The notes under the pieces were generated by a model. The model had not been told where the DNA came from. It did no database searches and worked only from the letters and a program-made list of their open reading frames with translations. Below are positions 1 to 64,000 of a stretch of 64,000 nucleotides of DNA, piece by piece. The DNA lies in contig NZ_JAUCEN010000002.1 of NCBI RefSeq assembly GCF_030348945.1, positions 4,712,001 to 4,776,000 on the forward strand, in the 5' to 3' direction. The translations under genes were made by a program, and so were the position numbers. Origin of the DNA: Peribacillus sp. ACCC06369. GTDB lineage: Bacteria > Bacillota > Bacilli > Bacillales > DSM-1321. The first letter of the stretch is position 1; each line of letters opens with the position of its first letter.

Positions 1-138
1 GGTAACACTGGGATGAAAGGTCACTTCATTAAGGTGGTTGATAACCGGAAGATCAAGAGGAAAATGGTCATACGAAGATATTCGGTCTCTATTCAGGTAG
101 ACGCCCCTGATGTACTGTGTATCATAATTTAGTTTCAT
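1..138 (-). CDS. AAA-family ATPase, N-terminal fragment (cut by window edge)
   Basis: The frame opens with ATG at 138 behind an AGAAGGTGATT ribosome site and runs off the left edge after 46 codons. The visible residues include YIRGVYL and end in EVTFHPSVT. From memory this matches the N-terminus of small predicted AAA ATPases in which a Walker A motif of the type GENGSGKST follows directly; that motif lies outside the window, so nucleotide binding is inferred. Members of this group are stand-alone ATPases of unclear role. The next gene on the same strand lies downstream of the edge, so the operon cannot be judged. Confidence 0.6.
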   Translation of the reverse strand, partial: MKLNYDTQYIRGVYLNRDRISSYDHFPLDLPVINHLNEVTFHPSVT

Positions 139-341
139 ATATAATCACCTTCTGTATAATAGATTCTTATAAACATTTAAAGAGCTGGTATATTCTATCA
201 TGCTTACATTCTTAAAACGGCTAAGAACTGCAATCCAGGAGCCTTCCCTATCGAAGAACTCCATTGATTAGCCAAATTCATAGATTGATAATGAGGGAGG
301 TCCTGTCATTTCCTTATTTTAACATCAATCTATATGCATCA

Positions 342-380
342 CAAAAAAAGCAACTGGGACTACAATCCCAGTTGCTTTTA
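342..380 (-). terminator. Rho-independent terminator of kdgT
   Basis: An 11-bp perfect stem (AGCAACTGGGA / TCCCAGTTGCT) with a 6-nt loop is followed on the minus strand by a run of seven T. It lies just past the kdgT stop codon. Confidence 0.85.
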
Positions 381-404
381 GTTAACGCTTACACTTCATA
401 TGTT

Positions 405-1430
405 TTACTTCGCTCTTTTTATGGAAGTTACATTTAGATCTTTTAATATGGCTGGTTTCATGCCTCTACGGTGCGGAATGCCTCTTTCTTCTTGTTTCTT
501 TGCGACCCACATCGTCAGCATGGGTGTTAGAATCGCCGTTACCAATACACTTGTTGCGATAATCGCGGTTGCCGATTCCGCTACAGGAGCAAATTGCGGG
601 TTTAACTCGGCAATGATGAATGGTACAGCAACTGCTGCACCCGCTGTGGAAGAAGCGGCGACCCCAGCAACACCATCAGAGCCTGTAACGTAGCGGTCCA
701 GTAAATATAAGACACCTCCGGAAAGGAAGACGACAGCAACACCCATTAAAATACCCATGAATCCGGATTTTAAGATCATGCCAAAGTCCAACCCGAATCC
801 TAGAGCTAATGCGAAGAACGGGATAAGGACCGGTACGGCCTGTCCAAAGAATTCCCGGCATTCTTTATCAATATTCCCTACAATCATGCCGACTGCAAAT
901 GGAATCAAAGTGGAGACGATTGTTTGCCATGGAAATGTAGCAAGCCCGCCTACTCCCAGGATGATCATTGTGAAGAACGGTCCGCTTTCAATACTGATGA
1001 ACGGGAATGCGGCAGCATCTTCCGTTCTGCCCAATTTTGTCATAAGTGCGGTATAAAGACCGCCGTTCGTTTCATTAAAAGCTGCTATCAGCACTAAAAC
1101 CGAAAGACCGGAAAAGAGACCAGTTTGAATCCCATTCTCTGGAAGCAGCAAAGCTGCCCCATATCCTAATAATGCCGCAAATACGACTTTACCGATAAGC
1201 AATGTAAATCCTTTTCTGGCAATATACCCGGATTGCTTAACATCTATCGTAGCTCCGACACAAAAGAAAAAGACGGCTAATATCGATGCGGTACCTGTTA
1301 GCATGGCACCTGTAAATCCTCCAAAGAAGGTTGCCGTATCAGGAAAAATAGTATGTATCAAGGCTCCTATGAACAAAGGGACAACCATCATGCCACCAGG
1401 GATTTTTTCTATTGCAGCTTTTATTCTCAT
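405..1430 (-). CDS. kdgT: 2-keto-3-deoxygluconate permease
   Basis: This 341-residue integral membrane protein imports 2-keto-3-deoxygluconate (KDG) from pectin and uronate breakdown by proton symport. The sequence is hydrophobic almost throughout, with about ten membrane segments by eye. The opening MRIKAAIEKIPGGMMVVPLFIG and the FFFCVGATIDVKQSG stretch are typical of the KdgT family, and the length agrees with it. The gene lies 84 bp downstream of kdgK on the same strand and probably shares its transcript. It ends at a strong terminator. The neighbouring KDG kinase and KduI/KduD make the substrate assignment firm. Confidence 0.93.
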   Translation of the reverse strand: MRIKAAIEKIPGGMMVVPLFIGALIHTIFPDTATFFGGFTGAMLTGTASILAVFFFCVGATIDVKQSGYIARKGFTLLIGKVVFAALLGYGAALLLPENGIQTGLFSGLSVLVLIAAFNETNGGLYTALMTKLGRTEDAAAFPFISIESGPFFTMIILGVGGLATFPWQTIVSTLIPFAVGMIVGNIDKECREFFGQAVPVLIPFFALALGFGLDFGMILKSGFMGILMGVAVVFLSGGVLYLLDRYVTGSDGVAGVAASSTAGAAVAVPFIIAELNPQFAPVAESATAIIATSVLVTAILTPMLTMWVAKKQEERGIPHRRGMKPAILKDLNVTSIKRAK

Positions 1431-1514
1431 CGCAATCTCTCCACTTCATTATCAAATTTATGATTATTTGTAATTGGAAGTCTAGTTGTGGAGTTAACTG
1501 GTTGCTGTCATCGA

Positions 1515-2480
1515 TCATTCAACGTTTAAAAGTTCATTCTGGCTTTCAATAAAGTCCTGTAATTTTTTCCGGCTAGGCATACCATCCATATCACCAGGTG
1601 ACATGACTTGAAGAGCGCCAATCGCATTACCCCGAGTAACGGTTTCAATCGTAGATTTCCCTTCAAGCAAGCCGCTGATCACCCCGACGGCAAAACCATC
1701 GCCGGCACCTACTGTATCAACAACCTTTTCGGGGACAAAACCTTTAATATACCCTTCTTCATCCGCATTTTTATAATAGGCTCCCTCTGCTCCAAGCTTG
1801 ATGACGATCATTTTAACTCCTTTGTTCAAATAAAATTCAGCCACCTCTTCAGGTCTTTTAAGTCCTGTTAAAACTTCCGCTTCGGACATGCCAGGAAGAA
1901 ATAAATCACAAATGTAAGCAAGCTGATTAATGCAATCCACCATTTTTTGTTTATCCGGCCATAGGTTAGGTCGTAAATTCGGGTCAAATGAAACCGTTTT
2001 TCCTTGATTCTTCATAAATTTCATGGCAGCAACTGTGAATTCATGGCAACTTTCAGATAATGCGGATGGGATACCTGTTGCATGCAGATGTTTAGCTTGC
2101 CGAAAATATTCTTCTGAAAGGTCGTCAATATCCAGGGTGGAAGCAGCTGAATTTTTCCTGAAATATTCCACCTCCGGATCTCCCTGGAGTACTTTAGACT
2201 TAATTAACATTCCTGTCGGGTGATCACTTGTAAATCGGATCCCTGTCGTGTCGACTTTTTCTTTATTCAATTCTTCGATGATGAACTTACCGAAACTGTC
2301 TTTGCCAAGTTTCGTCATGTAAGCAACATCTAAATCAAGACGCGCCAATCCGCAAGCAACGTTTGATTCTGCTCCCGCAATCGCTCGGGAAAAGGATTTA
2401 ACATCATGTAATGGCTCTACTTCATTTGCATAAAACATGTTCATCGGTTCCCCAAAGGTGATCACATCTAAATCTTTCAT
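1515..2480 (-). CDS. kdgK: 2-keto-3-deoxygluconate kinase (PfkB family)
   Basis: The 321-residue protein phosphorylates KDG to KDPG in the cytosol. The C-terminal PfkB signature DTVGAGDGFAVG, which carries the catalytic Asp, lies near residue 255, and the N-terminal ITFGEPM is typical of KDG and ribokinase-type sugar kinases. ATG at 2480 is the likely start: AGGAGG lies 8 nt upstream, whereas the in-frame TTG at 2486 nearly overlaps that site. A KDPG aldolase gene (kdgA), next to kdgK in B. subtilis, is not in this cluster or elsewhere in the window. Expression is probably under the LacI-type regulator at 4626 and CcpA (sites at 2512 and 2534). Confidence 0.92.
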   Translation of the reverse strand: MKDLDVITFGEPMNMFYANEVEPLHDVKSFSRAIAGAESNVACGLARLDLDVAYMTKLGKDSFGKFIIEELNKEKVDTTGIRFTSDHPTGMLIKSKVLQGDPEVEYFRKNSAASTLDIDDLSEEYFRQAKHLHATGIPSALSESCHEFTVAAMKFMKNQGKTVSFDPNLRPNLWPDKQKMVDCINQLAYICDLFLPGMSEAEVLTGLKRPEEVAEFYLNKGVKMIVIKLGAEGAYYKNADEEGYIKGFVPEKVVDTVGAGDGFAVGVISGLLEGKSTIETVTRGNAIGALQVMSPGDMDGMPSRKKLQDFIESQNELLNVE

Positions 2481-2511
2481 TCCCAATTCCTCCTGAAAAA
2501 AGGTATATTAC

Positions 2512-2524
2512 GGTTTAGTAAACC
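2512..2524. promoter_or_regulatory. Palindromic operator upstream of kdgK, candidate KdgR box
   Basis: GGTTTAGTAAACC is a perfect palindrome around one central base, between the kdgK start and the cre site. Its core TTTAGTAAA recurs as TTTACTAAA at 2760-2768 just before kduI. Two related palindromes at two divergent uronate promoters suggest one repressor, most simply the LacI-family regulator at 4626. The assignment to KdgR is inferred. Confidence 0.55.
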
Positions 2525-2533
2525 ATAACTACT

Positions 2534-2547
2534 AGAAAGCGCTTTCT
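2534..2547. promoter_or_regulatory. CcpA cre site upstream of kdgTK
   Basis: AGAAAGCGCTTTCT is a perfect 14-nt palindrome that matches the cre consensus WGWAANCGNTNNCW at every defined position. It lies 54 bp upstream of the kdgK start, where CcpA would impose carbon catabolite repression. Confidence 0.7.
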
Positions 2548-2721
2548 TTTGAATGAAATCAGATTATCATATAAACCAGTTATTAACAATACTAAGTTTT
2601 TATATTTTATTTTGCATAAAAACACATTTTTTAACATATTTTCCCTTAGTTATACTAATTAACTACTAAAATTTTCTATAAACATTGACTATTCGGAAAA
2701 CATTATATATATTTTAAATAT

Positions 2722-2735
2722 TGGTAACGTTAACA
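2722..2735. promoter_or_regulatory. Second cre-like or LacI-family operator upstream of kduI
   Basis: TGGTAACGTTAACA has the central CG and dyad symmetry of LacI/CcpA operators and fits the TGWAANCGNTNWCA consensus at 12 of 14 positions. It lies about 50 bp upstream of kduI. Whether CcpA or the local regulator binds it cannot be told from sequence. Confidence 0.45.
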
Positions 2736-2751
2736 TTTTTTAAAAATATGA

Positions 2752-2768
2752 TAAACCGTTTTACTAAA
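2752..2768. promoter_or_regulatory. Candidate KdgR operator overlapping the kduI leader
   Basis: The stretch from 2752 contains TAAACCGTTT followed by TTTACTAAA, the same core as the palindrome at 2512. It ends two bases before the AGGAGG ribosome site of kduI, so a bound repressor would block transcription close to the start. The binding protein is inferred. Confidence 0.45.
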
Positions 2769-2785
2769 TTAGGAGGTTATTTATA

Positions 2786-3622
2786 ATGCATATGGAAAAA
2801 CGTTATTCCATTCATCCGTCACAAGCCAAACATTTTGATACAAGTGAAATCCGCAAAAATTTTTTAGTGGAAAATTTATTTCTCGATGATGACGTTTCTT
2901 TATGCTATTCCCTTGATGACAGGATCATCATAGGGGGAATCAAACCTGTTTCTAAAGGGGTGAAGCTTGAGGGCCATGATTTCATTAAAGCCGATTATTT
3001 TCTACAACGAAGAGAATTAGGTGTATTTAATATAGGCGGCCAAGGGAAGGTTTCAGTTGATGGGGCAGTATATACCCTTGAAAATCGCGATTGTCTGTAT
3101 ATAGGATTAGGCTGTAAAGAGCTAATTTTCACTAGTGATTCAGGCACCGAACCCGCTAAATTTTATTTAGCCTCTGCTCCAGCCCATAAAAATTACCCAG
3201 TTCAACACGTTGCATTTAAGGAAGTGCAAGGTGATGAACTGGGTTCACAGGAAACGGCAAACAAGCGGACGATTCGTAGAATGATTCATGAAAAAGGAAT
3301 CCAAAGCTGTCAACTGTGTATGGGAATGACTGAATTGGCTTCAGGAAATGTCTGGAATTCGATGCCTCCTCACGTTCATGACCGCAGAGTAGAAGTTTAT
3401 ATGTATTTTGACTTAGCTAAAGATGCAATTTTGTTCCACATGATGGGTGAACCCGAAGAAACAAGGCATATTGTAATGAAAAATGAGCAAGCTGTCATTT
3501 CCCCTCCGTGGTCCATACATAGTGGTTCCGCTACGAGCAACTACACCTTCATTTGGGCAATGGCTGGAGAGAATTATACATATGAGGATATGGATACCTT
3601 TCCTATTTCAGAAATGAAGTAA
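2786..3622 (+). CDS. kduI: 5-keto-4-deoxyuronate isomerase
   Basis: The 278-residue cupin-fold enzyme converts 5-keto-4-deoxyuronate from pectin oligomers to 3-deoxy-D-glycero-2,5-hexodiulosonate. The metal-binding motif MPPHVHDRRVEVYMYF supplies two His and a Glu near residue 195, and the distal His lies in PPWSIHSG near residue 243. Length is as expected for the family. ATG at 2786 has AGGAGG nine bases upstream; a second ATG two codons later is less well placed. It is the first gene of the plus-strand uronate operon, 68 bp before kduD. Confidence 0.95.
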   Translation: MHMEKRYSIHPSQAKHFDTSEIRKNFLVENLFLDDDVSLCYSLDDRIIIGGIKPVSKGVKLEGHDFIKADYFLQRRELGVFNIGGQGKVSVDGAVYTLENRDCLYIGLGCKELIFTSDSGTEPAKFYLASAPAHKNYPVQHVAFKEVQGDELGSQETANKRTIRRMIHEKGIQSCQLCMGMTELASGNVWNSMPPHVHDRRVEVYMYFDLAKDAILFHMMGEPEETRHIVMKNEQAVISPPWSIHSGSATSNYTFIWAMAGENYTYEDMDTFPISEMK

Positions 3623-3690
3623 CACCAAAGAATGCTAAAACTAAAATTGCCGAAGACAATCATATTCTTATTGGGGATGGAGGAAAAAAG

Positions 3691-4467
3691 ATGAGTTTAC
3701 TTGATTTTTCAATGGACTTTTTCAGTTTAAAAGGTAAAGTTGCCATCGTAACAGGAGGAAACACTGGATTAGGACAAGGATATGCGGTAGCGTTAGCAAA
3801 AGCAGGTGCAGATGTTTTTATCGTTGCCCATGGTGATAATTGGCAGGAAGCGAAGGATTTAATCGAAACGACCGGACAAAAGGCAGTCTTTTACCAAGCA
3901 GAACTTACGAACAAGGAAAGCCTTAAAGGTGTTGTAAAAGGTTGTCTTGATGCATACGGGAAAATCGATATCCTTGTTAATAATGCAGGAACGATTCGCA
4001 GGGCTCCTTTATTGGAATATACAGATGAAGATTGGAATGCAGTAATGGACATTAACCTTAATTCCCTGTATTTTCTTAGTCAGCTTGTTGCTAAAGAAAT
4101 GGTTGAACAAGGCAGCGGAAAAATCATAAATATCGCATCCATGCTCACATTCCAAGGAGGTAAGTTCGTTCCGGCCTATACAGCGAGTAAACATGGCGTT
4201 GCTGGGCTGACTAAAGCATTCGCTAATGAATTAGCCGCTAAAAACATTCAAATAAACGCGATTGCGCCAGGATATATTGAAACGGCCAATACAGCCGCGC
4301 TTCGTGCAGATGAGTCAAGAAACAAAGACATTCTTTCAAGGATCCCGGCTGAAAAATGGGGAACACCTTTTGATGTCATGGGAACCGTCGTATTTCTTGC
4401 AAGCAAGGCCTCTGACTATATGAATGGCCATATCCTCGCTGTTGATGGAGGCTGGCTCGTTCGTTAA
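3691..4467 (+). CDS. kduD: 2-keto-3-deoxygluconate oxidoreductase (SDR)
   Basis: This 258-residue short-chain dehydrogenase reduces the KduI product to KDG with a nicotinamide cofactor. It has the Rossmann motif TGGNTGLGQG near residue 20, NNAG near residue 95 and the catalytic YTASK near residue 162. The N-terminal leader LLDFSMDFFSLKGK is typical of KduD. A GGAGG site precedes the ATG. With kduI it feeds KDG to the kinase encoded on the opposite strand. A terminator follows. Confidence 0.92.
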   Translation: MSLLDFSMDFFSLKGKVAIVTGGNTGLGQGYAVALAKAGADVFIVAHGDNWQEAKDLIETTGQKAVFYQAELTNKESLKGVVKGCLDAYGKIDILVNNAGTIRRAPLLEYTDEDWNAVMDINLNSLYFLSQLVAKEMVEQGSGKIINIASMLTFQGGKFVPAYTASKHGVAGLTKAFANELAAKNIQINAIAPGYIETANTAALRADESRNKDILSRIPAEKWGTPFDVMGTVVFLASKASDYMNGHILAVDGGWLVR

Positions 4468-4502
4468 TCCGCCGATTAAGACAAATGAATATGTTTAAGG
4501 TT

Positions 4503-4536
4503 AACACCCTTAGCCAAAGCGCTTAGGGTGTTTCTT
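4503..4536 (+). terminator. Terminator after kduD
   Basis: A 12-bp stem with one mismatch (AACACCCTTAGC / GCTTAGGGTGTT) is followed by TTCTTTC. It separates kduD from the regulator gene, which therefore probably has its own promoter. Confidence 0.75.
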
Positions 4537-4625
4537 TCATCCAATGTTTAACAAAATCAGACTCCTTTGTTATGATGTAGGTATCCCGTTCTATTTCAAG
4601 AAATTATTCCCTTTAGGAGAACATC

Positions 4626-5633
4626 ATGAAAAAAAAGAAAATTACCATATCAGATGTTGCTGAGAAGGCCGGTGTTTCCAAAAGTACGGTTTCTCAATAT
4701 ATCAACCAACGTTTTCGTTATATGAGTGCTGAAACCAAAGACAGAATCGAGAAAGTCATCCAAGAACTCGACTTTCGTCCCAATGATAATGCCAGGAATT
4801 TAAAAGTGAAAAAAACAAAAGTCATAGGGATACTCGTAGCTAATATTTTACATACTTTATCCACCGAAATCATTCGTACCGTAGAAGAACAGCTTCAGCA
4901 GCATGGCATGAAGGTATTCATATGTGACTCTGCCGATGATCCTGAGAAAGAAAAAGAATATCTTGATTTGCTGGTTTCCACGCAAGTAGATGGAATCATC
5001 ATTTTTCCGGTAGGAAATGATTTCAAAGTCTATAATTACCTGATCGATCATTCCATTCCAATGGTATTCGTTGATCGATTGGTTGATGGAGTAACATCTG
5101 ATTCCGTTCTTTTAGACAATCATGCTGCAATCTTTTTGGCTGTGTCCATGCTGGCTGAAAAAGGACACGAAAATATTGCATTCTTAACCTTACCTATTGA
5201 TATCCCCATCACACCAAGAATGGAGAGAATCGAAGGATTTAAAAAAGCGATGGCATCTCATAAATTGGAAGTAAGGGATGATGATATTTATTCGTTGCCC
5301 AGAAACCAAATTCAAGAAAAGTTGGCCCGGATATTCGATGCAGAAAAGCCTCCGACAGCCATAGTGGCAGGAAATGATTTAGTGTTACGTGAAATCCTTA
5401 GCTATTTGAAAAAACAAAAAATCTTGATTCCTGAGGATGTTGCCATTGTCAGCATTGATGATGTCGCTTATACAGAGTTTTATGAACCATCGATCACAAC
5501 AATCGGACAACCAATACAACAAATGGGTATTAAAACAGCAGAGTTATTATTGCACCGGATAACCGATTCTGGTCAGACCCCGTACATTACTTATCGGTTT
5601 GCCCCCGAACTGATTGTTCGAGGTTCATGCTAA
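4626..5633 (+). CDS. kdgR: LacI-family regulator, probable KdgR
   Basis: The 335-residue repressor has an N-terminal helix-turn-helix (ITISDVAEKAGVSKSTVSQY, residues 6-25), a hinge region near residues 45-60 and a periplasmic-binding-like ligand domain. Its position directly downstream of kduID and opposite kdgTK makes it the likely repressor of both arms, with KDG as probable inducer, as for KdgR of B. subtilis. It is full length for the family. Candidate operators are at 2512 and 2752. The name is inferred from context and general similarity; another uronate regulator of the same family cannot be excluded. Confidence 0.8.
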   Translation: MKKKKITISDVAEKAGVSKSTVSQYINQRFRYMSAETKDRIEKVIQELDFRPNDNARNLKVKKTKVIGILVANILHTLSTEIIRTVEEQLQQHGMKVFICDSADDPEKEKEYLDLLVSTQVDGIIIFPVGNDFKVYNYLIDHSIPMVFVDRLVDGVTSDSVLLDNHAAIFLAVSMLAEKGHENIAFLTLPIDIPITPRMERIEGFKKAMASHKLEVRDDDIYSLPRNQIQEKLARIFDAEKPPTAIVAGNDLVLREILSYLKKQKILIPEDVAIVSIDDVAYTEFYEPSITTIGQPIQQMGIKTAELLLHRITDSGQTPYITYRFAPELIVRGSC

Positions 5634-5647
5634 AGGATTAGACAAAA

Positions 5648-5672
5648 ACGGCAGGTTAGTTACACTGCCGTT
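5648..5672. terminator. Bidirectional terminator between kdgR and the grpB-like gene
   Basis: The 8-bp stem AACGGCAG / CTGCCGTT with a 9-nt loop lies between two convergent genes. The A-rich left flank gives a T-run on the minus strand; the plus-strand tail is weaker. Confidence 0.55.
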
Positions 5673-5760
5673 ACCATTTACACTGGAATGATGAAAGAAA
5701 AGCTAACCGATTTTCTTTCAGGTAATTTACAGATACATGATCAAACCTTCACCTTGGAAA

Positions 5761-6283
5761 TCACCCGCCATTCACCTCATTTTTAGCTGATTCTATGACA
5801 TTTTGGATAAATGGTGCCTTCGCTTCCGTGTACCCGACTATATCCGCAGGATGCTTTTGAGCTAAGGATAATTTTAATTGCTGATATTGTTTCCTTACGT
5901 CAGGATGGCTTCTTAGAAAGTCCCTAAACGAAAGGTGATTCTTCCACTGTTCACTTCCGAATCTATAGATATGCAAATGATGTGTCCCCGCTCTCCATTG
6001 GCCTTTTCTAAAAAAACGCCTTTCGGGAAATTCCTGATGCGGGACAAATTCATACCCAATCCGATTTCAAGGGTTCAATGAATGTGTCAGCTTCATCTAA
6101 ATGTTGAACGCCAGCCATGATGTCCAAAATCGGTTTTGCCCCCAACCCTTTGACAGATGTACTTCCAATATGCTGAATACAAAGGCAAGAGTTCTTTAAA
6201 ACCTCCATTATCCTTACTTTTTCCTGTTGAAATTCGCTAACCCAATCTGGGTTATAATCTTCGATCTTTACTGTTTTCCCCAT
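5761..6283 (-). pseudogene. GrpB-family (UPF0157) nucleotidyltransferase-like protein, frameshifted
   Basis: Two reading frames together give a GrpB-type protein of about 175 residues, the usual length. The first (from ATG 6283) contains VKIEDYNPDWVSEF and IQHIGSTSVKGLGAKPILDIM and stops after KSDWV at 6050. In the next frame the expected continuation YEFVPHQEFPERRFFRKGQW leads into HLHIYRFGSEQWKNHLSFRDFLR and the normal C-terminus. A single shift at the GGG near 6053 separates them. The family has a nucleotidyltransferase fold and no settled function. The gene may be truly broken, or the shift may be a homopolymer sequencing error. Confidence 0.82.
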
Positions 6284-6314
6284 ATAATCACCCAACTTTT
6301 CATGTTATCAGCTA

Positions 6315-6815
6315 TCATTTCTCATCACGTGACCATTTGACGATTGGATCTTGCGTGCTCGGCTCATAGTAAGTTCCGACATACACCTTTTCTTTTCCGG
6401 TAATTTTATTCGTTCGGATGACTGTATATCTTCCTTTATCATAATTTTTGGTAAGATAATATTTCCGGTATGAAAACCCTTTTTCGGGACCGGTTAATTT
6501 CTCTTTGGTTTTATACGCCTGTGGCTTGTTCAAGCTCTCTTTCACTACACTTCTAATATTCAGTGGAGTTCCCTCAAGCTTAATATCACTTCGGAAATCG
6601 GCGCTCCTGGTCTCAGTTTTCCCTGAAGGCACGGATGCCATTTCGATCTTTTCTTGGGTTTGTTCCGAGAATGATTTTGTGACACTGTATGAATACAGGA
6701 TATTCATGGAACTTATATTGCCTTTCATTTTGCCAGCAAATTCAGGCATGGCAAAATTCAATAGAAAGGTGATCGATATACATACGATTAATAAGGTAAG
6801 CGAAATTTTCTTCAT
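6315..6815 (-). CDS. Hypothetical secreted or membrane-anchored protein
   Basis: The 166-residue protein starts with a lysine pair and a hydrophobic segment (residues 5-22) that fits a signal peptide or membrane anchor. The rest is polar and lysine-rich with no motif I recognise. Its ATG overlaps the stop codon of the upstream gene in an ATGA arrangement, so the two are translationally coupled. The pair may act together at the membrane, but no function can be assigned. Confidence 0.6.
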   Translation of the reverse strand: MKKISLTLLIVCISITFLLNFAMPEFAGKMKGNISSMNILYSYSVTKSFSEQTQEKIEMASVPSGKTETRSADFRSDIKLEGTPLNIRSVVKESLNKPQAYKTKEKLTGPEKGFSYRKYYLTKNYDKGRYTVIRTNKITGKEKVYVGTYYEPSTQDPIVKWSRDEK

Positions 6816-7183
6816 ATTTCCTCTTTCTCAACTATGTATTCTTGTAATCCAACTTGTTCATTTTCCTTAGGAATAATTCCAAATTTAGCGATTAATAGAA
6901 TGGCAAGAAAACTGAAACAGCAAAAACTAGTATTATCACTTGTAATAAATGAAGCCGGTATAATACGAGATGCCAGTAATGAATTCAAAATGTAGGAAAA
7001 AAGAAAACCCAAATAGGATAGGCAAATCAGATAGTTTCCAATCAGTACCCTCTTGTAATGTGCATAATCTGATTTATTTCCATTCCTGATACTGACGCAT
7101 TGTCTAAATTGCCGAATCAGACCGTATGTGAAACCAATAATTAACATGACTACAATGAGAAAATCAATTATTGCTTCCTCCAC
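6812..7183 (-). CDS. Hypothetical membrane protein
   Basis: The 123-residue protein has an N-terminal membrane segment (residues 5-22), a basic stretch (RQFRQ to HYKR) and two further hydrophobic segments (about 48-68 and 88-105). It starts with GTG, seven bases after AGGAGG. It is the first gene of a two-gene unit with the secreted protein at 6315, and is divergent from the VanZ gene. No family is recognised. Confidence 0.6.
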   Translation of the reverse strand: MEEAIIDFLIVVMLIIGFTYGLIRQFRQCVSIRNGNKSDYAHYKRVLIGNYLICLSYLGFLFSYILNSLLASRIIPASFITSDNTSFCCFSFLAILLIAKFGIIPKENEQVGLQEYIVEKEEI

Positions 7184-7300
7184 TTTTACTCCTCCTTGGT
7201 CATTTGTTCTAAAAAACTAGTAAAATATTACATTAAACTCATCATATACCATTTGTGATAAAATGATATATATTTCCTACTTTAATATTGGAGTTGTATC

Positions 7301-7789
7301 ATGAAATTTTTTGTAAAAGTCCTTTTATCGCTATGTATGGTTCTTTATCTATTAATTCTTACAAAGCTCATTTTATTTAAAACCTTCTCGATAACCGAAA
7401 TGAATGATCATATTAGTTTTTCCTTCAATGGCCGCTATTGGGGTTCCCATAACTTCATCCCCTTTAAAACCATTTTCCATTACCTGTTCTTAGCTGATGT
7501 AAATACATCCATCCGGATTGAAAACATAGTGGGGAATATCATCGGTTTCGTACCATTTGGCCTCATGCTTCCTTTACTATCAAAAAGGTTTACCCAACTC
7601 AAACCGATCTTGATTGCGACATTCTGTTTTAGCTTCACCTACGAGATTCTTCAGCTTTTATTTGAATTAGGAAGTTTTGATACCGATGATTTAATCCTGA
7701 ATACTCTCGGTGGGATTATAGGATACCTGCCGATTAAGCTGTTTTACACAGTTTTCAAAAAGAATGGAACCATTCGCAGTCAAGTGTAG
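7301..7789 (+). CDS. VanZ-family membrane protein
   Basis: The 162-residue protein has four to five membrane segments. It shows the VanZ hallmarks NFIPFKTI, the NIVGNIIGFVPFGLMLP block near residues 80-97 and DTDDLILNTLGGIIGY near the C-terminus. VanZ proteins are linked to low-level teicoplanin resistance in enterococci, but most Bacillaceae homologues have no known role. It stands alone, divergent from the 6812 gene. The assignment to family is firm; the function is not. Confidence 0.85.
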   Translation: MKFFVKVLLSLCMVLYLLILTKLILFKTFSITEMNDHISFSFNGRYWGSHNFIPFKTIFHYLFLADVNTSIRIENIVGNIIGFVPFGLMLPLLSKRFTQLKPILIATFCFSFTYEILQLLFELGSFDTDDLILNTLGGIIGYLPIKLFYTVFKKNGTIRSQV

Positions 7790-7903
7790 GTCGAATTATC
7801 CCCTTATGTTGAAAGATGAATACATGCATGTCCTTATACTTACGTTTAAAGCGAGATGAAGTTTCAATATAAAGTAAAATATTCCTAATATTACTTGTTA
7901 TAC

Positions 7904-7931
7904 TAAAAAAAAAGACCACCAGATTGGTGGT
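7904..7931 (-). terminator. Terminator of modA
   Basis: The stem ACCACCA / TGGTGGT with a 3-nt loop overlaps the modA stop codon and is followed on the minus strand by nine T. Confidence 0.85.
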
Positions 7932-8722
7932 TATTTCAAATTCTTAAATCCGTATTTTTCAAAAATTTTAATGGAGGCTTCCGATTGGAGATAGTCATAG
8001 AATAGCTTGGCTTCCTTGGAATGGTCCAGGTCATTGATCATTCCGACGGGATAAATGATCGGATCGTGTAAATCTTCCTTGGCTGTTGCAATGATATCAA
8101 CTTTTGATGAGCTCATCGCATCCGTTTTATAAACGAGCCCTGCGTCCACATTTCCCGTTTCCACATATGTAAGCACTTGCCGGACATCCTTGGCATAAAT
8201 CAATCTATCTTCAACCTCTTTCCAGAGATTCAGGTTTTCCAAGGTTTGTTTCGCATATTGCCCTGCCGGTACAGACTCCGGAGTGCCAATCGAAATTTTG
8301 GTAGCCTTTGTGAGGTCTTTCAGTGATCCCAGTTCCTTATCGGAATCCTTTGGCACCACCAGCACCAGGTCATTGCCGACTAAATCGATTCCGTTTTTCT
8401 CTTCAATAAGGTCTTCCTCTACTAATTTATCAAATTTATCTTCTGCAGCCGAGAAAAACAGTTCAACAGGTGCGCCCTGGGAAATCTGTTGCTGAAGAGC
8501 TCCAGAGGCTCCAAAATTGTAATTAACTTTCACATTTGCATTCTCTTTTTCAAAGGACTCTTTTATATCATTTAAGGCATCTTGCAAACTTACAGCTGCG
8601 GAAACCGTCAATTCCACCTGCTGCCCCTTCATTTCCGTGTTTTCCGCTTCTTCATTTGAACACCCTGTACCCACTGCCACAAGCAGCATAATCGCAAAAA
8701 TCATAAGGTATATTTTTTTCAA
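7931..8722 (-). CDS. modA: Molybdate ABC transporter substrate-binding lipoprotein
   Basis: The 263-residue protein has a lipoprotein signal with lipobox VGTGC (Cys 21), so it is anchored to the outer face of the membrane. The mature part begins LTVSAAVSLQDAL and includes NFGASGALQQQI and the TGNVDAGLVYKTDA block, all typical of ModA, which binds molybdate or tungstate. No modB permease or modC ATPase gene is next to it or in the window, so the partner permease must lie elsewhere. A terminator follows immediately. I see no molybdenum-cofactor riboswitch in the short leader. Confidence 0.9.
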   Translation of the reverse strand: MKKIYLMIFAIMLLVAVGTGCSNEEAENTEMKGQQVELTVSAAVSLQDALNDIKESFEKENANVKVNYNFGASGALQQQISQGAPVELFFSAAEDKFDKLVEEDLIEEKNGIDLVGNDLVLVVPKDSDKELGSLKDLTKATKISIGTPESVPAGQYAKQTLENLNLWKEVEDRLIYAKDVRQVLTYVETGNVDAGLVYKTDAMSSSKVDIIATAKEDLHDPIIYPVGMINDLDHSKEAKLFYDYLQSEASIKIFEKYGFKNLK

Positions 8723-8886
8723 AATCGCTCTTCCTTCCGACTAGTTATATCTTATAAAAACAAAATCAGGAGAGCTACTAATAAAGCAGCCTTCCGGGTT
8801 TGGAATGCCATTGACTATAATCTGTTCTTTTCAAACCGCCTCTTCATCTGGTTCACTGTAGGATGCCCTTGCCAGAAAGTGAAAAC

Positions 8887-10053
8887 TTAGCTATAAAGTA
8901 TTTTGGGCTGTCGGGCTAGATAGGAAGGCGTACCATTTTGATTAAGATTAAGGATCAATTTCATGACCTCCACCATTCGCTCAGGTTTCTCCAACTCTAT
9001 TTCCTTATGATAGGATTCAATGGATGTGTTCCATTTTTTCATTTTTTTCTGATCCTTCAATATACTCAACAATTGTTTTTCAAAAGGCGTTTTCTGATTA
9101 AGTTTAAATACAAGTCCTTGTTGTTTTAAATACTGTAGATTAATTTCCTCCTGCCCCGGAAGCCTGGAATGAACAAAAATGGGAAGCCTTTTTCGCAATG
9201 CTTCGCTAATCGTGACACCGCCCGGTTTCGTAACGATTGCGTCAACTTCTTCATAAAGCTTATTCATTTCAGACCTTGATGAGATATAAGGCAATGGTTT
9301 GATATGAGCTAAGTTCCACGTTTGGATTTCATCATACAGCTTGGTGTTGTTGCCACAAAGAACTAAATAATCAAAGTCGGTCGAATTCTTTAACTCATCA
9401 CCTAAGTTCAAAATCCCTCCCAAACCACTATTTCCTCCGGATATCAAAACTTTTGGTCGTTCTGTGTTTCTTTGTACACCTGCATTTTTAGTGATTTCCT
9501 CGTGCACGGGAATACCAGTGACCATCATCGTTTGTTTTGGTATTTGACGCTTACCCATCAGCTTTTCTTTTACTTCTTGACTAGGAAGAAAATGGGCATC
9601 TATCCCTTCGCTTCCCCACACATTATTAATAAAGAAGTCCGTGTACACGTTTATAACCGGTGTGCTGCACTTTCCTTTCATCTTTAACTGGCTCAAAAGA
9701 TAGGAAGGGAAACCATGTGTACAAACAATTAAATCAGGCTTTTCTTCAGCTATCAATTGTTCCATTTTTTTCATGAATATTTGCTGATACCATTTAAATA
9801 TCCGTTCCTTTGGTGAGTGAATGTAAAAAAGGTTTTTATAGGCAAGATTATAGGTTTCTGGCGCATAACGAATCCATGTCAGATAACTATTTGCCACTAT
9901 TTTTTCTAGAGAGGTGTTGGTATAACTGATTAGATCGATTTTTTTATAAGTAATCCCATTTGAATGCTTTTTCAACATATCCATTAATGCCTCTGCAACT
10001 TGATGATGTCCCGATTGCATTCGAAAGAGAGGTAAAAACAAAATCTTCTTCAT
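8887..10053 (-). CDS. Glycosyltransferase, MGDG-synthase/UgtP-like (GT28 type)
   Basis: The 388-residue protein has the N-terminal MGDG-synthase domain (FLPLFRMQSGHHQVAEAL, then a YAPETYNLAYK stretch) and a C-terminal GT-B domain with the donor-site block VDAIVTKPGGVTISEAL near residue 290. UgtP-type enzymes transfer sugar from UDP-sugar to diacylglycerol at the inner membrane face; this one resembles B. subtilis YkoN, whose acceptor I do not know. ATG at 10053 is chosen because AGGAG lies nine bases upstream; the ATG at 10062 overlaps that site. The next genes upstream encode a DedA protein and a polysaccharide deacetylase, which suggests a cell-envelope role. Confidence 0.82.
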   Translation of the reverse strand: MKKILFLPLFRMQSGHHQVAEALMDMLKKHSNGITYKKIDLISYTNTSLEKIVANSYLTWIRYAPETYNLAYKNLFYIHSPKERIFKWYQQIFMKKMEQLIAEEKPDLIVCTHGFPSYLLSQLKMKGKCSTPVINVYTDFFINNVWGSEGIDAHFLPSQEVKEKLMGKRQIPKQTMMVTGIPVHEEITKNAGVQRNTERPKVLISGGNSGLGGILNLGDELKNSTDFDYLVLCGNNTKLYDEIQTWNLAHIKPLPYISSRSEMNKLYEEVDAIVTKPGGVTISEALRKRLPIFVHSRLPGQEEINLQYLKQQGLVFKLNQKTPFEKQLLSILKDQKKMKKWNTSIESYHKEIELEKPERMVEVMKLILNLNQNGTPSYLARQPKILYS

Positions 10054-10238
10054 ATGTGTCATCTCCTAAGAAATCATTCTGAAAATATATAATGGGGAAA
10101 TGTATTAGCAGGTCCATGATATCTTCCTCTTACAATATAATTATCGATATTTTTAAACAATTTCCTTTAAATCAAGTTTAGCAAAAGTTCCATCTTCCGA
10201 GAGGGAATCAATGTAGTGCTGTATAACGAGGAGCCGAT

Positions 10239-10838
10239 TCAATTTTTCGACATTCGTTTTCTCTTTTTAATGTATTTGATAGTAACATATATTACAAAAA
10301 TTACCAAAAATACAATTCCTAAATATGGAACATATTTGGGATTAACATTAAAAGCATCCCCCACATAATAACCGGCCACTATAAAAGGGACAGTCCAGAG
10401 TATAGTGCCTAATAGGGAAAATAGGAAGTATTTCCGAAAGGGTATAGAAGAGATTCCTGCAAAATATGGACTAATTTGTCTTATACCCGGAATATAAAAT
10501 CCCAATACTAAGGTTTTTTGTGCATTATCCGTATAGTTTTTCTTTGCTTTCTCCCAGCGTTCACCAGTAATTCCAATGAATCTCCCATATTTATTTATAA
10601 ATGGATACCCCACATATTTTCCGCATGCATAAGCTGCCAGCATTCCGATAAAGGCGCCGAGAATTGCACACAGCGTCGCTAAACCAAATGAGAGCTTCCC
10701 TTGGACAACCAACACCCCAATCAGAAATAGAAGGGATTCTTCTGGAGCAGGCACTCCCACAATGCCAAAGAATAAAAAAAGAAAAATGATCAGGTATCCA
10801 TACGAATCAATAAAATGTAAAAGCGTATCTATATTCAT
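10239..10838 (-). CDS. DedA-family membrane protein
   Basis: The 199-residue protein has the DedA signature: FGIVGVPAPEESLLFLIGVL near the N-terminus, AYACGKYVG in the middle, and the FYIPGIRQISPYFAGISSIPF amphipathic block near residue 115-135. It has about five membrane segments and a lysine-rich tail. Several DedA proteins act as undecaprenyl-phosphate or phospholipid transporters (scramblases). It starts 17 bp after the deacetylase stop codon, so the two are one operon. Confidence 0.88.
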   Translation of the reverse strand: MNIDTLLHFIDSYGYLIIFLFLFFGIVGVPAPEESLLFLIGVLVVQGKLSFGLATLCAILGAFIGMLAAYACGKYVGYPFINKYGRFIGITGERWEKAKKNYTDNAQKTLVLGFYIPGIRQISPYFAGISSIPFRKYFLFSLLGTILWTVPFIVAGYYVGDAFNVNPKYVPYLGIVFLVIFVIYVTIKYIKKRKRMSKN

Positions 10839-10855
10839 AATACCCCCAGAATTAG

Positions 10856-11557
10856 TTATAAGTCTTTTAAAGTAATGAAGCGCGTTCCCTTTTCCTTATG
10901 CTCCTGCAGGTAAATTTTTAACATTTCAATCATGTAGCCAGGTGCTTCTTTATCCGCTCCCAAGGTTTCACCACAGTCATGAAGCAATAGAATGGAACCT
11001 TCTGTTGAAGTGGTTCGCAGTTGATCAAGCAGATTATTTCTGCATTTTTTAACTTTCCAATCTCCGAAAATGTGCGACCACATTATCACCTTATATTTCT
11101 TACTTAAAAGTGGGGTGAAAATATTGAAATGGCCCCATGGAGGTCTGTAAAAAACCACCTTTTCATTCGTACATTCATTTATTGCCTTTGCCGTCATATC
11201 CAACTGTCTCCGCAGATGGATTGGAGAAAGAACCCAACTTGAAACATGATGAAAATGATGGATACCTATAGTATGTCCCTCTTCATGCATTCTTTTAATA
11301 ATTTCAGGATTACTTTTCACTTTACTGCCAACAACAAAAAACGTAGCCTTTATCCCATAATCTTTTAAAAGATCAAGTAATTTTATCGTATATTCAGGGT
11401 TGGGACCATCATCAAAAGTTAGCGCCATCCCATTATTCGACTTGAAATTTTTTGTTATTCCCAGACTGCATGCACGAATAAGCACCGTTGGGAAAATAGT
11501 ATAAAATATAAATAGCAAAAATAAAATAATAAAACTAAATATCCATATATGTATCAC
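10856..11557 (-). CDS. Polysaccharide deacetylase, membrane-anchored (NodB domain)
   Basis: The 233-residue protein has an N-terminal membrane segment (residues 3-25) and a NodB domain. Motif 1 is LTFDDGPNPE near residue 47, motif 2 is HTIGIHHFHH near residue 95, motif 3 is RPPWGHF near residue 138, and the final motif is LLLHDCGE near residue 195. These supply the metal-binding Asp and two His and the catalytic residues. The enzyme would N-deacetylate a cell-wall or exopolysaccharide sugar outside the membrane; the substrate is unknown. GTG is the start. Context links it to the DedA and glycosyltransferase genes downstream. Confidence 0.85.
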   Translation of the reverse strand: MIHIWIFSFIILFLLFIFYTIFPTVLIRACSLGITKNFKSNNGMALTFDDGPNPEYTIKLLDLLKDYGIKATFFVVGSKVKSNPEIIKRMHEEGHTIGIHHFHHVSSWVLSPIHLRRQLDMTAKAINECTNEKVVFYRPPWGHFNIFTPLLSKKYKVIMWSHIFGDWKVKKCRNNLLDQLRTTSTEGSILLLHDCGETLGADKEAPGYMIEMLKIYLQEHKEKGTRFITLKDL

Positions 11558-11815
11558 ACAAAAACATACCCTCTCATTATTTATATTACCAATACTGGTC
11601 CTTTCCCTATATCATAATCTTTTAACTCTATGCAGCAAATGTTATTATCTTCAAGCAATTACAATTTTCATTGCTCTGTCTTTCATTACATTAAAAAAAC
11701 CTCTTCTTACAATTTAGCATTTTTTTTTAATTATTTTCACTAATCAATCATTTTTTTATTTTTGTAAAGATTGACTGGTCACTTGCTATCTTCAGCTAAA
11801 TAAAAAAAACACCCT
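11558..11815. other. Intergenic AT-rich stretch upstream of the repeat element
   Basis: This stretch holds no ORF or recognisable structure, only poly-T-rich sequence. It ends in the 14-nt AAAAAAAACACCCT (11802-11815) that is repeated at 12075 on the other side of the repeat element. Confidence 0.5.
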
Positions 11816-12074
11816 GACTGTAGACAAATTGAAGAAATCGGGTTGCCTGCAGTTTTTTCCTTTATAAATTCCAGTTGATTGGAACGGAAGGTACGAGACT
11901 CCTGCGGGAAAAGCGTGTCAAGGGAGACCCCACAGGCGCAAAAAGCGCCGAGGAGGCTCCCGGACCGCCCGCGGAAAGCGAGTGCCTGGAGAGTAAATCA
12001 GCGTTCGAATTTTACAAACCCTCAAAAAATATTCCAGCTGTTTTCAGAAATCCGCTCCCTTTTGTCACAAACTG
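11816..12074 (+). repeat. MITE-like dispersed repeat, copy 1, inside the bioB terminator
   Basis: The element begins with a hairpin plus T-run (GACTGTAGACAAA ... TTGCCTGCAGTTTTTT). It continues with a GC-rich block at 11871-12003 that is nearly identical to 39001-39134 (about five differences in 134 bases). It ends with GAAATCCGCTCCCT and TTTGTCACAAACTG, whose reverse complement resembles the left end. It is flanked by the perfect 14-nt direct repeat AAAAAAAACACCCT (11802 and 12075), the right copy being the left arm of the bioB terminator. No protein is plausible; the short ORFs across it are artefacts. Confidence 0.8.
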
Positions 12075-12102
12075 AAAAAAAACACCCTAAGGGTGTTTTT
12101 TT
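12075..12102 (-). terminator. Terminator of bioB
   Basis: AACACCC / GGGTGTT with a 3-nt loop, flanked by A8 on the left and T7 on the right, so it could work in both directions. It follows bioB by about 50 bp. Its left arm is duplicated at 11802 across the repeat element. Confidence 0.85.
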
Positions 12103-12151
12103 CAAATCCATATAGTTTCTTCAAAAAATGAAAGTTTTATAACCTTCTTTA

Positions 12152-13144
12152 TCAAAGAGCACATTCTTCAATTTCAAATCCCAGGTCTTCGATGATTCCC
12201 CAATCTGCCGTGGGTTCTTGACCAGCTGTCGTTAAATAATCGCCGACGAAGATGGAATTGGCTGCATAAAGTGCCATGGGCTGCATGGAACGGAGATTGA
12301 CCTCACGACCGCCGGCCAGACGGATTTCTTTACTCGGATTAACGAATCTCATCATTGAAATCAATTTCAGGCATTTATTGGGGGTCAACTCGGAAGTACC
12401 CTCAAGCGGTGTTCCGTCAATTGCATTGAGAAAATTACAAGGAATGGAATCTGCATCAAGGCTGCGTAATGATAGAGCGATTTCCACCGCTTCCGCCTCA
12501 GATTCCCCCATACCGAAAATGGCACCTGAACATGGAGACATTCCGGCATCTTTAACAGTTTCGACTGTATCTACCCGGTCCTCATATGTATGTGTCGATG
12601 TAATATTGCTGTAGTTTTCCTGTGATGTATTCAAGTTGTGATTGTATCGATGAACGCCTGCTTCCGCTAGTTTGCCGGCATGTTCCTCATTCAGGAAACC
12701 TAAACAGCAGCAGATTTTAAGATCCGTCGTTTCGCGGATTTCTTTTACCGCTTCAATGACATGATCAATTTCCCTGCTAGTCGGCCGACGGCCAGAAGCA
12801 ACAATGCAATATGTACCCGCTTTACGACGAATGGATTCTTGCGCTCCCTCGACAATCTTTTCTTTAGTCAGCCAGGCATATTTATCGATTGGGGCTTCCG
12901 AAACGATCGACTGCGAGCAGTAGCCACAATCTTCGGGGCATAATCCTGATTTCGTATTGATGATCATATTCAATTTAACCTTCTTCCCATAATGATGCTT
13001 GCGTATGAGATAGGCTGCATTCAAAATTTCCAAAACATCGCCGTCCGGAGCTTGCACGATGGATAATGCTTCTTCCTTCGTCACCTTATATCCTTTAATT
13101 ACGTTCTCAGCTAACATCTTCCAATCCCTTACTAATGTATCCAA
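12152..13144 (-). CDS. bioB: Biotin synthase
   Basis: The 330-residue radical-SAM enzyme inserts sulfur into dethiobiotin. The cluster motif CPEDCGYC (CxxxCxxC) lies near residue 70, and the family blocks GTYCIVASGRRP, YNHNLNTS and the C-terminal ANSIFVGDYLTTAGQE are intact. The start is a TTG at 13144, seven bases after GAGGG; the next in-frame ATG (MLAENV) would remove the first nine residues. It is divergent from bioYDA across a 620-bp spacer, with a BirA-type operator at 13535. Confidence 0.95.
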   Translation of the reverse strand: MDTLVRDWKMLAENVIKGYKVTKEEALSIVQAPDGDVLEILNAAYLIRKHHYGKKVKLNMIINTKSGLCPEDCGYCSQSIVSEAPIDKYAWLTKEKIVEGAQESIRRKAGTYCIVASGRRPTSREIDHVIEAVKEIRETTDLKICCCLGFLNEEHAGKLAEAGVHRYNHNLNTSQENYSNITSTHTYEDRVDTVETVKDAGMSPCSGAIFGMGESEAEAVEIALSLRSLDADSIPCNFLNAIDGTPLEGTSELTPNKCLKLISMMRFVNPSKEIRLAGGREVNLRSMQPMALYAANSIFVGDYLTTAGQEPTADWGIIEDLGFEIEECAL

Positions 13145-13534
13145 ATCTTATCCCTCTTTTCTTTACAATCTTATAAATTCCTTCTCATGAAACTGACTCG
13201 ATTAATTACCTGACCCTTGGAACGGATTGAATAATTTTTTGCACTCGCTAAATCACATCTGTTGTTCCTGATGTGTTGCCATTAAAGTGAGATGAATCGC
13301 TGGTGCATGGATTCCGTGGCTTATGTACTTCCTAGGAAAGCAGCTTGGCTCGTTCCGGTTTTCAGCAGAATGGCCCCATTTCGGTATCTATCTTTCCCTT
13401 CAAACCAAAATGTTCGGAAGTTCCCCGCCGGTCGAACGTGCAACACCAACCATAATGAGCACCGAAAGATCAACAATGCCTGGAAACATGCCAATAAGTG
13501 ATCTAAATAGTTCTCCCAAAAATAGAACTTTTAA
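13145..13534. other. bioB upstream region with a possible gene remnant
   Basis: About 390 bp without an intact gene. On the minus strand around 13400-13530 one frame reads like a membrane-protein piece (LFRSLIGMFPGIVDLSVLIM) and then breaks into another frame with stops. This looks like the eroded remains of a gene, but no family can be named. Confidence 0.3.
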
Positions 13535-13566
13535 TTTGTTAACCTAAAATATTTTAAGTTAACATA
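13535..13566. promoter_or_regulatory. BirA operator facing bioB
   Basis: Two GTTAAC half-sites at 13538 and 13558 are separated by 14 nt, within TTTGTTAAC and GTTAACATA. This is the architecture of Gram-positive BirA operators (TTGTTAAC-N14-16-GTTAACAA). The biotin protein ligase BirA with biotinyl-AMP would repress from here. Confidence 0.8.
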
Positions 13567-13663
13567 TCGATAGAATAATAACATACAAACAAAATATTAT
13601 TCAATGGTCTTTTTTCAATATTTTACTAGTCTGTCCATTAAAACCTGTGAACGTATGGTTTTT

Positions 13664-13697
13664 ATATGTTAACTAAATAATAAATTAGTTGACATAT
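13664..13697. promoter_or_regulatory. BirA operator facing bioYDA
   Basis: TATATGTTAAC and GTTGACATATA form a near-perfect palindrome with a 14-nt spacer, the same layout as the box at 13535. It lies about 70 bp upstream of the bioY start. Confidence 0.8.
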
Positions 13698-13765
13698 AAA
13701 ATGGGAATCAGGCAAACTAATAGTGAGCATTTCGCCTATCATTTCTAAAAAAGGAGGTGAAAACC

Positions 13766-14350
13766 TTGAAAGCAAGGACGATTTCTTATGTGGCCCTTTT
13801 TACCGCGTTAACCGCAATTGGCGCCTTTATTAAAATACCTATCCCTTACATACCATTCACACTTCAAATTCTGGCAGTCTATTTGGCAGGCGCATTATTG
13901 GGTCCCCGTCTTGGATTGCTCAGTCAGCTATGCTACGTCTTGATCGGACTTATCGGGGTGCCCGTGTTTGCTGAAGGCGGGGGATTCGGCTATATATTCA
14001 AACCCACTTTCGGCTATTTGCTCGGATATATACTGGGAGCCTATGTAAATGGATGGCTGATCAACCGGTTTTCCCTCACCACGATTCGTTCCATATTCTT
14101 TGCTAATGCCGCCTCTTTACTGACTGTTTACTTCTTCGGCTGCATCTGGCTGTATGGTGCGATGAAGTGGATTGTGGAAACGCCGCTTTCAATCAACCAA
14201 ACGATTCTTTACGGCTTCTTATTACCTGTACCCGGTGATCTACTGCTGTGCATTCTATGTGCTGTCATCATTCAACAAGTACGTCCGCGCATTGCAAGAT
14301 ATATAAACTTAAAGGAGCTGAATCATCCATGGGCCAAGCCTACTTTATAA
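13766..14350 (+). CDS. bioY: Biotin transporter substrate-binding subunit
   Basis: The 194-residue membrane protein is the S-component that binds biotin for an energy-coupling-factor (ECF) transporter. It has six hydrophobic segments and the BioY blocks IKIPIPYIPFTLQ and the GGGFGYIFKPTFGYLLGY stretch. The TTG at 13766 lies eight bases after GGAGG and is the better start; the GTG at 13757 overlaps that site. It ends 22 bases inside bioD. Pairing uptake with synthesis genes under BirA is common in Firmicutes. Confidence 0.92.
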   Translation: MKARTISYVALFTALTAIGAFIKIPIPYIPFTLQILAVYLAGALLGPRLGLLSQLCYVLIGLIGVPVFAEGGGFGYIFKPTFGYLLGYILGAYVNGWLINRFSLTTIRSIFFANAASLLTVYFFGCIWLYGAMKWIVETPLSINQTILYGFLLPVPGDLLLCILCAVIIQQVRPRIARYINLKELNHPWAKPTL

Positions 14351-15036
14351 CCGGAACTGGCACGGATATTGGAAAGACCATCGTCACGAGCGCACTCTAT
14401 CTGTCTCTTCAAACATTGGGAAAAAGCGTCACGATATTCAAACCATTTCAAACTGGAATCAATGAGGAAAACAATACATACCCGGACATATCTTGGTTTG
14501 AGCAGGAACTCGGTGTAAAGGAATCAGGGTTTTACACACTGGAACCTGAAACCTCCCCACATTTGGCGATTAAATTGACCGGAAAGCAAATTGATGAGAA
14601 GAAAGTCGTGGAAAGGGTTCATGAACTTGAGGAAATGTATGACATCGTATTAGTCGAGGGTGCTGGCGGATTGGCTGTCCCGCTCATTGAACGATCCGTT
14701 GATTTCTATATGACGACGGATTTCATAAGAGATTGCGGCATGCCTGTCGTATTCGTATCTACAAGTGGTTTAGGGGCGATTCATAATGTCGTGACGACGC
14801 ATTCGTATGCACAAATCCATGATATATGCGTGAAAACCATTTTGTATAACCACTACCGGTCAGAGGATCGGATTCATAAAGACAATATCGAAACCATTGA
14901 AAAGCTGACAGGGCTGAATGGCCTCGCCTGCATCCCAACACTGGCGGATGTTAGAAAAGACTTGAGGATCTGCATCCTTGATTTACTTGGTGATCAAGAT
15001 TATACCCAACAACTGAAAGAGGTGTTCCAAGCATGA
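14329..15036 (+). CDS. bioD: Dethiobiotin synthetase
   Basis: The 235-residue ATP-dependent carboxylase forms dethiobiotin from diaminopelargonate and CO2. The P-loop TGTGTDIGKT lies at residues 8-17, KPFQTGI near residue 40 and VEGAGGLAVPL near residue 112. The ATG at 14329 places the P-loop as in other BioD proteins and has AAGGAG upstream; the longer frame starting at 14248 only adds bioY-overlapping residues. It overlaps bioY by 22 bases and bioA by four. Confidence 0.94.
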   Translation: MGQAYFITGTGTDIGKTIVTSALYLSLQTLGKSVTIFKPFQTGINEENNTYPDISWFEQELGVKESGFYTLEPETSPHLAIKLTGKQIDEKKVVERVHELEEMYDIVLVEGAGGLAVPLIERSVDFYMTTDFIRDCGMPVVFVSTSGLGAIHNVVTTHSYAQIHDICVKTILYNHYRSEDRIHKDNIETIEKLTGLNGLACIPTLADVRKDLRICILDLLGDQDYTQQLKEVFQA

Positions 15037-16415
15037 ACAGTCAGGATTTAGAGCAATGGGATAAGGAATATGTATGGCATCCGTTCACACAAATGAAAAC
15101 GTATCGGGAAAGTAAACCGCTGATCATCGAGCGCGGGGAAGGCAGCTACTTGATTGATGTGGATGGCAAACGCTATTTGGACGGCTATGCTTCATTATGG
15201 GTGAATGTGCACGGGCATAACGAACCGGAATTAAATGGCGCCCTTATTGAACAAGTGAATAAAGTCGCGCACTCCACGCTGCTGGGATCTGCAAATGTAC
15301 CATCGATCTTACTGGCAAAAAAACTTGCAGAGATCACTCCTGGTCATTTATCGAAAGTCTTCTACTCTGACACTGGATCTGCTGCTGTGGAAATCGCCCT
15401 TAAAGTCGCTTATCAATATTGGCAGAATATCGATCCCGTCAAGTATCGGAATAAAAACAAATTCATCTCCCTTGACGAAGCATACCATGGCGATACTGTC
15501 GGTGCCGTGAGTGTTGGCGGAATGGATCTATTCCATAGAATCTTTAAGCCACTCTTATTTCAACGGATTTCCGCCCCTTCACCATATGCCTATCACATGA
15601 CTGAGTATGGAGATCAAGAAGCAGTGAAAAACCATTGCTTGAAGGAGCTGGAGAAGTTACTGCAAGAACAATCAGAGGAAATTGCAGGATTGATCATCGA
15701 ACCGCTTGTGCAGGGCGCGGCAGGCATCATAACCCATCCGGCAGGCTTTTTGAAAGAAGTCGAACAATTATGCAGAAAATACAACATCCTCTTAATTTGT
15801 GATGAGGTGGCTGTTGGATTCGGTCGAACCGGTACAATGTTTGCCTGCGAACAGGAAGATGTCGTTCCGGATATCATGTGTATGGGCAAAGGGATCACTG
15901 GGGGATATATGCCACTCGCAGCAACCATCATGAATGAGCAGATCTTTCAATCCTTCTTGGGAGAACAGGAAGAACATAAAACCTTCTATCACGGCCACAC
16001 CTATACAGGAAATCAGCTAGCCTGTGCACTGGCCCTGAAGAATATCGAGCTAATGGAAAGCCGCAATCTCATTAAAGACATCCAGAAAAAATCAAAATAC
16101 CTATCCGAAAAACTGCAAGCACTATACGAGCTTCCGATAGTCGGCGATATCCGCCAGCGCGGCTTCATGATTGGAGTGGAGATCGTTAAAGACCGCCAAA
16201 CAAAAGAAACGTTCACCCTCCAAGAGAATGTCGTTTACGGAATCATCCATACAGCACGGGAAAATGGCCTGATCATCCGGGAACTTGGTCCAGTCATCAC
16301 GATGATGCCGATCCTTTCCATGTCAGAAAAGGAACTCGATTTCATGGTCGAAACCGTCTACCGTGCCATTCAGGAAGTCTCCATTCATAAAGGATTGATC
16401 CCAGCAGCAAACTGA
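15033..16415 (+). CDS. bioA: Adenosylmethionine-8-amino-7-oxononanoate aminotransferase
   Basis: The 460-residue PLP enzyme converts KAPA to diaminopelargonate. The N-terminal WHPFTQM, the YSDTGSAAVEIALK block, IICDEV-type ICDEVAVGFGRTG near residue 255 and the PLP lysine in CMGKGITGGYMPLA near residue 287 are all present. It overlaps bioD in an ATGA arrangement. No bioF or bioW is present here, so KAPA must be made by genes elsewhere or imported. A terminator follows directly. Confidence 0.95.
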   Translation: MNSQDLEQWDKEYVWHPFTQMKTYRESKPLIIERGEGSYLIDVDGKRYLDGYASLWVNVHGHNEPELNGALIEQVNKVAHSTLLGSANVPSILLAKKLAEITPGHLSKVFYSDTGSAAVEIALKVAYQYWQNIDPVKYRNKNKFISLDEAYHGDTVGAVSVGGMDLFHRIFKPLLFQRISAPSPYAYHMTEYGDQEAVKNHCLKELEKLLQEQSEEIAGLIIEPLVQGAAGIITHPAGFLKEVEQLCRKYNILLICDEVAVGFGRTGTMFACEQEDVVPDIMCMGKGITGGYMPLAATIMNEQIFQSFLGEQEEHKTFYHGHTYTGNQLACALALKNIELMESRNLIKDIQKKSKYLSEKLQALYELPIVGDIRQRGFMIGVEIVKDRQTKETFTLQENVVYGIIHTARENGLIIRELGPVITMMPILSMSEKELDFMVETVYRAIQEVSIHKGLIPAAN

Positions 16416-16436
16416 TTCAAAAAGATGTAGAATTAA

Positions 16437-16468
16437 AAAGGGCACCCTCAATGGGATGCCCTTTTTTT
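16437..16468 (+). terminator. Terminator after bioA
   Basis: AAGGGCACCC / GGGATGCCCTT stem with a T7 tail. Confidence 0.85.
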
Positions 16469-16492
16469 CGCTTGAATTTTGGATGAAGTCAC

Positions 16493-16774
16493 CTATTCAA
16501 ACAAAGGGATTTCCGGCGGTATCCCGGCTTCAGGCAAGAAATAAATGAAAATGGTGAAACAAATGATAAGCAATGAAAAGATGATTGCAATAAACGAAAT
16601 GCCCAAATGAAATTTCTTACCTGCTAAATATAAGCTGATCACCAGACTTGCAAACCCAATGATCAAATAAATGCTGGCTCCAACATAGGAATTCAACTTT
16701 GGAGTAATCCCCGAGATGAAAAGCAGCACGAAAGTCATTTGCATGGATATGCATATTCCAAGTAAACGTTTCAT
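16493..16774 (-). CDS. Hypothetical small membrane protein
   Basis: The 93-residue protein has three membrane segments (about residues 8-22, 30-48 and 56-78) and a short acidic tail. ATG at 16774 lies behind AGGAGGTAAAA; the frame upstream of it is not needed. It lies between the bioA terminator and a divergent small gene. No family is recognised. Confidence 0.55.
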   Translation of the reverse strand: MKRLLGICISMQMTFVLLFISGITPKLNSYVGASIYLIIGFASLVISLYLAGKKFHLGISFIAIIFSLLIICFTIFIYFLPEAGIPPEIPLFE

Positions 16775-16936
16775 TTTTACCTCCTGTCTTTTGAAAAATC
16801 GAGTGCGATATAAATATAACATTCATCCCTATCCGCTTCTTCATTACGCACCATTAATGGACTAATTTTAATAATGTTGATGTAAATGATTGGATATTTA
16901 TTGTAAACTGGATAAGCAAAGGAGTGGATTTGCAGT

Positions 16937-17140
16937 ATGGCGTTAACAAAGAAAAGATTTTTCATAAGTTCTATAGTGGGTATCATACTCATGTTTCTTG
17001 CTAACTCTGGTCTGCAATACTTCAGTGGCCAACCGATAAAGTGGTCAGGGAATTTAGGATATGCATTCTATTTCGTAGCATTTATTTTACTTTTTATTTG
17101 GCTATTTGGAGATTTTGATAAGAAAAAGGCCAATCACTAA
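16937..17140 (+). CDS. Hypothetical small membrane protein
   Basis: The 67-residue protein has two membrane segments (about residues 8-25 and 40-58) and a lysine-rich C-terminus (FGDFDKKKANH). AAAGGAG lies 12 bases before the ATG. It is followed by a degenerate repeat hairpin that may act as its terminator. No family is recognised. Confidence 0.5.
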   Translation: MALTKKRFFISSIVGIILMFLANSGLQYFSGQPIKWSGNLGYAFYFVAFILLFIWLFGDFDKKKANH

Positions 17141-17147
17141 TGTAAGT

Positions 17148-17206
17148 GAACTTTGTTTGTACACAAACTCGATAATAATTGATTTTGCCTATAGTTTTTT
17201 TGATGA
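17148..17206 (+). repeat. Degenerate copy of the repeat-element end hairpin
   Basis: GTACACAAACTCG ... TTTTGCCTATAGTTTTTTT resembles the left end of the elements at 11816, 24704 and 38718 (CTGTAGACAAA ... TTTGCCTACAGTTTTTTT) with several changes. The body of the element is absent. It may now serve only as a terminator. Confidence 0.5.
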
Positions 17207-17248
17207 AATTCGAATTTCCACTCTAGGTAATTTTAAGGAGGTTACAAA

Positions 17249-17521
17249 ATGATGTTGGGATTTCCCCTCCTGGTTGCTTGTGTCCCTGGGATGTTAGTAA
17301 TACTTTTGGCGTGGTGGTTTAGGAAATTACATTTATCTTTATTTGCAAGGCTTTTACCAGGCGTATTAACCGTTATAGCGTCAATTATTTTGTTTTACAT
17401 TGGTTTTGTGAACATCAGAGGGTTTGAAGGAGCTGGATATGGAATACTGGCTTTCTTTTTACTTCCCTTTGCAATTGTGGCTTCAATAATTGCGAGTAAA
17501 AACAAAGGTGTGCAAAGCTAG
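17249..17521 (+). CDS. YesK-like small membrane protein
   Basis: The 90-residue protein has three membrane segments. The block PGVLTVIASIILFYIGF followed by GFEGAGYGILAFFL resembles the YesK family of B. subtilis. AAGGAGG lies seven bases before the ATG. The role is unknown. The family call is from memory and moderate. Confidence 0.6.
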   Translation: MMLGFPLLVACVPGMLVILLAWWFRKLHLSLFARLLPGVLTVIASIILFYIGFVNIRGFEGAGYGILAFFLLPFAIVASIIASKNKGVQS

Positions 17522-17690
17522 TCCATTTAGTTCGGATAATCTATGAAAACAGGAATATATACAAGCACTAAAACGATTAAAACCAATAAAAAAACCATTG
17601 GTGAAATGACAAATAGCCGAATGCGTTGGGCGTTTGACCCCTCCACCCGTATTATTAAAAACAAAAAAGGAAAGGGTTCTTACAACCGAA

Positions 17691-17727
17691 AAAAAGAGCA
17701 ATCCTATAAAGGATGCTCTTTTTTTCA
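17691..17727. terminator. Bidirectional terminator between yesK-like gene and dtpT
   Basis: AAAAAGAGCAATCC / GGATGCTCTTTTTTT, one bulged base, with A and T runs on either side; it lies between convergent genes. Confidence 0.8.
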
Positions 17728-17760
17728 TATTAGCTTATTTCTTTTAATGCTTGCTAAGTG

Positions 17761-19251
17761 TTAGCGAATGCCTTTCATGTAACCTTGAATCTTTGGTGAT
17801 AAGGCCATCAGGGCCAGTCCAAGGACGATTGAAGCAACACCGATCACTCCAAAATAAGCCATTTCGGTTTGAGGTGTGTAGAATCTAACGATTTGTGCGT
17901 TCAGTGCTTGTGCTGCTGCACTTGCCAGGAACCACAGGCTCATCGTTTGTGCCGAGAATGCAGCTGGAGCCAATTTGGTAGTGGCAGAAAGTCCAACTGG
18001 CGATAAGCAAAGCTCTCCAAGTACTACAAGGAAATAGCTTAGTACAAGCCATAGTGGATTGACTAATGCGTCTGATCCACCGAAATAAACAGGAAGCAGG
18101 ATAACCAGGAATGATAAACCGGCGAACAGTAAACCTATTGAGAATTTTTGAGGAATGGTCGGCTGACGCTTTCCTAGTTTAATCCATAACCATGCGAATA
18201 CTGGTGCAAGGGTAATGATGAACAAAGGGTTCAAAGATTGGAACCATGCCGGGTTTATTTCTATTCCAGCAAAATTCAACTGTGTCCTTTTATCTGCATA
18301 GTTTGCCAATATTGTTGCACCTTGCTCTTGAATCGCCCAGAACATGACAGCTGCTATAAACAAAGGAATATAGGCAATCAAGCGTGAACGTTCAACAGAA
18401 GTCGTTTTAGGGCTGCGATACATGAAAAAGAAATAAAGGGTCGGAATAACGATCCCTAGGATACCTACAAGATTAATGAAGGTTTTAATCGTTAAGATGC
18501 CTTTAGTGGCAGTGATGCCGATAATGGCAGCTATGATAAGTGCAGCTATCCCCAATTTAGTGAATACTTTTTTCTTTTCATTCTGTGATAATGGGTTAGC
18601 AGGAAGAGTTCCAGCCAGACCCAGGTTCTTTTTCTTTGTTGCAACAAAGACGATGAGTCCAATTAACATACCAATTGCGGCTATGCCGAACCCAAGGTGA
18701 AAGCTGTAGTTCATGACTGAACCAACAATGAGTGGTGAAAGGAATGCACCCATGTTGATACCCATATAGAATATACTGAAACCGGAATCCCGGCGTTCGT
18801 CGTTTTCCGCGTAAATTTCACCGACAATGCTGGAAACATTCGGTTTTAATAAACCAGTACCTAGAACAATGAGTACCATGGAAACAAAGAACATGGAGAG
18901 ATTGCCTGGTACAGCAAGGACAATATGCCCGAGCATGATCAAGATACCACCGTATAATACGGCTTTTGAGGTCCCGAAAATCCTATCGGCAAGCCATCCG
19001 CCAATTATACCGGACATATAAACTAAAGATCCGTAAATGGATACAAGGGAAAGGGCTGTGGTTTCATCAAGTCCTAGTCCCCCTTTAGAAACTTCATAAT
19101 ACATATAGTAAACAAGAATGGCTCTCATGCCATAATAGGAGAAACGCTCCCAGAACTCAGTAAAGAAAAGGGTAAATAGTCCTTTTGGGTTTCCAAAAAA
19201 ACCTTTTTGAGGTACACTATCCACAATTTTCTGTTTATTTATCGTTGCCAT
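17761..19251 (-). CDS. dtpT: Di-/tripeptide:proton symporter (POT family)
   Basis: The 496-residue transporter has the POT/PTR signatures FFTEFWERFSYYGMRAILVYYM (residues ~27-48, including the ExxER-type motif) and YMGINMGAFLSPL in the middle, with 12-14 membrane segments. It imports small peptides with protons. ATG at 19251 has AGGAGG seven bases upstream; the earlier in-frame ATG at 19308 has no ribosome site. It is a single gene that ends at a shared terminator. Confidence 0.92.
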   Translation of the reverse strand: MATINKQKIVDSVPQKGFFGNPKGLFTLFFTEFWERFSYYGMRAILVYYMYYEVSKGGLGLDETTALSLVSIYGSLVYMSGIIGGWLADRIFGTSKAVLYGGILIMLGHIVLAVPGNLSMFFVSMVLIVLGTGLLKPNVSSIVGEIYAENDERRDSGFSIFYMGINMGAFLSPLIVGSVMNYSFHLGFGIAAIGMLIGLIVFVATKKKNLGLAGTLPANPLSQNEKKKVFTKLGIAALIIAAIIGITATKGILTIKTFINLVGILGIVIPTLYFFFMYRSPKTTSVERSRLIAYIPLFIAAVMFWAIQEQGATILANYADKRTQLNFAGIEINPAWFQSLNPLFIITLAPVFAWLWIKLGKRQPTIPQKFSIGLLFAGLSFLVILLPVYFGGSDALVNPLWLVLSYFLVVLGELCLSPVGLSATTKLAPAAFSAQTMSLWFLASAAAQALNAQIVRFYTPQTEMAYFGVIGVASIVLGLALMALSPKIQGYMKGIR

Positions 19252-19584
19252 ACCCAGTCCTCCTTTTATTATTGTATAATAACATTTTATTTTCTCTATT
19301 GTAAACAAATATTTAGTATATTTAAATAATTAATTTCAAAGTAAATAATAATGGCATTTCACCCTGCAAGTAACACTGCGAATCCTCCGGAAAAAAACAC
19401 CATCCAATAGGAAACACCATCAATGATATATTGCCCTAACTTCACGAATGATATTACGTTTAATACCTCATTAGTAATAATTTACCAATTAAATGAAAGT
19501 CCAAAAAGGAAAACGCAAATCCCCAACCAAAACCGTTATAGACACCGTATAATAGAAATAACACAAAAATGAGGAGGCACAATA
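19252..19584. other. Intergenic stretch with a short coding-like remnant
   Basis: No intact gene. On the minus strand between about 19475 and 19359 one frame reads VKLGQYIIDGVSYWMVFF then SGGFAVLLAG and a stop, like the tail of a membrane protein. No start or ribosome site fits; it may be a gene remnant. Confidence 0.3.
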
Positions 19585-19809
19585 ATGCTCGGTATCATAA
19601 CCGTCGTGATGATTTTTTCCATCCCTATACTCGGCATACTGACAACCCATTTCGAAAAACAGTCAAAAACCAAACACAACATGCTCAAAGATGAATTGGA
19701 ACTTGAAAAACTTAAACATGCAAACTTTCTTATGGAGACGGAAAAAATGAGGCTGGAACTGGATCAGATGAAATTCGATGAAAAAAGGGACGAGCCAAGG
19801 TTACTGTAA
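19585..19809 (+). CDS. Hypothetical small membrane-anchored coiled-coil protein
   Basis: The 74-residue protein has one N-terminal membrane segment (residues 3-22) followed by a charged helix rich in Lys, Glu and Leu (KDELELEKLKHANF) likely to form a coiled coil. GAGGAGG precedes the ATG. Its 3' end overlaps its own terminator. Its neighbours are dtpT and the rsiV-sigV operon. Function unknown. Confidence 0.6.
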   Translation: MLGIITVVMIFSIPILGILTTHFEKQSKTKHNMLKDELELEKLKHANFLMETEKMRLELDQMKFDEKRDEPRLL

Positions 19810-19836
19810 TCAAGTAACGTTGGTTCGTCCTTTTTA
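19788..19836 (+). terminator. Terminator overlapping the end of the 19585 gene
   Basis: A stem of about 17 bp (GGACGAGCCAAGGTTACT / AGTAACGTTGGTTCGTCC, two mismatches) with a T5 tail; its left arm is coding. Confidence 0.85.
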
Positions 19837-19916
19837 GTGGGCATTGTGAGGTCCCCGTTTTAAAACCATCCCGCCCGTCATAAGAATGATTAATGCACCT
19901 TACAAATAAGTTCGTT

Positions 19917-20786
19917 TTAATGGATATATTGATTGCCCACAAGAAGATCTGTTAGCACCTTTGTCGGGATTATGAACTCGACGGCCCCCATATATCCCGG
20001 GGCAGCTTCATAGCTGTTAAAGGCGATGACTAGCTTGCCATCTTCGTTTATATAAAAGTTTTGGTTTTCATCTATGCCTTTAAAAGCAGTAAAATCATCA
20101 TCTTCGACCCAATATATCTTTTCCGGATCTTCAGCCATCTGCCGCTTCATCTGTTCCTTTATGTTCTCACTGATCACCTGGAGATAACGATCATCTTTAA
20201 ATAAGCTATTTAACGTTAAAAGCACTTCGTTTTTCTTGTCGACTGTATCGAATTGACTTTCTGTAGAACTGGAAGCCTGGATCTTATCCGTATAACGCCG
20301 TACGGATAAGATCGTTTCATTATCCGTCAATATCTCATACCCGCTTTCCACCGAGATATTACCCTTTTCGCCTTCCTTCAGTTTTGACATGGAATCCGAG
20401 AATTCCTTATAGAGCTGCTTGCTTTCCGATAAGTATTTATCATTCAAGCTATTTTCAAGCTGTTTATTCTCCAGACCGGATATAGCAGGTGTTTTGATTA
20501 CTGCCGAGGAATTATTCGCTTCTTCTTTCCATTCGACGAAGGTGATCACATCAATGACCTTATCGACTATTGGAATATCACTCATGGCTTTCGCCACTGC
20601 CGGACTGATGTTTACGGAAGCTGTCACAATCAGAAGCGCTGCAGCCGCTGACACCAGGATATTCCTGCCAACCCTTGGCTTCTTCCTTGGCCTTTCATTC
20701 AAGGCGGCTTGAACGACATCTTTCAATTCCTTTGGGATCGGTGTTTTAAGATACTCTTCCCGTAGATCTTTTAATTTTTTTTCCAT
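19917..20786 (-). CDS. rsiV: Anti-sigma factor RsiV-like, transmembrane lysozyme sensor
   Basis: The 289-residue protein has a cytosolic N-terminus (residues 1-40), one membrane segment (about 43-62) and an extracytoplasmic domain of the DUF4163/DUF3298 kind ending in AAPGYMGAVEFIIPTKVL. In B. subtilis, RsiV binds lysozyme and is then cut by signal peptidase and RasP to free SigV. A signal-peptidase-type AKA (residues 65-67) follows the membrane segment, consistent with that mechanism. It overlaps sigV by 16 bases and has GGGAGG before the ATG. The identity rests on layout and genetic linkage to an ECF sigma gene. Confidence 0.85.
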   Translation of the reverse strand: MEKKLKDLREEYLKTPIPKELKDVVQAALNERPRKKPRVGRNILVSAAAALLIVTASVNISPAVAKAMSDIPIVDKVIDVITFVEWKEEANNSSAVIKTPAISGLENKQLENSLNDKYLSESKQLYKEFSDSMSKLKEGEKGNISVESGYEILTDNETILSVRRYTDKIQASSSTESQFDTVDKKNEVLLTLNSLFKDDRYLQVISENIKEQMKRQMAEDPEKIYWVEDDDFTAFKGIDENQNFYINEDGKLVIAFNSYEAAPGYMGAVEFIIPTKVLTDLLVGNQYIH

Positions 20787-21286
20787 CTTTTCGTTTCCTC
20801 CCGTTCAGTCATGTTGATCCGCAATAGTTGCAGCGCTTTATATAATCTCGTTTTAATCGTGCTTACGTTCTCTTCCAGCACTTCCGCTATCTCTTCCAAC
20901 TTCAGGTCCTCAAAGAAACGAAGGACGACTACCGTTTTATACTTGACCGAAAGTCCTTCAAGGGCCTTTTGCAAATCCAGATCAGCATAGTGATCTTCCT
21001 CACCGCTGCGTAAGTACTCTATTGTTTCGTCATCGGCGACGGTCAGCTTCTTTTTCTTTCGCAAAACATCAATTGCCGTTCGGACGATGATCTTATATAA
21101 CCAACTATCTATAGAAGCAGCGTCTTTTATTTTGCTGCTGGAGGCCAGCGCTTTCCTGATCGATTCCTGCACGATATCAAGCGCATCCTCTTGATTTTTG
21201 ACATAGTAAAAAGCAAGTCTGTACAAATTTTCCTGCCGTTCGGTTATCCGGTCCGTTATTAATTGATTCATATCTAGATTTTTCAT
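20771..21286 (-). CDS. sigV: ECF sigma factor SigV-like
   Basis: The 171-residue protein has region 2 (YRLAFYYVKNQEDALDIVQE, residues ~22-41) and region 4 with its helix-turn-helix (FFEDLKLEEIAEVLEENVST, about 124-143). It has no region 3, as usual for ECF factors. It lies upstream of and overlaps the RsiV-like gene. A promoter with the same -35/-10 elements as that of the divergent deacetylase (21336-21364) implies autoregulation. SigV is the best guess because of the DUF3298 partner and the deacetylase target. Confidence 0.85.
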   Translation of the reverse strand: MKNLDMNQLITDRITERQENLYRLAFYYVKNQEDALDIVQESIRKALASSSKIKDAASIDSWLYKIIVRTAIDVLRKKKKLTVADDETIEYLRSGEEDHYADLDLQKALEGLSVKYKTVVVLRFFEDLKLEEIAEVLEENVSTIKTRLYKALQLLRINMTEREETKRWKKN

Positions 21287-21335
21287 TGCATGATAGAGCT
21301 CCTTACATTTAAATTACGTATCCTAGGTACAAAGG

Positions 21336-21364
21336 ATAGACGTTCGTGCAGCCATAAAAGTTTG
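21336..21364 (-). promoter_or_regulatory. Putative SigV promoter of sigV-rsiV
   Basis: On the minus strand CAAAC (21364-21360) and CGTCTAT (21342-21336) are separated by 17 nt. The opposite-strand promoter at 21411 has the same elements, the same spacing and the shared TTTTA.GGCT after the -35. The AAC and CGTC cores are those of ECF promoters. Confidence 0.7.
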
Positions 21365-21410
21365 AAATTGATCAAGGAAATATTTTTATATAAAAAAATG
21401 AAAATATTTA

Positions 21411-21439
21411 CAAACTTTTAAGGCTTTTGGCGCGTCTAT
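21411..21439 (+). promoter_or_regulatory. Putative SigV promoter of the pdaC-like gene
   Basis: CAAAC (21411-21415), a 17-nt spacer starting TTTTAAGGCT, and CGTCTAT (21433-21439) match the sigV promoter on the other strand. The start codon follows 33 bases after the -10. Confidence 0.7.
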
Positions 21440-21471
21440 ATAGTAGAATGATTATCGAGGTGGAGTGCATC

Positions 21472-22878
21472 ATGAGGAAATTAAATTATAAAAAAGTCTT
21501 TATTTTTCTATTTTGTCTAACAGCTGCAGTGGGAACGATGGGGTTAGCCATTAAAAGCCTTGCTTTTGATAAGAAAAGAACCGTTTCGGCCTATACAACT
21601 GATAAAAATTACCCAGAAGCCGATATTCAAACGTATGTGAAAGATAATACGAAAGGCGGGTATTCAGCCAGCAGGCCTGTTCTGCATTTAGAAAAGATCG
21701 ACAAGCAGCTAGAAGCTTACATAAAGAAAGAAATTAAGAATTATGAAAAGAAATGGAAAGCATCCGACGGAAAAGCTTCCGAGCTTAACCTCACCTATAC
21801 GATCCTCCATTTCAGCAAACAGACCATTACGATTTCCTTCGATAAATATGAGCAAGTGGAAGGAAAGAAACAGTCTGGAACCCAGATCTTCACTTATGAT
21901 ATTCCATCTCAGCAAAAGCTCTCTATAGAAGACATCTTTGCCACGGATACTGATTATTTATCCGTTTTATCCGATATTGTTTTTGAAGAGTTAACGCAGA
22001 AGGAAGAAGAAGGCATTTCAAACAGTCTCATTAAAAAGGAAAACAAACTGAAGGCAGCCAACTTCAATTCTTTTTCAGTCTTGAAAAATACGCTCATATT
22101 CTACGTTAAGACTGATGATTCAACTAAGACCCATACAATAGCCATCAAGAAGGATCTTTTTAAAGATAGTTTGCTAGATTCATATCAAAGTCAAGATTTG
22201 AATGAGGATCGTGTAAAGGAATGGCAGCCGAAACATATCGTCGCCAAACTGCCCGTGCAAAAGGAATGGATCGACCCTTCAAAAAAGGTCATTGCCTTGA
22301 CGTTCGATGACGGGCCGCATCCAAGTTATACCATGTCCATTCTTGAAAACCTGAAAAAGTATGATGGACACGCGACGTTTTTCGTGCTTGGAAGCCGCGT
22401 ACAGCACTATCCGGAAGTTCTGCAAAAAATGCTGCAGCAAGGAAATGAGATCGGCAACCATTCATGGGATCATCCGCAGCTGACGCGCTTAAGCAAGAAC
22501 AAAATCGAAGATCAAATCGAAAAGACCCAAGACGCTGTAGAAAAAGCTACAGGTACTGAGCCAAATCTCGTCCGTCCCCCATATGGAGCGATTAACAATA
22601 ATGTGCGTGAACACATGGAGGATATGAAAGTCTCACTTTGGGATGTCGATCCAGAAGATTGGAAAGAACGCAATGAAAAGAAAATCGTAAACAAAGTGAT
22701 GAGCAAAGCCAAAGATGGCAGAATCATATTAATGCATGATATCTATCAAACTAGCGCCCAGGCTGCAGGAAAAATCATCAAACAACTGCATGACCAAGGT
22801 TATCAACTGGTCACAATTTCGGAATTGGAAAAGGTAAAAAAAGATCGTGAACTTTCCGGAATCACCATAAATGAATAA
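21472..22878 (+). CDS. Peptidoglycan/polysaccharide deacetylase, PdaC-like (SigV regulon)
   Basis: The 468-residue protein has an N-terminal signal anchor (residues 8-28), a DUF4163/DUF3298-type region (about 60-240, related to the RsiV sensor domain) and a C-terminal NodB deacetylase domain. NodB motifs are LTFDDGPHPSYT near residue 283, GNHSWDHPQL near 328, RPPYGAIN near 367 and LMHDIY near 423. B. subtilis PdaC has the same layout and raises lysozyme resistance. ATG at 21472 follows GAGGTGGAG; the longer frame would start inside the promoter. Divergence from sigV-rsiV and a shared promoter type place it in the lysozyme response. Confidence 0.85.
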   Translation: MRKLNYKKVFIFLFCLTAAVGTMGLAIKSLAFDKKRTVSAYTTDKNYPEADIQTYVKDNTKGGYSASRPVLHLEKIDKQLEAYIKKEIKNYEKKWKASDGKASELNLTYTILHFSKQTITISFDKYEQVEGKKQSGTQIFTYDIPSQQKLSIEDIFATDTDYLSVLSDIVFEELTQKEEEGISNSLIKKENKLKAANFNSFSVLKNTLIFYVKTDDSTKTHTIAIKKDLFKDSLLDSYQSQDLNEDRVKEWQPKHIVAKLPVQKEWIDPSKKVIALTFDDGPHPSYTMSILENLKKYDGHATFFVLGSRVQHYPEVLQKMLQQGNEIGNHSWDHPQLTRLSKNKIEDQIEKTQDAVEKATGTEPNLVRPPYGAINNNVREHMEDMKVSLWDVDPEDWKERNEKKIVNKVMSKAKDGRIILMHDIYQTSAQAAGKIIKQLHDQGYQLVTISELEKVKKDRELSGITINE

Positions 22879-22885
22879 TCAAAAG

Positions 22886-22923
22886 AAAGAGCCTGTTTCG
22901 TCATTCGAAACAGGCTCTTTGCA
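22886..22923 (+). terminator. Terminator after the pdaC-like gene
   Basis: A perfect 15-bp stem AAAGAGCCTGTTTCG / CGAAACAGGCTCTTT with a 5-nt loop. Confidence 0.85.
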
Positions 22924-22935
22924 TTCAAATAAAAT

Positions 22936-22976
22936 AAGCAGACCTTTGATCATAAAGCAAAGGTCTGCTTGTTTTC
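22936..22976 (-). terminator. Terminator of yeeI
   Basis: A perfect 13-bp stem AAGCAGACCTTTG / CAAAGGTCTGCTT directly after the yeeI stop codon. The T-run on the minus strand is broken (ATTTTATTT). Confidence 0.7.
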
Positions 22977-23696
22977 TCATTCACCAAGGTCTACATTATG
23001 ATAAACTTGTTGAACATCTTCCAAATCTTCCAATGCATCAATCATTTTTTCGAATTGTGCTTGTGCATCTTCTGGCAGGGTAAGGTCATTTTGTGCAAGC
23101 ATAGTCAACTCTGCCACGGTAAAATCGGTGATTCCTGCATCCTTGAATGCTTGTTGCACAGCATGGAATTGTTCAGGTTCAGCATAAACGATGACCGATT
23201 CTTCTTCTTCAATGATGTCACGTACATCAACATCCGCTTCCATGAGCAGTTCAAGCACATCATCAGCCGTTTTACCTTCAATCCCGATTACAGCCGTTGC
23301 GTCGAACATATAAGCAACAGATCCGCTGACACCCATATTCCCGCCATTTTTCCCAAACGCGGCACGTACATCAGATGCCGTCCGGTTCACGTTATTTGTC
23401 AATGCATCCACGATGACCATTGAACCATTTGGACCGAATCCTTCATAACGAAGTTCGTCATAGCTTTCTTCTGAACCGCCTTTGGCCTTTTCAATCGCAC
23501 GGTCAATGATCGCTCTCGGAACATTGTACGTTTTCGCACGCTCAAGTACGACCCTTAATGCCTGATTGGATTCTGGATCTGGTTCACCTTGTTTCGCCAC
23601 TACATATATTTCCCGTCCGAACTTAGCATAAATCCGACTTGTATTTGCATCTTTTGACGCTTTTTTTTCTTTAATGTTATTCCACTTACGACCCAT
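22977..23696 (-). CDS. yeeI: YebC/PmpR-family protein, YeeI type
   Basis: The 239-residue protein matches the YeeI branch of the YebC family (opening [19 protein letters not shown], then [13 protein letters not shown] and [17 protein letters not shown]). Members have been described as transcriptional regulators, and recent work on YebC-type proteins links them to translation of proline-rich stretches; the exact role of YeeI is open. Full length, single gene, with its own terminator. Confidence 0.92.
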
Positions 23697-23958
23697 TATA
23701 TTCCACTCTCTTTCATCATTGAATATATACGAATTGATTATTAAGATACTGCTCTAAGAGAAAACCCATTAAGAGAATTCCTTTAAAGATAGACAGTACG
23801 TTTACTAGATTATATTATACATCAATTGTATAAATTTGAAAAAGTCTGCACATCAACCACTGGCATTAAATCGACGGTTTGGCGCCATATATTATAAAAT
23901 ACTACGGAATACATCAAGAGTGGTATAGTATGAAGTGATTGGAAAGGAGAGATGATTC

Positions 23959-24684
23959 ATGACGGAAAACCAAATCATCATCGGGATACCCGGAAAGTGG
24001 AAGGACCGGACAGAATTGATTCAAACGGTAGCCTCCCAAAGCGAAGGGTATCTGTTAGCCGGGAATATTTTTCATAACAAGGATAAGAACATAACTTTTC
24101 AGGCGGAGATCCAGGATTATGAACCCACTTTAACAGAGACCTTTTCCTACGCCAGTAAAGGCGCCTTTCCAGAGAGTTTATTAGCGGAAATCAATGACCA
24201 TACCTTTACCGTTTATATAATTGCTGATATATCCAATGTTGGAAATGTTTCAGATTTGATCGATGCCGGTGCAGCAATCCTTAGGGCAGGCGGAATGGCA
24301 GTGAAAATAGAAACAGCTGGCATTGCCCATTCAAAGGAAGATTGGCAACAACTTCATCATAGCCCCGATATTCTCTCGGTATATGCTCATTTTGTCACGA
24401 TCATCGGTGAAGAGGATTATTATTGTTCTTTCGGAATGAAAGCTTTTGGTCTTCCGGATGCCGTGACACTTAACACAATGAGTCCGAAAGAGGCGGCTGC
24501 TCTACTTAACACATTCAATTATTACCATGTAGGTGAACAGCCTCTCTTTAAGAATGGCGAAACCTTTAGCATACAAAAAGACGCACCTGACTTCATATTG
24601 ACGGGCCTTCAGGACTTTAGATACGAAGAAGACCATCCCTTCTATAACCCATTTGGATTGTGGAATTTAGGGACAAGTAAATAG
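23959..24684 (+). CDS. Hypothetical cytosolic protein, possibly DUF4261-like
   Basis: The 241-residue soluble protein has no signal or membrane segment. The central part (SDLIDAGAAILRAGGMAVKIE, then AHSKEDW) and the C-terminal tail (HPFYNPFGLWNLG) recall DUF4261 proteins, but this comes from memory and is weak. GGAAAGGAGAG precedes the ATG. Its original terminator appears to be the site into which the repeat at 24704 is inserted. No function can be given. Confidence 0.5.
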   Translation: MTENQIIIGIPGKWKDRTELIQTVASQSEGYLLAGNIFHNKDKNITFQAEIQDYEPTLTETFSYASKGAFPESLLAEINDHTFTVYIIADISNVGNVSDLIDAGAAILRAGGMAVKIETAGIAHSKEDWQQLHHSPDILSVYAHFVTIIGEEDYYCSFGMKAFGLPDAVTLNTMSPKEAAALLNTFNYYHVGEQPLFKNGETFSIQKDAPDFILTGLQDFRYEEDHPFYNPFGLWNLGTSK

Positions 24685-24703
24685 TGGGGCAATTCGCTCC
24701 TCC

Positions 24704-24973
24704 CAAACTGTAGACAAATTCGAATAAAGCGAGTTTGCCTACAGTTTTTTTATTGATTTCAGAAATCTGCTCCCTTTCCGCCGACTGTCTGCCAAGCTTC
24801 CTCGCCGCAAGCATCTAGCAGGGTCTCGGCTAGCCAGTTTTTCGGCAGGAGTGTCGCAAATTTCTTCTATCCAATAAGGATTACAATAAAAAAACTTTAA
24901 GGATAATCTAGTCTTGTTTTAAAATCTTGGTTCGGGATGAGACCATATCTCCCCACTTTTACCGACAAACTCT
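24704..24973 (+). repeat. MITE-like dispersed repeat, copy 2, in a terminator
   Basis: Left end: hairpin ACTGTAG-ACAAATTCG ... CGAGTTTG-CCTACAGT followed by T7. The body (TTTCAGAAATCTGCTCCCTTT, GGGTCTCGGCTAGCCAG, TTCGGCAGGAGTGTCGCAAA, ATCCAATAAGGATTA) matches 38782-38915 closely. It contains no ORF. It is flanked by direct repeats: AATTCGCTCCTCC is exact at 24691 and 24981, and extends to 20 positions with three mismatches. The right copy completes a hairpin GAGGAG-TAATTCG-CTCCTC followed by a T-rich tract, i.e. a plus-strand terminator. Confidence 0.8.
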
Positions 24974-25009
24974 GAGGAGTAATTCGCTCCTCCATTTTTA
25001 TTTTTTCAA
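24974..25009 (+). terminator. Terminator split by the repeat element
   Basis: GAGGAG / CTCCTC with loop TAATTCG and a T-rich tail (ATTTTTATTTTTT). Without the element it would end the 23959 gene. Confidence 0.55.
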
Positions 25010-25752
25010 CTGAGTTTTTCACGCTTTTCTTCGTCATGTTCTTTCTTCACGAGGGACATGCCGCTCGCTTTGTATTTGAGGATCTTTTGAATGACCGTGC
25101 CAAGATGTGCTCCAGCTTCAACGGGTGGAATCCCGCCTTTATGGATGTTGGAAATGACCATCCGCTCTGCTTCAATTGTGCCCAAGCGAGGTTTATAGCA
25201 AATATAAGCGCTCAATGATTCAGCACTGACGAGACCAGGCCGTTCACCGATTAACAGGACAATGACCTCAGGTCCAAGGATTTCACCGATATCATCCATC
25301 ACGGCAACCCGGCCCTTTTCAATATAAAAAGGGGTACCTGTATCCAGTTTTGCCACTGCCAAGGATTGTTTGAAAGATAAATAGACGTCCTCCATATTTT
25401 CTTCGATCGCCTTGGCACTTAAGCCATCGGATATGATGATCTGAACCGTAGGGGCCTTAATGCATTTGGCTTCTATCACCCGCTTTGCTTCATCCGAAAG
25501 CTTCCTGCCGTAATCCGGACGCCGCAGATAGACTTCCTTATCATCGGCCTTCGTTTTCACCTTGAATAAATCCAAGCGTTTCAACAGAATTTCACTGACC
25601 TCACCATATACAGCATCAACAGCTGCTGCATGGTCAAAACGGAATTTCAGCCAAGAATCCGTTTTCGGCCGTGTTCCCGATCTGCCTACCCCTATCCGCG
25701 CAGGGGTTTTCGCCATCAAAGCATCCAAATCTTCCTTATTATTCATTCCCAT
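25006..25752 (-). CDS. eutC: Ethanolamine ammonia-lyase small subunit
   Basis: The 248-residue subunit completes the adenosylcobalamin-dependent lyase that splits ethanolamine to acetaldehyde and ammonia. Recognisable blocks are TPARIGVGRSGTRPKT at the N-terminus, FRFDHAAAVDAVYGEV, IISDGLSAKAIEEN and the C-terminal PPVEAGAHLGTVIQKIL. The ATG at 25752 lies eight bases after AGGAG; the GTG at 25761 overlaps that site. It is the last gene of the eut operon, 11 bp after eutB. Confidence 0.95.
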   Translation of the reverse strand: MGMNNKEDLDALMAKTPARIGVGRSGTRPKTDSWLKFRFDHAAAVDAVYGEVSEILLKRLDLFKVKTKADDKEVYLRRPDYGRKLSDEAKRVIEAKCIKAPTVQIIISDGLSAKAIEENMEDVYLSFKQSLAVAKLDTGTPFYIEKGRVAVMDDIGEILGPEVIVLLIGERPGLVSAESLSAYICYKPRLGTIEAERMVISNIHKGGIPPVEAGAHLGTVIQKILKYKASGMSLVKKEHDEEKREKLS

Positions 25753-25763
25753 ATCATCCACTC

Positions 25764-27128
25764 CTAATGGTTAAATATCGTTGGATCACCTGCACGCTTC
25801 GTTAACTTGCCGTTTTCCATAATCCCCATCTTCTCCACCCAAACTTCATATAAGGGGGCAGGCCGCTTATCCATCGTTTGCCTCAAAGTCGCTATATCGT
25901 GGTAACTCAAAGACTGATAGTTTAACATGCAGTCATCCCCCATCGGAGTTGCGATGATGAAATTCACGCCAGCCGCAGTTAAAAGTACACCCAAGTCCTC
26001 GATATCATTTTGATCCGCCTTCATATGATTCGTGTAGCAAATATCGACTCCCATCGGCAGTCCATGCATTTTTCCCATGAAATGATCTTCTAACCCGGCG
26101 CGGATTACCTGCTTGCTGTTATATAAATATTCAGGTCCGATGAATCCGACGACCGTATTGACAATGTACGGATCAAAATAGCGGGCAAATCCATAGTTCC
26201 TCGCTTCAAGCGTCACCTGATCGATTCCGAAATGCGCTTCCGCCGATAACTCGGAGCCTTGCCCCGTTTCAAAATAAAGATGCTGTGGACCTGTTCCGGT
26301 CCCATAGGCCTTTGCCACCTCATTGGCTTCTTCGAGCAATTGAACATTAATTCCAAAAGAACGATTGGCCGTTTCGGTTCCGGCTATGCTTTGAAAGATC
26401 ATATCAGCAGGTGCCCCCTGCTGTACGGCCTTAATTTGTGTGGTCACATGCGCAAGCACACAATTTTGGGTCGGGATGTTCCACTTCTGGATGACATCCT
26501 GTGTCGCATGAAGCAGCCGCTTTACGCTTTCGACTGAATCATCGACAGGGTTGATTCCAATGAGTGCATCCCCGATTCCATAGGAGAGGCCTTCTTTTAA
26601 AGAAGCGAGCATGCCATCCACATTGTCTGTCGGGTGGTTAGGCTGAAGGCGCGAGGCAAGCGTTCCTTTATATCCGATCGTGCTATTATTCTTGGTGAGC
26701 ACTTCAATTTTATTGGCTGCATGAATGAGGTCGAGGTTCGACATCAGCTTGGCGGCAGCAGCAATCATTTCACTATTCAACCCCCTGCTTATTCGCTTTA
26801 AATCCTCTCCCGTCGTTTCGTCACTTAAAATATATTCACGCAGCTCGGCAACGCTCCAATTCTTCACAGATTGATAGATGGTTCCATTGATGAGACCATC
26901 TATCACCCGTGACACTTCATCCTCTTCCGGGGAGAGTAAGGGATAGTTCCTAATGTCTGCCAAAGTCAATTCGCTAAGCACCGCTTTCGCCGCAATCCGT
27001 TCTTGGACCGATTCTGCTGCAATTCCCGCAAGCCTATCTCCTGATTTCTCTTCATTCGCTTTGGCCAAGACTTCTTTCAACGATTTGAATTGATGGATTT
27101 CCCCAAAGTATTGAGTGGATAATTTCAT
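25764..27128 (-). CDS. eutB: Ethanolamine ammonia-lyase large subunit
   Basis: The 454-residue TIM-barrel subunit carries the substrate and B12 site. Family blocks include LASRLQPNHPTDN, VLAHVTTQIKAVQQGAPADM, FETGQGSELSAEAHFG (substrate glutamate) and MGVDICYTNHMKADQNDIE. AGGAGG lies eight bases before the ATG. Length matches known EutB. It lies between eutA and eutC in one operon. Confidence 0.96.
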   Translation of the reverse strand: MKLSTQYFGEIHQFKSLKEVLAKANEEKSGDRLAGIAAESVQERIAAKAVLSELTLADIRNYPLLSPEEDEVSRVIDGLINGTIYQSVKNWSVAELREYILSDETTGEDLKRISRGLNSEMIAAAAKLMSNLDLIHAANKIEVLTKNNSTIGYKGTLASRLQPNHPTDNVDGMLASLKEGLSYGIGDALIGINPVDDSVESVKRLLHATQDVIQKWNIPTQNCVLAHVTTQIKAVQQGAPADMIFQSIAGTETANRSFGINVQLLEEANEVAKAYGTGTGPQHLYFETGQGSELSAEAHFGIDQVTLEARNYGFARYFDPYIVNTVVGFIGPEYLYNSKQVIRAGLEDHFMGKMHGLPMGVDICYTNHMKADQNDIEDLGVLLTAAGVNFIIATPMGDDCMLNYQSLSYHDIATLRQTMDKRPAPLYEVWVEKMGIMENGKLTKRAGDPTIFNH

Positions 27129-27146
27129 CGTGTAATCCTCCTTTTT

Positions 27147-28553
27147 CTAACTGTGAAAGGTTAGCGTTTTTACGACAACCGGAACGACCCCTGTACGCAG
27201 CAGCCTTCCTATATCTAAATAATCACCATGTTCCACTTGTGTCTGATCAATGCAGATGACCGGCAGATCTGGTTGATTCGCTAGAAATGTTTGACCAAGC
27301 ACCTTCCCATAATCACTATCCATGACAATGATCAGAGGCTGCTGCTGATTCGGTTTTTGCTTCAAAGCCTCGGTAAAAACGACTGCGAGCTGCTGAATGT
27401 CCCGAAATGATAGATAAGGCAAATTCGTTAAATAAAAGGCAAAATTAAGGCCTTCATGCTGGGGATCGTATATCGTGATCGCATCCTGAACAGCTTGTTT
27501 CATTCTCTCGGCTCCATCATCCAGCACGCCTTGAAAATCGAGCCGATAGACTGGGATATTACGAATTGGCAGATGGGAATCATTCACCTCGATGGTAGCA
27601 CCGCTGATTTCAGTTGTATGTGCGCCTGCTCCAAGGACAGTCGCCCGAACCGTTTCAACGGGCTGTTCCCACTCCCATGCAGCCAATCCTTCATTTTCCT
27701 TTATAGAGGTTGCAAGCATCATGCCGATATCCCGGAAGCTTTTGTCCTTCCGTTCTTCATGATAAATGCAATCACTGACCCCGCCCGAGAACATTAACCC
27801 ATCTATTCGTCCTGTCCACGATGGCTCCTTGCCCACTAAAAGGAGTTTATCTTCGTTTGTGTATGAACCAGCCAGAAACCGCAAAAGCACCTTCGACATT
27901 TCATTTGCGATGATTGCCCCATCACCATTCAAAGGAGAATACCCCTTTGATTTCAGCCATTTTCCTATTGAAGGAGCAACCTTCACCTCCGCTCCCTCCC
28001 ATTCAACCAAACGGCCTCCTATATGCAGTGTGCAAGTTCCGCAAAGCATGCCAGAACGGTATACGGCAATATTCGCCGTTCCCCCGCCAATGTCTATGTT
28101 CGCAATTGTCTTTCCTGTCTCAATGGAATGTTGATAGGCACCGGATCCCTTGGCGGCAATGATTCCCTCCAAATCCGGACCGGCTGCCGCTACAAGGAAT
28201 TCCCCTGCCGCTTTGGATAACTGGTGTACCATTTCTTCTGCATTTTGTTTGGTTGCCGTTTCCCCTGTGATGATGACAGCCCCTGTTTGTATGTTTTCCA
28301 TCATGATTCCGGCTTGATGATATTCACTTTCCACCATTCTTTGAACGGCAGGTATATCAATTACCGTATCGGATAAAAGCGGGGTCCTGAAAATGGGACT
28401 TCGATACAGAATTTTCTTATCGGTAATTTCGATTTTTGGCACCTGTCCGCCACCCGCCACATTCCTAAGCGAAAGCTCGCTGATAACAAGTTTCGTCGTA
28501 CTGGTGCCAATATCAATTCCTGCACTGATGATTCGTTCCACCTGTTCATTCAT
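27147..28553 (-). CDS. eutA: Ethanolamine ammonia-lyase reactivating factor
   Basis: The 468-residue chaperone-like ATPase exchanges inactive cobalamin on EutBC. It has the actin/Hsp70-type phosphate motif AGIDIGTSTTKLVISEL at the N-terminus, TGETATKQNAEE and the IANIDIGGGTANIAVYRSG second phosphate loop near residue 155. GAGGTGG precedes the ATG. It lies between eutH and eutB with short spacers. Confidence 0.94.
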   Translation of the reverse strand: MNEQVERIISAGIDIGTSTTKLVISELSLRNVAGGGQVPKIEITDKKILYRSPIFRTPLLSDTVIDIPAVQRMVESEYHQAGIMMENIQTGAVIITGETATKQNAEEMVHQLSKAAGEFLVAAAGPDLEGIIAAKGSGAYQHSIETGKTIANIDIGGGTANIAVYRSGMLCGTCTLHIGGRLVEWEGAEVKVAPSIGKWLKSKGYSPLNGDGAIIANEMSKVLLRFLAGSYTNEDKLLLVGKEPSWTGRIDGLMFSGGVSDCIYHEERKDKSFRDIGMMLATSIKENEGLAAWEWEQPVETVRATVLGAGAHTTEISGATIEVNDSHLPIRNIPVYRLDFQGVLDDGAERMKQAVQDAITIYDPQHEGLNFAFYLTNLPYLSFRDIQQLAVVFTEALKQKPNQQQPLIIVMDSDYGKVLGQTFLANQPDLPVICIDQTQVEHGDYLDIGRLLRTGVVPVVVKTLTFHS

Positions 28554-28571
28554 TAGAATTCCACCTCAGTT

Positions 28572-29843
28572 TTACACCACTCGGATTTCATTTCCATCTT
28601 CTTCCTTGTTTTCACCTTTATATTCATTTATGCCGATAACTCCTGCTGCACGATCCTTTTCCTCCAATTCCAAAGCTTTCGGAACGGACAGCCAGTAAGC
28701 AAGACCGATTCCAATAACACCGGCAGATAGCTTGCCTACAATGATCGGTAATATTAAGGATGGCTGAAAGTTGGCTGTGAAAGATAAATGATCGCCTAAT
28801 AGGAAGGCCGCACACACAGCGAAGGAAATGTTTATGACCTTATCCTTCGGCGGCATATCTTTAACAAGTTTGAACATCGCCAATATATTGGCTACCGTGG
28901 CTAATATCCCTGCACTCCCCGCTTTGCTCAATCCGATTTTCCCGCCCATCGCTTCAAGCGGCTTGCCTGCATACTTTTGAATCAGGTAAATCATTGGAAA
29001 AGCACCTGCCAGCATGATTCCGATATACCCCGCCGTTTCCAGGGCACGGAACTGGTCTGCCTTATCGGCCATGATCGGATGGAATCCCCAAGCACCAAAT
29101 ACATTGGAAAACAGTCCGGTGAAAATTTCCACGATTGAAAACACAAGTACGAGTTTAATCGCGGCATCCAGTATTTTCCCAAACCACATGAAACCTTTGA
29201 TCATCAAATCCGGCAGGAAATAAAGACCTAACGCAAGCAATACCACAAAAATGAGAAGGGGGGAAAGATTCAGGGCAATTTTCAAATAGCTCAACGCGAA
29301 TTCGTATGTAGAATCCGCATTCGTGGAAATAACTTCGCGGATTTTCGAATTCGTTGCCACCACTAGCACGCTTGAGATGAAAGCGCCAATCGGAATCGTC
29401 AGGATTCCTGACATGACACCAAGAGCCATGTATTTATGATCACGCTTCTCTAACATGGCAAGTCCCATTGGAATCGAGAATACAATCGTTGCTCCAGACA
29501 TGAATCCGACAATCATCGCCATGATCCAACCTTCATATGATTCCTGGAGCTCGGCAGCCAATTGGTAGCCCCCCATATCCGTTGCCAAAATCGTGGTTGC
29601 AGCAAGGGCGGGATCTGCACCAATTGCAGCGAAAACCGGACCGCATACTGTATCGATGAACCATGATAAATATGGGATTGAGGCCATGATTCCAGCCGCC
29701 GGGATGAATATATGGCCCACGGTATGCAAACCTTCCATGAATTGCTTGCCCAACCCTCGCTCACTGTCTTTAATCGATGCAAAAGCACCAACAACAGCAC
29801 ACACCATAATGATATAAATAACGAATTTTCCTACCATCTCCAT
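28572..29843 (-). CDS. eutH: Ethanolamine permease
   Basis: The 423-residue membrane protein has about ten membrane segments and the EutH blocks GLHTVGHIFIPAAGIMASIPY, ILATDMGGYQLAAEL and FLLGDHLSFTANFQP. It brings ethanolamine into the cell. GGGGG lies seven bases before the ATG. It is the first structural gene of the operon, 146 bp after eutV, and its leader carries a possible EutV-binding hairpin. No aldehyde dehydrogenase, alcohol dehydrogenase or microcompartment shell gene follows. Confidence 0.94.
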   Translation of the reverse strand: MEMVGKFVIYIIMVCAVVGAFASIKDSERGLGKQFMEGLHTVGHIFIPAAGIMASIPYLSWFIDTVCGPVFAAIGADPALAATTILATDMGGYQLAAELQESYEGWIMAMIVGFMSGATIVFSIPMGLAMLEKRDHKYMALGVMSGILTIPIGAFISSVLVVATNSKIREVISTNADSTYEFALSYLKIALNLSPLLIFVVLLALGLYFLPDLMIKGFMWFGKILDAAIKLVLVFSIVEIFTGLFSNVFGAWGFHPIMADKADQFRALETAGYIGIMLAGAFPMIYLIQKYAGKPLEAMGGKIGLSKAGSAGILATVANILAMFKLVKDMPPKDKVINISFAVCAAFLLGDHLSFTANFQPSLILPIIVGKLSAGVIGIGLAYWLSVPKALELEEKDRAAGVIGINEYKGENKEEDGNEIRVV

Positions 29844-29900
29844 ACATATTCCCCCTGAATTCCGATTTGATTTGGCCTATCGACTTTTAAAAAAGGGTAT

Positions 29901-29990
29901 AAAAAAAGACGCCTCTTATAGCCCAAACTTAGGTTTTTCAGTAGAATTGCCTACCTATAACCAATTTGGTCCATCAAAGCGCCATTGCTT
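29901..29990 (-). promoter_or_regulatory. Possible EutV (ANTAR) antitermination leader of eutHABC
   Basis: Directly at the eutV stop codon the transcript reads AAGC-AATGGC-GCTT (29990-29977). This is a stem with a six-base loop that has A at position 1 and G at position 4, the rule known for ANTAR-domain targets. About 60 nt further on, GAGGCGTC is followed by T7 (29916-29901), a possible terminator tail; its sequence can pair, with wobbles, with the first hairpin region (AATGGCGCTTT). A clean second ANTAR hairpin is not evident, so the call is tentative. Confidence 0.45.
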
Positions 29991-30583
29991 CATCTATTTA
30001 CTTGTTTTTGATCATTTGAAATGATCATGCGTGCCACTGTCTCCATGGAAAGCTGCTTATCCATACTCAGCCTTCTCAGCTTTTTGTAAGCGGTTTCTTC
30101 CGTTACTTTCTTCCTTTTCATGATAATTCCTTTTGCCTTTTCAATGACTTTACGATTTGTGAGCGTTTCATCCAATTGAGCATTTCGTTCCTGATACTTT
30201 TTTGCATTGGCCGCTTGCAGTAAAGCAATCTCCACTGCCGGAATCAAATTCGCCTCCGTTATTGGCTTTACAAGATATCCGACGATATTCGCCCGTTTCG
30301 CCTCGTCGATATATTCACGCTGGCTGAATGCAGTTAAAAGCAGGACCGGTATCTGAAAGGTATTGGATATCACTTCGCTAGCCTTGAGTCCATTCATTTT
30401 AGGCATTTTTATATCCATCAAAACGAGATCCGGCTGTAAAGCATGTGCCAATTCAACTGCCTTCTCGCCGTCACGTGCATGTCCAACCACATCGTAGCCT
30501 GCATCCTTGAGCATAATCGTTATATCAAGCAGAACGATCGATTCATCCTCCACGACCAAAATCCTCTTGACCACTTCTCCCAC
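29990..30583 (-). CDS. eutV: ANTAR-domain response regulator (transcription antiterminator)
   Basis: The 197-residue protein has an N-terminal receiver domain (RILVVEDESIVLLDI; phospho-acceptor Asp in LVLMDIKMP near residue 57; Lys near 108) and a C-terminal ANTAR RNA-binding domain (NRKVIEKAKGIIMKRKK then a three-helix tail). Phosphorylated EutV binds paired hairpins in eut leaders and prevents termination. The start is GTG, directly after the eutW stop codon, so the kinase and regulator are coupled; a second GTG three codons later is possible. Confidence 0.92.
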   Translation of the reverse strand: MGEVVKRILVVEDESIVLLDITIMLKDAGYDVVGHARDGEKAVELAHALQPDLVLMDIKMPKMNGLKASEVISNTFQIPVLLLTAFSQREYIDEAKRANIVGYLVKPITEANLIPAVEIALLQAANAKKYQERNAQLDETLTNRKVIEKAKGIIMKRKKVTEETAYKKLRRLSMDKQLSMETVARMIISNDQKQVNR

Positions 30584-31963
30584 CTACCTCTTGTATGGAA
30601 ATCTCACAGAAGCCAGGGTACCTTCTTTAATCCGACGAATCGAAAACTCCCCATCCAAATCATTTTCCACCGTCATGCGGATGATGTCCAGCCCCAAAGA
30701 AGGTTTCACTGCCGGCGAATAGCCGATGCCATCATCTCTTACTTGAATCTCCAATTCAGAACCATCCTTTTGAAAGCATACGGTAATCTTCCCTTCCGTA
30801 CCTTCCATGAAAGCGTGCTTCACACAATTATGAATCAGCTCATTCACCACCAGCGCGACGGAAATGCCAATGTCGGAATCAATGGAATGAAGCTCACCCG
30901 TATATTCAATGCTTAGGACGTTACGGGTATGATCCTCCGTATAAACGATCATATCGCCTATTTTCTTAATAAGCTCCAGTAAATCCACGTGATCCGCATG
31001 GCTGCTTGCCAAAATGATTTCATAAACCGACGATATGCTTAACACCCGGTTCAAACTGACCAATAAATGGGGCTTGCTTTCTTCAGGGGCCCCTATCCTC
31101 ATTTGCAGCCGAAGTAAACTGGCAACAGTCTGCAAATTATTCTTCACCCTATGATGAATTTCACGAATGGCTACTGACTTGCTAATCAGCTCTCTCTCTT
31201 TATCCCGCAGTTCAGTCAGATCCCGGATGATGATGAATGTTTCATCGGAATTCTTGTTGCCTAAATGGAATTTCTTAATTTGGAAAGTCTTTTTACCAAT
31301 ATTAATTTCTTTCATTAAAATCTCTTCTTTTGAAGCAAGAACATCGGCAAAGTCAGGAAAACAATCGAAAATGGAGTCCCCCAAGACACAGTCCCTCAAA
31401 CCAATTTCCGTTACTAGATTAATGGCAGCAGGATTCATATAAACAAGTCGGTTCTGGTTATTGATTAGGAAAATGGACTCTTCGATGAATTCAGGAACTA
31501 AGGAATTTTGTTGATCTTGCCTTTCAAACTGATTTGAAGTTTCAGGTTCTTCCTGAATCACCTTTTCCATGATCAAAACGGCTATGACCCGATTGTATTC
31601 TCCCTTGACCGGAACGACACTTTGCTGAACCATTGCTCCCTCTTGAGTCAATGCCCGATTCACGAACATCTCCTTTCCGGTGCGCAATACATAAAATACT
31701 GCCGGCTCGAAGGCCTCATAGGCAAATTTCCCGACAACCGGATGATCATAAACCGATTTTACGGAATATGCGCTTGCCTCTGCCACGACTATGGCATGCT
31801 TCCCTTCACGCACCGGACAATCAATAAAGACATTCGCTTTATTCAAATTGGCTATCAACGATAAATTCGTTGATAGGTTTTCAAGAATTTGAATATCCTT
31901 GTCCAGTAGGTGAGTATGCATCTCACATAATTCTCGGACAGCAGTTGTAGTTGTCCGTTCCAT
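30584..31963 (-). CDS. eutW: Ethanolamine-sensing histidine kinase (PdtaS/EutW type)
   Basis: The 459-residue soluble kinase has an N-terminal GAF-like region (about 20-150), a PAS domain (about 170-270), a HisKA_2 box with the phospho-acceptor REIHHRVKNNLQTVASLL near residue 275 and a C-terminal HATPase with VNELIHNCVKHAF and DDGIGY. No membrane segment is seen. In enterococci EutW responds to ethanolamine and phosphorylates EutV. The ATG at 31963, eight bases after GGGG, is preferred to the TTG two codons earlier. It is the first gene of the six-gene eut block. Confidence 0.9.
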   Translation of the reverse strand: MERTTTTAVRELCEMHTHLLDKDIQILENLSTNLSLIANLNKANVFIDCPVREGKHAIVVAEASAYSVKSVYDHPVVGKFAYEAFEPAVFYVLRTGKEMFVNRALTQEGAMVQQSVVPVKGEYNRVIAVLIMEKVIQEEPETSNQFERQDQQNSLVPEFIEESIFLINNQNRLVYMNPAAINLVTEIGLRDCVLGDSIFDCFPDFADVLASKEEILMKEINIGKKTFQIKKFHLGNKNSDETFIIIRDLTELRDKERELISKSVAIREIHHRVKNNLQTVASLLRLQMRIGAPEESKPHLLVSLNRVLSISSVYEIILASSHADHVDLLELIKKIGDMIVYTEDHTRNVLSIEYTGELHSIDSDIGISVALVVNELIHNCVKHAFMEGTEGKITVCFQKDGSELEIQVRDDGIGYSPAVKPSLGLDIIRMTVENDLDGEFSIRRIKEGTLASVRFPYKR

Positions 31964-32075
31964 AGGCAAAACCCCAATAACGTTTATTCATGGATATTAT
32001 TATTGATTATTATAGATACCGCCCCTATTTTTGTCAATATTCAAAATATTCAAATGTTATATATCCTGACATTAG

Positions 32076-32128
32076 ATAGCAAGGAAAAAATGTCCTCTTT
32101 TTTAAGAGAACATTTTTTCCTTGCTATT
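32076..32128 (-). terminator. Long terminator-like hairpin after the 32127 gene
   Basis: A nearly perfect stem of about 22 bp (ATAGCAAGGAAAAAATGT / ACATTTTTTCCTTGCTAT plus an inner part) with a short loop. It begins at the stop codon of the 32127 gene and lies between it and eutW. Confidence 0.75.
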
Positions 32129-32456
32129 ATAATCCTAACATTGGATACGCTTTTATATACTCTTTATTATTTATTTGAAGAACTAACTCTTTATAATTTT
32201 TATCCTCAAATTGTATTTTAGATTCGAAGATTTTTGTTCCCTTTTCTAAAACATTAGATTCTCCATCCGCATTAGGAGTGCTATTGCTACTAATCTTTCG
32301 AATAACTTCTCCTACTTCATTCCCTATATCTTGAACTTCAACAGGTTCATCAGTAATTCTGTAAGATTGCCCTTCCCAAACAATTGAAGGTGGTACATCT
32401 TCGAATAATCCCAATTTATCACTGCTAACAAAACCAACAACTAATAGTATTGCCAC
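32127..32456 (-). CDS. Hypothetical secreted or membrane-anchored protein
   Basis: At least 109 residues from GTG 32456. The upstream frame stays open for ten more codons and reads FKKSSFFLV before the GTG, which completes a normal signal peptide. GAGGTG lies five bases before an in-frame ATT at 32486, so translation may start at this rare codon, or an original ATG was mutated. The mature part is polar (SIVWEGQSYRITDEPVE onwards) with no known motif. It follows a broken secreted-protein gene in an AT-rich patch. Confidence 0.5.
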   Translation of the reverse strand: MAILLVVGFVSSDKLGLFEDVPPSIVWEGQSYRITDEPVEVQDIGNEVGEVIRKISSNSTPNADGESNVLEKGTKIFESKIQFEDKNYKELVLQINNKEYIKAYPMLGL

Positions 32457-32505
32457 TAAAAAAAATGAAGATTTTTTGAAAATAATTTCACCTCAGCCCT
32501 TTATA

Positions 32506-33085
32506 CTAATATAAAATTTTTATATATGTTTTTGTTGTATGATAGTACGTTACATAAGTTGTGCTTATTAGTTTTCCAGCGCCTGTATATGATTTTACTT
32601 GATATCTGGTAGCAATTAAATCTCCATAGATGGCAGGTCTACTCCATTTTTTTGGATTCGCTTTAATTGAGTACCCGGAACCTTTGGGACTATATGAAAC
32701 TGAAACACTTCCATATGTCCCTCCTAAAGCTACAGAAATCGAGGAACTTGAATTAGAAAAATTATAATAACTTTTATTGTAATTTTTTCCAGAAAAAGCT
32801 GGATGCCAACGTAAAAACACTTTACTCTTTTCTGTCCAGCTTGAAACTTTTGTATGATCCTTCCATCCTATACTAGACCGAGACGATAGTTTACCGTTAG
32901 TTGGTTGCATTAACTCTCTATACTCAACTTTAGGTTCTTCGGTGAATAATATTGGCGATCAATATTATTATAATCAAAAGTTCCAAATAAATCCTCGGTC
33001 GAATAATCTAATGCTTTCTCCCCTTCATTGGAATAACCGTTAAGCATATTAAAAAACCAACTAAAACTACTAAAATTTTTCTCAT
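32506..33085 (-). pseudogene. Broken gene for a secreted protein
   Basis: ATG 33085, five bases after GAGGG, opens a signal-peptide-like sequence (RKILVVLVGFLICLTVIPM). The frame stops about 25 codons in, but the next frame continues with EKALDYSTEDLFGTFDY, and after another shift near 32955 a third frame reads EEPKVEYRELMQPTNGKL and runs to 32506. The C-terminal 134 residues (rich in Ser, Tyr and Lys, e.g. SVSYSPKGSGYSIK) look like an exported domain. The first shift sits at GGGG. I do not recognise the family; the intact gene would encode about 190 residues. Confidence 0.5.
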
Positions 33086-33176
33086 ATAATCCCTCCAAAT
33101 CAAAAACCCAAAACACGCTACGTGGTTTTTTTATAATTTAATTAAATCATCTGAATCGCATCATGGCGTTTCATTT

Positions 33177-33797
33177 TTGAAATTCAAATTCCCAAATTTG
33201 AGACACGTATATGGCGTTTTAGCAAAGGGTTGGTTTATGTTGGAAATGGCAGGACTCTTCATAATCATGGGAATCGTTGTCGGTTTAGTTGCCGGGTTAA
33301 ATTTAACGGAAATTTGCGAAGGATTTAATGACGGATTTCGAGAAGTTTTGGTAGGTGCCATGATAGTAGGTATTGCAAGAGCTGTCGCTGTTGTTATGGA
33401 GGATGGTCAAGTAATGGACACGATCGTTCATAGTCTCGGCAATCTTGTCGGCGACTTTCCCGCTGTATTTAGCGCCCTTGGCATGTTTATTGTACAAATG
33501 TTATGTAGTCTTTTAATCCCCTCCGGCAGCGGTCAGGCTTTAGTTACCATGCCCATCATGGCTCCATTGGCCGACATCATCGGCGTTACAAGACAAACAG
33601 CCGTGTTAGCTTATCAGCTGGCAGATGGAATCGGCAATATATTATATCCAACATCTGGATATTCCATGGCCACCCTTGCCTTAGCAGGAGTCGCCTGGCA
33701 AAAATGGGTGCGCTTTTACCTACCCTTGTTTTTTATCTGGTTCCTCTTATCGGGCGCTTTCTTGGTCATCGCTCAAACAATTCACTGGAATGGTTAA
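33177..33797 (+). pseudogene. YfcC-type carboxylate/amino-acid carrier, N-terminal half missing
   Basis: The 206 codons encode only the C-terminal half of a YfcC/arginine-antiporter-like carrier (usually about 460-480 residues). Blocks include EICEGFNDGFREVLVGAMIVG, LLIPSGSGQALVTMPIMAP and LADGIGNILYPTSGYSMATL. Family similarity begins near LRHVYGVLAKGW, and the sequence upstream of 33177 is unrelated, so the 5' part was deleted. A TTG could start translation but no ribosome site is convincing. It is probably not functional. Confidence 0.75.
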
Positions 33798-33822
33798 ATG
33801 CAAATTAATGATATTACAAAAT

Positions 33823-33853
33823 ACTAAAGCAACGATTATTACGTTGCTTTAGT
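33823..33853. terminator. Terminator between the yfcC remnant and the SDR gene
   Basis: A perfect 12-bp stem ACTAAAGCAACG / CGTTGCTTTAGT with a 7-nt loop, between convergent frames; the T-tails are weak. Confidence 0.65.
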
Positions 33854-33862
33854 TGAATTACA

Positions 33863-34606
33863 TTAAATGAATCCTCCATTTACCCTAATCGTCTGACCCG
33901 TAACCCACTGCGCTTGTTCACCTACCAAAAACGAAACCACATTGGCAATGTCATCCTTTTCACCTAAACGTCCGAAGGCATTCATTTTTTTCATCCCTTC
34001 AATTTGCTGCTCCGATTTCCCTACATTAAACAACTCTGTGTTGACCGGACCTGGAGCAATTGCTTTGATCGTAATCCGTTTTGGCCCGAACTCTTTAGAC
34101 AAATGTCTTGTGAACTGTTCAACTACCCCTTTTGTACCTGCATACATGCTATACGAAGGAAACATCTGGCCTATTACAGAGGTTGATATATTGACGATCC
34201 TGCCATCGACCTCCATATATTTTAAGGCTTGTTGGCAAGCGAAGAATGTCCCCTTCACGTTCACTGCAAATTGTTTATCAAAGTCTTCTTCCGTTGCTTC
34301 GGAAAGTGGTTTATTTATCATCAGTCCGGCATTGTTCACTAAAATATCGATTTTCCCAAACGCCTGGACCGTTTCTTCGAAGAGATATTCAATATGGGAA
34401 ACTTGGCTAATATCGGCTTTGATGGCGACGGCTTCCCCGCCCTTCTCCTTAATCCTTTCCACTGCTTCATATGCCTTCTGCGCACTGCCTGAATAGTTGA
34501 TCACCACTTTTGCACCCAATTCTGCAAGCTGTTCCGCTATGGCGCGACCAATTCCCCTTGATGAACCTGTGACCACTGCAACTTTTCCATCCAACCGATT
34601 TTCCAT
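33863..34606 (-). CDS. SDR-family oxidoreductase
   Basis: The 247-residue short-chain dehydrogenase has the cofactor motif TGSSRGIGRA (residues 14-23), NNAG near residue 91, a catalytic YAGTK near residue 155 and the APGPVNTELF loop after it. The Ser of the triad lies in NISTSV. It resembles glucose or 3-oxoacyl-ACP reductase-like enzymes, but the substrate cannot be read from the sequence. It is a single gene with no informative neighbours. Confidence 0.85.
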   Translation of the reverse strand: MENRLDGKVAVVTGSSRGIGRAIAEQLAELGAKVVINYSGSAQKAYEAVERIKEKGGEAVAIKADISQVSHIEYLFEETVQAFGKIDILVNNAGLMINKPLSEATEEDFDKQFAVNVKGTFFACQQALKYMEVDGRIVNISTSVIGQMFPSYSMYAGTKGVVEQFTRHLSKEFGPKRITIKAIAPGPVNTELFNVGKSEQQIEGMKKMNAFGRLGEKDDIANVVSFLVGEQAQWVTGQTIRVNGGFI

Positions 34607-34780
34607 TCATTTCCCTTCTTTCTTTTCATGATAAGGTGGTTCCAGTTCATGAAAGAATCCCCATAGTCCAAATATTACCACCTTCCCCTCTTTATAAGGT
34701 AGTCAGCATAACTTCCCTACTCATGAATTTCACCTCTTCTGGTTATAGTAAAGAAGAAAATAACGGAGGAGGTTCATTCC

Positions 34781-34900
34781 ATGAAAAGTTCAAAGGAATT
34801 TGTCGAAAGCATTCAAGAGCAGCAGAAAAAGGAAGAAGGCAATTTTCGCCGTCAAGGTAACGGTAATCCCGCTCAGAAATTACCGAATAAAAAACATTAA
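34781..34900 (+). CDS. DUF4023-family small protein
   Basis: The 39-residue protein (KSSKEFVESIQEQQKKEEG, then RRQGNGNPAQKLPNKKH) matches the DUF4023 family, whose members keep the EFVExxxEQQxKxE core and the RRQGxGNPxxKLPNKxH tail. GGAGGAGG precedes the ATG. Function unknown. The overlapping longer ORFs in this stretch are shadows. Confidence 0.85.
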   Translation: MKSSKEFVESIQEQQKKEEGNFRRQGNGNPAQKLPNKKH

Positions 34901-34914
34901 TGAAGACCGCAATT

Positions 34915-34956
34915 CAAAAAATCCCCGCCTTATTTCAAGGCAGGGATTTTTTCACC
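34915..34956. terminator. Bidirectional terminator after the DUF4023 gene
   Basis: AAAAAATCCCCGCCTT / AAGGCAGGGATTTTTT, one mismatch, between convergent genes. Confidence 0.8.
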
Positions 34957-35647
34957 CCGATGTACTTTTTTTCTTCTTCATCACTTCGATTTCTTTTGAA
35001 AATGTGTCTTCTATCTCTTTTTTATTTCCATATAAAAAGAGGTTATCCCCTAATTTAATTTTATACTCAGATAACTCTTTCCTGATTTTCACTTCTCCGC
35101 TTTCAATAAATAAAATATTGATGTCCGCTCCATGCGATATGACATCAAACGCTTTGACATCTATGAATTCAGAGTCCTCATAAATATCAATCTCCATGAC
35201 CACGTCATCATCTTCTAAAAATAGGACCTCCTCTATCGGGTGCTCCCATAATTCATAATGATTATACATTTCACTTTTCAACTTATTCGATATTCTATTA
35301 TTCAGGAATGGCGTCTTCACAAAAATGGTTAAGACCACCAATACACCAATAATGATGCTTAACTCCATCAAGCGTAGGTCATCTGTAAGCAATGTACTGA
35401 TCGATGAAATAATGACAGCAAGTGAGAAAGCACCAAATAATATTAAAAACATGCTTATTTTCCTGCGAACGGGATGATCAATAATGGATTTTGACTCATC
35501 AGTTGTAAAACCAGTACCTGTCAGCATGGAGATAACCTGAAATCTGGCTACTGTGCTTTTTAATCCAGTCAATTTCAGCAAGGTAACCGATATTTCAATA
35601 ACAAGAACAATGATTATAAAGTAAAGTAACATAAACAGTAAATTCAT
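34952..35647 (-). CDS. Membrane protein with C-terminal TrkA-C (RCK_C) domain
   Basis: The 231-residue protein has three membrane segments (about residues 3-25, 63-85 and 92-108). Between the first two it carries MLTGTGFTTDESKSIIDHPVRRK, a TGTGFTT motif as found in K+ channel/transporter pores. The C-terminal third (VKAFDVISHGADINILFIES, KIKLGDNLFLYG) resembles a TrkA-C ligand-binding domain. It may regulate or form part of an ion transport system; no partner gene is adjacent. ATG at 35647 is placed ten bases after GAGGA. Confidence 0.65.
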   Translation of the reverse strand: MNLLFMLLYFIIIVLVIEISVTLLKLTGLKSTVARFQVISMLTGTGFTTDESKSIIDHPVRRKISMFLILFGAFSLAVIISSISTLLTDDLRLMELSIIIGVLVVLTIFVKTPFLNNRISNKLKSEMYNHYELWEHPIEEVLFLEDDDVVMEIDIYEDSEFIDVKAFDVISHGADINILFIESGEVKIRKELSEYKIKLGDNLFLYGNKKEIEDTFSKEIEVMKKKKSTSG

Positions 35648-35765
35648 CAACACGATCACTTCCTCATTTATGGTTTACCCTAATTCCGCCAAAAGAATCG
35701 CATCCTTTTTTCTTTTCAAGCTTCTCATCAATATATTCACTTACTGCGAATAACTGATATGAAAC

Positions 35766-35812
35766 AAAAAAAACACAGTAAGATCCAAATGAGAATCCTA
35801 CTGCGTTTTTTC
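35766..35812. terminator. Bidirectional terminator before the TrkA-C gene
   Basis: CACAGTAAGATC / GAATCCTACTGCG imperfect stem flanked by A8 and T6 runs; it lies downstream of the VWA gene on the minus strand. Confidence 0.7.
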
Positions 35813-35830
35813 CCTATATACACCTAATTC

Positions 35831-37747
35831 TTAAATGGTCTTCAGCAGTAGCTTTTTTAACAGCGGTGTAAACTGCTCTGGCAATTCAGCTACACTCGGA
35901 ATCATTAGCCGTTCTTTGCCATAGATGTTTTTCATCGTCAATTCTTCACTTTCATCGACGCCTCCATCCGCTAAAAACAGGCCTATGACTTCTATGCCTT
36001 TTTTCCTGGCTTCCGATACGGCAAGATGTGTATCGACAATTCCATTTTGATCATAATCGCTTGCTGCCGGCTCACCATCGGAAAATACGAGCAAGAAACG
36101 GTTTTTTTCGCGCCTTTTTTCCAATTCCATTGTGGCCACCCTGATGCTGTATCCGTCCCGGTTGTCTTCCTCCGGTTCAAGCTGCATGATTTTCGCTCCT
36201 GAGTTCAGATAAAAAGAATCGGAATGCGACTGGATCACATGGAAGTAATTCGGCTGATATCCTTCTCTCACTTCATTCGCATCTTCCCAAAATCCCACGA
36301 TCGAATGGGGAATCCTTAATTTTTTCAGCACTTCATGAAACAGGACGACCCCTCGTTTCGTTTCATCCATTTTGTTATGCATGGAGGCCGAGCAATCGAT
36401 AAGCAATGTGAATACGGCATCCAATTCATTTGAATCCTGGTTCTTTTTATAAAAGACCCTTGGATTTTCTTCAAGTACAAGCGGCAGTAATTTCTTCGAT
36501 AAACGACCAAAAACCAAATCTTTTCTTGGTGCATTCTTTTTATTTTCCAGTGTCTTTTCAATTGTACTGGAAAGTTTCCTCTTAAACGGTTCAATATCCG
36601 CAACAAACTCACGGTAGCGTTTCTCCTCCGAAAGTGTTGGTATTTTTGCTTCCTTGATTACTTGGACGACGTCTTTATTTTCTTCACCAAATGGATGTTC
36701 ACCACTTTTGCCCATATTGGTTTGTTTCTTCTCCAGCGTTTCCTGCTGATTGTATTCCTTTTGTTTACTTTCCCCTGATGAACCCTGGATCGAAGCCAGC
36801 GCTTGGTCGGCATCTTCCGCTTCTCGGGCACCGCCGCCCATCAGACTTGTTTTCGTTCCCTGCTCCAATTCAAATTGAAGGAAAGTCGAATTACTCTCGC
36901 CGTTCTTATTCTCCCGATGCCAAGTTGAGAATTTCTCATCGATGAACTCACTTTTTTCTTCGTCTACCTCTTCTGTATCATCGTTAACCAGTTCATCATT
37001 TCTAGTCAGTTCATCAAATAAGGTATTTGCCTTATACTTTTCCACATTTGCAATGGGGAAGATGAAATATTCATTGATCGTATCCTCGTATCCATCGTTC
37101 ACACGAAAAACGATTTGCTCGCAAATCCTCGTGATATCACTGGTTTTAGTGGCTTCAAAGACAGAATGGATGAACGGTTTGATTTTCTCCAGCTCTTCCA
37201 GCTGCCGTACATTGGCTCTGGGAAAAATCGGATCCGGCCGGTCGGATTGAAGCAGTAAATAGATGAGGCAATATAATTCATCCAGCGCAAAACTTCTTGT
37301 GACATTCGTTGCTAATTGGCTTTCGAAATATTGTTTAAGGTAAGCTCCCCTTACCGAAAACCATTTTTTCGTGCCTGGCCTTTCTTTCTTCACCAATTCT
37401 TCCAATCGCAAATCTTCCATTATAGCGAATAATTGGGCTGCAAACTTCGGAAGCGAACTTTCCCCGATGATGTCCTGGTACTCCTTCATGCTCTGGATTG
37501 TTGAATGATGCAGCGTACCTATCGTCCTAAGGAGCACGTCCGTTTTCAGTCCCGCTTCCTTCACTTCCTTATTGCCATTTTCCCAAAAATGGCTGGCTGT
37601 GACCTTATTCTCGATCAGATCAATGAAGGAACCATAATTATATTCGAATTCCAGCTCAGAAATGCCGGATAAGACAGTCGAGAGATCCTGAAGCTGTAAA
37701 AAAAGGGCCGTATCAATTATTGAATCATTAAACCGGATATACTTCAT
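35831..37747 (-). CDS. yojO: VWA-domain protein, NorD/CbbO-like (B. subtilis YojO type)
   Basis: The 638-residue protein has a helical N-terminal part, an acidic low-complexity middle (about 255-330) and a C-terminal von Willebrand A domain. Its MIDAS motif is LLIDCSASMHNKMD near residue 445, with FSDGEPAASDYDQNG near residue 552. NorD/CbbO-type proteins work with a MoxR ATPase to activate metalloenzymes, for example nitric oxide reductase or Rubisco. No such target enzyme lies nearby. It starts 15 bp after the ATPase gene, so the two form one operon. Confidence 0.88.
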   Translation of the reverse strand: MKYIRFNDSIIDTALFLQLQDLSTVLSGISELEFEYNYGSFIDLIENKVTASHFWENGNKEVKEAGLKTDVLLRTIGTLHHSTIQSMKEYQDIIGESSLPKFAAQLFAIMEDLRLEELVKKERPGTKKWFSVRGAYLKQYFESQLATNVTRSFALDELYCLIYLLLQSDRPDPIFPRANVRQLEELEKIKPFIHSVFEATKTSDITRICEQIVFRVNDGYEDTINEYFIFPIANVEKYKANTLFDELTRNDELVNDDTEEVDEEKSEFIDEKFSTWHRENKNGESNSTFLQFELEQGTKTSLMGGGAREAEDADQALASIQGSSGESKQKEYNQQETLEKKQTNMGKSGEHPFGEENKDVVQVIKEAKIPTLSEEKRYREFVADIEPFKRKLSSTIEKTLENKKNAPRKDLVFGRLSKKLLPLVLEENPRVFYKKNQDSNELDAVFTLLIDCSASMHNKMDETKRGVVLFHEVLKKLRIPHSIVGFWEDANEVREGYQPNYFHVIQSHSDSFYLNSGAKIMQLEPEEDNRDGYSIRVATMELEKRREKNRFLLVFSDGEPAASDYDQNGIVDTHLAVSEARKKGIEVIGLFLADGGVDESEELTMKNIYGKERLMIPSVAELPEQFTPLLKKLLLKTI

Positions 37748-37762
37748 GAGGCATTCTCCTAG

Positions 37763-38629
37763 TTAGAATAATGTGTCAGCCAAGTTCTTCACAAACTCAC
37801 GCTCCCGCTCCTCGTCCAACTTATCCACAATGGAACGAAGAATCGCCCGTTTCGGCGGGATCAATACACTCAGATCGCAAGCATCAAGCAAAGCCCTGAT
37901 CGATGCCGCATCTTCAGCGACCTTCCCTTGATTCACGGCATTTATCAAATCACTCGACAGTTTAACGAACAATTCAATACTTCTTGGGTCCTTCAACTTT
38001 GTATTGGTTTCTATCAATTGCTTTAACTGCTCCCCTTCGATATAGGGAACTTCGATTACGACAAACCTATTTTTCAGCGCTTCATTCAGCGGCACTGTAC
38101 CGACATACCCTTCATTGATTGCAGCAATCACATTAAAGCCATCTTTTGCAGTGATGACTTCATTCGTGAACGGATTCGTTATCGTCCTTCTGTAATCAAG
38201 CACCCCATTGATTAGCGGCAGTGTTTCCGGTTTTGCCATATTGATTTCATCTATATATAGGAAATGACCGTGATTCATTGAATTGGTCACAGGTCCGGGT
38301 ACGAATTCTATCACCTGTTTTTCCTCTTTATAAGCCAACGTCTTGAAGCCCAATAAACTTTCGGCATCCAAGTCGACTGAGCAGTTGACACTGAACATTG
38401 GCTGGTTGAATAAATTCGATAATGTCTCGGCAAACTTTGTCTTTCCTGCCCCTGTCGGACCCTTCAAAAGGATATTCTTCCCCATGCTTAAGGCAGTGAT
38501 GGCATCTACCATCAACTCCATCTCGGGAGGCAGATATCCGCCGCTCCTGATCAATTCCTCGTATTGAGCAGGATTTTTTTTATTAGCTTCTAATATATTT
38601 GCTATTTCTATTGGTAGTCGATTGATCAT
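37763..38629 (-). CDS. yojN: MoxR-family AAA+ ATPase (YojN/NorQ type)
   Basis: The 288-residue ATPase has Walker [18 protein letters not shown] near residue 55, Walker [17 protein letters not shown] near residue 120 and sensor 1 AAINEGYVG near residue 165. ATG at 38629 lies ten bases after GGGGTG; the longer frame adds residues without a ribosome site. With the VWA partner it forms a chaperone pair of the NorQ/NorD type. Target unknown. Confidence 0.9.
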
Positions 38630-38696
38630 TGTGTTCCTACACCCCTTTCTGAACATTTTAAGGCTCTTTCCCATTAAAAACAAACACTAAGAAAAA

Positions 38697-38717
38697 GAGC
38701 TGTCATCAAGACAGCTC
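38697..38717 (-). terminator. Terminator for brnQ-direction transcripts
   Basis: A perfect 8-bp stem GAGCTGTC / GACAGCTC with a 5-nt loop and T5CTT on the minus strand. It abuts the left end of the repeat element at 38718. Confidence 0.8.
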
Positions 38718-38975
38718 CCAGACTGTGACAAACTAGAAGAAAAGTGTGTTTGCCTGCAGTTTTTTATTTAAAAGACGTTCCAGTTGATTTCAGAAATCCG
38801 CTCCCTTTCCGCAGACTGTCTGCCAAGCCACATCAAAGCAAGCGCCTGTGGGGTCTCGGCAAGCCAGTTATTCGGCAGGAGTGTCGCAAATTTCTTCAAT
38901 CCAATAAGGATTATAAAATAATAAAAAAATCAAAGTGTAACCTTGTCTTAATCAAGGTTCGGGATAAAACCAGAC
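38718..38975 (+). repeat. MITE-like dispersed repeat, copy 3 (same type as 24704)
   Basis: Left end CAGACTGTGACAAAC ... TTTGCCTGCAGTTTTTT, then the body GAAATCCGCTCCCTTTCCG, GGGGTCTCGGCAAGCCAG, TTCGGCAGGAGTGTCGCAAA and ATCCAATAAGGATTA, closely matching 24752-24890. The stretch GCGCCTGTGGGGTCTC is the exact reverse complement of part of the GC-rich block at 39001-39134, so the two sequence types are related in opposite orientation. It starts at the base after a terminator stem. Confidence 0.8.
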
Positions 38976-39134
38976 TACAGTTTTTTCTTAAAAAAACAAT
39001 CCAGTTGATTGGAACGGAAGGTACGAGACTCCTGCGGGAAAAGCGCGTCCAAGGGAGACCCCACAGGCGCAAAGAGCGCCGAGGAGGCTCCCGGACCGCC
39101 CGCGGAAAGCGAGTGCCTGGAGAGGAAATCAACG
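38976..39134 (+). repeat. GC-rich repeat block, same type as 11871-12003
   Basis: After a partial end motif (CTACAGTTTTTT) the block from 39001 starts CCAGTTGATTGGAACGGAAG and ends GAGTGCCTGGAGAGGAAATC. It differs from the copy at 11871 at about five positions. Together with copy 3 it makes a composite of about 420 bp between yojN and brnQ. It is strongly structured (GGCGC...GCGCC, CGGGAGCC...). Short ORFs across it are not genes. Confidence 0.8.
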
Positions 39135-39160
39135 TTATTCGAAGTTCATTCTGATGACCC

Positions 39161-40492
39161 TTAAAAAGCTTCCTCAGGGTCCCCTTTCATCAGGTATATC
39201 ATATAGCCCAATACACCGCCGATGATGGCAGGAATCACCCATCCTACCCCAACACTATATAGTGGAAGGTATTGGGTGAAAAAGTTCGAAACAGCATCCA
39301 ATTTAATGCCTGATGCCACTACTCCATCCATTATGCTGATGATGGCCGTTAATAATAAGCTTCCTAAGTATACCTCCGATTTCCCTTTGAAAAGGGAATG
39401 GAAGAACGTCAGAACGATCAAAACGATCGCCACGGGATAAAGTGCGGTTAACACAGGCACTGTAATTGAAATGAGCTTTGTCAAACCTACATTTGCAACA
39501 GCCGCACTAAAAATGGAGAAGATGACGACAAATGATTTATACGATACAGCAGGCAGTATTTTATTGAAATACGCAGAACAAGCCGTTATCAACCCAATGC
39601 TTGTCGTCAGGCATGCTGCGATCACGATCAACCCTAACAACACGGCACCAGCCGATCCGAAAAAATGATTCGAGGCTTGAGCCAAAACGTCTCCGCCATT
39701 ACCCAGTTGACCTAGTTTTTCCACACTTGTTGCCCCGACATAAGTCAATGCCGTATACACGATCACCAACAAGGTTGCAGCTATCAAGCCAGCTTTCATA
39801 CAGAAGCCTAACACTTCTTTTCTTGAAGTGATCCCCCTGTCTTTGATCGCGTTGATGACAATGATACCAAATGCAAATCCGGCCAGCGTATCCATGGTCA
39901 AATATCCTTCTTTAAATCCCTTGAAGAAAGAATTATCTGAATAATCTGCCGCTGGTAACTGGATTTCACCCATTGGGTTAATAATTGCGACCACAATGAG
40001 AATCCCGATGAAAATCAATAATAACGGTGTTAATATTTTTCCGACGATATCCAGCATTTTGGATGGATTGATGGATAATAAACAGGCAATTCCAAAGTAT
40101 ATGATCGTGAATACCAGCAATGGTAAAAAACCGACGTCATTGGAAAGGAAAGGTTTAATCCCTATTTCGTAAGAGACACTTCCCGTTCTCGGAAGCGCGA
40201 AAAGCGGTCCCAAAGATAAATAAAGAACGACTGTGAAAATGATGCCGAATAACGGGTGTGCCCTGCTTGCAAGCGATTGAACATCATTTTTTCCCGAAAA
40301 ACCAAATGCCAATATTGTAATGAATGGCAATCCAACACCAGTAATGATGAATCCTAAACTAGCCGACCATAAATTGGTCCCAGCGGATTGACCGAGCATG
40401 GCAGGGAAAATTAAGTTTCCTGCACCAAAAAATAAAGCAAAAAGCATTAATCCTGTTACAACGATAAAAGAAAGTGGTGCTTTCTGTGACAT
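39161..40492 (-). CDS. brnQ: Branched-chain amino acid:cation symporter
   Basis: The 443-residue transporter (LIVCS family) imports leucine, isoleucine and valine. It has about twelve membrane segments and the family blocks LFALFFGAGNLIFPAMLGQ near the N-terminus, GPLFALPRTGSVSYEIGI near residue 100 and LAGFAFGIIVINAIKDRG near residue 215. The long upstream region shows no T-box. The composite repeat lies just downstream. Confidence 0.94.
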   Translation of the reverse strand: MSQKAPLSFIVVTGLMLFALFFGAGNLIFPAMLGQSAGTNLWSASLGFIITGVGLPFITILAFGFSGKNDVQSLASRAHPLFGIIFTVVLYLSLGPLFALPRTGSVSYEIGIKPFLSNDVGFLPLLVFTIIYFGIACLLSINPSKMLDIVGKILTPLLLIFIGILIVVAIINPMGEIQLPAADYSDNSFFKGFKEGYLTMDTLAGFAFGIIVINAIKDRGITSRKEVLGFCMKAGLIAATLLVIVYTALTYVGATSVEKLGQLGNGGDVLAQASNHFFGSAGAVLLGLIVIAACLTTSIGLITACSAYFNKILPAVSYKSFVVIFSIFSAAVANVGLTKLISITVPVLTALYPVAIVLIVLTFFHSLFKGKSEVYLGSLLLTAIISIMDGVVASGIKLDAVSNFFTQYLPLYSVGVGWVIPAIIGGVLGYMIYLMKGDPEEAF

Positions 40493-40848
40493 ATTGAGCC
40501 CTCCATTATTTGATTATCTTAACGAAGAAAAGAGTTGTCCATTCGATAAAAAAGTGAAATGAGCCTCGGTCCATTCTACTTATCTATTAAAATGCACCTT
40601 CATGAAACTATTGATTATTGATAACTCTCCTTACTATAAAATCCGGCGGAAAGTTTGTCAAAGCTATTTCACTCATTATTCGGAAAAATCTTTCTTTTCT
40701 TACTTCTTTTTATAAAAATGAGAGAGGCATTCAGATTCAACAGAAAATTTGAGTAAAATGTTCTGCAATTTATTTTGCAGGAAAAATGTTTTAATATTCA
40801 GATATTTAAATAAACTATATAAAAACCAAAAAAATAGGAGGAGTAAAC
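40493..40848. other. Intergenic region upstream of brnQ and maa
   Basis: About 350 bp of AT-rich sequence between divergent genes. I see no ORF, T-box or other RNA structure; it probably holds only the two promoters. A short palindrome-like TTCTGCAATTTATTTTGCAGGA lies near 40770. Confidence 0.4.
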
Positions 40849-41410
40849 ATGAATACTGAAAAAGAAAAGATGGTGAGCGGGGAACCTTATATGGCCGCTG
40901 ATCCGGAATTAATAAGAGATAGGGAAAATGCTAGAAAGTTGACCGGTTATACAATCAGACAACGGAAAGCGAAGGGAATGAACGAAGGGCACTGCTAAAA
41001 CAGCTTTTAGGTTCCACTGGACTAAATGTATTGAACCCACTTTCCATTGTGACTATGGATACAATATTTCTGTCGGGGAAAACTTTTATGCTAATTTAGA
41101 TTGTGTCATTTTGGATGTTTGTGAAGTGAAGATTGGCAAGGACTGCATGTTGGCTCCCGGAGTGCATATCTATACGGCCACACATCCGCTGAATCCCTTC
41201 GAACGCAGTTCTGGAGTGGAATACGGAAAACCGGTTACGATTGGGGATCATGTATGGATTGGCGGAAGGGCCATCATCAATCCTGGCGTTACAATAGGGA
41301 GTCATTCCGTGGTCGCTTCAGGGGCCGTCATAACAAAGGATGTTCCTGAAGGCGTTGTTGTCGGTGGAAACCCAGCGAGGGTCATCAAGCATATTGAGGG
41401 AATTAAATAG
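40849..41410 (+). pseudogene. maa: Maltose/galactoside O-acetyltransferase (Maa-like), two frameshifts
   Basis: AGGAGGAG and ATG 40849 open the typical N-terminus (EKEKMVSGEPYMAADPELI, RENARKL). A one-base loss near 40947 (ACCGG for ACCCGG) shifts the frame; the next piece reads [21 protein letters not shown] two-base loss near 41030 (GTATTG for GTATATTG) shifts it again, after which [20 protein letters not shown] and the left-handed beta-helix with [11 protein letters not shown] and [18 protein letters not shown] run to a normal end. The rest is well preserved, so inactivation is recent or the shifts are sequencing errors. Intact length would be about 187 residues. Confidence 0.85.
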
Positions 41411-41452
41411 CAGAGCTCACTCTACGCTGAGTGGCTCTGCCTCCTTTTTTTC
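41410..41452 (+). terminator. Terminator after maa
   Basis: GCAGAGCTCACTC / GAGTGGCTCTGC stem with TCCTTTTTTT tail. Confidence 0.85.
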
Positions 41453-41453
41453 G

Positions 41454-42098
41454 TTATATTTTCCTTAATGCTTCCGCGATTGCAGTATCACCAGAGATTA
41501 AATCAAATGAACGCTTGTAGGTATTTTCTTCAGTTAAAGAAGCAAGAATAGTTCGAGCTACATCTTCACGGGCAATCGAACCTCTTTCCAATTCTTCGGC
41601 GGCGGTCACTTTGCCCGTTCCCGGTTCATTAACCAGACCGCCAGGCCGAATGATGGTATAATTCAAATCGCTTTGTAACAATGCCCTATCCGCATAGTGC
41701 TTGGCCACATAATACGGTTTGATGGCTTCATTCCAGTTTTCGCGATTATTGGCCTGAAAAGCACTCACCATTATGAATCGGTTGATTCCCAAGTTTTCTG
41801 CCGCTTCAATCGTTTTAACTGCACCATCCAGATCAATCAACAGCGTTTGATCAGCGCCAGTGCTTCCTCCGGACCCTGCTGTAAACACGATGGCATCACA
41901 GCCTTTTGCCGCATTCGCAATCTCATCCACTGTTCCCGTTAAACTGACGACTGCAGCTTCAATTCCGTTTTTCTCAAAATGCTTCCTTTGATCCTCTTTG
42001 CGAATCATTGCCCGTACAGTATGATCCGGACTATCTTTTAATAAATCCACCAGATGTTTACCGATCTGCCCATTTGCCCCAACTACGAATACTTTCAT
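41454..42098 (-). CDS. yhfK: NAD(P)-binding atypical SDR, YhfK-like
   Basis: The 214-residue protein has the N-terminal nucleotide motif VFVVGANGQIGKHL (residues 3-16), FTAGSGGSTGADQT near residue 73 and YTIIRPGGLVNEPGTG near residue 148. This is the layout of YhfK of B. subtilis and NmrA-like or atypical SDR proteins. Substrate unknown. It is a single gene with its 3' end against the maa terminator. Confidence 0.82.
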   Translation of the reverse strand: MKVFVVGANGQIGKHLVDLLKDSPDHTVRAMIRKEDQRKHFEKNGIEAAVVSLTGTVDEIANAAKGCDAIVFTAGSGGSTGADQTLLIDLDGAVKTIEAAENLGINRFIMVSAFQANNRENWNEAIKPYYVAKHYADRALLQSDLNYTIIRPGGLVNEPGTGKVTAAEELERGSIAREDVARTILASLTEENTYKRSFDLISGDTAIAEALRKI

Positions 42099-42272
42099 GA
42101 AAGTCAGCTCCCATAATGGTTAGTTTGATTTCATTTCAAATTATTTCATGTACTTAGATCATTATCAAACAATCAGCCCGCCATACATTGGAAAAAGTTT
42201 GGCAACCACCCTTATATATTTTATAATAATGACAGTACGTGTTCTTCTAGGACACAAAAGGGAGGTGTAAAG

Positions 42273-42365
42273 ATGGCAATAAGAATGTTAATGCCACCTT
42301 CTGCAGCGTCTCATGCAAAGCCTAGTATTGGAGGCGATACTTTGCATGGGGTTAAATTAAGCTAA
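42273..42365 (+). CDS. Possible 30-residue leader peptide
   Basis: ATG 42273 lies five bases after GGGAGGTG, a strong ribosome site, and the frame codes for 30 residues (AIRMLMPPSAASHAKP ... HGVKLS). The coding DNA also forms two-part stems (see the leader feature), so the ribosome site may serve a regulatory leader peptide and not a free-standing protein. No family is known. Confidence 0.4.
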   Translation: MAIRMLMPPSAASHAKPSIGGDTLHGVKLS

Positions 42366-42407
42366 ACTTAATCGCCCGACTTATCATTTCTAATATTTGG
42401 CTTTGCA
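42313..42407 (+). promoter_or_regulatory. Leader with mutually exclusive stems upstream of the CD3324-family gene
   Basis: TGCAAAGCC (42314-42322) can pair with CTTTGCA (42340-42346), helped by AGTAT / ATACT inside. It can also pair over nine perfect bases with GGCTTTGCA (42399-42407). The two foldings exclude each other, the first lies inside a translated mini-ORF, and the gene at 42448 follows 40 bases later. This is the layout of an attenuator or translational switch, but no ligand or terminator is evident. Confidence 0.4.
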
Positions 42408-42447
42408 CCTTATTTCATTCTTAAAAAAGAATAAGGGGCTGGCAGAA

Positions 42448-42711
42448 ATGAAATATGTAAAAGCAACGGCCGTGTTGCCTGAAAAGCTGATCGTTGAAAT
42501 TCAAAAGTATGTGCAAGGTGAAACCATATATATCCCGAAACCTGAAAAGGCCCATCACAAATGGGGAACCCGTTCGGGATCAAGGGAATTGATCGATGAC
42601 CGAAATGCCTCTATAAAATATGCATTCAAAGACGGGCATACCATCCATCAATTAGCCGAGGAACATTTTCTCTCCGCGGAAACCATTAAGAAAATCGTTT
42701 ATTCTAAATAG
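42448..42711 (+). CDS. CD3324-family small DNA-binding protein
   Basis: The 87-residue protein matches the CD3324 family (Mor-like fold). It has LPEKLIVEIQKYVQGETIYIP near the N-terminus, a central KWGTRSGSRELIDDRNASI and a C-terminal helix-turn-helix (HTIHQLAEEHFLSAETIKKI). These proteins are thought to be transcription regulators. ATG at 42448 follows AAGGGG by nine bases; the longer frame has no ribosome site. Confidence 0.8.
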   Translation: MKYVKATAVLPEKLIVEIQKYVQGETIYIPKPEKAHHKWGTRSGSRELIDDRNASIKYAFKDGHTIHQLAEEHFLSAETIKKIVYSK

Positions 42712-42870
42712 GATTGCATGGGCAGCACTGATAATGATATCAGTGCTATTCATATGCCAAGAATGTTTCTTAGTCGTTTTCCCCCTTTTAATGCAGATGC
42801 GATTTCTGTAAAGTATATAAAAACGGGATCATGTTACAAGTATCGCGCAATAAAAACAGGAGTGAAGAAA

Positions 42871-43506
42871 ATGGAACCTTATATCAGAAGCGAGCAATAT
42901 AACTTCATTAAATCCCAAACGCAGATTCTTATAAATGGACACGCGACGGCCAACGATAAGGATGTGATCAACACCCTGAGAACTGTTGCCAAAGAAAGAG
43001 TATTAAGCTTATTCGGTGACTTGAGCGAAGAACAAAAACAACTACTGGATCCAGTAGATACCATTAAAGATCCCGCACAAGCTGAAGCCTTTCTCTTACA
43101 GGTAAAGCCGTTTGTGATCCCATTTAAAGAAGTAAGCGAAAAAACGATAAAAAAATTGTTTCCTAAAGCAAAGAAATTAAGAGCCCCTTTGTTGGAAAAC
43201 ATCGATTTGAGAGAGATTTCATACTTGGGATGGGATGATGGCGGATCCGGAAAGAAATTCATCATTGCACCCCATCATAATAAACTCACCGGATTGCATG
43301 GAACCATTAAACCCGCCAACAAAAAAGGGATCTGTGCCATATGCAGCCGCTTTGAAGAAGTAGGGATGTTCATGTCTGAAACAAAAGGAACCGTCCAAGG
43401 GACATTCATTAAAAAAGGGAATTACATTTGCCTGGATAGTATGAAATGTAACCAGAACATAACCACTTTAGATAAAATGACCGATTTAATCGAGCGGCTG
43501 AAATAA
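42871..43506 (+). CDS. EF-G-binding protein, FusB/FusC type
   Basis: The 211-residue protein resembles FusB-family proteins, which bind elongation factor G and rescue it from fusidic-acid-stalled ribosomes. The N-terminal half is helical (IRSEQYNFIKSQTQILING). The C-terminal half has a zinc-finger-like set of four cysteines (CAICSRFEEVG near residue 153 and ICLDSMKCNQN near residue 188). ATG 42871 lies eight bases after CAGGAG. Chromosomal homologues in Bacillaceae may have a housekeeping role in translation; actual fusidic acid protection is not shown. Confidence 0.82.
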   Translation: MEPYIRSEQYNFIKSQTQILINGHATANDKDVINTLRTVAKERVLSLFGDLSEEQKQLLDPVDTIKDPAQAEAFLLQVKPFVIPFKEVSEKTIKKLFPKAKKLRAPLLENIDLREISYLGWDDGGSGKKFIIAPHHNKLTGLHGTIKPANKKGICAICSRFEEVGMFMSETKGTVQGTFIKKGNYICLDSMKCNQNITTLDKMTDLIERLK

Positions 43507-43512
43507 TACGGA

Positions 43513-43548
43513 AAAGCAATCCTTCAAATGGTGAAGGATTGCTTTTTT
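43513..43548 (+). terminator. Terminator after the FusB-type gene
   Basis: AAAGCAATCCTTC / GAAGGATTGCTTT stem with T6. Confidence 0.88.
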
Positions 43549-43650
43549 GGGTTTTGTTATACACTCATGTTATTTTTGAATGTGTGCATTTTATGAACTA
43601 ACGCATTTTACTCATCAGCCTCAATAGGTACGGCTCCTAATTTTGGAAGG

Positions 43651-44370
43651 TTATCGCCTTTGTTGAACTTTAACACCCTTAACCAAAAGCCAGAAAGCTA
43701 ATGATAACTCCCCAATCACACCAGGTATGGCTACAATCAATAAGAATATCGTTTTATAGTCGCTATAGTTGGTCAGAAGAAAGTGTGCAAAACTGTCTAT
43801 TACATACCCAGCAGATGCAATGACCAGGAAGATTCCGATCAATCTTGGCATGTAGCCTCCTGACCTGATTATTAAATAACCAACGATAAGCAAATGAAAG
43901 CCAAAAAACACCAACCCAATAAGCCATCCATTATTGAAAGCATCGATTAATGACAGCACTTGAGCATGTATCTGTTCAGGTGTGAATGCCGCCAAATATT
44001 CAGTACCACTTAGCAGTTGCAGTACACCCAGGAAATTATGCAAGGCGACCCCAAAGATGGCGGTGTACACCAACCTAAACCACGCAGCGAGCATCGCCAG
44101 ATTCTTATTAACGGGTAGAAGCAGAACATATAGAGCCCAAGCTAACAGCACATCAAGAATGAGCACGATGACAAAGCTAATGAATCCAGTCCTAAATAAC
44201 ATCTCATTGGTCATGATGTTAGTGGCAGTTGCTGCTGGATCATCAAAGACAATAAGTCCTTCAAGAACAGAAAAGTTAGAAAACATCGCAAGTATTGCCA
44301 TAAGCAATAGCCCTACTCCTGCGGCTCTAGAATAATGTAATGGCGGGGTTTCATTATTACGGTTTGTCAT
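43651..44370 (-). CDS. DUF4386-family membrane protein
   Basis: The 239-residue protein has six to seven membrane segments and the family features: a YSRAAGVGLLLMAILAMFSNF first segment, FRTGFISFVIVLILDVLLAWALY and a WLIGLVFFGFHLLIVGYLI-like middle block. DUF4386 proteins are common in Bacillaceae, often next to two-component systems, but their function is unknown. No such neighbour is here. Confidence 0.82.
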   Translation of the reverse strand: MTNRNNETPPLHYSRAAGVGLLLMAILAMFSNFSVLEGLIVFDDPAATATNIMTNEMLFRTGFISFVIVLILDVLLAWALYVLLLPVNKNLAMLAAWFRLVYTAIFGVALHNFLGVLQLLSGTEYLAAFTPEQIHAQVLSLIDAFNNGWLIGLVFFGFHLLIVGYLIIRSGGYMPRLIGIFLVIASAGYVIDSFAHFLLTNYSDYKTIFLLIVAIPGVIGELSLAFWLLVKGVKVQQRR

Positions 44371-44700
44371 TTCTGACTCCTCCTAATTTCCTGCTAACTT
44401 TACAATATTCGAAGTACTATTGTCATATGAATCAAAAGGATTGCTGTGGCAAAATTTATTCTCTTTTCTCGAATGGCCTTGAAATTCGTATTCTCAAAGA
44501 TATAAAGAATTGCTAACAATCGATAACAACATGCATGATTACTATCTTCTATATTAATTACCGTTTTAGTTGAGTTATCGATCCCCCTGCTGCCGTGGCG
44601 CTTCTTCAAGCAACACCTTTACCTGCTGTCTCCGGTTGATTTTGTTCTGTTTACACAAATCTAGTATAATTGAGAGATACATGAGAGAAGGAATGATAAA
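44371..44700. other. Intergenic region between DUF4386 and MEDS genes
   Basis: No supported gene. A minus-strand frame at 44400-44609 has no ribosome site and no recognisable protein features. A TATAAT box at 44666 probably belongs to the promoter of the MEDS gene. Confidence 0.4.
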
Positions 44701-45267
44701 TTGAAAAGCAAAATGAATCAGTTGTTTGAAGACCAAAAGAACGTTCATGTGCTGTATTCCTATAATGAAATGGAAAATTACATTAAACAGGTTTTAAGTT
44801 ATATCCAAGATGGCGTCGCGGCGGGAGACTACGTCATTCTTATTGAAAATGACCGTATTTATCCCATTATTCACAGAGAACTGAGTACACGATTAACGAA
44901 AGAGCAAATGGAGTTCATTCACTTCGTGAACAACTTCGATTTCTATTGTTCAAGCGGTAGTTATCATCCCCCTGCAATCGAAGAATACTTTAATAAAACA
45001 GTACAGCCCTATGTGGAAAATAAAATCTCTTTCCGATCATGGGCACATGTGGAGTGGGCGACCATGGAAGAGCCACTGCACATCATAGAAGATTTTGAGA
45101 GAACAGTAGATGAGGCAGTAAATCTGCTGTCATTTCCATTAATTTGTGCGTACGAAGGTGCTAGGATGCCAGACTACCTAAAAAAGATATTGATGGAAAC
45201 ACACCCTTATGTTCTAACCGAGGATGATATCATCACCTCGGAACAATACTTGCCTGTGAAAAAATAG
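44701..45267 (+). CDS. MEDS-domain protein
   Basis: The 188-residue soluble protein matches the MEDS (DcmR-type sensory) domain: NVHVLYSYNEMENYIKQVLSYI, then DGVAAGDYVILIEN near residue 40, and the C-terminal SFPLICAYEGARMPDYL. Related domains sense C1 compounds or sit in front of kinases; here the domain stands alone. TTG 44701 is the start, eight bases after GAAGGA. Role unknown; it may act in signalling with a partner encoded elsewhere. Confidence 0.78.
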   Translation: MKSKMNQLFEDQKNVHVLYSYNEMENYIKQVLSYIQDGVAAGDYVILIENDRIYPIIHRELSTRLTKEQMEFIHFVNNFDFYCSSGSYHPPAIEEYFNKTVQPYVENKISFRSWAHVEWATMEEPLHIIEDFERTVDEAVNLLSFPLICAYEGARMPDYLKKILMETHPYVLTEDDIITSEQYLPVKK

Positions 45268-45268
45268 A

Positions 45269-45306
45269 CAACATGCTTAGGAATTCTCCTAAGCGTGTTT
45301 TTTTGC
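45269..45306 (+). terminator. Terminator after the MEDS gene
   Basis: ACATGCTTAGGA / TCCTAAGCGTGT stem, 4-nt loop, T7. Confidence 0.88.
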
Positions 45307-45383
45307 CATGCATTTTATTGAGTTACCGACCACTTGTTATGAATTCCTTGTATATTTAAGCCGAAGTATTGTTAGTTTTGTGC

Positions 45384-45660
45384 GTTTACTCGTGAATTTC
45401 GTGCTTTTACTCGTGAGTTTCATGCTTTTACTTGCGAATTTCGTGTTTTTACTCGTGAGTTTCATGCGTTTACTCGTGAGTTTCGGTGCTTTACTCGTGA
45501 GTTCCGGTGCTTTACTCGTGAATTTCGTGCTTTTACTCGTGAATTCCGGTGCTTTACTCGTGAGTTCCGGCGTTTTACTCGTGAATTCCGGCGTTTTACT
45601 CGTGAATTCCGACGCTTTACTAGTGAGTTTTAGCGTTTTACTCGTGAATTCCACATTTCC
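45384..45660. repeat. 21-bp tandem repeat array, 13 copies
   Basis: The core ACTCGTGA (or a one- or two-base variant) starts at 45388, 45409, 45430, 45451, 45472, 45493, 45514, 45535, 45556, 45577, 45598, 45619 and 45640, an exact 21-bp period without indels. The unit is about TTTTACTCGTGAATTTCGTGC, with GAATTCC/GAGTTTC and CGTGC/CGGCG variants. A weaker copy may precede it at 45367. The period is a multiple of three and stop-free on both strands, so both strands show spurious ORFs. It lies between two terminators. Confidence 0.9.
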
Positions 45661-45663
45661 CAC

Positions 45664-45713
45664 CACAAAAAAAGAAGCGCCATAATGATTGATATGGCAC
45701 TTCTTCTTTTGCA
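45664..45713 (-). terminator. Terminator of gltD
   Basis: AAGAAGTGCCAT / ATGGCGCTTCTT stem with a T7 tail on the minus strand, directly after the gltD stop codon. Confidence 0.88.
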
Positions 45714-45714
45714 A

Positions 45715-47196
45715 TTATGGCAATACCGATGCGCCCATCAAGTAGCGGTCCACTTCACGTGCTACTTCACGGCCTTCATTTATCGCCCAAACGATGAGGC
45801 TTTGGCCTCTCCTTGCATCTCCGGCAGCGAAAACGCCTTCGACATTCGTTCTGTATTCGCCATAGACGGCATCAATTTTTTGATTGACTGTTTCTACGCC
45901 AAATTGAGTTAATAGTGGCTGTTCAGTGCCTTCAAATCCGATTGCGATGAAAACGAATTGGGCAGGCCATACTTTTTCAGTTCCTGGAACTTCCCTGAAA
46001 ATGTATATTCCATCTTCACCTTTGATTTTTTCCATTGAGATTGTATGCAGTTCTTTAACGTTTCCATTTTCATCGGCTACGATTTTCTTTGTTTGGATGG
46101 AATATTGACGCGGATCTGCACCAAATTTCGCTTCCGCTTCTTCATACGCATATTCTAGTGAAAATACATTCGGGTAGGCCGGCCACATATTATCAGATGT
46201 ACGGGCCGTCGGAAGGATTGGATGCTTCCCGAATTGTACGACGCTCTTACATTCCTGGCGAAGGGCAGTCGCGACACAGTCCGCTCCTGTATCCCCGCCG
46301 CCGATGACGATGACATCCTTACCCTTCGTGTCTAAAAATTTGCCGTCTTCAAAATTGGAGTCCAACAGGCTTTTAGTCGAAGTGGTCAAGTAATCCATAG
46401 CTAGGTGAATGCCTGATGCCCCGCGGCCTTCAATTTCCAGGTCACGCTGCTTTTGGGCACCTGTGCATAGGATGACTGCATCATATTGATCTTGCAGTTC
46501 TTCGGCTGAAATATCTTTGCCCACTTCCGTATTGGTAATGAAATCGATGCCTTCTTGGGTCAATAATTTGATCCGGCGTGCAACGACATCTTTTTCAAGT
46601 TTCATGTTCGGGATGCCGTATGTCAACAGCCCGCCTGCACGGTCTGCGCGCTCATAAACCGTGACAGAATGACCTGCTTGATTTAACTGATCGGCACTCG
46701 CCAATCCTGCTGGGCCTGAACCGATGATGGCAATTTTCTTGCCGGTCCTGCTCTCAGGGATGCGAGGCGTGATCCAGCCATTTTCAAATCCTTTATCGAT
46801 GATGGTCCGTTCAATGTTCTTGATGGTAACCGCAGGGTCGCTTATCGCTACCGTACAAGACCCTTCACATGGGGCCGGGCAAACTCGCCCGGTGAATTCA
46901 GGGAAATTATTCGTTTTCGACAAACGGTCCAATGCTTCTTTCCATCTGCCGCGGTAAACCAAATCATTCCACTCCGGGATCAGATTATGAATCGGACATC
47001 CTGTTGTGACTCGGTTCAATTCCATGCCCATATGGCAGAAAGGGGTCGCGCAGTCCATACACCGCGCTCCCTGTGTACTTAACTTTTCATCAGAGAAAGG
47101 AGCTGTATATTCTCTCCAGTCGCTTAAACGAGTGAGAGGATTCCGGTCTGTTGGCTTTTCTCGCGGATAATCCATAAATCCTGTTGCTTTTCCCAT
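45715..47196 (-). CDS. gltD: Glutamate synthase (NADPH) small subunit
   Basis: The 493-residue flavoprotein passes electrons from NADPH to the large subunit. The N-terminal region carries cysteines for two [4Fe-4S] clusters ([27 protein letters not shown], residues ~45-110). The FAD motif [13 protein letters not shown] lies near residue 155, the NADPH motif [15 protein letters not shown] near residue 295, and the C-terminal FAD motif is [18 protein letters not shown]. It lies 16 bp downstream of gltB. Confidence 0.96.
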
Positions 47197-47212
47197 CTTT
47201 CTCTCCCCTTCC

Positions 47213-50200
47213 TTACTGCATCACAGCTTGTTTAGTGATTTTTTTATCTTGAACGGAATTTGCCTGAAATGCACTCATGATCGCTTCTTCATCCGACAAC
47301 CCAGCGTTCTTCTGCTCATTGATGCTTTTCATCATCCGTTTGTAATCTTTCGGAATGACTTTTACGAATTTCTTAACGAAATCCTCCCAGTTCTCCAGTA
47401 CATAAGAGGCTTTTGCACTCTCTGTATAATGAAGGTGGCTGTAAAGCATTTCTTTTACCTCTTTTGCATCATCCATATCCGCCAGCGTCTCGAATTCTAT
47501 CATTTCACCATTGCATAATGCCTTGAATTCTTCTGCATCATCGGCAAGTACATAAGCGATGCCGCCTGACATTCCTGCCGCAAAGTTTTTGCCGACGTCG
47601 CCAAGGATGACCACACGACCGCCTGTCATATACTCACAGCCATGGTCTCCAATTCCTTCAACCACGACATTGACTCCACTGTTCCGTACGGCAAATCGTT
47701 CTCCCGCACGGCCATTAATGTAGGCCTCGCCGCTTGTTGCACCGTATAAGGCGATATTACCGGCAATTACATTGTCCCCGGCCTCAATCTGATTCCCAGA
47801 AGGTGCCGTGACAATGATCTTTCCGCCAGATAATCCTTTCCCAACATAGTCATTGACATCACCTGTCAAATACATCGACATTCCTTTTGGAATGAACGCA
47901 CCGAAGCTCTGGCCCGCCGATCCCGTAAAGCGAAGTGTGATCGTATCTTCAGGCAAACCATCTTCCCCATAGCGTTTGGATACTTCACTGCCGACGATCG
48001 TTCCCACCACACGGTTCACGTTTGTAATCGGGAAGCTGACATCCACTTGGGTTTGATCATTTAAAGCAGGCTGCACCACAGGTAAAATCTCACGGATATC
48101 TAAGGATTCGTCAATTTTATGGTTTTGCGGAAGTTGATACGTACGTATCCCCTCCGGTTGGAAAAGAAGTGTCGTCAAGTCCAGATGCTTCGCTTTCCAA
48201 TGGTTTTGTGCCCGCTCGCTCACTTGTAAAACATCAGTGCGGCCGACCATCTCCTCTAGTGTTCTAAAACCAAGCTCAGCCATCGTTTCCCGCACTTCCT
48301 CAGCGATGAAGCGCATGAAATTCACGACATGATCCGGATCTCCAGTGAATTTGCTGCGAAGCTCAGGGTTTTGAGTAGCTACCCCGACTGGACATGTATC
48401 CAAATGACAAGCACGCATCATGACACAGCCAAGTACCACAAGCGGTGCCGTAGCAAAGCCGAATTCTTCCGCTCCAAGGATTGCCGCCATGACAACGTCG
48501 CGTCCCGTCATTAATTTCCCGTCCGTTTCAAGGACTACACGGCTGCGCAGGCCATTCAGCATCAATGTTTGGTGTGCTTCAGCAAGGCCAAGCTCCCAAG
48601 GAAGACCCGTATGTTTAATACTTGTTTTTGGTGATGCACCCGTACCGCCATCATACCCGCTGATAACGATGACATCTGCGGCACCTTTGGCCACACCCGC
48701 TGCAATCGTGCCTACGCCTGCTTTTGACACTAGCTTGACGCTGATCCTGGCATCACGATTCGCATTCTTTAAATCATGGATCAGCTGTGCCAAATCCTCA
48801 ATCGAATAGATATCATGATGCGGAGGCGGTGAAATCAGGCCGACACCTGGTGTGGAACCACGAACCTCTGCAACCCAAGGATATACTTTATTCCCCGGTA
48901 GCTGGCCGCCTTCACCCGGCTTTGCACCTTGTGCCATTTTGATTTGAAGTTCATCGGCATTGACTAGGTAATGGCTTTTCACACCAAAGCGTCCAGATGC
49001 AATTTGTTTAATCCCGCTACGGCGGTTATCACCATTTTCATCCACTTGGTAACGGCTTGGATGTTCCCCGCCTTCACCGCTATTGCTTTTTCCGCCTAAA
49101 CGGTTCATCGCGATCGCCAATGTTTCATGTGCTTCCTGACTCAATGAACCGAATGACATCGCACCCGTTTTGAATCGGCTGACGATGGATTCCACGGATT
49201 CCACTTCATCTATTGAAATGCTTTGGCGCTTTTGATCGAACGAGAATAAATTCCGTAAAAATCCGAGTCTCTCTTCATTCGCCAAGTTTGAATATTGCTT
49301 AAATAAATTATAATCGCCTTTCCGGCAGGCCCATTGCAGTGTATGGATCGTTTTAGGATTGAAAGCATGATGTTCCCCTGTTTTTCTCCATTGAAAATCA
49401 CTTCCGCTTTCAAGTGTTTGGTCAAGGGAATCAGCTGCAGCTTTTCTATGGCGAATCAACGCTTCATCCGCTATCGTTTCCAAATCTATCCCACTAAGCT
49501 GCGATGCCGTACCACTGAAATAGCGTTCGATTACATCAGCACCAATTCCGACTGCTTCGAAAATTTGTGCCCCACGATAACTTTGAATCGTGGAAATCCC
49601 CATTTTCGACATCACTTTTACGATACCTTCCGTCAAGGAGCTTACATATTTCCTTACCGTTTCTTCGTAGCTGATGGCTAAACTGCCTTCCAATACAGCT
49701 TGCTTATATGTTTCATAAGCAAGGTATGGGTAAATCGCATCCACTCCATACCCGATAAGGGACGCATAATGATGGACTTCCCTTGCTTCACCCGATTCAA
49801 CGATAATGCTCACTTTCGTACGGTTTCCATGACGGATAAGCTCTTGATGAAGGGAGCTCGCAGCCAACAAGGAAGGAATCGCAGCCTTTTCTTTGCTCAT
49901 ATCCTTATCAGATAATATCAAAAGGCTGACACCATCAGCGATCGCTTGTTCCGCTTCACGGCAGATGCGATCGAGTTCACTCTCTAAATCTTCTGAAAAT
50001 AAAGTGTGTATGACTTTGCTTTTGAATTCCGGATAGGCATTTTCCTTCAACTGCTGCATTTGACCTGGCGTCAAAACAGGTGAATCCAATTGAATGCGGC
50101 GGCTGTTCGTTTCATCCGGTTTCAGCAAATCTCCTTCCGCACCCAGAAATGTCATCGTTGACGTGACGATCTGTTCACGAAGCGAATCGATTGGCGGGTT

Positions 50201-51763
50201 GGTTACTTGTGCAAAGGATTGTTTGAAATAGTTGAATAGCGACTGCGGACGATCTGATAAGACCGCTAACGGAATGTCATTCCCCATGCTGCCCAGCGGG
50301 TCTTTGCCTTCGGTAATGACCGGCAGTAAATATTTTTGGACATCTTCATATGTGTATCCGAACGCTTTTTGCCTGAATAACAAATCACTCAATGGCTTCC
50401 CTTCGGTCACTGGTTCTTCGTCACTTAATTGAACAAGCTGTTCGTCCAGCCATTGCTGGTATGGATTTTCCTGAGCCATTTCCGTCTTGATTTCTTCATC
50501 GGAAACAATACGGCCTTCCTCTAAATCTATTAAAAGCATTCTGCCTGGGCTTAAACGATCTTTATATAATACATTCTCCGGCTCCACATCGATCACGCCG
50601 ACTTCGGAGGAGAAAATGATGTAGTCATCTTTTGTCACATAATACCTTGCAGGCCTTAAACCATTTCGATCCAGGATTGCCCCGATTTGCTTGCCATTCG
50701 TAAAGGATATGGCCGTCGGACCATCCCATGGCTCCATGAGCATGCTATGATATTCGTAAAATGCCTTCTTTTCCTTCGTCATATGCGGATTTTCCGTCCA
50801 TGGTTCAGGAATGAGCATCATGGCCGCATGTGCCGGTTTACGCCCGGCTAGGACGAAGAATTCAAGTGCATTATCAAGAATCGAGGAATCACTGCCGTCT
50901 ATATCCAAAATGGGCAGTACCTTTTGCAGGTCATCTCCGAATGCTTCTGAAACAAACTGCTGCTCACGCGCTTTCATCCAATTCACATTGCCTCTAAGCG
51001 TATTGATTTCGCCATTATGAATCAGGTAACGGTTTGGATGTGCCCGTTCCCAACTAGGAAAAGTATTCGTGCTGAAGCGGGAATGCACTAAAGCGAAAGC
51101 CGAAACGAAATCCTCCTGTTGAAGGTCAAGATAAAATGCATCCACCTGCTCAGGTGTCAACAAACCTTTGTAAACGATCGTAGTACTTGAAAGGCTGGCA
51201 AAATAAAAACGATTCCCACGTTCACGAGCCCAGTTTTCAGCTTGTTTTCTAATAATGAACAATTTACGTTCAAAAGCTAAATCATCGGTTATTCCTTCAC
51301 TGGCACCGATGAATACTTGGCGGATCGTCGGACATGTCTCCTTACCGACCTCCCCGATTTTCGCTGCATCAACAGGGACCGTTCTCCAGCCTAATAGCGT
51401 TTGGCCCTCTTGTTCGATAAATGCATTCAAACGAGCTTCAATTTCATTCCGTTCATCCTCATTGTTAGAGAAAAAAAGCATGCCTACACCGTAGCGCCCT
51501 TTTGCTGGCAAATTCATCTCCGGGCATGCCAGCCTGAAATATTTATCGGGAATCTGCACCATTAATCCTGCGCCATCTCCTGTAAGGGGATCGCTGCCTT
51601 GTCCGCCGCGATGATCTAATTGGCACAGCATCTTCAGTCCTTGTTTGACGATGTCATGTGTAGCAAGCCCTTTTAAATGAGCGTATAAACCGATCCCACA
51701 TGCATCATGTTCAAATTCAGGATGGTAGAGCCCTTGTGCTTTTGGTATTTGATTGTATGTCAT
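47213..51763 (-). CDS. gltB: Glutamate synthase large subunit
   Basis: The 1516-residue enzyme makes two glutamates from glutamine and 2-oxoglutarate. It carries a class II glutaminase domain whose catalytic Cys (22 in the precursor, in HDACGIG) becomes N-terminal after removal of a short propeptide. FMN-barrel blocks (SGYDGGTGASPKTS) follow, then a 3Fe-4S cysteine set (CVMMRACHLDTCPVG) and the C-terminal beta-helix (GGRVVILGDVGKNFAAGMSGG). ATG 51763 follows GGGGG by eight bases; the longer frame adds five residues. Transcription is probably activated by GltC from the adjacent box. Confidence 0.96.
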   Translation of the reverse strand: MTYNQIPKAQGLYHPEFEHDACGIGLYAHLKGLATHDIVKQGLKMLCQLDHRGGQGSDPLTGDGAGLMVQIPDKYFRLACPEMNLPAKGRYGVGMLFFSNNEDERNEIEARLNAFIEQEGQTLLGWRTVPVDAAKIGEVGKETCPTIRQVFIGASEGITDDLAFERKLFIIRKQAENWARERGNRFYFASLSSTTIVYKGLLTPEQVDAFYLDLQQEDFVSAFALVHSRFSTNTFPSWERAHPNRYLIHNGEINTLRGNVNWMKAREQQFVSEAFGDDLQKVLPILDIDGSDSSILDNALEFFVLAGRKPAHAAMMLIPEPWTENPHMTKEKKAFYEYHSMLMEPWDGPTAISFTNGKQIGAILDRNGLRPARYYVTKDDYIIFSSEVGVIDVEPENVLYKDRLSPGRMLLIDLEEGRIVSDEEIKTEMAQENPYQQWLDEQLVQLSDEEPVTEGKPLSDLLFRQKAFGYTYEDVQKYLLPVITEGKDPLGSMGNDIPLAVLSDRPQSLFNYFKQSFAQVTNPPIDSLREQIVTSTMTFLGAEGDLLKPDETNSRRIQLDSPVLTPGQMQQLKENAYPEFKSKVIHTLFSEDLESELDRICREAEQAIADGVSLLILSDKDMSKEKAAIPSLLAASSLHQELIRHGNRTKVSIIVESGEAREVHHYASLIGYGVDAIYPYLAYETYKQAVLEGSLAISYEETVRKYVSSLTEGIVKVMSKMGISTIQSYRGAQIFEAVGIGADVIERYFSGTASQLSGIDLETIADEALIRHRKAAADSLDQTLESGSDFQWRKTGEHHAFNPKTIHTLQWACRKGDYNLFKQYSNLANEERLGFLRNLFSFDQKRQSISIDEVESVESIVSRFKTGAMSFGSLSQEAHETLAIAMNRLGGKSNSGEGGEHPSRYQVDENGDNRRSGIKQIASGRFGVKSHYLVNADELQIKMAQGAKPGEGGQLPGNKVYPWVAEVRGSTPGVGLISPPPHHDIYSIEDLAQLIHDLKNANRDARISVKLVSKAGVGTIAAGVAKGAADVIVISGYDGGTGASPKTSIKHTGLPWELGLAEAHQTLMLNGLRSRVVLETDGKLMTGRDVVMAAILGAEEFGFATAPLVVLGCVMMRACHLDTCPVGVATQNPELRSKFTGDPDHVVNFMRFIAEEVRETMAELGFRTLEEMVGRTDVLQVSERAQNHWKAKHLDLTTLLFQPEGIRTYQLPQNHKIDESLDIREILPVVQPALNDQTQVDVSFPITNVNRVVGTIVGSEVSKRYGEDGLPEDTITLRFTGSAGQSFGAFIPKGMSMYLTGDVNDYVGKGLSGGKIIVTAPSGNQIEAGDNVIAGNIALYGATSGEAYINGRAGERFAVRNSGVNVVVEGIGDHGCEYMTGGRVVILGDVGKNFAAGMSGGIAYVLADDAEEFKALCNGEMIEFETLADMDDAKEVKEMLYSHLHYTESAKASYVLENWEDFVKKFVKVIPKDYKRMMKSINEQKNAGLSDEEAIMSAFQANSVQDKKITKQAVMQ

Positions 51764-51860
51764 ATTAATCGCCCCCATCGTATTCTTACACCGTTATATC
51801 ACTTACATTTATTCTAGGTTTTCAAATCGATATAAACAATATATAATTCTAATAGAATCT

Positions 51861-51875
51861 ATCTCAATTTGAGAT
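51861..51875. promoter_or_regulatory. GltC operator (Box I type)
   Basis: ATCTCAATTTGAGAT is a perfect 7+1+7 palindrome of the T-N11-A LysR type in the gltB-gltC spacer, 22 bases before gltC. In B. subtilis GltC binds very similar sequences to repress itself and activate gltAB. Confidence 0.75.
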
Positions 51876-51896
51876 GAATGGTTGGAGGATGAATAA

Positions 51897-52799
51897 ATGG
51901 AACTACGGCAATTACGTTATTTTGTTGAAGTCGCCGAGAGAGAACACGTCTCTGAAGCCGCAGAGCACCTGCATATCGCACAATCAGCAATCAGCCGGCA
52001 AATTTCCAGATTGGAAGATGAGCTTGGCGTCCTTTTATTTGAAAAAATCGGCCGAAATATTCAGTTAACCCCTATCGGAAAAATATTCCTTATCCATGCA
52101 AAAACGGCGATACATGCGATAGAATATGCCAAATATCAAATTGAGGAGTTTTTGGACCCTGAACACGGAACCATTAAGATTGGGTTCCCGACTAGCCTTT
52201 CCACCCATTTACTGCCTACCGTTATTTCTGCTTTTAAAGATGAGCAGCCGAATATCGGGTTCCACTTAAGACAGGGATCTTATTCCTCTTTAAAGGAAGC
52301 CATCAAAAATCGCGAAATCGGATTAGCCTTCCTTGGACCAATCCCGACAAACGATCCAGATATCGAAGGTCATATCCTGTTCACGGAAAACATTTCCGCT
52401 TTACTGCCCATAACTCACCCATTAGCGGAAAGGAAGAGTTTGCGACTAAATGACTTACGAAATGATCCATTCGTCTTGTTTCCGAAAGGATACATCCTTC
52501 ACACTATCGCTATCGAAGCGTGCAAAGCAGCTGGTTTCGCACCGAACATCACCTCGGAAGGTGAAGACATGGATTCCATTAAAGGTCTCGTATCAGCCGG
52601 AATCGGAGTCAGTCTGCTCCCTGAAAGTACGTTTTATGAAGTCACTCCAAGACTTACCGTCAAAATCCCGATCGATACACCCGAAGTCAAACGGACTGTT
52701 GGCATCATCACTCCAAAACACAGGGAATTGGCTCCATCGGAAAAGGTGTTTTATGAATTTGCCAAAAAGTTTTTCTCTGTTCTCGAGCAATATCAATAA
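51897..52799 (+). CDS. gltC: LysR-type regulator of glutamate synthase
   Basis: The 300-residue regulator has an N-terminal helix-turn-helix (VSEAAEHLHIAQSAISRQISRLE, residues 18-40) and a ligand-binding domain (IKIGFPTSLSTHLLP onwards). It senses 2-oxoglutarate and glutamate in B. subtilis. It is divergent from gltB with a palindromic operator between. TTGGAGG precedes the ATG. Confidence 0.93.
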   Translation: MELRQLRYFVEVAEREHVSEAAEHLHIAQSAISRQISRLEDELGVLLFEKIGRNIQLTPIGKIFLIHAKTAIHAIEYAKYQIEEFLDPEHGTIKIGFPTSLSTHLLPTVISAFKDEQPNIGFHLRQGSYSSLKEAIKNREIGLAFLGPIPTNDPDIEGHILFTENISALLPITHPLAERKSLRLNDLRNDPFVLFPKGYILHTIAIEACKAAGFAPNITSEGEDMDSIKGLVSAGIGVSLLPESTFYEVTPRLTVKIPIDTPEVKRTVGIITPKHRELAPSEKVFYEFAKKFFSVLEQYQ

Positions 52800-52935
52800 A
52801 ATATGGCGATCCTTCTAAACTGTGAATGTGAACGAAGATGGGACAGCCTTTTCCATAAATGATTTCACTAGACAACTTACAAATAGCCCACTGTTCGAAT
52901 AACGTATCAAGATTATTCGTTCAGGAGGAACTTAA

Positions 52936-53430
52936 ATGACACCCACCCATTCACATCTTGCATGGCATGAAACACTCGAGCTTCATGAATTGGTCGCCGC
53001 CCAGTCCAATGCCCTTATGAAATTTAAAAAAGCTTTTCCAAAAATAAAAGACCCCATTTTAAAAACGATATATAAGCAAACGATTGATACCCTTACCCAA
53101 AACATCATGGAGCTGCTGCAATTTTACCCATTGGCGCCTAAGACGGGCCGGGATGACGATGTATTAAGGGATGACGCTTCGGCCGCTGCTGCCGGGGAAT
53201 TGCTGGGCTTTGCCAAATCATCCATCAAAAGTTATGCACTTGCCATTACTGAAACAGCCACCCCTTCTCTTCGAAAAGTATTTAAGAAACATTTAAATGG
53301 AGCCATCGATACCCATGCCAAGATTTTCAACTACCTTTATGAAAGAAACCTCTATCCTGCATACGACTTGAACCAACTGCTTCAAAATGACGTCGATGTT
53401 GCCAATAAGGCTCTTTCCCAGCCATTCTAA
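52936..53430 (+). CDS. Spore coat protein, CotF family
   Basis: The 164-residue, mostly helical protein has the CotF-family pattern: WHETLELHELVAAQSNALMKF at the N-terminus and two helical hairpins with a C-terminal IDTHAKIFNYLYERNLYPAYD. Such proteins resemble ferritin-like four-helix bundles and are found in the spore coat. CAGGAGG precedes the ATG. Sporulation control is likely but no sigma-E or sigma-K promoter was assigned. Confidence 0.8.
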   Translation: MTPTHSHLAWHETLELHELVAAQSNALMKFKKAFPKIKDPILKTIYKQTIDTLTQNIMELLQFYPLAPKTGRDDDVLRDDASAAAAGELLGFAKSSIKSYALAITETATPSLRKVFKKHLNGAIDTHAKIFNYLYERNLYPAYDLNQLLQNDVDVANKALSQPF

Positions 53431-53432
53431 AT

Positions 53433-53470
53433 GCAAAAAAGGTAAGCATACCGATTGCTTGCCTTTTTGC
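53433..53470 (+). terminator. Terminator after the coat gene
   Basis: GCAAAAAAGGTAAGCA / TGCTTGCCTTTTTGC stem with T5. Confidence 0.82.
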
Positions 53471-53557
53471 CGCGTTCCGATTCCGGTTTTCATTATAATG
53501 TTATAATATATAAGAATTGGTTTTAATTAGGTTGAAAGTATTAAAGAGGTGAAAATC

Positions 53558-54157
53558 ATGAAAAAGATCTTTTTATCCATCAGCATATCCCTACTATCAT
53601 TTTCTTTAGTCGCCTGTAAGGCTGATGGGCCAAAATCCGAGAATATCCTTTCAGTTCCTGAGTTGACCGCTAGGGAAAAAGCAATCCTGGAGAGTTCAAG
53701 TGAACATTCCTTCCTTATCGATTTCAAAGTTGATGATACATACAAGGAGATATCCGTCTGGGTCGAGAAATATGAATTTGGTAAACTAGTTGAGGATGAA
53801 AAAGGCCGCATGACAACTGGGGTTGAAAAGAATGGGACGATTATCTTCACCACATCCAAAACGGATGATGACCAAGATCAATCGATGTTCAATATCAGCA
53901 TTCAAAACGATGACGGTTTGGTTTCAGCTACTTATCCTGAGAGCATTGATAGAAAGGATTCCAGCGTATGGGGCAGTCCTGATAATATCAATATTAACAG
54001 CACAACAAAGCTTGCATTGGCGAGTATATGCTACTCAAGCGGAAATGGAGGCATACGTTCACTTTCCACTGATTTTTATGGTGATATGGATGCCCATATG
54101 GACGAGTTGAAGGAATACGATGTTGTCTACCTCCTCAGAAGTGAATTCACTAAATGA
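53558..54157 (+). CDS. Hypothetical lipoprotein
   Basis: The 199-residue protein has a lipoprotein signal with lipobox LVAC (Cys about 20) and a polar mature part with an acidic stretch ([12 protein letters not shown]). No family is recognised. ATG 53558 follows GAGGTG by six bases; the GTG at 53549 overlaps that site. It is a single gene with its own terminator. Confidence 0.75.
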
Positions 54158-54166
54158 GCTGACAAA

Positions 54167-54210
54167 TGCAGGGGCAAGTTGAATCGAACTTGCACCTGCA
54201 AAGTTTTTTA
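54167..54210 (+). terminator. Terminator after the lipoprotein gene
   Basis: TGCAGGGGCAAGTT / AACTTGCACCTGCA, one mismatch, followed by AAAGTTTTTT. Confidence 0.8.
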
Positions 54211-54751
54211 TAGCACGCTAATACTACAAAACTCTATGGTTTCAAGAAAATAAATGAGACATTTGAAGATTCAAAAAAGGGTTGGCGATCAAATTGATGA
54301 AGTGAAAAAGCCCAAGCAAATGCTGATCTTGCTCATTCGATATATGAGCAAGTCCAAATAATGGGTATGGGAAAATTTTAATGAGTAAATTTTTCTACAT
54401 TTTAAAAAGGGGTTGAAGGAAGAGGCATTTGGGTGTAATCTTTTAAAATAAAAAAAAACGGAAAGAAGATATTAAATTGAAGAAAATCATCCTCCTCTTT
54501 GCAGCAGTAGTCATTGCGAGCTCTCTCGGACATCAAATAACCGGCGGATATAATGACCCTCGAAAATCCCGCCCTAGGTATATACATTTGAAATAAGGAA
54601 TCCTGCAAGATGACAGATTACGGATCAATGTTCCAACATTCCCCTAGTTTATCGTAAGTACACTAGACTTTTTTACCGAGATTAAAATAAGCTAATGAGA
54701 GTCCGCCAAGAGCGTACAAGTTCTTATTGTTCTAATATAAATTTTGTGAAT
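54210..54751. other. Gene-poor stretch with two very short ORFs
   Basis: About 540 bp before the accessory region. A 35-codon plus-strand ORF near 54255 has no ribosome site. A better candidate at 54477 is listed separately. No repeats or RNA structures seen. Confidence 0.35.
54477..54596 (+). CDS. Possible 39-residue secreted or membrane peptide
   Basis: TTG 54477 lies seven bases after GGAAAGAAG. The peptide has a lysine pair, a hydrophobic segment (IILLFAAVVIASSLG) and a basic tail (PRKSRPRYIHLK). It could be a small exported peptide, but there is no family support and the start is weak. Confidence 0.3.
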   Translation: MKKIILLFAAVVIASSLGHQITGGYNDPRKSRPRYIHLK

Positions 54752-55273
54752 TTATTTAAAGTCCTTCACTTCTAAATTAATACCATCTACTTTATCTTTA
54801 TAGATAAAGAATGAAATTAATATATGGTTATCCTGATCAATATATTCAATTAATTTGTCAGTTTGATCACTGGAGCGCTCTATATAGTTTCCCCCATAGA
54901 TTTTAATTAAGTCTTTTTCAGATGTACCTATGGAAACATTCTTAGAAGTCTTGGAGCTAGAATCAAAAGTTTCAATTCTATATATCCTGTTATTTTTTTT
55001 ACCCTTATGTACAGTAATTCGTTTATTTAGATTTTTATCGATGTTATACATTTTATAACCCGGATGGCTAACATCTTTAGCGAGAGAAAAAAAGTGGTTC
55101 TTTCGATACTTTTCCATACTGTCCAATAAATATATATGATCTATATTTTCTTTTGATAGATCTGTCGTTTTTGTTTTATATTCATAAAACTTATACCCTA
55201 CAAAAAAACTTATTACTGCTAAAATGATTATAGTAAATAACAAAAAATTGTTTGCTTTTTTTATTTTTTCCAA
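54752..55273 (-). CDS. Hypothetical membrane-anchored protein
   Basis: The 173-residue protein has one N-terminal membrane segment (residues 10-28) and a polar, lysine-rich outer part with GTSEKDLIKIYGGNYIE, which recalls small secreted proteins that bind via an EKDL-type motif. No family is recognised. It is AT-rich like the operon to its right but is separated from it by the DUF2716 gene. Confidence 0.5.
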   Translation of the reverse strand: MEKIKKANNFLLFTIIILAVISFFVGYKFYEYKTKTTDLSKENIDHIYLLDSMEKYRKNHFFSLAKDVSHPGYKMYNIDKNLNKRITVHKGKKNNRIYRIETFDSSSKTSKNVSIGTSEKDLIKIYGGNYIERSSDQTDKLIEYIDQDNHILISFFIYKDKVDGINLEVKDFK

Positions 55274-55370
55274 TTATAAATACTCCTAAAAATTAATGGC
55301 TCTATTAAATGATAGTGTTGATTTTACCAAAACGATAAGGGGCCCAATATGGGGTCTTTAAAATTATATA

Positions 55371-55862
55371 TCATTCCTGTCTTAAAATCTTATGAAACAT
55401 CCTTGGCTTATGTTTACAAAAACCATTTATTAGTTCTTTTCCAAATATAGTTATACTTTTTTCCCATGGATGCCCTAAAAAGCCCCACTTAAAATCCTTC
55501 TGAATAAAGAAATAGTAATCGCCATTCGGAAAGATTGGTATTATCCATTCACCGAATTCATCTCTTTCAAACTTTACGTTTGGATTTACCCAATAACATT
55601 CGTGCTGCCAATCGAGTGCCAGTATATATTCGTTAAATGATGTGTTCTCTTTAAATACAAGTAATGCCTTTTCTTCGAGGTCATCATAAGCATCCAAATC
55701 CACTGACTCTCCGAAGTAATCAGAAACATCATATGTTATAAAAGGATACGGCACTTTAAAGGAAGGAAATTCAGAAATACTTGGCTCAAATTTAAAATCT
55801 CTATATATCCTTTCCCAAATTTGGTCGTACTCTTTGTCCGAAAAAGGAACCCAGTTCTTCAT
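55371..55862 (-). CDS. DUF2716-family protein
   Basis: The 163-residue soluble protein shows the DUF2716 pattern: PFSDKEYDQIWERIY, PFITYDVSDYFGESVD, the very conserved ALDWQHECYWVNP and PNGDYYFFIQKDFKWGFLGHP. The family is widespread in Bacillaceae and has no assigned function. It lies downstream of the ABC operon on the same strand, 52 bp away, but is probably an independent gene. Confidence 0.82.
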   Translation of the reverse strand: MKNWVPFSDKEYDQIWERIYRDFKFEPSISEFPSFKVPYPFITYDVSDYFGESVDLDAYDDLEEKALLVFKENTSFNEYILALDWQHECYWVNPNVKFERDEFGEWIIPIFPNGDYYFFIQKDFKWGFLGHPWEKSITIFGKELINGFCKHKPRMFHKILRQE

Positions 55863-55914
55863 TAAATAACCACCTTTAAATTGCAGTTGCTAGGATCTCA
55901 AACTATTAAATTTC

Positions 55915-56559
55915 CTAAAATTTCTCATTATTTCTCTCCAATACCAGATCGCCCTCATTTGATATAAAACCATCTTTATCCATTTTCTTAATATATACGT
56001 TATAGCCCTTTTTCAGTTCGATCTCGATTGGTTTTTTCACTTTTTCGTCAATTTCCCATTGAATCGTTTGCAAGCTTTCGGTTTGCGTTTCATCTTTTAT
56101 ATCGACAAACACTCGGATTTTATCGGTTGTCCTTGTTAGTACATAATTCCCCGCTGGTATCTCTGTACCGACCACATAATGACCAGGATTTTTCATGATG
56201 ATTTTTTGATTTTTTTTCCCTGCTTTTTTAAATTCAGAAGGCTTGAATTCGATCTTCCCTTTAATCGAGAATTTCACATTCATATGAAAGGGCTCTGCAT
56301 GCAGTACAGCATTTTTGTGCATTTTATTGCTACCAACTTCCGCTTCATTATCGAGAGCTTTGATATCATAATAGCCCTGATCGATGTCTTTCCCGACCAT
56401 GATGTTTTGTGATTCCAACACCTTATAGGAAGCAGCATTATTTTCGGTATTTCTATTAGCGGCACTCATCGCTGAAGAAACAAAGTACACTTTATAAATA
56501 AGAAATCCGCCTACTAATAATAGTAAAGTTATCGCGGCTATGGTTTTATTTAGAGTCAA
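55915..56559 (-). CDS. Membrane-anchored accessory protein of the ABC transporter
   Basis: The 214-residue protein has one N-terminal membrane segment (about residues 5-25) and a large outer domain with IMVGKDIDQGYYDIKAL and, later, HYVVGTEIPAGNYVLTRT. These are two copies of a motif (hydrophobic, VG, D/E, I, G-Y/N-Y) like that in small beta-rich secreted domains. TTG 56559, eight bases after GGAGG, is the likely start; an ATG at 56574 lies upstream of that site. It overlaps the ATPase gene by 14 bases, so it belongs to the transporter. Role unknown. Confidence 0.6.
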   Translation of the reverse strand: MTLNKTIAAITLLLLVGGFLIYKVYFVSSAMSAANRNTENNAASYKVLESQNIMVGKDIDQGYYDIKALDNEAEVGSNKMHKNAVLHAEPFHMNVKFSIKGKIEFKPSEFKKAGKKNQKIIMKNPGHYVVGTEIPAGNYVLTRTTDKIRVFVDIKDETQTESLQTIQWEIDEKVKKPIEIELKKGYNVYIKKMDKDGFISNEGDLVLERNNEKF

Positions 56560-57187
56560 GGACGATTCCTCCATTATCCATCTTTACATATTCATCGGCT
56601 AATGCCTCCAGGTCCTGTTTATGATGGCTTGTCAACAGAATGAGTGCACCGCGCTCTTTTTCTTCCTTCAAGATCTGATAAACTAGCGTAACACCTTCTT
56701 CATCGATGGCATTGGTCGGTTCATCCAATAATAAAATGTCCGGTTTTTCAAATATCGCTTGGGCGACGCTTAGACGCTGCTTCATTCCTAACGAAAATTT
56801 TCCAACCTTCATTTTTGATTCCGGATCAAGGCCGACTCTTTTTATATTCGCTTTAATATCTTCATCAGTGGCGATGTTCCTGATTTTTGCTAATATTTCC
56901 AGATTTGTATAAGCGTCATATTGGTGCAGCAGCGAAGTGTTTTCAATAATGACACTACTATTAGCAGGAAAGGAAATATCTTTATGAAGAATTTTTTCGT
57001 CTATGGCAATTTCTCCTGAGCTTGGCATGATTAATCCTGCAATCGCTCTAAGCAGCATCGTTTTACCGGAGCCATTCCTTCCATACAAACCATAAATTTT
57101 CCCGCTGTTAAACTCATAATTGATATCATGCAAAAGTGTCTTCTTCTTCATCTTTTTATGTAAAGAGCTAATTCGTATTTTTGTCAT
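56546..57187 (-). CDS. ABC transporter ATPase
   Basis: The 213-residue ATPase has Walker A GRNGSGKT (residues ~36-43), the signature FSLGMKQRLSVAQAI near residue 130, Walker B DILLLDEPTNAID near residue 152 and the H-loop LTSHH. It is short, as in LanF-type immunity or bacitracin-type exporters. GAGGTG lies just before the ATG. It follows the second permease gene by 11 bp. Confidence 0.9.
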   Translation of the reverse strand: MTKIRISSLHKKMKKKTLLHDINYEFNSGKIYGLYGRNGSGKTMLLRAIAGLIMPSSGEIAIDEKILHKDISFPANSSVIIENTSLLHQYDAYTNLEILAKIRNIATDEDIKANIKRVGLDPESKMKVGKFSLGMKQRLSVAQAIFEKPDILLLDEPTNAIDEEGVTLVYQILKEEKERGALILLTSHHKQDLEALADEYVKMDNGGIVLDSK

Positions 57188-57198
57188 TGTGCACCTCG

Positions 57199-57921
57199 TT
57201 AAATTAAATCGATTTTCTTTAATCGTCTATAGGTTAAAACAGTTAAAATGATCGTCATTACGGTTAAAACGATATAAGCATTTACTGTTGATATTCCGCC
57301 AGTTTCAAGTACATCACTTCTTACATACATGCCGAAATTGGGAAGCAAAAAATATAAAATCCACGTCAGCTTTTGTGTAGATAATAGAACTCCGCCTACT
57401 GTAACCGAAAAAAGCACATAAACATTTATCAGCAATAAAGATACTTCCTCCGTAAAATGAAGTTCGAGTGCCATTTGAATGAAAATCAGGACAATATTGG
57501 ACATCATATAAAGACCCGCTATACAAATCAATGATTGAAAATCATCATAAAAAAAAACCTGATCCTCCTTATTTATAAAAGCGAATATGATCGAGAAAAG
57601 AAGTTGAATTAACGATAATCCAGATATAAGGATCATTAAGTTCCCGATTCTTCTAAGCCCAAGTTTCACCCTGCTTTTTTCCCTGATCATGAGGTAGACC
57701 CCATAACCGGAAATATATTGCCGCAAATAACCTAACGACAAAAAACTCAATCCAGAAAAAAACATATACCATGTTCCCAATACAACAAACTTATTACTGA
57801 TCGGAACTCCGCTAACGATCATATATCCCGTAAGATCGGTTTTAGAGCCATCGAAATAATCAAATAGTAAAATTTGCAACAAAATGACGATCAACATCGT
57901 TAAGAAGATTCGTTTAGTCAT
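57199..57921 (-). CDS. ABC transporter permease subunit 2
   Basis: The 240-residue protein has six membrane segments and no other motif. ATG 57921 lies inside the last codons of the upstream permease (8-base overlap), so the two are translationally coupled; the longer frame from 57969 has no ribosome site. It is unlike common ABC-2 permeases in detail, and the substrate cannot be inferred. Confidence 0.65.
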   Translation of the reverse strand: MTKRIFLTMLIVILLQILLFDYFDGSKTDLTGYMIVSGVPISNKFVVLGTWYMFFSGLSFLSLGYLRQYISGYGVYLMIREKSRVKLGLRRIGNLMILISGLSLIQLLFSIIFAFINKEDQVFFYDDFQSLICIAGLYMMSNIVLIFIQMALELHFTEEVSLLLINVYVLFSVTVGGVLLSTQKLTWILYFLLPNFGMYVRSDVLETGGISTVNAYIVLTVMTIILTVLTYRRLKKIDLI

Positions 57922-58645
57922 CAGAAAAACCAAAAATGAAATCTTTTTTCTCGATCGCAAATAGCCCAAGTAAAACCATCACGAGAGATAGAAATAATTC
58001 TTTTCCAATCATGATTAGCGAATAATATCCTGTAATTCCGCTGCTTAATAAAGGATCGATAACATTTGCGGAGCTGGCAGGACCCCAATCAATATTCAGC
58101 TGACTCTTCATCACATATAATAGAAAACAGATACAAAAGGTTGCTGCCGTCGCTATGATTGAATTGGAATAATCAAAAATGAAATAATAAAGCAGGCCAA
58201 TCGAGAAATATATACACGTCAATAGGGCTAAATTAAGAAGAGATAAGTTCCAATATTTTGATGATATAAAGTGAAATCTATCGAATATGAAAACAGCTGC
58301 GAAATTAATCAAGAAAATGATGAACGCAAAGATAAACGAACTTATAAAAACTTGGATGGTCCGTCTCCGATACATGTCGATTCTTGATTGTAAGCGAACG
58401 ATAATGTGTGGATGCTCATCTTCAATAAAAAAACGATAAAATAGTAACAAAGGAACAATATATGTGATCAATAAATTTTTAACCGAGAGATAGCCATCTA
58501 CACTCGCACTTACATCAATGATCAAAAGATACGCTGGGTCTAGCTGCTTTATTTTTAAATAATGAATATTATAGGTCATCCATAAACATCCAAATAACAG
58601 AACAAGCAGCAGTGATACATATACTTTTTTTTGATTAGACTTCAT
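57914..58645 (-). CDS. ABC transporter permease subunit 1b
   Basis: The 243-residue protein has six membrane segments and a basic loop (RLQSRIDMYRRRTIQ, residues ~85-100) typical of a cytosolic coupling region. ATG 58645 lies six bases after AAGGTGA and overlaps the end of the upstream gene. It is the second of three membrane proteins in the operon. Confidence 0.62.
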   Translation of the reverse strand: MKSNQKKVYVSLLLVLLFGCLWMTYNIHYLKIKQLDPAYLLIIDVSASVDGYLSVKNLLITYIVPLLLFYRFFIEDEHPHIIVRLQSRIDMYRRRTIQVFISSFIFAFIIFLINFAAVFIFDRFHFISSKYWNLSLLNLALLTCIYFSIGLLYYFIFDYSNSIIATAATFCICFLLYVMKSQLNIDWGPASSANVIDPLLSSGITGYYSLIMIGKELFLSLVMVLLGLFAIEKKDFIFGFSDD

Positions 58646-59399
58646 CACTTTTCACCTTATACATGAACCCGATAATGATGATCGCTAAAAAAAGAATGGT
58701 AGATTTAAAGAAAATCAAAATGAAAGCTTCTAAGGTCACTTCGTTAAAAGGTTGAAAAATTAGGGCCACTGAATAATTCAACCCTAAAATTTGTGAAAAC
58801 CAAATAACAAAGCTTAACGGATACGTATACTTTATATCCGGAAAACACCAACTAAGGACGGTAGCCATGCCTGCGCATAAACTAGTGAAAAATCCAAAAA
58901 TGATGATATAAAACACATTGCTAACAAAAGGCATTTTGTTGGCGAGTGTATATAAAGGATTTTCCGGCGATAAATCTGGTGATAAACCCATATCAAATTC
59001 ACCATTCATGAATACCAAATATGCAATAATCATGTTTAATAGCAAGCAACCAACCATGACTAAAAAGGAAAATGACATATTTCCGAATAGCATGGTTTTA
59101 TAATAATTATATCTCCCTTTTTTGGTCGCTACGATATATCGGTAGCCTGTTTTATAGTCTTGGATATAGCTGTCGGCACACAAGATTAATAGAAAAATAG
59201 GCAAAAACCAAATAAGTAGTATTTGCATCATATGACCTAATGAACTTCCCGCTAAAAAAGTGGCTAGATGGGGCATGATCCATGACTCTAAAACATTGCC
59301 GATCAAAATAAAAATATCAATAATAACAATCGCCACAATACATAACACGATGAACTTTGTTTTTTTATTATTTGTTAATCGATAATAATAACTATTCAT
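58635..59399 (-). CDS. ABC transporter permease subunit 1a
   Basis: The 254-residue protein has six membrane segments. An N-terminal region YYYRLTNNKKTKFIVL and the loop DYKTGYRYIVATKKGRYNYY resemble the cytosolic parts of ABC-2-type permeases. ATG 59399 follows GGGAG by five bases. It lies 70 bp downstream of the secreted-protein gene, behind an attenuator-like stem. Confidence 0.65.
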   Translation of the reverse strand: MNSYYYRLTNNKKTKFIVLCIVAIVIIDIFILIGNVLESWIMPHLATFLAGSSLGHMMQILLIWFLPIFLLILCADSYIQDYKTGYRYIVATKKGRYNYYKTMLFGNMSFSFLVMVGCLLLNMIIAYLVFMNGEFDMGLSPDLSPENPLYTLANKMPFVSNVFYIIIFGFFTSLCAGMATVLSWCFPDIKYTYPLSFVIWFSQILGLNYSVALIFQPFNEVTLEAFILIFFKSTILFLAIIIIGFMYKVKSDEV

Positions 59400-59415
59400 T
59401 TTGTCTCCCTTTAGA

Positions 59416-59451
59416 AAGCCACCTTGAGTCAACAATCATCCAAGGTGGCTT
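59416..59451 (-). terminator. Attenuator-like stem between the secreted-protein gene and the ABC genes
   Basis: A perfect 11-bp stem AAGCCACCTTG / CAAGGTGGCTT with a 14-nt loop and a weak TTTCT tail on the minus strand, followed within 20 bases by the ribosome site of the first permease. It would let some transcripts stop after the upstream gene, giving more secreted protein than transporter. Confidence 0.65.
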
Positions 59452-59469
59452 CACCATATTCATCATTTT

Positions 59470-59958
59470 TTATTTATTATATTCCGTGGTGTAAAAAGTC
59501 TTATACTGTCCAGGTAATATTCTCCCGGTCTCCTCATCCCAATACCCTTCTACTGAATAGGTGCTAGAATTTACATTATTATTTTCTGCCGTTAATCGTA
59601 CCTCGGTCGCATTGGCACCTGCATTGCCTTTAATATAATGATTGCGCCCACTTTTTGAGTCTTTATTGCCAGCTTTCACATCCACTGCAGGAGATACATT
59701 CGTGCCATCGCTTTTTTCGAGCCAATACTTCGTATAAGTATTCGTACCTTCTTGTGAAAAATACATCCTCACCTTCCATGTATTCCGTTCTGTAGTCGTT
59801 TGGCGATACTTTGTACCTGTAGATGTGTTTGCTTGATCTTTCTTAATCATAAAAGAATATCCCGAATTCTCATTTCCAGCTTCAACTGAAAGCGTTCCTA
59901 ACCCGATTGAGCAAGCTAAAATAGTACCTAATGCTATTACTCTTCCTTTTTTCATCAT
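59470..59958 (-). CDS. Small secreted protein, DUF2712-like
   Basis: The 162-residue protein has a clear signal peptide with a signal-peptidase I site after SVEA (residue ~27). The mature part, about 135 residues, has YRQTTTERNTWKVRMYFSQEG, then RLTAENNNVNSSTYSVEGYWDEETG. This matches from memory the DUF2712 family of small exported Bacillus proteins. No cysteine is present in the mature part. AGGAGG precedes two adjacent ATG codons. It is the first and probably most strongly expressed gene of the operon with the ABC transporter. Confidence 0.7.
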   Translation of the reverse strand: MMKKGRVIALGTILACSIGLGTLSVEAGNENSGYSFMIKKDQANTSTGTKYRQTTTERNTWKVRMYFSQEGTNTYTKYWLEKSDGTNVSPAVDVKAGNKDSKSGRNHYIKGNAGANATEVRLTAENNNVNSSTYSVEGYWDEETGRILPGQYKTFYTTEYNK

Positions 59959-60141
59959 TATAATTCCTCCTGAAATTTGGTATTACTGCAATTTGACTTT
60001 TATTCTTTCTCTTCTCCTTTTCTCTAATAAAGTTTTATAGTACAAGAAAAAAGAGTAGGTTCTATTTCAGAATTAAAACGCGAAACTCCAGATCTGACAT
60101 CATGCAATGACAACACACAGTCAAAAGACACGCTCATGGCA

Positions 60142-60171
60142 AAAACACCGCTGATTATCGAGCGGTGTTTT
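60142..60171. terminator. Terminator-like stem
   Basis: A perfect 11-bp stem AAAACACCGCT / AGCGGTGTTTT with an 8-nt loop; no adjacent gene end on the plus strand explains it. It may be a back-up terminator for the subtilase gene. Confidence 0.6.
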
Positions 60172-60191
60172 CATTCGTCTTCTCACATAAA

Positions 60192-60228
60192 AAGGCCGTT
60201 TAACATGTAAGTTAAACGGCCTTCACCT
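60192..60228 (-). terminator. Terminator of the subtilase gene
   Basis: A perfect 13-bp stem AAGGCCGTTTAAC / GTTAAACGGCCTT with T5 on the minus strand. Confidence 0.88.
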
Positions 60229-60235
60229 CTTATAA

Positions 60236-63200
60236 CTATTTTGATTTTTTAACGGTTACTTTTGTTGCTTTTCCTGTATTGCCCGCTTTGTCTTTTGCTG
60301 AAGCATATAATGCGGACCCTGCCTTTTGCTTGCTGATTTTAATGGAGAAGTTCCCCTTGTTATCAGCTTTTGCCGTTCCGATGTTTTTATTGCTGTACTT
60401 CACGGTAACGGTTGAACCGATTTCCGCTTTACCTGTTACTTTGGTGGCTTTGTCGTTCACTTCATTCACTTTCGGTGCTCCTGGAGCCGTTTTATCTTTA
60501 ACCGTTACTTTTGCTGCTTTTCCTGTATTGCCTGCTTTGTCTTTTGCAGAGGCATATAATGCGGACCCTGCTTTTTGCTTGCTGATTTTGATGGAGAAGT
60601 TCCCCTTGTTATCAGCTTTTGCCGTTCCGATGTTTTTATTGTTGTACTTCACGGTAACGGTTGAACCGATTTCCGCTTTACCTGTTACTTTGGTGGCTTT
60701 GTCGTTCACTTCATTCACTTTCGGTGCACCTGGGGCGGTTTTATCCAGAACAGTTACGGTTGTCGCCTTACTTTCCCGTTTTGCTAGATCTGTAGCTGTG
60801 ACTGAAAGTTTAGTGCCAGCTTTTTGTTTGCTGATTTTCACTTTGAAATTCCCTTTGCTGTCCGTGTTACCTGAACCAATTACTTTTTTTGCATTATTTT
60901 TGACCGTGATTTTCATGTCCGCTTGTGATTGACCAGTTACATACGTATCTTTGTCACTTACAGCTTTAACGGTTGGCTTATTAGGGGTTTCCCCTTTCTT
61001 CACGAATACTTTGATTGAAGAGGTTGCCAGTTTTGAAGAATCAGAGATATTCACAGTAAGCATTTGCTCAGCTTTTTGGACCGGAATCGTAACGGTGAAC
61101 GTTCCGTTAGCTGACGCCGTTCCTTTACCGATCGTTTTGCTTCCGCTTTTCACTTCGATTACTGAACCTTTTTTAGCTGAACCAGTCAGTTTTGTTTGCG
61201 TATCCATCACAAGATTGACTTTTGCTTTTAAATCCACTGCACTAAGTGCACTGTATGCATTCAGCCTTCCATATCCGGATACTAAATCTTTTCCGACAGG
61301 AAGTTCTTCTTCTGGTATTATGATTTCTCCATCCTCAGGTGGATAGTCCTCATAAGGGTCTACATTATCTTCTTCTTCAAAAGCAACATATTCCGATGTC
61401 TCATGAAGGATTTCCCTTACTTCATTCAATTTCAATCCAGGGTTTCCGGATAATAACAAGGCCGTAGCTGCCGCAACATGGGGAGCTGCCATTGATGTAC
61501 CATCCATATAGGTAACATTTCCATTAGGTACAAGGCTCGGGATGCCTGTCCCTGGAGCGACCATGTCCAATTTCGTTCCATAATTGGAATAATCCGATAC
61601 TAAATCAAGGGCATTGGTTGCGCCGACGGAAATGGCGTATTTAGATGATGCAGGATAAGAAAGACCTTCCATCCCATCATTACCGCTTGCTACGACAACC
61701 ATTACATTTTTGGCGGCTGCATCTTTCAAGGCGTGTTCAATCGTCCTGCTATATTCTCCGCCCAAGCTAAGGTTTATGACCTTGGCACCATGTTCCACGG
61801 CATATTTAATGCCTAGTGCAATTTTCTCATTGTCTCCATATCCTGAAGAGTCCAAGACCTTTACAGGCATGATTTTAGCTACTGGATTGATTCCTTGCAT
61901 GGAATAGCCATTGTCTGCTTTTGCAGCGATAATTCCGGATACATGTGTACCATGGCCATTGTCATCGACGGCATTTCCCTTCTTATCAATGAAATTCTTG
62001 CCTAAGTCCATGCGAACCGTATCTTTCAAATCCGCAAGTGAATCATCGACACCTGTGTCGATAACCGCTACTAATGTATCCTTTAGATTACGTTTCTTAA
62101 TAAGGTTTTGCAGTTTTTCGTTATCGATGTCCGCACCCTTTATGCCCTCTTCACCACCGAGGTTATTTAAAGACCATTGATACGATGATTGAATATCGGC
62201 TGAAAGTGCTTTATACGTTTTTACCGGTTCGATATATTCCACTTCTGGAAGATTTTCAATACCGGAAAGAGCTGCTGTGCTCATTTTTGCTTGATTCTTT
62301 AACTCTACGACATACATATCATCATACAGAACCTCTTGTTTCTTAGGTGCCGATAATGTTCCATATCCTTTTCCGCTTACTTTGGATTGGACAGAGCTTA
62401 ATGACTTCCCTGGTTTAAGTTTGACGATATATTTGTTCTTTATATTTTTCGAAGCCGGAACTTCAATTCCCGCTTTGCTTGCGATATCGACGATTCTCTC
62501 ACCGGCAAGCTTATCAAGATTGATTTTCTTTGCAATGCCGTCCATATCCTTTTTCAATCCAGCCGGAGCGACGTCTGCCGTCTTAGTGAATAAAGCTTTA
62601 ATCGCTTCTTGCTGCTTGTTGCTAATGACTGCCGTACTGCTTGCTCCATTTTCATTAAGATCCTCAATAAGGGGCTTAATGACGACTAAATGATTATAGA
62701 CGGCTTCCCTTGCCGTTTTATTACCAGCCAGATGAAGTGCCAGGAATGGAGAAGCCTTATAGTATAAAGAGGACATGGTGCGTCCCTCAGATGATTTCGT
62801 GAGAACTTCATCTCTAAACACGCGGAGTGTTTTCAACATGGATTCTCCCGTTTTCTTATCGTTTACACTCAATTCAACCGGGCATGATTCGAGATTTTCC
62901 CCTTCGTCCCCGGCAGATGGTGGCAATGTCACTGAATGGGCATTGATGGAGTATTCAGCTACATTTTCCGCATCCGGTAGAGGATTTCCTTCATCATCCG
63001 TATCGCCGAAATATTCAACTTTAACATAATATGTGCCGTCCCAAGCATATGGGAAATCGACTACAGCTTTTTCATCAGGATAAGAAGAGACAAAATAATT
63101 GCTCTCATCTTTTTCTGCTTTTTCTTTATCTTGATATACGGAAATATTCAAGATTTTATCCGAATTGACTTCGAACTCAATATGGGAGAATTTTTGTATT

Positions 63201-63400
63201 TCTTCTTGTGTGGGACTGATTTGATACCATTGAACACCCGGCTTTTCAAACTTCCCGTCCAAAGTGTCCCCATTTTTAATCGTATTTACATTTTCAATAG
63301 GTGTTACAGCTGCAGCTTGAGAATTTTGTGGAACCAAGCTGAAAATCAGTGCAAAAATAAGCACAAACACCGTAATTCGACTCACATTCTTAAATTTCAC
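60236..63400 (-). CDS. Secreted subtilisin-like (S8) serine protease with repeated C-terminal domains
   Basis: The 1054-residue protein has a signal peptide (residues 1-29, ending SQAA), a pre-peptidase-type domain with VQWYQISP (about 50-155), an I9-type inhibitor propeptide (about 310-395) and the S8 catalytic domain. The triad is Asp448 (VIDTGVDDS), His483 (GHGTHVSG) and Ser636 (GTSMAAPHVAA). After residue 720 come four Ig-like modules of about 80 residues each, the last two (83 residues each) almost identical. No LPXTG motif ends the protein. It is probably released or held on the wall by the repeats. A terminator follows. Confidence 0.92.
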   Translation of the reverse strand: MKFKNVSRITVFVLIFALIFSLVPQNSQAAAVTPIENVNTIKNGDTLDGKFEKPGVQWYQISPTQEEIQKFSHIEFEVNSDKILNISVYQDKEKAEKDESNYFVSSYPDEKAVVDFPYAWDGTYYVKVEYFGDTDDEGNPLPDAENVAEYSINAHSVTLPPSAGDEGENLESCPVELSVNDKKTGESMLKTLRVFRDEVLTKSSEGRTMSSLYYKASPFLALHLAGNKTAREAVYNHLVVIKPLIEDLNENGASSTAVISNKQQEAIKALFTKTADVAPAGLKKDMDGIAKKINLDKLAGERIVDIASKAGIEVPASKNIKNKYIVKLKPGKSLSSVQSKVSGKGYGTLSAPKKQEVLYDDMYVVELKNQAKMSTAALSGIENLPEVEYIEPVKTYKALSADIQSSYQWSLNNLGGEEGIKGADIDNEKLQNLIKKRNLKDTLVAVIDTGVDDSLADLKDTVRMDLGKNFIDKKGNAVDDNGHGTHVSGIIAAKADNGYSMQGINPVAKIMPVKVLDSSGYGDNEKIALGIKYAVEHGAKVINLSLGGEYSRTIEHALKDAAAKNVMVVVASGNDGMEGLSYPASSKYAISVGATNALDLVSDYSNYGTKLDMVAPGTGIPSLVPNGNVTYMDGTSMAAPHVAAATALLLSGNPGLKLNEVREILHETSEYVAFEEEDNVDPYEDYPPEDGEIIIPEEELPVGKDLVSGYGRLNAYSALSAVDLKAKVNLVMDTQTKLTGSAKKGSVIEVKSGSKTIGKGTASANGTFTVTIPVQKAEQMLTVNISDSSKLATSSIKVFVKKGETPNKPTVKAVSDKDTYVTGQSQADMKITVKNNAKKVIGSGNTDSKGNFKVKISKQKAGTKLSVTATDLAKRESKATTVTVLDKTAPGAPKVNEVNDKATKVTGKAEIGSTVTVKYNNKNIGTAKADNKGNFSIKISKQKAGSALYASAKDKAGNTGKAAKVTVKDKTAPGAPKVNEVNDKATKVTGKAEIGSTVTVKYSNKNIGTAKADNKGNFSIKISKQKAGSALYASAKDKAGNTGKATKVTVKKSK
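60251..60748 (-). repeat. Two 249-bp tandem units encoding Ig-like domains
   Basis: Units 60251-60499 and 60500-60748 are in frame (83 codons) and nearly identical at the DNA level, with only scattered single-base changes. The two modules further upstream are much more diverged, so this pair is a recent duplication. Confidence 0.88.
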
Positions 63401-63685
63401 AGTTCCGCCTCCAATATTTGGTTATAAAATAACAGTACTATACCAAACTATCACACTGTATAATTTTATCAACCAATTTTTTCCCTTTTTTATGAGAAAT
63501 GCTTGATATAATTGGACAGCGAGCAGAAAAATGATTCTCCTGTACCAATTAAGCAAGATATTTGAGCTCCGATCGACACCTTATAAGGATTGTTGATGCC
63601 AAAATTTGATAGATTCATCGTTAATGGACTTAAATCGGTGAAAATCCTAACATGACCTAATTCCTAAGTTCCGCCAATGCCCGCG
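63401..63685. other. Intergenic region upstream of the subtilase gene
   Basis: About 285 bp with no ORF or clear RNA structure; it must hold the subtilase promoter, which I could not define. Confidence 0.4.
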
Positions 63686-63728
63686 AAAAAAAAAGCTGTC
63701 CCAGCATTAAAACATGCGGAACAGCTCT
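63686..63728 (-). terminator. Terminator of leuS
   Basis: AGCTGTTCCGCAT / ATGCTGGGACAGCT stem with a T9 tail on the minus strand. Confidence 0.85.
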
Positions 63729-63740
63729 CATTCGATTTCG

Positions 63741-64000
63741 TTAGTTTGCGACGATATTGACTAATTTACCTGGTACAGCAATGACTTTACGGATGGTTTT
63801 CCCATCGATTTGTTCTTTGATGGAATCATCACCCATCGCAATTTCTTCCAACTTTTCTTTCGTAGTGTCAGTCGGCACCATTAATTTCGTTTTGACTTTT
63901 CCGTTGATTTGGATGACGATTTCGACTTCGTTATCCACTAACTTCGCTTCGTCGAACGCCGGCCATGTTCCGTATGTGATGCTCTCGGAATGGCCTAGTT
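63741..64000 (-). CDS. leuS: Leucyl-tRNA synthetase, C-terminal part (cut by window edge)
   Basis: The last 86 codons of leuS are visible. Residues [18 protein letters not shown] lead into the C-terminal domain [23 protein letters not shown] and [20 protein letters not shown], the standard end of bacterial LeuRS that contacts the tRNA elbow. The frame is open to the right edge; the start lies outside. A terminator follows 13 bases after the stop codon. Confidence 0.95.

Follow-up and report, generated by a model that had tools for sequence, protein, structure and literature searches.

Probable MITE relics of an IS1182-family insertion sequence that duplicates its target hairpins in a Peribacillus genome

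Here we analyzed a 64,000-nucleotide stretch of the Peribacillus sp. ACCC06369 genome (the window), in which three short repeats lie beside hairpins at gene ends (Table 1). The hairpin at copy 1 is the terminator that follows bioB, a minus-strand gene (12152-13144; NCBIfam TIGR00433, 413.5 bits). The letters and coordinates of the three repeats are as given by the first-pass annotation, and an end hairpin followed by a T-run is present in all three. The annotation also called them three related elements; they have common ends, but are mosaics of two modules, A and B, and module B looks by eye like an inverted, diverged module A. The repeats had been described as free of ORFs, and a mechanical listing places a 136-aa ORF across copy 3.

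Table 1 Features of the three repeats, in positions of the window
Feature	Positions	Strand	Sequence or basis
Copy 1, left remnant of duplicated bioB terminator hairpin (one arm, remainder gone)	11802-11815		AAAAAAAACACCCT, exact repeat of 12075-12088
Copy 1, transposon end with inward hairpin and T-run	11814-11858		CTGACTGTAGACAAA..., 1 mismatch to IS end, contig position 4723814
Copy 1, module A (~130-nt structured module, candidate RNA)	11874-12002	+	sequence similarity and covariation alignment
Copy 1, other transposon end	12059-12074		TTTTGTCACAAACTG, resembles IS end TTTTGTCTACAAACTG
Copy 1, intact bioB terminator hairpin (right copy of target duplication)	12075-12102		holds second AAAAAAAACACCCT at 12075-12088
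Copy 2, left copy of duplicated hairpin, diverged	24684-24703		complete hairpin here in relatives L335, L336, L337
Copy 2, transposon end with inward hairpin and T-run	24704-24751		CAAACTGTAGACAAA, end-sequence match at contig position 4736704
Copy 2, module B (resembles inverted, diverged module A)	24753-24872	-	similarity and by eye
Copy 2, other transposon end	24957-24974		ACCGACAAACTCTG, sequence inspection
Copy 2, right hairpin copy, then T-rich stretch up to 25006	24975-24993		single-hairpin empty site in relative L338
Copy 3, terminator-like hairpin (left copy of duplication)	38697-38717		both hairpin copies in relatives L340, L342
Copy 3, transposon end with inward hairpin and T-run	38719-38765		CAGACTGTGACAAAC, sequence inspection
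Copy 3, module B	38783-38902	-	similarity
Copy 3, internal end-hairpin arm and T-run, sign of composite element	38973-38986		GACTACAGTTTTTT, sequence inspection
Copy 3, module A; right transposon end and right hairpin copy missing	39004-39134	+	L339 has same junction; L340 has complete element

At copy 1, the 14-nt repeat noticed earlier is indeed exact on both sides, with the right one inside the bioB terminator. The left repeat is a single arm, unlike the full-length left hairpins at other element sites, and the right hairpin also adjoins elements in three relatives (L281, L282, and L284). The exact repeat reported at copy 2 (AATTCGCTCCTCC, at 24691 and 24981) is present, but is part of a longer one, a hairpin of approximately 19 nt with three mismatches between its copies (24685-24703 and 24975-24993). 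Copy 3 does start one base past the stem on its left. Because the left side of copy 1 is one arm and copy 3 has no right hairpin, the window alone would not prove duplication. The relatives complete the picture: site 2 is empty in L338, with one hairpin, and in L340 and L342, site 3 holds a complete element between two hairpins. Copies 1 and 3 of the window have each lost part of the duplication.

The same genome contains at least 16 copies of a 1,744-bp element, 15 of them identical, that encodes a 455-aa IS1182 transposase; each of our genome searches scored 40 candidates, which makes the copy numbers minimum values. The transposase scores 460 bits against NCBIfam NF033551 (cut-off 270), and its DDE domains match Pfam PF13751 and PF01609, both above cut-off. 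None of the solved structures matched it at E up to 0.01. The terminal inverted repeats of the 16 autonomous copies are CAGTTTGTAGACAAAA and TTTGTCTACAGTCTG, which gives the transposase with matching ends that the first-pass annotation had proposed to look for. Promoter-like and terminator-like sites within the IS number 7 (4.4 expected) and 3 (2.3 expected), neither count being above chance. Transposition is evident from unlinked, near-identical copies and from empty sites in relatives. The window elements are short, lack a transposase, and have ends in common with the autonomous element, at one end only for copy 3. Their sequence marks all three repeats as old and decayed MITEs, non-autonomous derivatives of IS1182-family insertion sequences.

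The autonomous copies preserve the target duplication. In 14 of the 16, the element is flanked by an exact direct repeat of 20-30 bp that comprises the entire stem-loop; the flanking hairpins of L061 differ by one base, and L073 has two different hairpins on its sides. Across several genera, we found 23 exact duplications of 20-34 bp, all but one of which (22/23) are dyad-centered. Of the 49 non-IS copies in the genome, 11 are flanked by a second hairpin that has diverged (up to 5 mismatches in 22), versus 0 of 196 control stretches. Among the matches listed for other genomes, 54 foreign copies have 400 bases or more on the element side, and 9 of these show an exact repeat of at least 20 nt; the others may have lost the repeat, have their end beyond the stretch, or never have had one. 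Three of seven plasmid copies have a whole-hairpin duplication (NZ_CP133765.1, 24 bp; NZ_CP085391.1, 35 bp; NZ_CP082921.1, 30 bp), two have different hairpins on each side, one shows a recognizable end at just one side, and the last has no ends by the search pattern used.

Empty sites were then read from alignments with relatives. Nineteen of 28 relative sites have a single hairpin with both flanks aligned and the element absent, and the other nine are diverged, partly deleted, or occupied by another element. The 28 were selected from 45 matches, leaving aside repetitive matches to the L062 flank and short secondary ones, and cover 11 of the 14 queried sites.

Element ends also lie at hairpins more often than chance would predict. 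Using a hairpin score of our own, devised for this analysis, we found a hairpin beside the end of all 16 autonomous copies and 32 of 49 other copies in the genome, versus 23 of 1,960 random positions. The 49 are what remains of the 67 end matches once the 16 IS copies and the first two window copies are set aside, and 13 of them score below 8. Within the window, the left side of copy 3 scores 13 and passes; copies 1 and 2 are decayed and fail, at 6 each. In other genomes, where ends were located by end sequence alone, 65 of the 80 foreign ends listed adjoin a hairpin, compared with 21 of 1,562 random positions. These 80 are the ones listed among at least 120 stretches, with redundancy kept (L120 and L178 have nearly the same hairpin). 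The first-pass annotation proposed a mobile element that picks out terminator hairpins and duplicates its target site. The flanking repeats, the empty sites, this enrichment, and a transposase with matching ends support that idea, with two amendments: the whole hairpin is duplicated, not one arm, and the hairpin seems to be the signal.

The transposase, or an RNA polymerase that it follows, could instead read terminators as such, through the T-run, the stalled polymerase, or the RNA hairpin. Among the matches listed, 46 of the 65 foreign-end hairpins have 6 or more T among the 9 bases at the 3' foot, versus 75 of 1,600 random 9-mers. In 15 of the 16 recent autonomous copies, the 12 bases surrounding the 3' foot are at least 58% T (42% in L073). 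This T-run is absent from the remaining 19 of those 65 listed hairpins, most clearly from L121, L125, L166, and L169, which have none whatever, and the position of the duplication is set on the dyad rather than by the T-run. Because some targets lack a T-run, the target signal is likely the hairpin itself, judging by these sequences, and recognition of terminators as such appears unlikely. Spread of a host-side repeat family, such as REP-like or terminator-associated hairpins, by recombination or slippage without transposition would suit the many diverged, mosaic, non-coding copies. It is hard to reconcile with 15 identical 1,744-bp copies that encode a transposase, carry end repeats, and are flanked by exact, mutually distinct target duplications, and we regard it as highly improbable. 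Class C group II introns, the comparison made by the first-pass annotation, insert at terminators, as the present element does, but move by an RNA-based route. They are not known to have a transposase or to produce a target duplication. An intron or its remnant is the least credible origin of all, and was ruled out: the coding copy encodes a DDE transposase, and Rfam group II models had no match at gathering level in the window, nor any near copy 1 with a cut-off of E = 10.

IS1630 of Mycoplasma fermentans, an IS30-family element, was reportedly described by Calcutt et al. in 1999. In strain M64, four of seven complete copies are reported to have duplications of 16, 23, 25, and 26 bp. Both elements thus duplicate inverted repeats of variable length; the transposases differ in family, and no IS30 model was among the NCBIfam matches of the 455-aa protein. 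Within the IS1182 family itself, IS1272/TnSha1 of staphylococci inserts at hairpins, terminators among them, and shows little preference for primary sequence (PMC4923244, PMC5678879). There, the target hairpin is replaced or partly deleted without target duplication, whereas the present element duplicates it whole. Replacement of this kind, in which our element would remove a hairpin and the flanking hairpins would have pre-existed, has the shared transposase family and the copies flanked by two different hairpins in its favor. The latter would also follow from recombination between copies, and the exact whole-hairpin repeats at 14 of 16 copies together with single hairpins at empty sites make it very improbable; the empty sites rule out both IS1272-type replacement and pre-existing tandem terminators for these copies, which have neither lost the hairpin nor lack a target duplication.

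Targeting of hairpins by DDE insertion sequences is therefore already known, by replacement for IS1272 and by duplication for IS1630. The first-pass annotation is amended by these precedents, and also by the derivation of the non-coding repeats from an IS1182-family IS. In Wan et al., the Fig. 13 legend draws hairpin duplication as a possible branch of the model. PMC4923244 and PMC5678879 quote Siguier et al. for the statement that some IS1182-family members target palindromic sequences, which, according to PMC5678879, came without detailed data; here, the length and dyad centering of the duplication are measured. The pneumococcal repeats RUP, BOX, and SPRITE are likewise short, often bunched, and nested in one another, one kind being terminator-like, and the accessible text of PMC10969869 describes no whole-hairpin target duplication for them. 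In the open literature, as far as it was accessible, we found no IS1182-family element described as duplicating whole hairpins; ISfinder and subscription sources were outside this scope, and an earlier report is possible.

We consider it highly probable that the window repeats are MITE relics of an IS1182-family IS whose insertion duplicates a hairpin, putatively via a cruciform, and probably keeps termination. The data provide the transposase family, the common ends, the variable-length, dyad-centered duplication of whole hairpins, and the single-hairpin empty sites. During insertion, the target inverted repeat would be extruded as a cruciform. At its four-way junction, the transposase would link each 3' end of the element to the 5' foot of one of the two hairpins. 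The strand-transfer distance would then be constant in space and, in sequence, equal to the hairpin length, and repair would leave one full hairpin on either side. Loss of the transposase gene would produce non-coding copies that could be mobilized in trans. An inward hairpin is predicted at each element end, with the T-run at the module-A end, and the earlier suggestion that this end hairpin restores termination fits the sequence. Given a doubled target hairpin and an inward hairpin at each element end, a disrupted gene end probably keeps its terminator, which would explain why the insertion is tolerated.

Module A, present in copies 1 and 3, shows strong covariation. In alignment A2, 16 of 32 pairs are changed on both sides, compared with a mean of 5.9 in shuffles (0/500 reach 16), although A2 contains 55 of 71 sequences, the 16 left out by eye being mainly shortened, mosaic, or near-duplicate, a choice that may favor the structure; slid controls gave 3-7 pairs. 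Some of the 71, including some in A2, come from foreign loci other than the 80 listed. G-U versus A-C cells at predicted pairs number 110:8, an indirect pointer to the plus strand, and 44:3 at nine nested pairs chosen by a filter neutral between both. The module was found in 101 of 150 sampled Bacillales genomes, with up to five candidates scored per genome; first-look counts of up to 335 represent unconfirmed copies. Plasmid records contain 15 matches, and phage records none at E up to 1e-5. Rfam gave no gathering-level match to module A within the window, and, up to E = 10, the matches near copy 1 were all far below gathering scores. Three 14- or 15-letter pieces of the module were absent from the paper texts searched. 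Its context in other genomes was read from 20 stretches of five genomes, 17 with the anchor used. The longest upstream ORF is on the same strand as module A in 20 of 29 cases. A link to downstream terminators (6/29 downstream, 2/29 upstream, 15/500 random windows) was suggestive only and was dropped.

Module A is thus a candidate structured RNA, by its sequence, that may be borne by more than one mobile-element family. More tentatively, and with somewhat more doubt than confidence, it could be an undescribed ncRNA, antisense to the transposase and a passenger of more than one such family, present in most sampled Bacillales genomes and probably multicopy, with the captured host terminator ending its transcript in the IS1182-type element. 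If true, that element would duplicate a target hairpin and end its own RNA at one of the two copies. In either case, a widespread structured module without an Rfam match is brought to light.

At recent insertions, the duplication made by a DDE transposase tracks hairpin length and is dyad-centered, which bears on how transposases read DNA structure. One family would have two outcomes: a cruciform attacked at its 5' feet would lead to duplication, and one attacked at its 3' feet to replacement, as for IS1272. This choice should be testable with two related enzymes. For the Bacillales, the whole-hairpin duplication would account for a class of intergenic repeats in their genomes, and suggests how gene ends, which probably keep their stop signals after insertion, may tolerate them.

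The three non-coding repeats that the first-pass annotation had placed beside terminators, with short direct repeats belonging to those terminators, were verified in sequence and coordinates (see table), and the gene adjoining copy 1 is bioB. Mosaic in structure, these repeats draw on two modules (A and B) and on end sequences; module B looks like an inverted and diverged module A. A module A search of the own genome gave at least 45 matches, 17 of them equal in score, and inspection of longer stretches identified 16 of the 17 as full 1,744-bp elements, 15 of which are identical. Their ends are CAGTTTGTAGACAAAA and TTTGTCTACAGTCTG, and they encode a 455-aa IS1182-family transposase (460 bits against a cut-off of 270) with DDE domains. 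The genome-wide copy search found a transposase with matching ends, as had been suggested; the ends of the non-coding repeats are similar to those of this IS. With up to one mismatch, CAGACTGTAGACAAA occurs 67 times in the own genome; the reversed pattern has 0 occurrences. Window copies 1 and 2 belong to these matches; copy 3, whose end (CAGACTGTGACAAAC) is one base short, does not. One IS copy, L062, has a repetitive flank of TATAACTGGATTTTCGTCGATATATTCC units (contig C2 near 4209200-4213200) with many matches in relatives.

Window positions of the repeats, their modules and other repetitive features
Feature	Position	Strand	Remark
Copy 1	11802-12102		contains module A; span includes flanking hairpin sequence
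Module A in copy 1	11874-12002	+	
Copy 2	24684-25006		contains module B; span includes both flanking hairpins and a T-rich stretch
Copy 3	38697-39134		contains modules A and B; span includes the left flanking hairpin
Module A in copy 3	39004-39134	+	
Tandem array	45329-45673		21-bp step, 11 overlapping 135-nt copies, inside both ORFs below
ORF	45308-45685	+	
ORF	45337-45714	-	
Two neighbouring direct repeats	60248-60745		249 bp each, 96% alike, at 3' end of ORF below
ORF	60236-63400	-	1,054 aa

Target-site duplication by an element choosing terminator hairpins, as first proposed, is real and well supported, and its scope is wider than the author of that proposal could see. At 14 of the 16 IS copies, an exact direct repeat of 20-30 bp comprises a complete stem-loop. 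The exceptions are L061, with a one-base difference between its two hairpins, and L073, whose left and right hairpins are unlike, an arrangement expected from recombination between two copies. Of the 12 bases surrounding the 3' foot of the right-hand hairpin, at least 58% are T at 15 of the 16 and 42% at L073. Duplications were measured in 23 cases, 14 from the own genome and nine from other genomes, the latter being those of the 80 listed foreign copies whose exact repeat reached 20 nt (54 of the 80 had at least 400 element-side bases). Their length is 20-34 bp, and the repeat centre coincides with the palindrome centre in 22; the sole off-centre case, L128, deviates by half a base, perhaps through a repeat call that took in one extra base. 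In many cases pairing runs on past the duplication (0 to 11 extra pairs), so where the duplication stops is not set just by where pairing ends.

To avoid selection by context, GTDB genomes were scanned with only the element's final 18 bases. Enrichment at hairpins was clear: a hairpin starts within 3 bases of the end in 65 of the 80 copies listed, versus 21 of 1,562 positions drawn at random from those stretches, and a stricter setting of our own hairpin score gave 52 of the 80 versus 8 random positions. The 65 include copies from Peribacillus, Lysinibacillus, Sporosarcina, Cytobacillus, Mesobacillus, Metabacillus, Lederbergia, Ureibacillus, and Macrococcus; both Niallia copies and the single Psychrobacillus copy among the 80 failed the score. 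In the own genome, a hairpin lies beside the end at 16/16 IS copies and 32/49 others versus 23/1,960 random positions, with the left sides of window copies 1 and 2 falling below the score. A diverged second hairpin was found at 11 of the 49 old copies versus 0 of 196 controls. Of seven plasmid copies, exact whole-hairpin repeats flank three (NZ_CP133765.1, NZ_CP085391.1, NZ_CP082921.1); L399 and L404 lie between unlike hairpins, only one end of L403 is recognisable, and a search for the ends of L401 found none.

Fourteen flanks were sought in three close relatives, where 28 sites covering 11 of the 14 were aligned. Empty orthologous sites were indeed present: by our reading, 19 of the 28 lack the element and align on both flanks around one hairpin, whose letters differ in some cases. 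At three sites (L065, L067, L076), the relative G006 apparently has a different element on the corresponding hairpin or close to it, with transposase remnants in L318 and L324. The remaining six are diverged, partly deleted, or aligned on only one side. For window site 2, L338 is empty with one hairpin and L334-L337 are occupied; the full left hairpin is present in L335, L336, and L337 and the right hairpin in L334, while that of L335 is lost and the right side of L336 and L337 lies outside the stretch compared. For site 3, L340 and L342 have the complete element flanked left and right by the whole hairpin, L341 has the right hairpin copy, and the right-end junction of L339 is that of the window copy. 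No true empty site was found for site 1 among 12 relatives: three have elements at the matching hairpin, six lack an element and have another terminator, and the last three have diverged too far.

At least six of the nine bases at the 3' foot are T in 46 of the 65 hairpins beside foreign ends. Because the other 19 fall below this threshold, and a T-run is missing altogether from a few (L121, L125, L166, L169), the target signal is more likely the hairpin itself than the terminator; we infer that terminators make up most targets because perfect intergenic hairpins are most often terminators. If the target were extruded as a cruciform, the 5' feet of both hairpins would meet at the four-way junction. 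Joining the element 3' ends at these feet would make the duplication equal to the hairpin at a constant spatial distance, and joining at the 3' feet instead would give replacement, as described for the IS1182-family element IS1272. The legend to Fig 13 of Wan et al. (PMC5678879) has both branches drawn, and our series appears to fit the duplication branch. A terminator scan called an inward terminator-like hairpin (15 pairs plus a T-run) at the module A end of the IS; the long hairpin seen in the sequence of the other end was not called as one. Since both target hairpin copies are kept and hairpins lie at the element ends, insertion would be expected to disturb termination little, in agreement with the over-representation of IS1182 elements between convergent genes stated in a survey (PMC9208149).

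Within the IS, module A lies upstream of the transposase gene, and its better-folding strand is opposite to that gene (z-scores of -4.74 versus -2.36). Across 55 sequences, 16 of 32 pairs have both-side changes, compared with 5.9 ± 1.2 in shuffles (0/500 reach 16) and 3-7 in slid controls. These compensatory counts are better evidence than the 96.9% of cells paired, a figure flattered by deriving the structure from the same alignment. A column-pair scan restricted to pairs able to pair in most sequences recovered the same long hairpin, whose nested pairs are nine of the top ten. The pairs of the structure, which was predicted under rules that permit G-U, hold 110 G-U versus 8 A-C cells; with a filter neutral between the two, the nine nested pairs hold 44 G-U and 3 A-C. 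All 13 pairs over the cut hold 46 and 91, nearly all of the 91 coming from three pairs incompatible with the hairpin. The G-U excess on the nested pairs favors + strand RNA from module A over a purely DNA-level structure.

Module A, which is about 130 nt long, covaries strongly and has no match in Rfam, was detected (E ≤0.001) in 101 of 150 genomes sampled across the order; by genus the count is 56 of 83. One of 29 module A loci (L349-L377) has an IS1182 transposase match; among 80 listed loci chosen by element end, module A is present in 42, a transposase match in 32, and the two together in 24. G090 has module A within another repeated element, which differs in its ends (L383, L385-L387; AGGCTCTTTTCTAAAAGATTGTTG / CAACAAAGTTT.CGAAAACAGCC). 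Flanking some copies (L355, L359, L370) are sequences resembling GGCTCTGTTAAA or TTTAACAGAGC, which may mark the ends of a further carrier. By these matches, module A is widespread in Bacillales and rides in more than one mobile-element family. IS1272 and IS1630, an IS30-family element that duplicates inverted repeats, are precedents for the principle of hairpin targeting found here, and the structured module A may be the part of the finding that is new.
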